A stretch of DNA of 36,003 bases from an uncultured Bacilli bacterium. Its GTDB lineage: Bacteria > Bacillota_I > Bacilli_A > RFN20 > CAG-826. A program made the translations under genes and the position numbers. Below, in pieces: positions 1 to 36,003 of this stretch. Location: the NCBI GenBank assembly GCA_905235705.1, contig CAJOML010000004.1, forward strand, positions 1-36,003, in the 5' to 3' direction. Position 1 is the stretch's first letter; every line of letters begins with the position of its first letter. The notes under the pieces are model-generated. The model worked only from the letters and a program-made list of their open reading frames with translations, was not told where the DNA came from and did not search any database.

Positions 1-34
1 AAGCGTTCAGAATCGAACTAGCAGCTCAAATATA

Positions 35-62
35 ACAAAAAATGAGGATTTCTCCCCATTTC
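35..62 (-). terminator. Intrinsic terminator downstream of tRNA-Thr
   Basis: Minus strand reads AAATGGGG-AGAAAT-CCTCATTT followed by a T-rich tail; stem at 40-47/54-61 with one G-U pair that is allowed only on the minus strand. Confidence 0.6.
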
Positions 63-110
63 TTGCGCTTTTTTATCGTAAACCTTTGTATCAAGGCATG
101 TATACGATTA

Positions 111-186
111 TGGTGCCGGCTAGGGGAATCGAACCTCTAACCTACGGTTTACGATACCGTTGCTCTGCCAATTGAGCTAAGCCGGC
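111..186 (-). tRNA. tRNA-Thr (anticodon CGU), CCA encoded
   Basis: Reverse complement GCCGGCT-TA-GCTC...ACGGT-ATCGTAA-ACCGT...AGCCGGC-A-CCA gives a full cloverleaf. Confidence 0.93.
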
Positions 187-229
187 GCTGCGGGTATAAA
201 TATAAACTTACCCGCGAGTTTTGTGAAGA

Positions 230-2938
230 CTAAGACTTCTTTGCCTTGATCTTTTTCTTAATCCAAAGGCACAAAGCGACAATCTCGTGCACATATAAAG
301 GAGACAAGGCAAGAAGGAAGACCCAAAGATAATCGATCGGATCCTTATGGAGGGCGTAGACCTTGAAAACGTTATTAAGCCCCGGCGTCTCGATGACAAG
401 GAATTGGAGACCCATGCCAAGGAAGAAGGAGAGCCAAAGCATCCAGTTCTTATTCTTAACAACCATAAGGACGCTCTTCTTGGTGTTGATCATGCCAAGC
501 ATATGGAAGAGTTCGGAGAAGGATAAGACACAGAAGGCCATAGATTGGGCAACGGCGAGATGGGTGGGGTCGGCATAATAGGCATATAAGTCGGTTAAGG
601 CGAAATTCCCTGCTTGCCATGCATTGATCAAGAAGGCAAAGATGGTAGCTAAGCCAACGAGAATGCCATAGCCAAAGACAATGGCAATTCCACCATGGGC
701 GAACAAGGATTCTTTGGCATCACGAGGTTGTTCGTTCATGATGTCATCGGGTTTCTTATCCATGCCTAGGGCAATGGCGGGAAGAGAGTCGGTGATGAGG
801 TTAACCCAAAGCAAGTGGATTGCGATAAGAGGGGAGGGCAAACCCATAACGGCGGCAACGAACATGCAAACGACTTCGCCGATGTTAGAAGAAAGGAGGA
901 AGAGGATCGTCTTTCTGATGTTGAAATAGATGCCACGTCCTTCCTCAACCGCTTTTTCGATGGAAGCGAAGTTATCATCGGTCAAGACCATGTCGGCAGC
1001 GCCTTTTGCAACATCGGTGCCGGTGATACCCATGGCAATACCGATATCGGCGGCTTTTAACGAGGGTGCGTCATTGACGCCATCGCCCGTCATCGCGGCG
1101 ATAAAGCCGTTGGCCTTAATCGCTTTAACGATTTGGACTTTATTTTGCGGGGAGACTCGGGCAAATACGCGTGTGGTTTTGACTTTTTCTTTTAGTTCTT
1201 CTTCCGAGCAAGCATCGATTTCGGCGCCGGTCATGACTTGGTTAGTATCGGTGGCGATACCAAGTTCTTTGGCGATGGCAAAGGCGGTGTCTTTGTGATC
1301 GCCGGTAATCATGATGGTGGTAATTCCGGCTTTCTTCAATGTGGCAACGGCAGGTTTGGCGGCGGGGCGAGGTGGGTCGACCATACCGACTAAACCAATA
1401 AAGGTGAGGTTTTCTTCTTTAAGTTCGCTTCTTTCGGCGCAGGCTAAGGACAAGACGCGGAGAGCATCGGAAGCCATCTTGGAGGAGGCTTCCATGATAT
1501 CTTTTTTATCCTTTTCGGTGATGGGACGGACTTTGCCACCTTCTAAGATATGGGTGGTATGTTCAAGTAAACGGTCAAGCGCGCCTTTGGTATAACCGAT
1601 TCTCTTTTCCCCGTCTTGATGGAGGGTAGACATCATCTTCCTCACCGAATCGAATGGAAGTTCATCGACACGGGGATAGCTTTCTTGAAGCTTGGATTTA
1701 GGCATGCCAAGCTTTGCGGCATATTCGACAAGGGCGATTTCGGTGGGATCGCCATAGACGGAGCCTTCAATGGAGGCGTCGCTGCAAAGACTCATGCCGC
1801 GCGCAAGGGGGAAGAATTCTTCTTTATCGATATGTTCTTTTTCATAAACGCCAGGAACATAAGCGGCGACGACGGTCATCTTGTTTTGGGTAAGGGTGCC
1901 GGTTTTATCGGAGCAGATATAAGTAACGGCGCCAAGGGTTTCAACCGAGGCAAGCCTTCTTACGATGGTATTGACCTTGACCATCTTTGTCATGCCCATG
2001 GCTAAGACGATGGTAACAACGGCCGTCAAGCCTTCGGGGATGGCGGCAACGGCAAGGGCCACCGAATCAAGAAGAGCCTGAGCCCATTCGGTCGCGATAT
2101 TTTGATTGATAAGAGCCCAAACGATCTTGACAATCAACATGGCAATAACGATGCCAACTGTCAAAATTCCCAAGAATTTGGAGAGTTTTGCGAGGTTTTT
2201 CTGTAAAGGAGTGGATTGATCTTCGTCTTCGGAAAGCATCGAGGCGATTTGCCCGATTTGGCTTTCCATGCCGGTGGCGATAACCACGCCTTCGCCTCGT
2301 CCATAGACAACGGGGGTGGACATATAGACTTCGTTGACGCGGTCACCAACCCCGGAAGTTTGACTTAGCACGATGGAGGCATCCTTTTCAACGGGAAGGG
2401 ATTCACCAGTCAAGGAAGATTCATCGGTTTTTAAGGAGTGGGAGGTAAGCAAACGTAAGTCGGCCGGAACCGTTCTTCCTTCTTCGAGGATGACGATATC
2501 ACCGACGACAAGCTCTTCCGCTTTGACTTCGATTAATTTCCCATCGCGACGGGTTGTCGCCGTCGGGGCAGAAAGATTCTTCAATGCTTCAAGGGCCTTT
2601 TCGGCTTTCATTTCCTGGATGGTGCCGATCGTCGCATTAAGGATGACGACGCCAAAGATAATAAAGACGTCAGCCAAATCTTCGGCTCCGCCTTGGCCCG
2701 AATTCATGTTGATGATGGCAAGGACCAAAGAAATAATCGCGGCAATCGCCAAAATCCCGGTCATCGGGTCTTTGATATTGCCCCAAAAAATCTTATACCA
2801 AGGGTCTCTTTCTTTTTCTTTGAGCTTGTTAGGACCAAATTTCTCAAAACGGATTTTGGCCTCTTCTTGACTTAAGCCGGTCTTCTCATCAACGTGTAAG
2901 GCCGACAAAGTTTCTTTCGCGGATTTGTCCTCATACAT
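230..2938 (-). CDS. P-type cation-transporting ATPase (Ca2+-ATPase-like, PacL/SERCA type)
   Basis: 902 aa; ICSDKTGTLTQNKM phosphorylation motif, TGES, GDGVNDAPSLKAADIGIAMG; strong upstream SD (GGAGGTAATTT-ATG). Confidence 0.96.
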   Translation of the reverse strand: MYEDKSAKETLSALHVDEKTGLSQEEAKIRFEKFGPNKLKEKERDPWYKIFWGNIKDPMTGILAIAAIISLVLAIINMNSGQGGAEDLADVFIIFGVVILNATIGTIQEMKAEKALEALKNLSAPTATTRRDGKLIEVKAEELVVGDIVILEEGRTVPADLRLLTSHSLKTDESSLTGESLPVEKDASIVLSQTSGVGDRVNEVYMSTPVVYGRGEGVVIATGMESQIGQIASMLSEDEDQSTPLQKNLAKLSKFLGILTVGIVIAMLIVKIVWALINQNIATEWAQALLDSVALAVAAIPEGLTAVVTIVLAMGMTKMVKVNTIVRRLASVETLGAVTYICSDKTGTLTQNKMTVVAAYVPGVYEKEHIDKEEFFPLARGMSLCSDASIEGSVYGDPTEIALVEYAAKLGMPKSKLQESYPRVDELPFDSVRKMMSTLHQDGEKRIGYTKGALDRLLEHTTHILEGGKVRPITEKDKKDIMEASSKMASDALRVLSLACAERSELKEENLTFIGLVGMVDPPRPAAKPAVATLKKAGITTIMITGDHKDTAFAIAKELGIATDTNQVMTGAEIDACSEEELKEKVKTTRVFARVSPQNKVQIVKAIKANGFIAAMTGDGVNDAPSLKAADIGIAMGITGTDVAKGAADMVLTDDNFASIEKAVEEGRGIYFNIRKTILFLLSSNIGEVVCMFVAAVMGLPSPLIAIHLLWVNLITDSLPAIALGMDKKPDDIMNEQPRDAKESLFAHGGIAIVFGYGILVGLATIFAFLINAWQAGNFALTDLYAYYADPTHLAVAQSMAFCVLSFSELFHMLGMINTKKSVLMVVKNKNWMLWLSFFLGMGLQFLVIETPGLNNVFKVYALHKDPIDYLWVFLLALSPLYVHEIVALCLWIKKKIKAKKS

Positions 2939-2956
2939 AAATTACCTCCTTCAAAT

Positions 2957-3598
2957 TTATAGACGACGTAACCTTTCATAGGTAAAGGCGACGCCGACGG
3001 CGATAAGGGTTTCGGAAATAGGATTAGTTAACAAGATGATGATATTGATAGGCGAGGAAAGCAATCCAAGAAGATGGAATGAGACGATCATCGAAACGGT
3101 CGATGCCGTCAATATGCCAACGAAAATCAAATACAGGGTGCGCAATTTCTTAAAGTTGTCCCTGCGCCCAACCATATAATTAAAGGTTCCGATATATAAA
3201 GCGATCCCTACTCCGATAAGCCCGCCATAAAGGGCGAGGTAAACTAAAGTAGAGGCGATAGAACCTCCATTGCCCGAAGCAAAGATATTCCCTAATGTTA
3301 AGAAGATATCAAGGGCGCCAAAGACGCCTTCGAAAATGGCGATCACCAAGAACATATAGATACCACGGTAGGCATAATTCGAATTATTGATATTCGTGCC
3401 AAGCAATATCCCATAGGTGATAAGAAGCAAAACGAAATTGATGATTTCTCTGGGGGCGGAGCGGAAATAAGTCCATCCACTTAGAATCTCGGCGGCCACA
3501 TAAAAACCAAGGAATAAACCGAGCCCTAGCGAAATAAAGGTTATCGCCAGAATCTTATTATGATATTGGCGAAAAAAGCGTCTTAGACCTTCAAGCAT
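2957..3598 (-). CDS. Multi-pass membrane protein, function unknown
   Basis: 213 aa, several hydrophobic helices; -10-like TAGAAT 6 nt before ATG. Confidence 0.8.
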   Translation of the reverse strand: MLEGLRRFFRQYHNKILAITFISLGLGLFLGFYVAAEILSGWTYFRSAPREIINFVLLLITYGILLGTNINNSNYAYRGIYMFLVIAIFEGVFGALDIFLTLGNIFASGNGGSIASTLVYLALYGGLIGVGIALYIGTFNYMVGRRDNFKKLRTLYLIFVGILTASTVSMIVSFHLLGLLSSPINIIILLTNPISETLIAVGVAFTYERLRRL

Positions 3599-3678
3599 GG
3601 CATTATTCTAATAATGTTCTTCTCATTTTGGTAGTCTTTTCACTTGCGTCGTTTTCCTTCTTCCCTACAATTATGGCC

Positions 3679-4131
3679 ATGGTCAAACCCGTATTCACGA
3701 TTGGTCCTAGCGCCGACGCCGTCGCCATACGCATGGAAGTTTTCGTCAAAGAGCAGCACGTCGTCAACGAAATGGATGAATTCGATCCGGCTTCTTGGTC
3801 TTTGGTCCTTTATTTGGATGGCGCTGCGATGGGGACGGGCAGGATATATAAAGTCGATCCTGCCACTTATCAAGTTGGGCGGGTAGCCGTCCTTAAGCCT
3901 TATCGCCATCAAGGAGTGGGCACCTATATCATGAAATTCCTTCAGCGGAAGGCAATTGAGCTTGGGGCTAACGCTTTGTTATTACATGCCCAGGTCGATA
4001 AAATCGGGTTCTATTCCTCCTTAGGATATGTCATCGACGGGGATGGAGAGGTTTTTTATGAGGAAAATATCCCTCATGTGCATATGAAAAAGACCATCGT
4101 CAAAAAGAATCGATATAATAGGAAGCGTTAA
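3679..4131 (+). CDS. GNAT family N-acetyltransferase
   Basis: GRVAVLKPYRHQGVGTYIMKFLQRKA (Q/RxxGxG/A acetyl-CoA motif); the track start (3628) lies upstream of a promoter-like TTGCGT-16-TACAAT, so ATG 3673 or 3679 is preferred. Confidence 0.85.
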   Translation: MVKPVFTIGPSADAVAIRMEVFVKEQHVVNEMDEFDPASWSLVLYLDGAAMGTGRIYKVDPATYQVGRVAVLKPYRHQGVGTYIMKFLQRKAIELGANALLLHAQVDKIGFYSSLGYVIDGDGEVFYEENIPHVHMKKTIVKKNRYNRKR

Positions 4132-4718
4132 TGGAACAAAGCAAAAAGAAAAACATCGAACGCGGGCTTCTAGTGGCCCTCATCCTATTTGCCGCATTAC
4201 TTGGTACGGTAGCCATTTTCGCACGTGGGTTAGATGCAAATCACCAATATGCCAAATATCCGGATTTCCTCGGGCTTATCCCCTTTGCCGTTCCTTTCCC
4301 TATCTTCTTATTGCTTGAGCGTTTCTTTAATAAAGATGGCGATTATGATTTCCCCTGCGTGAGAGGAAATTATCCTAAGGCCCTAAGCCTCGCTTTCTTT
4401 GTCGAGGCGATTGCCTTAATCGGTGGGACCATATTGCTTATTTCCTTCCAAGAAGGAGGATGGTCCGTCTTAAGTTGCGGCATCTTATCCCATGTTGGGT
4501 TGCTTTTCTTCCTCGCCTATATGTTGATCCTAAATATCAAAGATAAGGAAAACCGTAACCGCGAAGATATATTCACCTTGATATTCGCTTTCGCTTTGGC
4601 CTTAAGCGGCTTCATCGTTGGCACTAGCTGCGCCTTTGCCTTAAATATCGGCTGGGGGCTATTCTATGTTTCATCCCCCTTATCGATGCTGACCCTTATT
4701 TTGAAGAAAGGTTTTTAA
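4131..4718 (+). CDS. Multi-pass membrane protein, function unknown
   Basis: 195 aa hydrophobic ORF; its start overlaps the stop of the GNAT gene. Confidence 0.8.
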   Translation: MEQSKKKNIERGLLVALILFAALLGTVAIFARGLDANHQYAKYPDFLGLIPFAVPFPIFLLLERFFNKDGDYDFPCVRGNYPKALSLAFFVEAIALIGGTILLISFQEGGWSVLSCGILSHVGLLFFLAYMLILNIKDKENRNREDIFTLIFAFALALSGFIVGTSCAFALNIGWGLFYVSSPLSMLTLILKKGF

Positions 4719-5307
4719 ACCGTTCCAAAAGATAAAGCAAGGTCAAACGGATATTGATCGGAACGATCCGGTCTTTTTCTTTTAATAAGGATGGGATTGA
4801 AGATAAGGGGTAATAACGGCAGGAAATATCTTCGAAATCTTCGAGCTTGGTTTCCGTTTGCCCCACCACTTCGCATAAAGCAACCGAGACTTCTTCATCG
4901 GATAAGCCTGAGCTAGTCGGAGATGCCGGGGCGATGATTTCGACTTTCCCGATTTTCGCCCCCGCTTCTTCCTCGGCTTCGCGCCTTGCGGCTTCTAGTT
5001 CATCCTCCTCGCCATCGATAAGCCCGGCGGCAAAAGAAGTCGTATAACCCCCTAAAGCCGGCCTGAATTGACTGGTTAAGGCAACTTCGATCTCGCCATC
5101 TTTTTGCCGATATAAGCAAAGCAAGATCCCATCTGGCTTATGATAACTATGCGTTTTTGCCCGCAATTCCCCTTTGCTTTTCCTTGAGGCGAGGAAATAA
5201 GAATAAGGTCTTTTCCCTCTTTCATCCTCGACTTCATAGACAAGGGTAAAGAAATTTAAAAAGGGGTGATTCGTTTCTTGAATGACGTCAACAAGTTTCC
5301 AGTTCAT
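4696..5307 (-). CDS. NUDIX hydrolase (ADP-ribose pyrophosphatase-like)
   Basis: Intact NUDIX box GLIDGEEDELEAARREAEEEAGA; convergent with, and overlapping, the preceding ORF. Confidence 0.88.
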   Translation of the reverse strand: MNWKLVDVIQETNHPFLNFFTLVYEVEDERGKRPYSYFLASRKSKGELRAKTHSYHKPDGILLCLYRQKDGEIEVALTSQFRPALGGYTTSFAAGLIDGEEDELEAARREAEEEAGAKIGKVEIIAPASPTSSGLSDEEVSVALCEVVGQTETKLEDFEDISCRYYPLSSIPSLLKEKDRIVPINIRLTLLYLLERFKNLSSK

Positions 5308-5361
5308 GGAAAGTATTTTATTCCTTTTGCGCTTGCCTGTCTCTTATATTAACATTTGCTC

Positions 5362-5937
5362 ATGTCACTTTACCTTACTCGCCATGGCCAAACCGATTGG
5401 AATAAAAACCAGCTCATCCAAGGACGCATTGATGTGCCCTTAAATGAAGTTGGCCTCGCCGAAGCCAAAGCGCTCGCCCTCACCTTAAAGGACGTTCGTT
5501 TGGATAAGATTATCTCTTCCCCATTGCAGAGGGCTTTAAATACGGCCAAAGCCGTCAATGAATATCATCATCTGGAAATCGAAATCGACAACCGTCTATT
5601 AGAACAATTCTATGGCGACCTAGAAGGCACCCCTAGAAGCGGTCCTATCTATCTTCACAAGCGGCAATCCATCGCTGCAAGATATCCTAACGGGGAAGGC
5701 TATTTCGATGTCGTCCACCGCATCTACTCCTTACTGGATGAAATCAAAGCCAAATATCGCGATAAAAACGTCCTTCTTGTCGCCCATGGAGGGATATCGC
5801 GCGTCATCAGGTCTTATTTCCAAGGATTTGAAAACGAGGATTTCGCCACTTTCGGCATCCCTAACTGCGGTCTTTTGAAATTTGAATTCGTCGACCGTGA
5901 TTTCCCCACCATCGTCCCTCAGGCTAAAACCGAATGA
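5362..5937 (+). CDS. Histidine phosphatase family protein (phosphoglycerate mutase-like)
   Basis: LYLTRHGQTDWNKNQLIQGRIDVPLNEVG (RHG motif) and VLLVAHGGISRVI. Confidence 0.92.
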   Translation: MSLYLTRHGQTDWNKNQLIQGRIDVPLNEVGLAEAKALALTLKDVRLDKIISSPLQRALNTAKAVNEYHHLEIEIDNRLLEQFYGDLEGTPRSGPIYLHKRQSIAARYPNGEGYFDVVHRIYSLLDEIKAKYRDKNVLLVAHGGISRVIRSYFQGFENEDFATFGIPNCGLLKFEFVDRDFPTIVPQAKTE

Positions 5938-6455
5938 ATGTAATCTAACTGGGCTATTAGCCTAGCTTTGCCTGAAGCTGAAGAAACAAATTGGCGATAT
6001 TTTCCAAATTCGTTTTTGGCAAGGGGAGTGCTTAAGCCCAAGCCTTCTTCTAGTCCTTCCTTAACTTCATAAAAAATGAAAGATATGGGGCGAAGGATAA
6101 GACTTGGCTTTTCGATTTGTTTCTCGTGATAAAGATAATATCCGAATAAGCCAAATAAAATATCCGCGTATGGGGCAAGTTTCATCATATCTTGATCCTC
6201 AGGATCATAGCCCATTAAGGGATAGCCATTCCCATCGATATCGATAAATTCGCGTTTGCTTGATAAAGAAAACAAGCAGTTTAGATAGCCGCTTAATTCC
6301 TCATCGTCAAAAGACCCAAGGTCAGGCAAATTCATTCCCGCAAGCAAAGAGGCATCTTTGGCGTTTTCTTCGCTAGCCAAGGCAAATACGGCAAAAGAAA
6401 GAGCGATATCGTGGATAAAGGAAGGATTTAAATTAACGGAAGGATTCTCATTCAT
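5919..6455 (-). CDS. Hypothetical protein
   Basis: Start placed at the MNENPS ATG (6455) because TATGAT lies exactly 6 nt upstream; the track ORF extends to 6503 through a terminator-like hairpin. Confidence 0.65.
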   Translation of the reverse strand: MNENPSVNLNPSFIHDIALSFAVFALASEENAKDASLLAGMNLPDLGSFDDEELSGYLNCLFSLSSKREFIDIDGNGYPLMGYDPEDQDMMKLAPYADILFGLFGYYLYHEKQIEKPSLILRPISFIFYEVKEGLEEGLGLSTPLAKNEFGKYRQFVSSASGKARLIAQLDYIHSVLA

Positions 6456-6468
6456 GGCTAAATCATAT

Positions 6469-6511
6469 AAAAAAGCCCCGAGATGGTTAAGGGGTAAGAC
6501 CATCTCAGAGC
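6469..6511 (-). terminator. Intrinsic terminator-like hairpin (minus strand)
   Basis: Minus strand GCTCTGAGATGGT-CTTACCCCTTA-ACCATCTCGGGGC-TTTTTT: 13-bp stem with two G-U pairs, 11-nt loop, U6 tract. Confidence 0.75.
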
Positions 6512-6720
6512 CCGTTAATTGTTACCGCAAAAGGCTTTTTTTGCAATCAAAAAATAGCGAAAAGTTTCGATAAAATCGGCATTTTTAGAAACTTAGAGGA
6601 AACCTAACATTTTTGAAAGAAGCAAAAATATCAAAAAATATCGAATTTATCTAAACGCGATTGGAAACTCTACGTTTATTTAGGGGGAAACTAAGCAATC
6701 TTAAAAAAGATAAGTAATTT

Positions 6721-7620
6721 TTAAAAATCTGGAATAAAATCTTCCAAATTCCCTTCTTTGTCATACTTCACGACCATATGAAAGGGCTTTTTCCGTTCTT
6801 GATCGAGTAAAGGAAGGAAGCGTTTGTCCCCTTCCCACATCGGCAATTCATTTAGTTTTTCTTTCTCAATCCAGGCCAGTTCACCTTCGTTACAAGGGAT
6901 TAGTTCCCCGGAAAAGGAAGTCACTTTAAATAAGAACATCCTTTCCCCGGGGTGGTCTTGGTTAATAAAGTCGATCTTCCCAAAATAAGAATATTCTTCA
7001 ACATCTAATCCGGTCTCTTCCTGGATTTCCCTTTTGAAGGCATGGATATAGCTTTCCTTACCCTCTAAATGACCGCCGACACCGATCCACTTCCCTTCGT
7101 TTTCGTCATTTTTCTTTTTATTACGGAAAATCATCAAATAGCAGCCATCTTTTTCAATATAGGCTAGTGTCGTCTTAACGGTGATGGCTTGGCATTTTTC
7201 CAGAACTTGCCTGCGATAATTCAGGGCCTCTTCGACTTTATCCGCGCAGGAGAGGATATCGCCTTCAAGCTCTTTTCCCCAAAACCGCAGGACTTTATAC
7301 CCTTGTTCGGCAAGAGTTTGGTTCACGAGTTTATCCCTAGCGATATTTCGTTTGATTTTCTCCACCCAAAAAGGGCGGTTGGAATGGAATATGGCGCTAG
7401 CTTCATCGAAATTATAGCCATGCCAAAATTCGGAATCGCAGAAAACGGCTACCTTCTCTTTTTGGAAAAGGATATTGGGGTGGCCAAAGGCCCTTTTTGA
7501 ATTGATTTGATAATGGATCCCTCGCCTCGTCAATTCCTTGCGAAGAGATAATTCTAGCCCCGTGTTCTTGCCTTTAATCGCGGCCATGGTTTTGTGAATG
7601 GTTTGCGGATCTCTTTTCAT
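6721..7620 (-). CDS. Fusion: N-terminal Vsr-like (very short patch repair) endonuclease domain plus C-terminal MutT/MutX-like NUDIX (8-oxo-dGTP diphosphatase type)
   Basis: MAAIKGKNTGLELSLRKEL...GHPNILF...VAVFCDSEFWHG...FWVEKIKRNIARDKLVNQTLAEQGYKVLRFW (Vsr), then TLAYIEKDGCYLMIFRNKKKNDENEGKWIGVGGHLEGKESYIHAFKREIQEETGL (complete NUDIX box). Confidence 0.9.
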   Translation of the reverse strand: MKRDPQTIHKTMAAIKGKNTGLELSLRKELTRRGIHYQINSKRAFGHPNILFQKEKVAVFCDSEFWHGYNFDEASAIFHSNRPFWVEKIKRNIARDKLVNQTLAEQGYKVLRFWGKELEGDILSCADKVEEALNYRRQVLEKCQAITVKTTLAYIEKDGCYLMIFRNKKKNDENEGKWIGVGGHLEGKESYIHAFKREIQEETGLDVEEYSYFGKIDFINQDHPGERMFLFKVTSFSGELIPCNEGELAWIEKEKLNELPMWEGDKRFLPLLDQERKKPFHMVVKYDKEGNLEDFIPDF

Positions 7621-7686
7621 CTTCGGATAGGGTAAAACCGAAAAAGGGCTATTTCAATCATTTCATTTTCGGATTAGTCTTTTCCC

Positions 7687-8244
7687 ATGAGCAAAATCTT
7701 GCATGCCAAAGCTAGCGACTTGCCTTCTCTAAATAAATGCTTTCGCCGCGTCCAAGGGGACATGGAAGAGAAAGGACTAGATCTTGAAATCGAGGAATCT
7801 CTTTTTGAAAAAGAAATCGAAGAAGGTCACCTTTATGTCGTCAAGGAAGGGATCCGTGTCATCGGGGCGGCTTTGGTAAGTTTTGTTGTCGAAGATGTTT
7901 TCTTCCCCCAAAGCAAAAGTCAACGCAAAGTCGTTTCTCTCCTTGATGAATTCGACTATCAAGATGAAGGGATTCTTATTTTAACCCAATTCTTTATTGA
8001 CCCCGCCTATCAACATCAAGGGGTTGGATCAATGTTATTAGAAGCCTTATCTTCCGCCTTTAAAGGCTATAGCATCCTTTTATATTTAAACAAGGAAAAC
8101 CACCCCGCGATTTCTTTCTTCCAAAAGCACGGATTCGCCAATTACGGCAATCAGTTTGAGTTTGAAATTGAAGGCAAAGAAAACATCGATTTCTTTGCAA
8201 AAAAGCCAAAAAAAGATGGACTTTGCCGAAATATAGGTTGGTAA
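7687..8244 (+). CDS. GNAT family N-acetyltransferase
   Basis: FFIDPAYQHQGVGSMLLEAL...NHPAISFFQKHGF. Confidence 0.87.
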   Translation: MSKILHAKASDLPSLNKCFRRVQGDMEEKGLDLEIEESLFEKEIEEGHLYVVKEGIRVIGAALVSFVVEDVFFPQSKSQRKVVSLLDEFDYQDEGILILTQFFIDPAYQHQGVGSMLLEALSSAFKGYSILLYLNKENHPAISFFQKHGFANYGNQFEFEIEGKENIDFFAKKPKKDGLCRNIGW

Positions 8245-9963
8245 TTAAACAAATTGAGAATGATAAAGTTTGGCGAAGAAGCCATCTTTTTCCATTAACG
8301 ATTTGAAGTTTCCGGCTTCGATGATTTTGCCCTTATCCATGACCAAAATCTTATCCGCCCCGACGATGGTGGAAAGACGGTGAGCAACGACGACCGAAGT
8401 CTTTCCTTTTAGCAAAGTATCAAAGCCACCTGACAAAGCGATTTCGGTGCGGAGGTCAATATTAGAGGTCGCTTCATCAAGGAGCACAAATTCAGGCTTG
8501 CAAACCAAAATCCGGGCCAAACAAATTAGTTGTCGCTCACCGCTAGAAAGACTTAATGAAGAGACCTGGGTATCTAATCCTTTGGGCAAGCGCTTAATCA
8601 AATTGTCCGCTTTCGCCTTAACACAGGCTTCTAAGATTTCTTCTTCGGTCGCATCTTCTTTTCCGAAGGCGATATTTTCCCCAATCGTGCCATCAAAAAG
8701 GACACTTTGTTGTAAGACCATCCCGATATGTTCACGTAAAGAGGTTTTCCGATATTGAGGAATCGCTTTCTCATTCACTTCAATCGCCCCGCTTTGAGGA
8801 TCATAAAAACGCATCAAGAGATTGATTATGGTCGTCTTGCCGCAACCCGTTGTCCCAACCAAGGCCACGCGTTCGCCTTTCTCGATTCTAAAATGGATCC
8901 CATTTAAAACGACGCGGCCAGGATCATAGCCAAAGACAATGTTTTTCCCTTCAACGGAATCGATTCCCCTTGGTAATTCTAATTCGCCGCCGATGTCATC
9001 GCTTTCTTCCGTCATCACCTTTTGATAACGGTCAAAAGAGGCAAAGGCGAATAAGATATCTCCCGAAGCATCGGCGATTTCATTAAAAGGCGCCATATAT
9101 TGATAGCAATAAGTTAAGAAAGAAGATAAAAAACCAACCGTGAATGCCTTGCCTAAAAAAGCAGGTTGATGATAAAGGAGCAAGCATCCGGCGATGACCA
9201 CCGCTCCATAAATCATATTATTCACTAAACGCGAGGAAGGATTAATCCAAGCCGCGGCAAAGGTGGCTTTAAACTGGGCTTTCCTGACTTCTACCCCTTT
9301 TTCTTTAAACCGTTCCAGGCGGCTTTTACTTAAACCATAGGATTGGATGGTCTCGATATTGGCTAAGCTTTCCATCCCATAAGCGGATAGTTCTGCCAAA
9401 GCAGCATTTTGCTTTCTAAAGGAAGAGGAATTGGCTTTCGAAATAAAGTTAGAAACGATGATGGAAAGAGGGGTCAAAACAATCACAATCAAAGCAAGCA
9501 GCCAATTTAGATATAGCATCAAGCCAACGGTGATGGCGATTTGCATGACGCCCTCAAAGAAAGCGGCAGCCCCGGAGACAAAACCAGTGCGAATATTATC
9601 GATATCATTGGTGAATAATAGCAGCATGTCCCCTTCTTTTTTCTGGTCAAAAGTCGAAACAGGGGCATGGACCAATTTATGATAAAGCTCTTTTCTCATT
9701 GAGGAGATGATGGCTTCTCCAGTGATTGAGACTAAATAATCGAAGAAGAATCTCGCAAATGAACCGATGCCAATTAAAACCCCAATTAAGACGAGGTAAT
9801 TGGTTAAATTCATATTGCCGGCGCGGATTTGATCAAGGCTAATCCCAACAATATAAGGGATGGCTAATTTTGCCCCTACCGCAGCAAGGGCGCAGACCAA
9901 AGCTAGGACCACCAGGTAGCGGCGCGACCGAAGATATCCAAAAACCGAAATAATGCGTTTCAT
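8245..9963 (-). CDS. ABC transporter, permease-ATPase (exporter half-transporter)
   Basis: Six-TM domain plus Walker A GTTGCGKTT, signature LSSGERQ, Walker B FVLLDEATS, H-loop VAHRLST. Confidence 0.95.
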   Translation of the reverse strand: MKRIISVFGYLRSRRYLVVLALVCALAAVGAKLAIPYIVGISLDQIRAGNMNLTNYLVLIGVLIGIGSFARFFFDYLVSITGEAIISSMRKELYHKLVHAPVSTFDQKKEGDMLLLFTNDIDNIRTGFVSGAAAFFEGVMQIAITVGLMLYLNWLLALIVIVLTPLSIIVSNFISKANSSSFRKQNAALAELSAYGMESLANIETIQSYGLSKSRLERFKEKGVEVRKAQFKATFAAAWINPSSRLVNNMIYGAVVIAGCLLLYHQPAFLGKAFTVGFLSSFLTYCYQYMAPFNEIADASGDILFAFASFDRYQKVMTEESDDIGGELELPRGIDSVEGKNIVFGYDPGRVVLNGIHFRIEKGERVALVGTTGCGKTTIINLLMRFYDPQSGAIEVNEKAIPQYRKTSLREHIGMVLQQSVLFDGTIGENIAFGKEDATEEEILEACVKAKADNLIKRLPKGLDTQVSSLSLSSGERQLICLARILVCKPEFVLLDEATSNIDLRTEIALSGGFDTLLKGKTSVVVAHRLSTIVGADKILVMDKGKIIEAGNFKSLMEKDGFFAKLYHSQFV

Positions 9964-11684
9964 TGTTGCTTCACCTGGGCCGCGTAGGTCTCAATATAGA
10001 CAGGACATGTCTTCAATAAATCGTCATGTTTTCCTTCACCGACGATTTTGCCATTATCAAAAACATAAATACGGTCACACCCCATCACCGAAGTGACACG
10101 TTGCGAAACCAAAACGATAGTCGATTCTTTTTTGGCGAAGATTTCTTTTCTTATCTTGGCCTCGGTGACATAGTCAAGGGCGCTGGTCGCGTCATCAAGG
10201 ACAAGCAATTCGTCATAATGAAGCAAGGCCCTGGCGATAAGAAGGCGTTGCCTTTGCCCACCGGAAAGATTTGACCCCATCTCGGCGAGCATATGCTCCA
10301 TCTTATCTTCATAAGCGAAAACGAAATCATAAGCTTCGGCCTTCTTTAAGGCGGAGATGATTTCCTCTTCGCTAAAGCCTTTGCCTAAATCAAGATTGTC
10401 TTTGATGGTGCCACTAAATAAACCGCCCTTTTGGGAGACCATCGCAATATGGGTACGGATGTTCTCCAATTTGCTGTTTTTGATGTCATGTCCTTTATAA
10501 ATGACTTCGCCAGAATCCACGTCGTTATATCTTCCAAGTAAAGAAAGGAAGACCGATTTCCCTGAACCCGTGCCACCGATGATGCCAATATGTTCTCCTT
10601 TGGCAATGGAGACATTCACTTTCGAAAGGACCGCTTCTCCGCCGAAAGAGAGGCTCACATCTTTAAAGTCATATAACTTCTCGCCTATGGAGAGCTTTTT
10701 CTCTTCCTCAAGATCTCCATCATCGATTAAGACAGGGATTTGGAAGAAGGCATCGATTCTTTTCTTCGACGCTAGTCCTTTTGATAGATTCGAAGCGAGA
10801 CGGCTAAATTGAAGTAAAGCCGTTAATGATTGGGTAAGAAGCGAGACCAAAGCCACGATCGAACCAACTGAAAGTTGGCTATACGAGAAGCCAAAAGAAC
10901 CAAGAATCAAAACGCCAATCAAAGCGAGATTCAAGAAGGCAAAAGTTAAGGGGTTGATAAAGGAGCTGATACGCCAGATGATACGGGCTTCTTTGGCATA
11001 AGAATCGGCACGTGCAGCGAATTTCGCTTCTTCTCTTTCTTCTTTTGAAAACCCGTGAATCACACGCACGCCTCGAATTAAATCGTTGCCACTGGTGGCA
11101 ATCGAATCTAATTCGCCCTGGAGGTTTTGATAATGGGAGGGAACCTTCTTCATGAAGATGAATAGAACTAACGCGCAGCAAATTAAACCTATCGCCAAAA
11201 CGATCCCGGCATAGACGTTAATGATAAAGCCGGCCACTAAAGAACCAACGACAAGGAAAGGGGCACGGACAAGCAAACGCATAAACATCTGTATGCCATT
11301 TTGCACGGCATAGGTGTCACTCCCTAACAAATTCAAGGCTTTGGCCTGCCCAAAATCATCGATTTGTTTAGGGCTTAGGCGGTTAAGGTGGGCAAATATG
11401 GCTAGCTTAAGGTCATATCCATAATTAGAAGAAGTCCGTGCCGCCATATATTGGGTAATCATGGTGAAAGAAAAACCAATCACGGCAACCCCCAATATCC
11501 AAGCGGCCATCATTAAGGCATAGCCGATATCTCGATAATTAGAGCCCCCTTCGGTGAAGACCGAATCGATGATGTTCCGCACCAAAAAGGTGACGCCTAA
11601 TTCGCATAGACATTCGACCAATTTGAAGGCAGGGGCCAAAACGACCCCAAGGCGATATTTTTTTAAAGGGGTGAAGGCGGTCAT
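9960..11684 (-). CDS. ABC transporter, permease-ATPase (exporter half-transporter, partner of the downstream gene)
   Basis: Walker A GGTGSGKS, signature LSGGQRQR, Walker B LLVLDDATSALD; 4-bp overlap with the downstream partner. Confidence 0.95.
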   Translation of the reverse strand: MTAFTPLKKYRLGVVLAPAFKLVECLCELGVTFLVRNIIDSVFTEGGSNYRDIGYALMMAAWILGVAVIGFSFTMITQYMAARTSSNYGYDLKLAIFAHLNRLSPKQIDDFGQAKALNLLGSDTYAVQNGIQMFMRLLVRAPFLVVGSLVAGFIINVYAGIVLAIGLICCALVLFIFMKKVPSHYQNLQGELDSIATSGNDLIRGVRVIHGFSKEEREEAKFAARADSYAKEARIIWRISSFINPLTFAFLNLALIGVLILGSFGFSYSQLSVGSIVALVSLLTQSLTALLQFSRLASNLSKGLASKKRIDAFFQIPVLIDDGDLEEEKKLSIGEKLYDFKDVSLSFGGEAVLSKVNVSIAKGEHIGIIGGTGSGKSVFLSLLGRYNDVDSGEVIYKGHDIKNSKLENIRTHIAMVSQKGGLFSGTIKDNLDLGKGFSEEEIISALKKAEAYDFVFAYEDKMEHMLAEMGSNLSGGQRQRLLIARALLHYDELLVLDDATSALDYVTEAKIRKEIFAKKESTIVLVSQRVTSVMGCDRIYVFDNGKIVGEGKHDDLLKTCPVYIETYAAQVKQQ

Positions 11685-13015
11685 TCTTCGCCTTCTTCCT
11701 CATCTTCTTCGTTTTGGAAAGTAATAATCATAACGGGGTCGAGATTGCATTCTTTGACGAAAACCCAAGTCCCATCTATCGGAGTGAAAATCCTTGTAAA
11801 AGTCTCTCCGTCATGCCCTTGGAAGGCCGAAATCCCCGTAAATCTCCAATGAGTTTTGCCATTTAATACCCCGCAAGTTAAGGACCCGATATCGACAAAA
11901 AGCATCGGGGCGCTGAATTCAAGTTCCATATCTAATTCATGGCTGGAAGGGTCGAATTCGGAATGGACGAGGCGAATCGGGTGAAGGGCATCGCTAGCGT
12001 CGATTAAGGTATCGTAGAAGGTGAATTGGTCGAGGACATAATCGCCCTTCTTGTAATTCTTTTCCTTAGCAATGACGGAAATGCGGCGGAAGATCTCTTC
12101 CGATATCTCTTTGTTTCTTTCCGACAAAGAATCGCTTTCTTTGCTGAGGGCAAAAGAAGCCATCAATAAGAAACGAAGGGCGCGGTCTAAATTAATCTCC
12201 GCCCCCACACCATCTTGGAAGCAGACGGCGATGCGGTAGCAATAATTGATAAAGACGTTGATACTTTCTTGCCCCGAAAGGAAGCCTTCATAGACATCGA
12301 TGAAATTGGTTAGAAGCAAATTGAGTCCGAATTCTGGATCTTTGGGACAGGCGACACCAAATAGGTAGCACTGGGCAAAGAAGAACGCCCCTTCCATCGA
12401 ACCTAACGCCGAGGCTTTGGCATAGCATTCATAAGCCTGGGCGTCGGTTTCTTGGCTAGGAGGCATGCTAAAATATAAAGTGCCTAAATTCACCAAAGCC
12501 TCAGGATTGCATTTTAAGGCAGGTGAAGAAAGGATTTTGATGGCTTTGGAGGTGTTCTTCCTTCCAAAATGGCCGCCATCTTGATAATAAGAAGCCAAGG
12601 CAATCATGGCTTTCTCATCGCCATTATCGGCTAAGGTTTGCAGATAAGTGACGGCGAGCTTTTCGTTTTTTTGGTTATGGGTGATTTTGCCTCCGAAATA
12701 ACGATCAAGGTAAACCTGGGCGGCTTCGGGATGGGTGGCGATATAATCCGGTCCAAAATAAGCGAGGTTCATTTCTTTTAAGAAAACCTTATCTTCAACT
12801 GGTAGTCCGCTTGCATCGCCAATGACCGCCGGCATGCCGCATTCTGGGCAAAGGGCTTGGCTATGTCCTGCCGAATTATCCCAATCGTTGACTTCGCGAG
12901 CCGAGAAATGGGAACGGCAGAAAAAACATCCGCAGACAGAGGAAGAAAGAATTTCGATTTCATTGTCTAAACAATGGGAATGGGCTTTTTCTAATTCTTC
13001 GGGTTGGTAACTCAT
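11681..13015 (-). CDS. Cys-rich zinc-ribbon-like N-terminal domain plus Sel1-like repeats plus C-terminal domain of unknown function
   Basis: N-terminus HCLDNEIEILSSSVCGCFFCRSHF...ALCPECGMPAVIGDASG; repeats such as NGDEKAMIALASYYQDGGHFG and SALGSMEGAFFFAQCYLFGVACPKD; 4-bp overlap with the ABC gene. Confidence 0.8.
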   Translation of the reverse strand: MSYQPEELEKAHSHCLDNEIEILSSSVCGCFFCRSHFSAREVNDWDNSAGHSQALCPECGMPAVIGDASGLPVEDKVFLKEMNLAYFGPDYIATHPEAAQVYLDRYFGGKITHNQKNEKLAVTYLQTLADNGDEKAMIALASYYQDGGHFGRKNTSKAIKILSSPALKCNPEALVNLGTLYFSMPPSQETDAQAYECYAKASALGSMEGAFFFAQCYLFGVACPKDPEFGLNLLLTNFIDVYEGFLSGQESINVFINYCYRIAVCFQDGVGAEINLDRALRFLLMASFALSKESDSLSERNKEISEEIFRRISVIAKEKNYKKGDYVLDQFTFYDTLIDASDALHPIRLVHSEFDPSSHELDMELEFSAPMLFVDIGSLTCGVLNGKTHWRFTGISAFQGHDGETFTRIFTPIDGTWVFVKECNLDPVMIITFQNEEDEEEGEE

Positions 13016-13102
13016 GGTTGCTATCTTATCATATAAGATATCCGTTTTGTTAATCTAACGCTTATAAAAGGTCTTTTCGCCTGCTCTAAAAATAAAAAGG
13101 TT

Positions 13103-13120
13103 GGCTATATATTTATAGCC
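13103..13120. repeat. Perfect inverted repeat upstream of plsX
   Basis: GGCTATA-TATT-TATAGCC, 7-bp arms. Confidence 0.6.
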
Positions 13121-13171
13121 GGCAAAGCAAATTCTCTTTTTCTTTGGAGGCGAGGGTAAGATAATAAACCC

Positions 13172-14179
13172 ATGAAAATCCTTCTTGACGCTCTGGGCGG
13201 GGATAAGGCTCCCGCTTCCACCATTGCCGGTGCGATTGAAGCCTTAAATACACGTAAAGATTTAGAAATCGTTTTAGCTGGTCCTGAAGCCATTCTTCGC
13301 CCGATGCTAGAAAAAGGGAAAGCCCCGATGGATAGGGTATCTTTTCTTGAAGCTAAGCAAGCTGTCTTAAATACCGATCATCCTTCTGTCTTCCTTAAGG
13401 AAAAACCCGATTCTTCTTTGGCTGTCGCCTTTGAAACGTTACGGAAAGACGATTCTTTTGCCGCGATGGTTTCAGCTGGACCAACCGGCGCATTATTAAC
13501 CGGCACCGTCCTCCGCATCGGACGAATCCAAGGGGTCCTTCGCCCCGGTCTATTAGCCGTTGTCCCTACCCGCACCGGCAAGGTTTGTCATCTGGTTGAC
13601 GTGGGGGCGAATATGGACTGCAAACCCGAATATTTATATCAATTTGCCGTCATGGCCGATGCTTATCTTCGTTTAAGCGGGCTTGCTTCTCCCCGCATCG
13701 CCACTTTGTCTGTCGGCATGGAAGAAGGAAAGGGGAACGAATTATCCAAAGCCGCCTATGAACTAATCAAAGCCAACCCCAAACTCAATTTCGTCGGCAA
13801 CATCGAAGGCGATCACGTCCTCCGTGGCGAAGCCGACATCGTCATCTGCGATGGCTTTTCCGGGAACGTGTTCTTAAAATCGCTTGAAGAAGGGGCTTAT
13901 TTCATCGCCGATTTATTTCAAGCGGCGATTAAGAAAAATATCATCACCAAATTCGGCGCTTTATTCCAACTCCGTCATCTAAAGAAAGTCAAAGAACCTT
14001 TCAATTATGCATCGAAAGCATCTTCGCCTCTGCTTGGCGCCAAAAAGATTGTTTTGAAGTGTCATGGCAAAGCCGACGGTGAGACCCTTGCCGCCGCCAT
14101 CTTGAAAGGGTGCGAATTAAAAGAAAAAGGGCTTCTCGAACAAATCGGAGAAACCCTCAAAGGGCAAGAACAAGACTAA
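13172..14179 (+). CDS. plsX: Phosphate acyltransferase PlsX
   Basis: MKILLDALGGDKAPASTIAGAIEAL...SAGPTGALLTG...VDVGANMDCKPEYLYQFAVM...GNIEGDHVLRGEADIVICDGFSGNVFLKSLEE. Confidence 0.96.
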   Translation: MKILLDALGGDKAPASTIAGAIEALNTRKDLEIVLAGPEAILRPMLEKGKAPMDRVSFLEAKQAVLNTDHPSVFLKEKPDSSLAVAFETLRKDDSFAAMVSAGPTGALLTGTVLRIGRIQGVLRPGLLAVVPTRTGKVCHLVDVGANMDCKPEYLYQFAVMADAYLRLSGLASPRIATLSVGMEEGKGNELSKAAYELIKANPKLNFVGNIEGDHVLRGEADIVICDGFSGNVFLKSLEEGAYFIADLFQAAIKKNIITKFGALFQLRHLKKVKEPFNYASKASSPLLGAKKIVLKCHGKADGETLAAAILKGCELKEKGLLEQIGETLKGQEQD

Positions 14180-14835
14180 TATAGAGGCGTATCGACCGCT
14201 TTACGGGTCAATTGCCAAATCATTAACGCGCCGGGGAATATGGGGGCGGCTTTGCTTAAACCCATAATCGATAAAACCCAAGGGGAAAATTCTTGTCCTA
14301 ACGCAAGAACGGCGATGCTAAAGGGAACCTGCAATAGGAAAAACAGGTTGCCGATAAACATAAACCAACGCCAACGGACGGCTTTTCGTCCTTGCTCTTC
14401 AACTAGCATTGCCAAAGCAAAGAAGATAACGGCAAGGAAAGAAAATACCAAAGAGAAACCTTCCATTAATAAGATGGTCGATTCCTCTTTATTCGTCCAA
14501 GAGCCGCCGACAATATCAGGCAGCATAAAAGAGTTTGGGATAAACATCGATAAAGAGGCGACAAGGCAGCAAAAATTCAAATTCCTTCTTAATCGCGTCG
14601 GATCGTAATGATGTTTTACCATCGAGACGACGAATAATATCAATAGAAGCGAAAGGGAGAGCTCAACGAAAGAAGAGCCAGCCTCTAGTTCCAAAATCGG
14701 GCGGGTCACATAAGACATAATCAGAGTAAAAGTAGCAACCGCGATATGGGTAAAATCAAACAAAGTAAAACCGAGCAAGGCGATTGAAGCCTCTTTGGAG
14801 GTGGATGACTTAGGACTTTCAGGTAAATTTTCCAT
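14176..14835 (-). CDS. Multi-pass membrane protein, function unknown
   Basis: Start MENLPES at 14835 supported by TACAAT 6 nt upstream; hydrophobic helices throughout. Confidence 0.75.
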   Translation of the reverse strand: MENLPESPKSSTSKEASIALLGFTLFDFTHIAVATFTLIMSYVTRPILELEAGSSFVELSLSLLLILFVVSMVKHHYDPTRLRRNLNFCCLVASLSMFIPNSFMLPDIVGGSWTNKEESTILLMEGFSLVFSFLAVIFFALAMLVEEQGRKAVRWRWFMFIGNLFFLLQVPFSIAVLALGQEFSPWVLSIMGLSKAAPIFPGALMIWQLTRKAVDTPLY

Positions 14836-14897
14836 GGCAAGATTGTAGCCCATGACGAAAAAAGGATAAATCTTTTTTTCGGACAACCTGGAATTGC

Positions 14898-14925
14898 TTG
14901 AAAATCTTAATTCGCCAATTACTAT
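14898..14925 (+). promoter_or_regulatory. Sigma-A-like promoter for the tldD-tldE pair
   Basis: TTGAAA-16-TACTAT, followed by an SD (AAAGGAG) and ATG 14948. Confidence 0.55.
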
Positions 14926-14947
14926 ATGAACTCGAAAGGAGTTAATT

Positions 14948-16351
14948 ATGTATTCAGAATATCTCAAGTCACGTCACGGCATTTGTGCCGAACTTGTCAA
15001 ACGCCTATCCGCCCGTTTCCCTTATGTTTCCATTTTGGGAAAGCATGTCACCGGAAAAAGCATCCGTGTGACCACCCGTAACACCTCGATTGGCGATACC
15101 ATGGAAAAACAATGCGGCTTCGTTGCCAAAATCTATAATGGCAAAACTTACGCCGAATATTCCTTCTCCGATATCACCCCCGAAACCATCGATAAACTCG
15201 AAAAAGACATCATCGAAGGTATCGATCTTCCGGAAGAGACTATCGCTAACCATGTCCATCTAGCCCCACTTCCCGATGAACCGTTAGTCAAATCTTTCTC
15301 CCGCCCCATCGAAGGGAAAGCCTACTCGGTAGAGGAAATCATTCCCAAACTTGAGGAAATCAAAGGAATCCTTCATTCCAGCGATCCCCATATTGTCATG
15401 GCCTTTGCGATGCTAGGGTATTACGAAACTTCGGCGATGTTTATTTCGCCTAACCGTGACCTCGACCAAAACTACACCTGGATTTCGGTCAATTTGGCCG
15501 CCGTTGCCGCCAATGAAAAGGGAATCAAAGAAAATTACGATTTCGCCGCCGGCAATTCCTTCGAAGAAGTCTTCAAAGGCGCTAAAGAGATCGCTCCTAG
15601 CGTCGCCAAAACCGCCGTTGAACTTCTTGATGCCGAAATGGTCGAACCCGGTGTCTATGATATTGTCACCGATCCTTCTATCACCGGTTTAATCGCCCAC
15701 GAAGCCTTTGGACACGGGGTGGAAATGGACATGTTCGTCAAGAACCGCGCCAAATCCGTCCAATACCTTAACAAAGAGGTGGCTTCTTCCCTGGTCGAAA
15801 TGCATGATGGGGCAGCCGCCACATATTCTTGCGCTTCTTATTTCTTCGATGATGACGGTGTCCTCGCTCAGGATACCCTAATCATTAAAGAAGGGATTCT
15901 CCAAACCGGCATTTCCGATGCTGTATCGGCCATGCAACTTGGCACTAAGCCTACTGGCAATGGACGTCGCGAATCTTATAAGAGGAAAGCCTATACCCGT
16001 ATGACAAACACATTCTTCGGGCCTGGCAAATCTACCCGTGAAGAGATCATTTCCTCCGTAAAACACGGCTATTTGCTATGCCAAACCTATAATGGTATGG
16101 AAGATCCGAAGAACTGGAATATCCAATGTGTCTGTGCTTATGGCCGGGAAATCAAAGACGGTAAATTCACCGGCAAAATCATTTCCCCTGTCGTCATGTC
16201 AGGTTATGTTCCTGACCTCCTTAAATCCATCTCCATGGTCTCCAACGATTTCGTCATCGAAGGTAGTGGACACTGCGGAAAAGGATATAAGGAATGGGTC
16301 ACCGTCTCCGATGGCGGACCGATGTTGAAAGCGAGGTGCAAATTAGGATAA
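14948..16351 (+). CDS. tldD: TldD/PmbA family metalloprotease (TldD-like subunit)
   Basis: Contains HEAFGHGVEMD (HExxxH) and C-terminal SGHCGKGYKEWVTVSDGGPML. Confidence 0.92.
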   Translation: MYSEYLKSRHGICAELVKRLSARFPYVSILGKHVTGKSIRVTTRNTSIGDTMEKQCGFVAKIYNGKTYAEYSFSDITPETIDKLEKDIIEGIDLPEETIANHVHLAPLPDEPLVKSFSRPIEGKAYSVEEIIPKLEEIKGILHSSDPHIVMAFAMLGYYETSAMFISPNRDLDQNYTWISVNLAAVAANEKGIKENYDFAAGNSFEEVFKGAKEIAPSVAKTAVELLDAEMVEPGVYDIVTDPSITGLIAHEAFGHGVEMDMFVKNRAKSVQYLNKEVASSLVEMHDGAAATYSCASYFFDDDGVLAQDTLIIKEGILQTGISDAVSAMQLGTKPTGNGRRESYKRKAYTRMTNTFFGPGKSTREEIISSVKHGYLLCQTYNGMEDPKNWNIQCVCAYGREIKDGKFTGKIISPVVMSGYVPDLLKSISMVSNDFVIEGSGHCGKGYKEWVTVSDGGPMLKARCKLG

Positions 16352-17631
16352 TGGAAGCTTTATTTAACGCCTTAAAGAAAGCCACTTCAGTCGCGGCTTG
16401 GAAAATCAATTTCAGCGAAACGATTTCGACCGAACTTTTCTATGTCCAAAAGAAAGTCGAAACGAACCGCGCAACCGACATTAACGATATCTCCGTCACC
16501 ATCTATATTGATAAAGATGGGAAACGTGGTTCCGCCACCTTCACCGTCTATCCTTATATGGAGGAAGAGGAAATCTCCTCTTTAATCGAAGAGAACATCT
16601 TTGCCGCCTCTTTCACCTTCAACACTTTCTTCGACCTTCCTTCGCCTGAAGCTTTTGAAAACAAGAAAGCCGAAGGTAACCTCACCGAGATTCCCTTCCG
16701 TGAACTTATCGGCAAAATCGGTGCCGCCATCATGAAAGCCAACCATTTTGAAAACGGTTCTCTCTCGGCCACCGAAATCTTCTTAACCAAGACCAATACC
16801 CGTATCGTCAATAGCAACGGGGTCGATGTCTCCACCACTTCCTATGGATGCAAAATCGAGACCATCCCCAACTGGGTCAAGGGCGAAGAAGAAGTCGAAC
16901 TCTATAAGAGCATCGAATTCTCTTCCTTTGACGCGGATGCTTTAACCAAAGAAGTCGAAGAAGCTCTCCTCCTTGCCAAAGCCAGAAGCGAAGCCATTAA
17001 ACTCCCCCATCTTGATTCGATTCCCGTCATCTTGGAAAACGAAGAAGCTTTTAGGTTCTTTGGCTCCTATGCGATGGAATTATCTTATCTCACCAAATAT
17101 TCCCATCAAAACCATTATGAAGTCGGAGACAAAATCCAAGATAACCGCATAGGCGATATCATGGATATGGAACTTCGTCCTAGCGTCGAAGGGGCGATTT
17201 CCTCTTGTTTCGTTGACCGTGATGGGGTTGTCCTTAAACCGGTTAAAATCGTCGATGGTGGCATTGCCAAAGCGATGTTTGGACCATTCCGTGAAGGGTA
17301 TTATCTAGGTGTGAAAAAGCCTACTGGCGAAGTCCCTATCCTTTGCGTCAAAGAGGGGGAGACCTCCATTAAGGAAATCGAAAAGAAACCTTATATCCGT
17401 TGCGTCCGTTTCTCCGATGCCCAATTCGATAAAGATTCGGGCTTCTTTGGCGGCGAGGTGCGTCTAGGTTTCTATTTCGATGGCGAAAAGGAGATTCCCG
17501 TCACCGGATTTACGATCCAAGGCAATCTCAACAAAGCCAAAAACGAATTCATCGCTTCGAAGGAAAGAGTCGTCTTATCCCGTTATAGCGGCCCTAAATA
17601 CGTCTGCATCCCCAACGTGAATCTCGTTTAA
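16351..17631 (+). CDS. pmbA: TldD/PmbA family protein (TldE/PmbA-like partner)
   Basis: Start at ATG 16351 overlaps the tldD stop by 1 nt (TAATG); lacks the HExxxH motif of the partner. Confidence 0.85.
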   Translation: MEALFNALKKATSVAAWKINFSETISTELFYVQKKVETNRATDINDISVTIYIDKDGKRGSATFTVYPYMEEEEISSLIEENIFAASFTFNTFFDLPSPEAFENKKAEGNLTEIPFRELIGKIGAAIMKANHFENGSLSATEIFLTKTNTRIVNSNGVDVSTTSYGCKIETIPNWVKGEEEVELYKSIEFSSFDADALTKEVEEALLLAKARSEAIKLPHLDSIPVILENEEAFRFFGSYAMELSYLTKYSHQNHYEVGDKIQDNRIGDIMDMELRPSVEGAISSCFVDRDGVVLKPVKIVDGGIAKAMFGPFREGYYLGVKKPTGEVPILCVKEGETSIKEIEKKPYIRCVRFSDAQFDKDSGFFGGEVRLGFYFDGEKEIPVTGFTIQGNLNKAKNEFIASKERVVLSRYSGPKYVCIPNVNLV

Positions 17632-17651
17632 TCAGACAAAATAAGCAAGAA

Positions 17652-17690
17652 AAAAGGTTCCCTTCGCAACATGAGGGGAACCTATTTTTC
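17652..17690. terminator. Intrinsic terminator, possibly bidirectional
   Basis: AAAAAAGGTTCCC...GGGGAACCTATTTTTC hairpin with A- and T-rich flanks between the tldE end and tRNA-Ser. Confidence 0.7.
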
Positions 17691-17694
17691 ATTT

Positions 17695-17784
17695 TGGCGG
17701 AGGCGAAGGGATTCGGACCCTTGCTGGCCTTGCGACCACTAACGGTTTAGCAAACCGTCCCCTTCACCACTTGGGTACGCCTCC
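17695..17784 (-). tRNA. tRNA-Ser (anticodon GCU), long variable arm, CCA encoded
   Basis: Reverse complement GGAGGCG...ACGGT-TTGCTAA-ACCGT...CGCCTCC-G-CCA. Confidence 0.94.
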
Positions 17785-17831
17785 AACCGCCCGAATAATA
17801 TACACCAACTCGGGCGTTTCGTCATCTAAAA

Positions 17832-19271
17832 CTAATAAGCGCGGGCAAAATAGGCGATAAGCTTGGCTTCCTTCCCGCAAACCGGGCAAAGCGTCCCTTC
17901 GGGAACTTCTTCCTTATAAATGCAACGCGCCGTTCCGCCTTTGGTGATCTCTTTGATTTTATCTTCACATTCAGGATCGCCGCAAAATGCCATTTTGACA
18001 TAGCCGCCTTGATTGAGCTTCTCTTTGAGCTCTTCAAGGTCATGGGCTTCATAGATATGGCTATCAAGGAAATCTTTGGCTTTTTGATACATCTCTTTGT
18101 GGACGACTTGGAGAAGGTTAGGAATGGCTTCTTCGATTTCTTCGATGGAGGCCACCACTTTCTCACCGTTGACGCGTTTGGTCATCACGACTTTATTTTC
18201 CGCTAAATCACGGGGGCCAAGTTCAAGGCGAACAGGTACGCCTTTCATTTCCCATTGAGCGAACTTCCACCCAGGTGTGCGGTCAGTCGAATCAACAAGG
18301 ACACGAATACCCTTTTCTTTGAGTTTTGCGGCGATTTCGTTGCATTTTGGCAAGATTCCTTCGGCGTCTTGACGAATCGGGACAATGACGACTTGAATCG
18401 GGGCGACAGCCGGAGGTAAGACTAATCCGTTATCATCGCCATGGACCATGATGATGGCCCCAAGAAGACGAGTGGAGACGCCCCAAGAAGTTTGGTAAGG
18501 GGCTTCAAGGGTATTGGAACGTCCTAAGAAACGGATACCGAAAGCCTCGGCGAAACCTTGCCCTAAATCGTGGCTGGTGCCAGATTGCAAAGCCTGTCCA
18601 TCGGGCATAAGGGCTTCGATGGTATAGGTGGCATTGGCTCCGGCGAATTTTTCGTGCTCGGTCTTCTTGCCTTTAATAAATGGGACAGCTAACAAATCTT
18701 TGCCGCAGTCATCATAGACCTGTAGCATCGAAAGTACGTTTTCGCGGGCTTGCTCGGCGGTTTCGAATAAGCAGTGTCCTTCTTGCCAAAGGAATTCGGC
18801 GCCGCGGAGGAAAGGACGAGTCGTCTTTTCCCATCTAACGACGGAACACCACTGATTCAAAAGCATCGGGAGGTCACGGTATGAAGTGACGTTGCGCTTA
18901 AATAAATCAGAGAAAAGGACTTCGGAAGTCGGACGGATGATTAAAGGATCGCTAAGGCGTTCTCCGCCACCCATCGTGGCGACAAGAGCCTCCGGGGCAA
19001 AACCTTCGATATGTTCCTTTTCCTTATTGAATAAAGAAGAAGGGATGACTAATGGAAGATAGACGTTTTGGGCGCCGTGTTCTTTAAATCTTTTATTGAG
19101 ATAGTTTTGGATTTCTTCCCAAATGGCATAGCCATAAGGGAGATAATTGATAAAACCTTTAACCGAACCATAATCCATCAATTCGGCTTTGCGGCATACA
19201 TCGGTATACCATTTCGCGAAATCGACTTCGCGCGAAGTGATTGCTTCGTTTTTGTTTACATTTGAAGCCAT
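17832..19271 (-). CDS. proS: Prolyl-tRNA synthetase (archaeal/eukaryotic-type ProS)
   Basis: 479 aa; LPLVIPSSLF, PLIIRPTSEV, FLRGAEFLWQEGH, TSHDLGQGFAEAF, C-terminal Cys cluster and YFARAY end; SD GGAGGAACACCC-ATG. Confidence 0.96.
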   Translation of the reverse strand: MASNVNKNEAITSREVDFAKWYTDVCRKAELMDYGSVKGFINYLPYGYAIWEEIQNYLNKRFKEHGAQNVYLPLVIPSSLFNKEKEHIEGFAPEALVATMGGGERLSDPLIIRPTSEVLFSDLFKRNVTSYRDLPMLLNQWCSVVRWEKTTRPFLRGAEFLWQEGHCLFETAEQARENVLSMLQVYDDCGKDLLAVPFIKGKKTEHEKFAGANATYTIEALMPDGQALQSGTSHDLGQGFAEAFGIRFLGRSNTLEAPYQTSWGVSTRLLGAIIMVHGDDNGLVLPPAVAPIQVVIVPIRQDAEGILPKCNEIAAKLKEKGIRVLVDSTDRTPGWKFAQWEMKGVPVRLELGPRDLAENKVVMTKRVNGEKVVASIEEIEEAIPNLLQVVHKEMYQKAKDFLDSHIYEAHDLEELKEKLNQGGYVKMAFCGDPECEDKIKEITKGGTARCIYKEEVPEGTLCPVCGKEAKLIAYFARAY

Positions 19272-19303
19272 GGGTGTTCCTCCAAGGTGACAAGTATAAT
19301 CGT

Positions 19304-21043
19304 TTATCGATTAATATCCCTAATTCTTTTTATCGATTTTGGTGAGGGGGGCGAAATCATCACATCAAAGGGAGCGAAGGATTCGCTGCTGATGAAACGG
19401 ACCCCGGAAGAAATAATCAAATCGATCGAAGCCCAACCCTCAATATCGGTGGCGATGATGGTTTTATGGTATTTGAGCAGTTTTTCAACGAGGGCATGTA
19501 GCTGCGAACGGATACGGGTGTCTTGTTCGGAGGCGCTTCCCGCGAAGCCAAACCCGACAACGAAATAATCAAACGCGGTATAGGTACGAGGAGGTAGTTT
19601 TAATTCCCCTGAACGCATCAAAAGACCGACTTCGTATCCTTTTCCTTTGATTAATCGCATTAGCTCGATGATGCTATCTGCATCAACGCCATTTAAAGAA
19701 GAAAGGACATCCACTTCATCGAAAAGGAAGACCATGTGAGCGGATTTAGCCCTTGCGAGTTTACCGAAAGTAACCAAAAGGTGAGATCTTTCATCCATGC
19801 GGACAGGGAAGAATAGATTGCATTTATCGTCTTGGTTTTCGTTTAAGAAGATATGAAGAGTATCTTTGGCGATGGTCGCGAAAAGGGCTTTGTCATCTTC
19901 GGTTCGATGGGCGTAATCTTTTAATTCATCCATCGAATCGAAATAGGCATCGTAGGGGCTGGATTTGGCAAAATAACCGGTGACCTTTTCTTTATCGACG
20001 GAATAAATCGGACGGAAATAATAATGGATGCGTTTTTCTTCGATGATGCGCTCAACCTCGGTGCGATAAGCAGACTCGGCAAGGGTATTTTTGACGCGTC
20101 TTCCCTTCTCATAGAACAAAACCGATGAATTATCTTCAAACGCCAAAGAAGCGGTCGCCTTAGCGGCGTCGATAATCGCGGAAGAATCGCCTTGAAGGAC
20201 GCCATGTTCCACCACCCCGACTCGAACATCTAAGACGGAGGACTTCCCATTAAGGATCAAATAACGGTTGATGGAATTAAGACACGCCCTCACTAAATAA
20301 AGGATTTTGGCTTTTTCCGATGTTCTTAAATCAGCAAAGAGCAAATCGTTGCCGGAACATTGGAGAAGATATCTCCTCCCCGAAACGAAAGGGAAAAGGG
20401 CGTTCTTCATTTGATTAAACAACAAGGGGTCAATATCTTTTTCTTTATCTTGCACTTTCTTATACAAGAAACGGAAACAAGCGGAGGAACCTTTCTTCCG
20501 GTTATTCCCGGAGATGGCCGCATCGAATTCTTTCACCGTCGAAAGACCATAATGGTTTTCGTTGCCTTTATTCGAGGCAACCAAATATTTCATCAAATAA
20601 GATTGGATGTGGATGATGCCTCTTTCACGGTCGACGCTGGTGACTTGAAGCAAAGAGAAATAACGTTTTTTGGTTTGCGAGTCGCTGATATCGGTTTCTA
20701 GATAATCAGGGCAATCGGTGCCAGGTTCAGCGAGGGCATTGATCCAGTTGATGACTTTCCTTTGCTGCGAAATGGGGAAATGCTGATAAAACTGACCAAG
20801 AGAACATTCTGAAACATGGCTTAAAGTCATGACATTGAAGAATTTTACGTGATCGTTAGGAACGTCGACGATAAAGATGCGGACCGAATTCGACTGTTCT
20901 TCTAAAGCCGCACGATATTTCTGGTCTTTTTTGCTGACGACAACGAAAGAAATTACCAAAACGATGGCCAAAACAACCAAAATGACAATGGCAAGGTAAT
21001 ACCACCCGTTCTTTAAAATGTCGTCGATAAAAGTGATAATCAC
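19304..21043 (-). CDS. Membrane-anchored protein with degenerate GGDEF and degenerate EAL domains
   Basis: N-terminal TM helix; RYLLQCSGNDLLFAD at the expected place of RYGGDEF; GYFAKSSP in place of EALxR; C-terminal ATDIEGWASIDLIISSGVRFISSESFAPF resembles the AEGVET...G....QGY.F..P tail of EAL domains. GTG start. Confidence 0.7.
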   Translation of the reverse strand: MIITFIDDILKNGWYYLAIVILVVLAIVLVISFVVVSKKDQKYRAALEEQSNSVRIFIVDVPNDHVKFFNVMTLSHVSECSLGQFYQHFPISQQRKVINWINALAEPGTDCPDYLETDISDSQTKKRYFSLLQVTSVDRERGIIHIQSYLMKYLVASNKGNENHYGLSTVKEFDAAISGNNRKKGSSACFRFLYKKVQDKEKDIDPLLFNQMKNALFPFVSGRRYLLQCSGNDLLFADLRTSEKAKILYLVRACLNSINRYLILNGKSSVLDVRVGVVEHGVLQGDSSAIIDAAKATASLAFEDNSSVLFYEKGRRVKNTLAESAYRTEVERIIEEKRIHYYFRPIYSVDKEKVTGYFAKSSPYDAYFDSMDELKDYAHRTEDDKALFATIAKDTLHIFLNENQDDKCNLFFPVRMDERSHLLVTFGKLARAKSAHMVFLFDEVDVLSSLNGVDADSIIELMRLIKGKGYEVGLLMRSGELKLPPRTYTAFDYFVVGFGFAGSASEQDTRIRSQLHALVEKLLKYHKTIIATDIEGWASIDLIISSGVRFISSESFAPFDVMISPPSPKSIKRIRDINR

Positions 21044-21054
21044 AGCTAAAAGTT

Positions 21055-21069
21055 TACCACATAGTGGTA
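21055..21069. repeat. Perfect inverted repeat just upstream of the GGDEF/EAL-like gene
   Basis: TACCAC-ATA-GTGGTA, 6-bp arms. Confidence 0.5.
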
Positions 21070-21127
21070 GAAATCAGTAGGTTCTATTTGTCTATTTTCC
21101 AATTCTTTGCTAATATATCGCTCGTTT

Positions 21128-21218
21128 GGAGAAGTACCCAAGTGGTCGAAGGGGGCGGTTTCGAAAACCGTTAGTAGTCGCAAGGCTAGCCAGGGTTCGA
21201 ATCCCTGCTTCTCCGCCA
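21128..21218 (+). tRNA. tRNA-Ser (anticodon CGA), CCA encoded
   Basis: GGAGAAG...GCGGT-TTCGAAA-ACCGT...CTTCTCC-G-CCA, with long variable arm. Confidence 0.94.
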
Positions 21219-21228
21219 AATGATGATT

Positions 21229-21264
21229 ACGTCCTTGATGCTCTCGCGTCAGGGACGTTTTTTC
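21229..21264 (+). terminator. Intrinsic terminator after tRNA-Ser(CGA)
   Basis: ACGTCCTTGA-TGCTCTCGCG-TCAGGGACGT-TTTTT. Confidence 0.85.
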
Positions 21265-21374
21265 TTCAATCGGAAAACCGAATTATTGCTTCAAGTTTTT
21301 CATTTTTCTTAATTGGACTGGGATAGCCAAGAAAAAAGAGGCGACAAGCCCCCTCTATCTTTGCTTGAGAAAAT

Positions 21375-22415
21375 TTATTTTATGGGTGGCAGGAAGAAGT
21401 TCCCGTAAACTTGATGTAATTCAGTGACGATAACAAAGGCCTTGGGGTCGGCGTTTTGCACGACTTTAACGGCATGCTTTACTTCGTAACGGGAGACGAT
21501 GACATTGAAAATAAACTTTTCGGCCCCGGTAAAAGCCCCTTCGCCTTTAATCAAAGTGGCGCCATGAGGAAGATTGGCGATGATGATTTTCCCAAGGTCA
21601 GGATTAGAAGAAACCACTTCTAGTTTCATCTTCTTATTACGTAAGTTGATAACGTTGATGACAAGCATCGTCATGATCATATAGACGACGGAGAATAAAG
21701 AAGCGGTAAAGGCGTGGGCCCCTTCCACCGTCCCCCAGCCAGCTTCAGTGATGGCAAGAAGGGTATAGGTGGTGACGGTTATGATATTGATATAGACGGA
21801 ATAGCGTCCGACAAGGGTCGATTTCTTTAATGAAATATAGTAGGCGATAACGTCAATTCCCCCCGCCGAGGCGTTGGCTTTATAGGCAATCGCGCTGGAA
21901 ACGCCAGTGCAGACGCCGGCAAATAAAGCACGGGTAATTAAACCCCCATTTTGATTGCAAAACTCAGCGATTTTGAACAAAAACGCCTCATCTGCATAGC
22001 CTAGAATATAGTTAAATACGGAAGCCATACCGACATTAATCGCGGTCAAAATGGCGAAGCGCTTCCCTATCCCTTTCCACGCTAAGATAAAGATTGGGAT
22101 ATTTAATCCAAAATATAAAATCGAATAAGTAAGGTCATATAGGTGATTACCGGTGACGGCTTTATTTCCGATAAGGTCAATTAACAGGATAATGGTCTGG
22201 GCGATACCGGAGACGCCACCGCTAATCAAACGATGGCCATCCGCCATTTGCTCCAAATTGCCCGGGGCGATAAATGCCTTAAAGCCAAAGGCAAATAAGA
22301 AAGCGGAGAAGATGACGACAATCGCACCTATGCCATGATGGACCGTTCCTTTCAATAAGGGGTGATCATAAAGAAGGTTTTCGATTTTGGTCGAAAGGCT
22401 TTTTCTTTTTAACAT
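21375..22415 (-). CDS. YitT family membrane protein (with DUF2179-type C-terminal domain)
   Basis: GHRLISGGVSGIAQ, SAIAYKANASAGGIDVIAYYISLKKS and C-terminal VVSRYEVKHAVKVVQNADPKAFVIVTELHQVYGNF. Confidence 0.9.
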   Translation of the reverse strand: MLKRKSLSTKIENLLYDHPLLKGTVHHGIGAIVVIFSAFLFAFGFKAFIAPGNLEQMADGHRLISGGVSGIAQTIILLIDLIGNKAVTGNHLYDLTYSILYFGLNIPIFILAWKGIGKRFAILTAINVGMASVFNYILGYADEAFLFKIAEFCNQNGGLITRALFAGVCTGVSSAIAYKANASAGGIDVIAYYISLKKSTLVGRYSVYINIITVTTYTLLAITEAGWGTVEGAHAFTASLFSVVYMIMTMLVINVINLRNKKMKLEVVSSNPDLGKIIIANLPHGATLIKGEGAFTGAEKFIFNVIVSRYEVKHAVKVVQNADPKAFVIVTELHQVYGNFFLPPIK

Positions 22416-22465
22416 AGCCCAAATTATAGGCGTTGCCCTAAAGAAGGGAAGAGAGAAAGCGATTT

Positions 22466-22480
22466 CTTCCCTAGGGGAAG
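22466..22480. repeat. Near-palindrome in the yitT-like / thioredoxin-like divergent region
   Basis: CTTCCCTAGGGGAAG. Confidence 0.5.
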
Positions 22481-22501
22481 GCGAAAAATGAGATTTTCTT
22501 T

Positions 22502-22516
22502 CTTACCTTAGGTAAG
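22502..22516. repeat. Palindrome in the same divergent region, 6 bp upstream of a -35 element
   Basis: CTTACC-TTA-GGTAAG. Confidence 0.55.
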
Positions 22517-22522
22517 TGTTTG

Positions 22523-22551
22523 TTGATTACCAAAGTTGACGATGATATGAT
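22523..22551 (+). promoter_or_regulatory. Sigma-A-like promoter for the thioredoxin-like gene
   Basis: TTGATT-17-TATGAT. Confidence 0.5.
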
Positions 22552-22590
22552 TTTACCGCTGTTTAAGCAGGCCCTTTTGGAGGCATCAGT

Positions 22591-23541
22591 ATGAACGTCA
22601 TTAAATCTATGGGAGCCAGATTCAACAAACTCTGGCGTTGGATTAAAGAAACCGCCTGGGTTCAGCCCTTACTTATCGTCGGTGCTATCTTCGCGATTAT
22701 CTTCTCCATCCCAAAATTCTCTTCCTGGTTTGAAGCCATGGGCGTTGGTTCAACCAATTCCTATTACGCCGGGCATAAGAAATCCCTCGAAGGTGAAGTC
22801 AAACTCGAAGGCGTCTATGACGAACTTCAGATGAGCGAAGGCGACAAGATCACCAAAGCCATCTATGATTTCTCTTTCTCCCCCGAGCAGGGACAAACCA
22901 AATATTCCGAATCCGAATATTATGCCAAACTCCAAGAAAGCAAAATCCTCTCCACTTATGGCGAGAAGTTCTTCTTAGTCTTCGTTGAAAGCACCTGCGC
23001 TGCCTGCGATGAAGCCCAAAGCGGTTTCGAAGCTCTCGAAGGTGGCTGGAGAAATACCTATGCCATTAACGATGGCTTGGATTTCAAACTTTATTCCATC
23101 TTCGCCGATGACACCTCTTATAACGATAGCAAATACATCACCGCGGATGACTCCAAGGCCTTCTACCGTTACCTCGACAACTTCACCGATTTCTGGGAAC
23201 TTGCCGCTGGGCGCTTAGAAGATAATCCTTATAAGACCAATGGCAACCAATCCGCCGATTACTTCGATGCCATGGAAAAGGTCAACGCCTCTTCTTGGCA
23301 GGTCCCGACCATCTTCCTCGTCGACTTCACCGAAGCCGCTTGGGCCGCTGGTAAAGCCGGGGTCTCCGAAGTCATCTTTGGGGTCAACGCCAGTACCAAC
23401 GTTTCCTCCATTCAGAAAGCCCAATTGCTCCAGCAAATGTGGAACCATCTCCCACAGGTCGAATGGAAAGACGACCATTATGAAAACGTCGCTTCGACCG
23501 AAGACAAGACCAACCCCTTCCGCGTCGAATACAGCAAATAA
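22591..23541 (+). CDS. Membrane-anchored, probably extracytoplasmic, thioredoxin-fold-like protein
   Basis: Single N-terminal TM (PLLIVGAIFAIIFSIPKF), FFLVFVESTCAACDEAQSGF (CxxC) and later VPTIFLVDF (cis-Pro-like); SD GGAGGCATCAGT-ATG. Confidence 0.7.
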   Translation: MNVIKSMGARFNKLWRWIKETAWVQPLLIVGAIFAIIFSIPKFSSWFEAMGVGSTNSYYAGHKKSLEGEVKLEGVYDELQMSEGDKITKAIYDFSFSPEQGQTKYSESEYYAKLQESKILSTYGEKFFLVFVESTCAACDEAQSGFEALEGGWRNTYAINDGLDFKLYSIFADDTSYNDSKYITADDSKAFYRYLDNFTDFWELAAGRLEDNPYKTNGNQSADYFDAMEKVNASSWQVPTIFLVDFTEAAWAAGKAGVSEVIFGVNASTNVSSIQKAQLLQQMWNHLPQVEWKDDHYENVASTEDKTNPFRVEYSK

Positions 23542-23546
23542 CAAAG

Positions 23547-23566
23547 ACGGCCATATGGCCGTTTTT
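23547..23566 (+). terminator. Intrinsic terminator
   Basis: ACGGCC-ATAT-GGCCGT-TTTT. Confidence 0.75.
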
Positions 23567-23580
23567 GATAGGAGAAGCTT

Positions 23581-24138
23581 ATGCAAAATATCATCGCCAC
23601 TATCCCTGGTAAACTTCGCATCGAGACTTATGTTAAAGGCAATCACGTCGATCCTAGCGTAAAGCCGGTTGATTTCTTTTTCGGCCAAGAACGTTTTCCT
23701 TTGGCCATCGAAACCCATGATGAAGTCCCCTGCTTCTTTATCCATAAGGATGGGTATTTCGGGGCGATTAAAGTATCTAAAGAGGATGCCGTAAGCGATA
23801 AAATCATCAATTGCCTCGGCCAAGCCTTAAAAGACAATGGCTTACACGGTGAAGACTTAGAAGTCATCATGGGGCCTAGTTTAGGCTTCTCTCATACTCC
23901 CGTCGAAAGCGAAGAATTGGAAGCCGCCTTACCCAAATACCGGGGCGCATGCAAAATCACCTCGGGAGTCAATTATTTGGATATCCCTTTAATGTGCCTC
24001 CTCCAGTTCCGTGCCCTCGGCGTCCATTTGGCCAATATCCATTGCAGCGATTACGATACTTTCGAAAATCCTAGCCTCCTATATTCCAAAACCAGAGGTG
24101 AGGAAGAAGAAAACGTGACCTTGGCCACGCTTCTATAA
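23581..24138 (+). CDS. Divergent PgeF/YfiH (laccase-domain, DUF152)-like protein
   Basis: Ordered similarity to family motifs: DLEVIMGPSLGFSHTPV, YLDIPLMCLLQFRALGVHLANIHCSDYDTFENPSLLYSKTRGEEEE; HAGWRG region not conserved. Confidence 0.55.
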   Translation: MQNIIATIPGKLRIETYVKGNHVDPSVKPVDFFFGQERFPLAIETHDEVPCFFIHKDGYFGAIKVSKEDAVSDKIINCLGQALKDNGLHGEDLEVIMGPSLGFSHTPVESEELEAALPKYRGACKITSGVNYLDIPLMCLLQFRALGVHLANIHCSDYDTFENPSLLYSKTRGEEEENVTLATLL

Positions 24139-24161
24139 TCTTATTTATATATAAGGAAGGA

Positions 24162-24629
24162 TCACTTATCGTAGGCTTCGTTAACGATGGGTGGAACTAA
24201 CGGGGAAATATCAGCCCCGTTTTTCTTTAATTCATTGATGGTTGAAGAGGAAATAAAGGAGGACCCTTCTTCCGCCATGAAGAAGACCATATCGATATCT
24301 TTCGAAAGATAACGGTTAGCCGCGGCGAGTTGGAATTCATATTCGAAATCGGTGACCGCGCGAAGGCCACGGATAATATGTTTGGCTCCCACTTTCCGGC
24401 AATATTCAATCGTTAATCCTTCGGTAAAATCGACTTCGACATTAGGGAATCCTTTAGCGACCTCTTTCATAAAGGAAAGCCGTTGCTCGATGGAAAAGGC
24501 GCTTTTCTTATTGGGATTGACGGCTAAAAGCAGAATGACTTTATCAAAGAGGGAAACGCTTCTTCTTAAGATGCCGATATGTCCGTTGGTAATGGGATCG
24601 AAGCTTCCTGGATAGACGCCAATTTTCAT
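24162..24629 (-). CDS. coaD: Pantetheine-phosphate adenylyltransferase
   Basis: MKIGVYPGSFDPITNGHIGILRRS and HIIRGLRAVTDFEYEFQLAAANR. Confidence 0.97.
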   Translation of the reverse strand: MKIGVYPGSFDPITNGHIGILRRSVSLFDKVILLLAVNPNKKSAFSIEQRLSFMKEVAKGFPNVEVDFTEGLTIEYCRKVGAKHIIRGLRAVTDFEYEFQLAAANRYLSKDIDMVFFMAEEGSSFISSSTINELKKNGADISPLVPPIVNEAYDK

Positions 24630-25171
24630 AAGGATTTCCTCGCAATCAAGACTTTTGTCTTGCCATAAGTATATTCTTTTACTTTCGCAAATGCAGTGAC
24701 ATCGACGGAAATCCCGCCTTCATATTCAAATACAATCGCCCCATTTTCTTTTAAAAGGCCGTTATTCAAAAGCAGTAAAAGCGATTCTTGATAAGCCTCT
24801 TTTAAGGCATAAGGAGGATCAAGGAAAACGATATCAAAAGCAGGGAGCAATCCTTTTTGGTTTAAATAAGCGAGATAGTCTTGGTTAGAGACGATGCCAT
24901 TATTTTCTTTTAATGTTTCCAAATTCTTTTTAACTAGCTTCGCCGTCATAACGTTCGCGTCATTAAAATAGCAAGAAGAGGCGCCACGCGATAAACATTC
25001 GATTCCCAGTGCCCCACTTCCAGCAAATAAATCCAAAACAGTCGCTCCCGGAATCAAATCCGAAAGGGCTGACATAATGGCTTCCCTGACTCTGTTTTTG
25101 GTTGGCTCGGTTCCTTCTTCTGGGGTAAGGAGATTACGGGAACGATATTTGCCGGCGATGACCTTAATCAT
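24626..25171 (-). CDS. rsmD: 16S rRNA (guanine966-N2)-methyltransferase RsmD
   Basis: MIKVIAGKYRSRNL, VREAIMSAL, VLDLFAGSGALGIECLSRGA, FDIVFLDPPY. Confidence 0.95.
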   Translation of the reverse strand: MIKVIAGKYRSRNLLTPEEGTEPTKNRVREAIMSALSDLIPGATVLDLFAGSGALGIECLSRGASSCYFNDANVMTAKLVKKNLETLKENNGIVSNQDYLAYLNQKGLLPAFDIVFLDPPYALKEAYQESLLLLLNNGLLKENGAIVFEYEGGISVDVTAFAKVKEYTYGKTKVLIARKSL

Positions 25172-25526
25172 GCTTGCACCGTACCCTTTCTTTAAACGCT
25201 GAGAAGATCGCGTCATCGATTTGATAAAACAGCGAATTCACAGCGACAAAGCATTCTTGATACGCCTTGACCAGAGGATGGGAATCGAGGTTTTTCTTTG
25301 CCGTAAATAAGGCTTTTCTGGCTTTGATTTCTTCAGGTGAATTTTCCTTAAAAAACCTGCAAACTTCATAATATTCATCGTTTTTACGGCTTTTTTCGCT
25401 AGCTAAAAAGGAGACTTCCTCACTGCTTTCCATTTCTTTTTCAGCCTTAGTTAAAGATTTGATACGGGGGTCGGAATTAATCGCTTTGATGAATTCGCGA
25501 ATGGCTTGGTCGAGTTTGCTGTCCAT
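25164..25526 (-). CDS. YlbF/YmcA family protein
   Basis: Small helical protein with the family-like arrangement (F..AI..DPRIK.L..AE..M); overlaps rsmD. Confidence 0.6.
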   Translation of the reverse strand: MDSKLDQAIREFIKAINSDPRIKSLTKAEKEMESSEEVSFLASEKSRKNDEYYEVCRFFKENSPEEIKARKALFTAKKNLDSHPLVKAYQECFVAVNSLFYQIDDAIFSAFKERVRCKHD

Positions 25527-25571
25527 GCGAAAATCTTACACCCTCTCGCCCTTCGGTGCTACAATCTCAAC

Positions 25572-26123
25572 ATGTTAAAAATCGTCAAAGACAATATGCC
25601 CTCCCTTCGGCTCCGTTCCCAGGAAGTTCCGATGCCTTTATCCAAGGAGCACAAAGAACTTATCGACGAGATGCTTAAATACCTTCTTCTCTCCCAAGAC
25701 GAGAATTACCGTCGCAAGCATCCTAACGTCAGGGAAGGGGTTGGCCTAGCCGCCCCTCAAGTCGGCCATAATTTAAGAATGCTAGTCATCTCTTATCCTA
25801 ACGGAGACGAGGAAAACGCCATCACCCAATATCAACTCGTCAATCCCAAAATCGTCGTTAACTCGGTTAAGAAATGCTATCTCCGTGGCGGGGAAGGATG
25901 TTTATCCGTCGATGATCCCCATCCCGGCATCGTCCACCGCGACTATAAAATCGTGGTTAAAGCCTTCGATGCCGCCAAGATGGAAGACGTCACCATCACC
26001 GCAAGAGGATATGATGCGATTGTCCTCCAGCACGAAATCGACCACCTTAACGGCGTCCTCTTCTACGATCATATCGATAAAGTTAATCCCAATACCCCCC
26101 TTCCGGGAGAAGTTGAGATCTGA
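25572..26123 (+). CDS. def: Peptide deformylase
   Basis: EGVGLAAPQVG, GGEGCLSV, LQHEIDHLNGVLFYDH; ATG 25572 preceded by TACAAT at 6 nt. Confidence 0.96.
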   Translation: MLKIVKDNMPSLRLRSQEVPMPLSKEHKELIDEMLKYLLLSQDENYRRKHPNVREGVGLAAPQVGHNLRMLVISYPNGDEENAITQYQLVNPKIVVNSVKKCYLRGGEGCLSVDDPHPGIVHRDYKIVVKAFDAAKMEDVTITARGYDAIVLQHEIDHLNGVLFYDHIDKVNPNTPLPGEVEI

Positions 26124-26125
26124 TA

Positions 26126-26148
26126 AAAGCGGTTTCCCCCGCTTTTTC
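26126..26148 (+). terminator. Intrinsic terminator
   Basis: AAAGCGG-TTTCCC-CCGCTTTTTC. Confidence 0.75.
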
Positions 26149-26159
26149 TTTGAAAACTC

Positions 26160-26187
26160 TTGTTTGAGCCGAGAATTTTGGTATATT
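26160..26187 (+). promoter_or_regulatory. Possible promoter for RNase J
   Basis: TTGTTT-16-TATATT. Confidence 0.4.
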
Positions 26188-26237
26188 GATATCAACAAGC
26201 CACTCCATATCAAGGAATTCGCTTTATTAATACGAAG

Positions 26238-27902
26238 ATGAGTACCTATTCTCCTGTCAACATTTACGCTTTAGGCGGTCTTGGCGAAGTCGGCAAGAAC
26301 ACCTATTGTTTTGAAACGCTCAACAATCTCATCATGGTTGATGCCGGTGTGCGTTTCCCCGAAGCCAACCTTCCCGGTGTCAATTATGTCATCCCGGATT
26401 ATTCCCATTTAAAGACGAACCGCGGAAAAATCAGGGCTTTATTTATCACCCATGGCCATGAAGACCATATCGGTGGCATCCCTTTCTTGCTTAGAATCGC
26501 AAATATCCCGGTAATTTATGCACCGAGGTTAGCGGCAGCTTTAATCCGCCATAAATTAGAAGAAGCCAGGTTCTATGAGGCGGTCAAGATCATCGAAATC
26601 GACAGCGATTCCATCATTCGTATCGGTGATGAATTCACCGTCTCCTTCTTCCGCGTCACCCACTCCATCCCCGATTCATATGGAGTTTGTATCGATACCC
26701 ATCATGGACGTATCATCGAAACCGGTGACTTTAAAATCGACCTTACTCCCGTTGGACCAAAATTCGAAATGGATAAGCTTGCCCGCTTAGGAAGCGAAGG
26801 CGTTGATTTGCTGATGGCCGATTCGACCAACGCCGAAATCGAAGGTTATACCCCTTCTGAAATCAATGTCCGCGCCGGTGTCGAAGAGATCTTTGAGAAA
26901 GCCCCCGGACGAATCATCGTCTCCACTTTCTCCAGCAACATCAACCGTATCCAGCAAGTCGTCGAAATCGCTTTGGCGAATAACCGCAAAATCTGCATCA
27001 TGGGACGTTCCATGAAAAACGTCATTGGCATTGCCCGTGAATATGGTTATATCAAAATTCCCGATAACGCGATTATCGATGAATCCAATCTTAAAAACTA
27101 TCGTCCTTTGGAACTTTGCATTATTTGCACCGGTTCGCAAGGTGAATCGATGGCTGCCCTTTCCCGTATCGTGAATGGCGACAACCGCTTTACTTCCATC
27201 TATCCTGGCGATACCGTCATTTTCTCCTCTAACCCGATTCCCGGAAACGGGGCATTGGTCGACCGCTTAGTCAATAAACTCGTCAAAATGAGGGCGGACG
27301 TGAAGTTAAATTCATTAGCCTTCTCCCTCCACTCCTCTGGTCACCCTTCCCGTCAGGAACTACGTTTGATGCAGCGCCTTGCCCAGCCGAAATATTTCAT
27401 GCCGGTCCATGGCGAATACCGTATGTTGAAGCTCCATGGTGACATTGCCATTCAACTTGGCATGCCAAAAGAAAATGTCTTTATCTGCGATAATGGCGAC
27501 ATCCTTACTCTCGAAGACCATAAGATTACCCGTGGCATCCACCTCCCTGCCGGTGACGTTTATCTTGATGGAGGAGATTCATTAGGCGGAGTCGCCTCGG
27601 TCTTAATGAATGATAGGACCATCCTAAAAAGCGATGGCCTCATCGTCATCGTCACGACCTTAGACAAAAAGAACAACTACATCGTTCCCCCTATCGTCTA
27701 TACCCGTGGCTTTGCCGCTTCCGAACAAGCTCATGTCGTCAGGCATTGCAAACTCCGTGCCGAAGAAAGCATCCAAAAATGCATCACTTCCGGAGTTGGC
27801 TTAAACGAAATGAAAAACGAAATCAGGTCTTCCATTTCCCGTTATACCGATCGGCTCACCGGGCGCAAACCGATGGTCGTTCCCATCATCATGGTCAACT
27901 AA
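26238..27902 (+). CDS. rnj: Ribonuclease J
   Basis: ALGGLGEVGKNTYCFE, FITHGHEDHIGGIP, DSTNAEIEGYTPSE, CTGSQGESMAALSRI, MPVHGEYRML. Confidence 0.96.
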   Translation: MSTYSPVNIYALGGLGEVGKNTYCFETLNNLIMVDAGVRFPEANLPGVNYVIPDYSHLKTNRGKIRALFITHGHEDHIGGIPFLLRIANIPVIYAPRLAAALIRHKLEEARFYEAVKIIEIDSDSIIRIGDEFTVSFFRVTHSIPDSYGVCIDTHHGRIIETGDFKIDLTPVGPKFEMDKLARLGSEGVDLLMADSTNAEIEGYTPSEINVRAGVEEIFEKAPGRIIVSTFSSNINRIQQVVEIALANNRKICIMGRSMKNVIGIAREYGYIKIPDNAIIDESNLKNYRPLELCIICTGSQGESMAALSRIVNGDNRFTSIYPGDTVIFSSNPIPGNGALVDRLVNKLVKMRADVKLNSLAFSLHSSGHPSRQELRLMQRLAQPKYFMPVHGEYRMLKLHGDIAIQLGMPKENVFICDNGDILTLEDHKITRGIHLPAGDVYLDGGDSLGGVASVLMNDRTILKSDGLIVIVTTLDKKNNYIVPPIVYTRGFAASEQAHVVRHCKLRAEESIQKCITSGVGLNEMKNEIRSSISRYTDRLTGRKPMVVPIIMVN

Positions 27903-27903
27903 T

Positions 27904-28449
27904 ATGTTTATCCTCGCTTCAGCCTCGCCTAGGCGTAAAGAATTGCTTCATAAACTCCTTCCCGAATTTTCGATTATCGTCCCGGATATCGATGAACGTA
28001 TCCTCCACCTTGATCCAAAAGACCTTGCAAGCGAGGAAAGTAAGCACAAAGCCTATGCCATCTATTCCAAATATCCCCGCGATGAAGTTCTTTCTTGCGA
28101 CACCATCGTTGTCCTAGATGGCGAAGTATTAGGCAAGCCCAAAGATGAAGAAGAAGCAAAAGCAATGCTCCGCCTTGAATCGGGGAAAAAGCAAATCGTT
28201 TTAAGCGGATATACCTATATTGGCGAAGGACGTGAAATCACCCGCACCGTCGCCACCGAAGTCTATTTCAACGAACTGTCCGAAGAATTAATCGAAGACT
28301 ATGTGGCAAAGAAAAAGCCCCTCGACAAAGCGGGAGCTTATGGGATCCAAGATGGCTATCCTTTGATCAAGCGAATCGAAGGAAGCTACGATAACGTCAT
28401 GGGTTTGCCCACCGAAGATATCGCTGCTCACGTCTTTAGGACTCGCTAG
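27904..28449 (+). CDS. maf: Maf family nucleotide pyrophosphatase
   Basis: MFILASASPRRKELLHKL, SCDTIVVLDGEVLGKPKDEEEAKAMLRLESGKKQIVLSGY, GAYGIQDGYPLI. Confidence 0.96.
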   Translation: MFILASASPRRKELLHKLLPEFSIIVPDIDERILHLDPKDLASEESKHKAYAIYSKYPRDEVLSCDTIVVLDGEVLGKPKDEEEAKAMLRLESGKKQIVLSGYTYIGEGREITRTVATEVYFNELSEELIEDYVAKKKPLDKAGAYGIQDGYPLIKRIEGSYDNVMGLPTEDIAAHVFRTR

Positions 28450-28807
28450 AACCGAATAATACCTTTTCCACTTCCTCTGCATCGCCCTTGATGACTAAGG
28501 TAAGACGATCGGACATCTTAATGAAGCCGTCAACCCCGGCTTCTTTTAATTTCTCTTTGTCCAAAGCCTCATAATCGACAAGTTTTAATTCGATGCGGGA
28601 ACCTTTACGGACATGCGAAATCAGATTCGCTTCACCGCCAAGGGCTTCCATGTAGGCGCTTTTGGAAACGACGCGGGCCGGCTTTTTCTTGGCTTTTTTC
28701 TTTTGGCGAAAGATAAGCAAGAAGATAATTACGCCAACCACAATGACGGCGGCGACGCTCCCTGCGATGATGTAGGGGAGAAAAGAAGATAAACTTTCGT
28801 TTGGCAT
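28436..28807 (-). CDS. Single-TM protein with a PTS EIIB(Glc-like) fold domain lacking the phosphorylatable Cys
   Basis: YIIAGSVAAVIVVGVIIFLLIF TM, basic linker, then YMEALGGEANLISHVRKGSRIELKLVDYEALDKEKLKEAGVDGFIKMSDRLTLVIKGDAEEVEKVL. Confidence 0.65.
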   Translation of the reverse strand: MPNESLSSFLPYIIAGSVAAVIVVGVIIFLLIFRQKKKAKKKPARVVSKSAYMEALGGEANLISHVRKGSRIELKLVDYEALDKEKLKEAGVDGFIKMSDRLTLVIKGDAEEVEKVLFGSSES

Positions 28808-28841
28808 ATCGTTTATAATACACCTAATCGGAGGCAAATGT

Positions 28842-29414
28842 ATGTCAAACGCCATTGAAATTGAAGCCAAAGTCCTTGTTTCGCAAGATGATTACCGTAA
28901 AATCACGAAGGAATTCCGCAGCCATCCCCGCTATACCCAAACAAATTATTACATCGATTCGGAAGACCGCATCCTCACCAAAGAAGGAATTGCCCTCCGT
29001 ATCCGCGAAAAGCAAGGGACCTATGAATTGACCTTGAAGACCCCTCTTTCCCAAGGGCTACTTGAGAAGAACGTTCCCATCACGATGAACGAATTCGTCG
29101 CGTTAAGGGATGATGATGAATTCCCTAAAGGCGATACGGCCAGATTCCTCACCATGCTTGATATCGACGTGAAGAGCCTCCGCATTCTCACCTCCTTATC
29201 CACCGAACGAATCGACGTCGAATATGAAGGCGGCCTCCTCTCCATCGATAGGAATACTTATTGCGGCAAAACCGATTACGAAATCGAATTCGAATACAAT
29301 AGCCTTAACGGGGCCGAAAAAATCCTTTCCGATCTCCTTCAAAGATTTGATATCCCTGTCCACTTCTCCAAAGTCTCCAAGACGCATCGCGCCATGGAAG
29401 CGGCTGGAAAATAG
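28842..29414 (+). CDS. CYTH domain protein (YjbK-like)
   Basis: IEIEAKVLV (ExExK), TNYYIDSEDRILTKEGIALRIREKQGTYELTLK, DYEIEFEY; SD GGAGGCAAATGT-ATG. Confidence 0.9.
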   Translation: MSNAIEIEAKVLVSQDDYRKITKEFRSHPRYTQTNYYIDSEDRILTKEGIALRIREKQGTYELTLKTPLSQGLLEKNVPITMNEFVALRDDDEFPKGDTARFLTMLDIDVKSLRILTSLSTERIDVEYEGGLLSIDRNTYCGKTDYEIEFEYNSLNGAEKILSDLLQRFDIPVHFSKVSKTHRAMEAAGK

Positions 29415-29425
29415 CCTCACTTATA

Positions 29426-29462
29426 TCAAAAGATGGACCCACGTGGCCCATCTTTTTTATTT
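29426..29462. terminator. Bidirectional terminator between convergent genes
   Basis: AAAAGATGG-ACCCACGTGG-CCCATCTTTTTT. Confidence 0.75.
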
Positions 29463-29469
29463 CTCAAAG

Positions 29470-29901
29470 TCAATGAATCTCTTCGGGAGTATGCTCGCAT
29501 GTCCCATACATCGGACAATCGTTGGTGCAATTTTCGGCGGCATAACGTCTAGCCCGCGGGATGAAGGTACGGATTTCTTCTTCGTTATAGCCGACTTGGA
29601 GACGCCGATCATCAACGATGATGGGTCGTTTCAAAATGGAGGGGTTCTTTAAGATGAAATCGCAAAGTTCGGAGATTGTCATCTCATCAAAATCGATATT
29701 GTTTTCCATCACGATTTTCGATCTGGTGGAAATGATGTCATCTGTGCCATTCTCGCTTTTGGAAATCATCTCTTTGATTTCTTCTTTTGTGAAATCGGGC
29801 GAAAAAATAGATTTAGCGATATAGGGAATGCCGTTTTCGTCAAACCACTTTTTCACTTTCCGGCAAGATGAACAACTGGGTGAAGTGTATATCCTAATCA
29901 T
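29470..29901 (-). CDS. spx: Spx/ArsC family transcriptional regulator (Spx-like)
   Basis: MIRIYTSPSCSSCRKVKKWFDENGIPY (CxxC), ILKRPIIVDDRRLQVGYNEEEIRTFIPR; ATG 29901 preceded by TATCAT at 6 nt. Confidence 0.88.
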   Translation of the reverse strand: MIRIYTSPSCSSCRKVKKWFDENGIPYIAKSIFSPDFTKEEIKEMISKSENGTDDIISTRSKIVMENNIDFDEMTISELCDFILKNPSILKRPIIVDDRRLQVGYNEEEIRTFIPRARRYAAENCTNDCPMYGTCEHTPEEIH

Positions 29902-29991
29902 GGGCTTATGATACATTTCTTTGTTAAACAAAGATACAAAAATAGTGAAAAATGAAGATATCGTGCTATCATCTCCCGTGAGGACTAAACT

Positions 29992-30984
29992 ATGACCCGC
30001 ATTTTATCTGGCATCAAGCCAACTGGCAATCTTACCCTAGGCAACTATATCGGCGCTTTAAAACATTTCAAGGACTTCCAAGAACAAGGCGAAGTTTTCA
30101 TTTTCATCGCCGACCTTCACGCCCTTACCCTCCCCATCGATCCCGAGGTATTAAGACAAAATACACGCGACCTCGCCGCGTTTTATCTAGCTTCCGGATT
30201 AGACCCTGAAAAGACCACCATCTTCGTCCAATCCGCCGTTCCTCAGCACGCCGAATTAAATGCCATCTTGCAAAACTATCTTTATATGGGCGAGCTTTCC
30301 CGCATGACCCAATTCAAAGAAAAATCAGCCCATATGAAAGATAGCGCAATCGGCTTAGGCTTATTCGCTTATCCCGTCTTAATGGCCTCTGACATCGTTT
30401 TATATGACGCCGATATCGTTCCCGTTGGCGAAGACCAAGTCCAACACGTGGAAATCACCCGTGACCTCGTCAACCGCATGAATAAACGTTATGGCGAAAA
30501 GACACTTGTCCTTCCCAATTACAAAATCAACAAAGTTGGGGCACGTATCATGTCGCTTTCTGATCCTACCGTCAAAATGTCCAAGTCCGATCCTAAAGGC
30601 GACATCTTCTTAAAAGACCCCGTCGAGGTCATCCGCAAGAAAATCATGTCGGCCGTCACCGATTCAGGCTCCGAAATCTATTACGATAAAGAAAATAAAC
30701 CCGGTGTCTCCAACTTGCTTACGATCTATGCCTCGCTAAAAGAAATTTCCATCGAAGAAGCCGTTGCCCACTTTCAAGGATACCGCTATGGCGACTTCAA
30801 GAAAGAAATCGCCCAAACGGTTATCGATGAACTCGAACCATTCCAAAAAAGATACCAAGAAATCCTTGCTAGTGGGAGCTATCTAGAAGTCCTCCGCAAA
30901 GGGGCAAAAAAAGCTTCCCAAATCGCAGAAAAAACCTTAAAACGTGTGCAAAACGCCGTTGGTTTGTTAGATACCGATGAATAA
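29992..30984 (+). CDS. trpS: Tryptophanyl-tRNA synthetase
   Basis: SGIKPTGNLTLGNYIGAL (HIGH-like), VGEDQVQHVEITRDL, KMSKSDP. Confidence 0.97.
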   Translation: MTRILSGIKPTGNLTLGNYIGALKHFKDFQEQGEVFIFIADLHALTLPIDPEVLRQNTRDLAAFYLASGLDPEKTTIFVQSAVPQHAELNAILQNYLYMGELSRMTQFKEKSAHMKDSAIGLGLFAYPVLMASDIVLYDADIVPVGEDQVQHVEITRDLVNRMNKRYGEKTLVLPNYKINKVGARIMSLSDPTVKMSKSDPKGDIFLKDPVEVIRKKIMSAVTDSGSEIYYDKENKPGVSNLLTIYASLKEISIEEAVAHFQGYRYGDFKKEIAQTVIDELEPFQKRYQEILASGSYLEVLRKGAKKASQIAEKTLKRVQNAVGLLDTDE

Positions 30985-31774
30985 ACGTCGCCTGATTTCC
31001 CTCGATTTAGATGGGACTTTATTGGACCCAGATTATCATATCAGCGAATTGACGATTTCCCTTTTGCGGCGTCTCGAACAAGATGGCGACATTATTTTCC
31101 TTAATTCCGGTCGCCCGGTACGAACATTGGAAAAATATCATAACCTCATTGGCTTATCTTCCCCTTACTGCGCTTACGCAGGGAAATTCGTCGGGCGATT
31201 AAATTCACCTTGCCTCCCCCACTTCGATCCTTGTTTTCATAAAAAGGATATCCTCCCCGTTTTAAAAGGAATCGAAAATAAAATCCAATTCTTTATGGCG
31301 GAGAATCATTTCCACCAAGTCCAAAACAAATCCAACCCTTTCCTGGATAAATATTTCCCGCCTGAGGGCATCGATTCAAAAATGGTGAATTCCCTCGATG
31401 AGATTATCGATGACATCAAAATCATGGTCATTGAATCTGACGCGGATATTTTGGATTATTTGGAAAATAGCCTCGCCGATGTTCCAATCCACGTCCACCC
31501 CTGGAAAGAAAAGAATTATTATGAATTCGTCGTCGATGGCTTAGATAAAGGGACCGCCGTCTCCTTAGCCGCCTCGACCTATGGCATTGAGCGCAATGAT
31601 ATCTACGCTTTCGGCGATTCGCCAAATGATTTCCCGATGCTAGAGGCCGCCGGCCATCCTTTTGCTATGCTTGGGTGTAAGTCATCAAAGCTTGCCGCTG
31701 CTTTCCCCGCAACGAAAAAAGGCAACGCCGAGGATGGGGTTGCCTATCAGTTGTTGTTGGAACTTGGCGATTAA
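30977..31774 (+). CDS. Cof-type HAD-IIB family hydrolase
   Basis: ISLDLDGTLLDPDYHIS, YAFGDSPNDFPMLEAAGHPFAM. Confidence 0.94.
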   Translation: MNKRRLISLDLDGTLLDPDYHISELTISLLRRLEQDGDIIFLNSGRPVRTLEKYHNLIGLSSPYCAYAGKFVGRLNSPCLPHFDPCFHKKDILPVLKGIENKIQFFMAENHFHQVQNKSNPFLDKYFPPEGIDSKMVNSLDEIIDDIKIMVIESDADILDYLENSLADVPIHVHPWKEKNYYEFVVDGLDKGTAVSLAASTYGIERNDIYAFGDSPNDFPMLEAAGHPFAMLGCKSSKLAAAFPATKKGNAEDGVAYQLLLELGD

Positions 31775-33480
31775 TCAACGCCTGCGACTTTCTTCATCGC
31801 GGCATAGATCTCTTCAGCCTTTTCATCCATATTCTTGCCATCTTCAGAGACGACTTCGATATAGAATTTGACTTTCGGTTCGGTCCCAGAAGGACGGACG
31901 CATACGGTAGAACCGTCTTCGAAGAAATATTTGACGACGTCAGAAACGGGGAGACGCTTCATCGTGGCGACATTATTTTCGGCATCGATGCAGACCTGTC
32001 TTTGATAATCTTCGGTCCTGGCAATCTGATAAGAAGCAAGATAATCGAGCCTCTCATTATGAAGGGTATTCATCATCTTCTTCATGGTGGCATCGCCTTC
32101 CATGCCTTCGAAATAAATGTCTTTCAAGACGGAATGATGGAACCCGAATTTCTTTTGCAAAGTCTCATAAGCCTCGCCTAGATCTTTGCCATGACGGAGA
32201 TGGTATAAAGTCATCTCGGTATAAAGAAGAATCGCTTGGATGCCGTCCTTATCGCGGACAAAGGGGTTGATTAAACATCCATAGCTTTCTTCATAGCCGA
32301 ATAGGAATTTCGGACCATGGCCAAGCTTTTCATAATGGAGGATGCGGTTACCGATATATTTAAAGCCAGTAAGGAAAGATTCGGTCTTAACCCCATAGCT
32401 TGCGGCGATGGTAGAACCAAAAGAGGAAGTGACGATGGTGTCATAAATGACCCCATTGGAAAGATCTTCGCCTTTTTCTTTTTTGCCCGAAAGGATATAG
32501 TCGATTAATAAAGCACCGGACTGGTTCCCGTTAAGGCGATGGTATTCGCCATTGTGGTCGCGATAAGCAAGACCGCATCTATCGCCATCAGGATCGGTCA
32601 TAACGGCTAAATCGGCATTGTATTTCTTCGCATATTCAAGTGACATTTCCCAAGCGGCAGCGACTTCGGGGTTAGGTGATTTCGTCGCCCCAAAGGCAGG
32701 ATCATGGACGCATTGGGGAGCAACGGGAACGATGTTATATCCGCATTCGGAAAAGACCCTCATCGCATTTTCGTAAGAAGCGCCATGTTGGGGCGAATAG
32801 ACGACCACGAAATCTTTCTTATCGAGTTCGGGGTGGATTTGGATCGATTCGACTTCTTTGCAATAAGAATCATCGACTTCCTTAGGCATGATGACCGTTT
32901 TTCCTTTTTCTGGGACGGCGGGGATTTCCAAGGAAAGTTCATCGGGGAGCTTTTCTAAAAGGGCGAGCATCTTATCGACTTCTTCAGGAAGGATTTGGCA
33001 GCCCGTTTCATCATAGACCTTATAGCCATTATCGGTGGCGGGGTTATGACTGGCGGTAACCATGATACCTCCGGCGCATCCATAATACCTTACGGCATAG
33101 GAAAGCTCGGGGGTGGCGCGAAGGTCATCGAAGATATAGACGTTAAATCCCATTTGGTTCAACGTGTCGGCGAAAGAAAGGGTAAATTCACGAGACTTGA
33201 AACGGTTGTCATGGCTAATGGCAAGACCACGTTTCTTGGCATCTTTGACGGTGGCATCGAGATATTGGGCGAAAGCGACCGTCACCCTGGTTAGGTTTTG
33301 AATATTGATGCGGTTGCTGCCGGGTCCAAGATGGCCCCTCATCCCACCGGTTCCAAATGACGCCGATTTAAAGAAGGCGTCTTTCTTTTGGAATTCATCC
33401 ATGTTACGGAGCAATTCCTTGTCCTCATCGCTCACGCGCGGAGAAGAAAGCCAGCGCTGATAATTTTTTTCGATATCCAT
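31771..33480 (-). CDS. Phospho-sugar mutase (phosphoglucomutase/phosphomannomutase)
   Basis: FGTGGMRGHLGPGSNRIN, VTASHNPATDNGYKVYDETG, MTDPDGDRCGLA, FGYEESYGC, RPSGTEPKVKFYIEV. Confidence 0.96.
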   Translation of the reverse strand: MDIEKNYQRWLSSPRVSDEDKELLRNMDEFQKKDAFFKSASFGTGGMRGHLGPGSNRINIQNLTRVTVAFAQYLDATVKDAKKRGLAISHDNRFKSREFTLSFADTLNQMGFNVYIFDDLRATPELSYAVRYYGCAGGIMVTASHNPATDNGYKVYDETGCQILPEEVDKMLALLEKLPDELSLEIPAVPEKGKTVIMPKEVDDSYCKEVESIQIHPELDKKDFVVVYSPQHGASYENAMRVFSECGYNIVPVAPQCVHDPAFGATKSPNPEVAAAWEMSLEYAKKYNADLAVMTDPDGDRCGLAYRDHNGEYHRLNGNQSGALLIDYILSGKKEKGEDLSNGVIYDTIVTSSFGSTIAASYGVKTESFLTGFKYIGNRILHYEKLGHGPKFLFGYEESYGCLINPFVRDKDGIQAILLYTEMTLYHLRHGKDLGEAYETLQKKFGFHHSVLKDIYFEGMEGDATMKKMMNTLHNERLDYLASYQIARTEDYQRQVCIDAENNVATMKRLPVSDVVKYFFEDGSTVCVRPSGTEPKVKFYIEVVSEDGKNMDEKAEEIYAAMKKVAGVD

Positions 33481-33486
33481 AGTGAC

Positions 33487-34467
33487 TTAATTTTGAATGG
33501 ATTCTGATAAGATTTCAATAACCTTCGAAAGGTTATCGGGGAGCTTTGAACGGATTGTCTTGTTTTCTAGTTTCTTTAACACCGGCGGCATATGCAAGAA
33601 GGAGATGGATTCGGCGTGAAGAAATTGAGAGTCCAAGCCTGTCAGTGCTTTGACCTTGCGGCAAGAAGTAAAATCCCCATATTTTTCATCCCCGACAAGA
33701 GGGTGCTTGATAGAAGCAAAATGGACTCTGATTTGATGGGTTCTACCGCTGACAAGCTCAGCTTCAACAAGGGTATACTCTTCCCCGATATGGGAAATGG
33801 GACGATATAAAGTAAGGGCAGTTTTACCGCCGTTTTGCAAAGATTTCACATAAACTCTGCCATTTTGCGCGTCTTTCCATAAGGGCAAATCAATTTTCCC
33901 CGGGGCATCAATATTGCCATCGACAAGGGCCAAATATGTCTTTTTGATTTGGCTTCGATCTTTAAATAATTCAGTCAATTCTTTTAAGGCGGCATCGGTT
34001 TTGCCATAGACGACTAAGCCGGAAGTATTCCGGTCCAATCGATGTGCTGGGGAAGGAACGAAACCAGGGATATCAGGATCATATTCTCCTTTTAGATATA
34101 AATAATCCAAAACCGCATTTCCAAGAGTTTCCCTGACCCCTGTCTTGTCTCCATAGACCAAAAGTCCTTTGGGTTTGTTGACGATAAGAACGTTTTCGTC
34201 TTCGTAAGCAATCGGGTAAGGGAATTCTTTTTTCGCCACCGGACGAGGCTTTTTAAAATCCTCAAGTTGCTGATCGGTGACATAGATACGAACGACATCT
34301 CCGCCATGGAGGATATGGTCTTTGGGAATCCAATGGCCATTTGCCTTGATGTCTTTTTTGCGGAAAGCTTTATAAATAAACCCAAGTGGGGCTTCCGACA
34401 AAAACTTTTTGATAAACTTCTCGGCCTTCTGGCCTTCGCAGGATTGGGGGACGACGATTTCTTTCAT
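33487..34467 (-). CDS. RluA/RluC/RluD family pseudouridine synthase
   Basis: S4-like N-terminus, PSPAHRLDRNTSGLVVYGKT, LVSGRTHQIRVHFASIKHPLVGDEKYG. Confidence 0.95.
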   Translation of the reverse strand: MKEIVVPQSCEGQKAEKFIKKFLSEAPLGFIYKAFRKKDIKANGHWIPKDHILHGGDVVRIYVTDQQLEDFKKPRPVAKKEFPYPIAYEDENVLIVNKPKGLLVYGDKTGVRETLGNAVLDYLYLKGEYDPDIPGFVPSPAHRLDRNTSGLVVYGKTDAALKELTELFKDRSQIKKTYLALVDGNIDAPGKIDLPLWKDAQNGRVYVKSLQNGGKTALTLYRPISHIGEEYTLVEAELVSGRTHQIRVHFASIKHPLVGDEKYGDFTSCRKVKALTGLDSQFLHAESISFLHMPPVLKKLENKTIRSKLPDNLSKVIEILSESIQN

Positions 34468-34547
34468 GCTTAAGTAGTATAAGCGTTATTTTTCGTTGCG
34501 TGAATCAAAGAAAACTCCTATAATCCTTTTTGCTGATTTATCAGCAT

Positions 34548-34638
34548 GGAGGAATACCCAAGTGGTCGAAGGGGCGGGCTTGGAAAGCTCGTAGGTCTCG
34601 AAAGGGGCGCTAGGGTTCAAATCCCTATTCCTCCGCCA
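34548..34638 (+). tRNA. tRNA-Ser (anticodon GGA), CCA encoded
   Basis: GGAGGAA...CGGGC-TTGGAAA-GCTCG...TTCCTCC-G-CCA, with long variable arm. Confidence 0.94.
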
Positions 34639-34676
34639 TAGAGAGTAAGGGAGTTAAACGCTCCCACTTATAGATA

Positions 34677-34709
34677 AAACCAGGCATCAATGAGAAACCT
34701 GGTTTTTTG
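34677..34709 (+). terminator. Intrinsic terminator after tRNA-Ser(GGA)
   Basis: AACCAGG-CATCAATGAGAAA-CCTGGTTTTTT. Confidence 0.8.
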
Positions 34710-35033
34710 TTAGATAACTTTACACTTTAATCCGTTTTTCTTAAAGAGGTATACAAACGACATAATGTGACATAGAGAAGCATTAATCAATATCTTGTTA
34801 GAACATTTGAAACAATAATCATTTCTAATAATAACTTTATCTATATTGCTTGTTTTAATATTTTGAACAACTCTTTTAAAGTCTTGTTCTTCCAAACAAT
34901 ATAGATAAGAGGCATTGATGGAAGTATATTTATCTTTTTCGATATCGAAACTATCTTCTAAGACTAATGGAAATTCATTGTCATCGTATGGAGTATTGTA
35001 AATATATTTTTGCCTAATTGTATCACTTGTCAT
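34710..35033 (-). CDS. Hypothetical protein, third gene of the toxin/immunity-like cluster
   Basis: 107 aa; ATG starts 3 nt after the end of the upstream ORF; no recognised domain; contains CFKC. Confidence 0.6.
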   Translation of the reverse strand: MTSDTIRQKYIYNTPYDDNEFPLVLEDSFDIEKDKYTSINASYLYCLEEQDFKRVVQNIKTSNIDKVIIRNDYCFKCSNKILINASLCHIMSFVYLFKKNGLKCKVI

Positions 35034-35035
35034 AA

Positions 35036-35344
35036 TTAAGTGCTTTCTTTTGCAAAGTCAATATCTACTTGAATATTTTTAGCAATATTTGGATATCTTT
35101 TTTGACAATTCTCCATTGCTTCAATCAATTGTTGAGATTTCCAAAAGGCAGACAAATCTTCCCACACTTCCGCACACCAGTAAATTTCATCTTCTGAAGC
35201 TGTATTGATGTATTCAATCGTGGCTTCTAAAGAAACTTCCAAAACTTCGAGTTCTAACTTCCAATAATAATCAGTTCCTTCCCCATCTTGTGGTTCGACT
35301 AATTTTCTTTTTTCAATTAATTCTTTCATTTGCTTATGGATCAT
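35036..35344 (-). CDS. Putative immunity protein for the adjacent EndoU-like toxin
   Basis: 102 aa, small acidic helical protein; ATG 2 nt after the toxin stop with a strong SD (AAGGAGGATTATAAAA-ATG). Confidence 0.55.
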   Translation of the reverse strand: MIHKQMKELIEKRKLVEPQDGEGTDYYWKLELEVLEVSLEATIEYINTASEDEIYWCAEVWEDLSAFWKSQQLIEAMENCQKRYPNIAKNIQVDIDFAKEST

Positions 35345-35346
35345 TT

Positions 35347-35799
35347 TTATAATCCTCCTTGATCTTTGCTAGGGAATGTTGTAGAAATGGAACCGCCCTC
35401 ACCAAACGTTATTGTTACTCTCACGCCTTTATAAACGGCAGAATGAGATGTTCTAGGAATTCGTACTCCCTTATATGTTGATAGCACATACCTCGCTGCA
35501 TCAGCAATATCTTGAGTAGTCCATGTTTTTGGAGACCATGTATGATTATCACCTGTTTGGAAAATCTTGTTTATCGATGTTGGTAAATTGCCAACTCGCA
35601 CTCCATTATCATACTCTTTGGTGATTTCATATGGGATGTTATTCTTTTCCATATAATCAATACTGTCTTGGCCATGTCCACCACTTTTTGGACGATTTCC
35701 TTTGGTACCTGAATTTGGGAAACACCCCCATTTTGTGGTGTTAAAACTCAGTCTTAAATAACAAGTCCAGGTCACGTTTTGAAAGGTAGACATTACCAA
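35347..35799 (-). CDS. EndoU-like (bacterial EndoU nuclease) polymorphic toxin C-terminal domain
   Basis: KGNRPKSGGHGQDSIDYMEKNNIPYEITKEYDNGVRVGNLP...HTWSPKTWTTQDIADAARYV...YKGVRVTITFGEGGSISTTFP; N-terminal part probably out of its native frame (see finding). Confidence 0.65.
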   Translation of the reverse strand: MVMSTFQNVTWTCYLRLSFNTTKWGCFPNSGTKGNRPKSGGHGQDSIDYMEKNNIPYEITKEYDNGVRVGNLPTSINKIFQTGDNHTWSPKTWTTQDIADAARYVLSTYKGVRIPRTSHSAVYKGVRVTITFGEGGSISTTFPSKDQGGL

Positions 35800-36003
35800 G
35801 TTTAGATAGACCCAGTTTTTCTTTTATTTTCCTATATGTCGGGGTGTCTGTCGCATTATTGATAAAACTCCCGTCATAGTTTTCGGTCACATTGTAATCG
35901 CGGATGAAATCAAATAGCTGTTCAACCGGTATTTCGTCGTCGAACACCTTAAATTCGATCAATCGCATGATAACCAAAGCGTAATAGACGATTAGGAAAT
36001 GCC
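35741..36003 (-). CDS. Partial ORF open to the window edge; possible N-terminal portion of the EndoU-like toxin gene in another frame
   Basis: Frame stays open from the window end (HFLIVYYALVIMRLIEFKVFDDEIPVEQLF...LLFKTEF-stop) and ends at a TTTT run overlapping the toxin ORF. Confidence 0.45.
   Translation of the reverse strand, partial: HFLIVYYALVIMRLIEFKVFDDEIPVEQLFDFIRDYNVTENYDGSFINNATDTPTYRKIKEKLGLSKLGNVYLSKRDLDLLFKTEF

Follow-up and report, generated by a model that had tools for sequence, protein, structure and literature searches.

The textbook mode of translation initiation in Bacillota relies on a Shine-Dalgarno (SD) sequence, and the preliminary description of this DNA was right to set leaderless mRNAs apart from it, but such mRNAs are already known in the phylum, from the predictions of Zheng 2011 and from streptococci. 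Leaderless genes were predicted in 56 of 209 Firmicutes genomes, mainly of Lactobacillales and Mycoplasma, where they made up 4.2% of the genes on average and 16.6% at most (Zheng 2011, PMC3160421). Leaderless mRNAs have been mapped at 8.6% in S. pyogenes and at 9% in S. agalactiae and S. pneumoniae (PMC6431027), while nine leaderless transcripts are described for M. gallisepticum (PMC4245973) and nine leaderless genes for Mesoplasma florum (PMC7745072). Across bacteria, leaderless transcription is predicted in 21.6% of species, reaching up to 40% of the transcripts of a genome (PMC9581028).

Here, we analysed a 36,003-nt stretch (the window) from contig 4 of a metagenome-assembled genome (MAG) of 1.26 Mb and 77% completeness. 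By RNase J, the genome stands next to the goat-rumen Bacilli MAG L001 (86% identity), and a supported group unites it with Ca. Alloenteromonas, which the NCBI taxonomy lists under Bacillota incertae sedis. The window genes represent ordinary housekeeping content. TATAAT-like hexamers lie directly before many start codons, and this organism very likely combines leaderless and near-leaderless transcription with ordinary SD initiation, the starts of transcription and of the ribosome being predicted from sequence.

This organization resembles the TA-like leaderless class of Zheng 2011, with a -10-like signal a short, constant distance (~10 bp) ahead of the starts of single or first genes that lack an SD, and SD sites elsewhere. 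It differs from the Firmicutes of that study in the share of genes concerned (~13% of those sampled), in a lineage outside Lactobacillales and Mycoplasma, and in a distinct class with leaders of 2-3 nt. As in streptococci, also Bacillota, the transcript, here a predicted one, begins at or very near the start codon, and the arrangement is conserved among related species; the streptococcal cases were mapped by experiment, whereas ours are predictions, with a higher estimated share of unit-first genes (~26%, including 2-3-nt leaders). Mollicutes likewise have small genomes, a TAWAAT -10 and a -35 that is degenerate or missing but, unlike the present organism, only a handful of leaderless genes. 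Leaderless and leadered transcripts also coexist in Mycobacterium tuberculosis and others (PMC9581028), bacteria of other phyla with higher shares than here.

Hexamers upstream of start codons

Ten hexamers matching TATAAT in at least five of six bases and ending 6 or 7 nt before an ATG had been pointed out in the window, and all were found again at their positions, together with further sites (Table 1). Their number is beyond chance, as had been argued: over the 36 gene starts of the window, spacings 6 and 7 together hold 10 matches, whereas each spacing from 10 to 59 nt holds 0.30 on average (Poisson P ~1e-9). Five of the ten reading frames have another ATG upstream of the listed start (3679, 6455, 14835, 28807 and 29901), which makes the choice of start uncertain in some cases; with the choice freed to any ATG within 66 nt, P was still ~1.4e-8.

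Table 1 Positions of -10-like hexamers and associated start codons in the window
Feature	Position	Strand	Context
-10 TAGAAT	3605..3610	-	6 nt before ATG 3598
-10 TACAAT	3666..3671	+	7 nt before ATG 3679 (GNAT acetyltransferase)
-10 TAAAAT	5315..5320	-	7 nt before ATG 5307 (NUDIX)
Weak -10 TAACAT (4/6)	5350..5355	+	6 nt before ATG 5362
-10 TATGAT	6462..6467	-	6 nt before candidate ATG 6455 (not 5'-most)
Weak -10 TAAGAT (4/6)	13023..13028	-	7 nt before ATG 13015
-10 GATAAT	13160..13165	+	6 nt before ATG 13172 (FA_synthesis family, PlsX-like; Pfam match from residue 1)
-10 TACAAT	14842..14847	-	6 nt before ATG 14835
-10 TATAAT	22423..22428	-	7 nt before ATG 22415 (YitT family)
Weak -10 TAAGAT (4/6)	25533..25538	-	6 nt before ATG 25526 (YlbF)
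-10 TACAAT with TG extension TGCTACAAT	25560..25565	+	6 nt before ATG 25572 (peptide deformylase)
Contrast: TATAAT	28814..28819	+	22 nt before ATG 28842 (CYTH; SD GGAGG)
Doubtful: TATTAT	28815..28820	-	7 nt before ATG 28807
-10 TATCAT	29908..29913	-	6 nt before ATG 29901 (ArsC/Spx family)
-10 TATACT, near-leaderless class, absent from the preliminary description	34476..34481	-	8 nt before ATG 34467 (RluA-like pseudouridine synthase)

Because the pattern was first noticed in the window, the rest of the genome provides the better test. The sample of ~426 kb consisted of 20 stretches plus the window itself and yielded 357 genes whose upstream neighbour is known, 188 of them first in their transcription unit and 169 operon-internal; genes were simple longest-ORF calls from MAG contigs with ATG starts only, and the 5'-most ATG was taken regardless of any signal. 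The genome-wide scan that had been proposed as a check revealed a peak exactly 6 nt ahead of the start codons, where 22 of the 188 unit-first genes have a hexamer with at least five of six matches, compared with ~2.3 at each other spacing (P ~6e-15), an excess at this strict threshold of ~10% of unit-first genes. Raised counts in unit-first genes were also observed at spacings 7, 8 and 9 (7, 8 and 7 genes, respectively). The peak is mostly limited to unit-first genes, as only 5 of the 169 operon-internal genes have a hexamer at spacing 6 (first versus internal, P=0.002), and internal ATGs show the background level of 0.8%. Where the upstream neighbour lies on the opposite strand, 19 of 94 genes have a hexamer at 6-7 nt versus 2.6 expected.

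The two modes of initiation suggested for this genome were likewise recovered. Of the 43 unit-first genes whose -10 lies 6-9 nt from the start, only 2 are preceded by an SD, compared with 65 of the 145 others (P=2e-7), and SD frequency is 0.62 in operon-internal and 0.36 in unit-first genes. A three-class mixture model (background, -10, SD), in which the -10 spacing was free between 0 and 20 with a uniform initial prior, recovered TATAAT with spacing weights of 0.45 at 6, 0.10 at 7, 0.14 at 8 and 0.13 at 9, so that 82% of the -10 class mass lies at spacings 6-9. The class weights were 0.32 for -10 and 0.37 for SD in unit-first genes, 0.04 and 0.57 in operon-internal genes, and 0 for -10 at internal ATGs. 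This places ~26% of the unit-first genes at spacings 6-9, a model-dependent figure; hard calls at spacings 5-9 gave 47 of 188 unit-first genes, or 47 of all 357.

Promoter anatomy and start register

Similarity to TTGACA is raised only at a 17-nt spacer (mean match 2.42 vs 1.66 for control hexamers), although the -35 signal is weak overall, and a TG extension accompanies 15% of the sites but 3% of the control hexamers, about a fivefold difference. At the spacing-6 sites of the genome itself, T is favoured at positions -35 and -34, and position -1 is C or T. In counts that take in family loci besides the genome itself, and in which orthologues are therefore repeated, 98% of the 104 spacing-6 sites have a pyrimidine at position -1; as the seventh base after the -10, 64% of the spacing-8 sites have G (GU-AUG starts) and 90% of the spacing-9 sites a purine. 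This seventh base thus behaves as +1 (the A of the ATG when the spacing is 6, G when it is 8, a purine when it is 9), and the predicted +1 purine tracks the -10 rather than the ATG. Two marks of primary-sigma-factor promoters are therefore present, a -35 at a 17-nt spacer, which is weak, and a purine +1 ~7 nt after the -10, which is clear.

We propose that these hexamers serve as the -10 boxes in such promoters. Transcription would start on the A of the ATG at spacings 6 and 7; at spacing 7, where the seventh base is mostly not a purine, transcription more probably begins on this A, the eighth base after the -10. Spacings 8 and 9 look like a second class, in which transcription would begin on the purine and leave predicted leaders of 2-3 nt. 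By analogy, the leaderless mRNAs would be translated via direct recognition of the 5'-terminal AUG, and SD sites would serve the operon-internal genes and many other unit-first genes. At individual genes, further upstream promoters may yield leadered mRNAs.

The same hexamer could instead be a translational signal, A/T-rich or Kozak-like as in Bacteroidota: it is close to the ATG, where it takes the place of the SD, and Kozak-like elements close to start codons are reported for Flavobacterium, which lacks an SD (PMC6847099). Such a signal appears improbable, as it should not follow promoter rules in its -35 register, TG extension and purine register, nor vary in spacing from 6 to 9 nt among orthologues that otherwise conserve TANAAT, nor be rare in operon-internal genes, which need translation too.

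Conservation among orthologues

Across sets of up to 46 orthologues per gene, a -10 at 5-10 nt from the start was found in 43 of 46 cases for Def, 36 of 40 for Spx, 25 of 32 for the RluA-like enzyme, 21 of 25 for YlbF and 18 of 26 for YitT. SDs are few in these five sets (none for YlbF, 1 of 26 for YitT). The YlbF result also bears on the weaker sites with four of six matches that had been added at 13015-, 25526- and 5362+, a proposal that held in part, with conservation at 25526-. The starts of def and ylbF are 45 bp apart, placing both promoters in one short intergenic stretch; in def a TANAAT-like core is kept, often with the TG extension, while the spacer varies from 6 to 10 nt. SDs are mostly retained in orthologues of CYTH, PGM, CoaD, the gene at 22591+ and ProRS, and the CYTH gene (28842+) has an SD in 34 of 41 orthologues and a -10 at 14-30 nt in 33 of 41. 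One of the ten hexamers, that of 28807-, is doubtful as a leaderless -10 and should not be counted, since it lies across the conserved -10 of the divergent gene 28842+, which has an SD, and is almost the complement of that element; in addition, orthologues lack the 28807- start.

Genuine promoters would be followed by ordinary leaders if the true starts were downstream ATGs and the start codons had been misassigned. The five listed starts that are not 5'-most leave some scope for this, but we regard it as slightly less probable still than a translational signal: the Pfam match of Def covers the protein from residue 1 onwards, and the alignment of Spx orthologues runs from the first residue up to a cysteine motif about ten residues in, which upholds the start at 29901. 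With the start codons of Def and Spx fixed by homology, there is no room for a longer leader from these promoters, and downstream starts would also leave the pyrimidine at -1 and the exact 6-nt peak without a reason.

Relatives, translation machinery and significance

The peak was also observed in G052 (same genus), in G170 (the genome of L001), in G169 (61% GC) and in G099 (a different family of the same class), and weakly in G030 (same order). Gene-level spacing profiles showed no peak in G042, G045, G072 or Erysipelotrichales loci, and in the family member G042 (26% GC) no excess above its high background. The trait is patchy on the relatives sampled, and the high background of AT-rich genomes could hide a peak. 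Class-wide counts of TANAAT-N5-Y-ATG versus a spacing-14 control set the own genome (58 vs 10), G052 (31 vs 9) and G099 (121 vs 20) apart from most of the class; the gene-level profiles were used instead because this count is blunt in AT-rich genomes. Chance, arising from AT-rich upstream DNA and freedom of start choice, is scarcely credible, for although AT-rich relatives often have TATAAT-like hexamers near their starts and G042 lacks a peak, the P values stand with start choice freed in the window and with none allowed in the genome sample, and in the 61% GC relative, where a TATAAT seldom arises by chance, 9 of 111 genes have the hexamer versus 0.48 expected (P=2e-9).

We considered, but do not claim, that leaders have shifted to 2-4 nt in the clade of Ca. 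Alloenteromonas. In the RNase J neighbourhood, 2 sites lie at 6-7 nt and 22 at 8-10 nt, but these are repeated orthologues, and the shift was weak in wider samples (4 vs 10 in G167 and 29 vs 17 in the own genome, P=0.03); G168 showed no shift.

The 16S 3' end was searched for in the own MAG and none was recognisable; an exact anti-SD was found in 21 of 57 family genomes. Among 24 family genomes sampled, IF3 was found in all and bS21 in 19. No protein in the family genomes sampled exceeded the rpsA cut-off, which is strict, as a control run over named genomes passed only 2 of 14, and the negative is therefore to be read with caution. Matches below it mostly contain a single S1 domain, in frames of ~700-770 aa (the size of PNPase or RNase R), ~550 aa and ~130 aa. 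From what is generally known of E. coli, an absence of bS1 would fit leaderless translation. We advance tentatively, as slightly short of an even prospect, the fuller picture in which at least a quarter of unit-first genes have either no leader or one of 2-3 nt, in two discrete promoter-to-ATG registers and with canonical S1 undetected, the leader drifting between 0 and 2-3 nt among orthologues.

The literature that we searched holds no report of leaderless genes for the lineage near Ca. Alloenteromonas, though such a report may exist. In about a quarter of the unit-first genes of these little-studied gut and rumen Bacilli, mRNAs probably start at the first codon or 2-3 bases before it. Gene-start annotation that expects an SD is unreliable for genes with a -10 near the ATG. 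Orthologous genes with apparent leader variation of 0-3 nt are usable for studying the evolution of leaderless initiation. The finding also extends the set of bacteria combining leaderless with SD initiation to a gut and rumen lineage that is mostly uncultured.

Spacing-6 excess and ribosomal protein S1

The excess of −10 hexamers lying 6 nt before the ATG, as seen in the source genome, also occurred in G099 (loci L128-L137), a genome from another family of the same class, where the pattern TANAAT-N5-Y-ATG was counted 121 times vs 20 for the spacing-14 control, a measure that is blunt in AT-rich genomes. Such a hexamer preceded 10 of the 101 genes of G099 that come first in their transcription units. 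No canonical multi-domain ribosomal protein S1 was detected among the 24 searched genomes of the source organism's family at an rpsA cut-off so strict that only 2/14 named control genomes passed. Another compared genome, the G168 MAG, may be chimeric because its contig C1 (L158-L168) has 34% GC and its locus L012 52%.

Further features of the window

Coordinates of the ORFs and divergent start regions
Position	Strand	Feature
6721-7620	-	Single ORF; Vsr mismatch endonuclease match (residues 4-71), NUDIX match (residues 161-272)
25526-25572		ylbF and def, divergent; 45 bp between starts
28807-28842		Divergent genes, overlapping -10 sequences
35036-35799	-	Two-ORF locus
35347-35799	-	ORF with EndoU-type nuclease domain
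start 35344	-	Small downstream ORF with SD

The Vsr and NUDIX matches form an uncommon pairing, which could be a genuine fusion or an artefact of the ORF call. The layout of the EndoU-type locus recalls that of a toxin–immunity protein pair.

Divergent starts

The overlapping −10 sequences lie on opposite strands and are nearly self-complementary. Between ylbF and def, both strands carry −10 boxes close to the ATG, and these boxes recur in orthologues.
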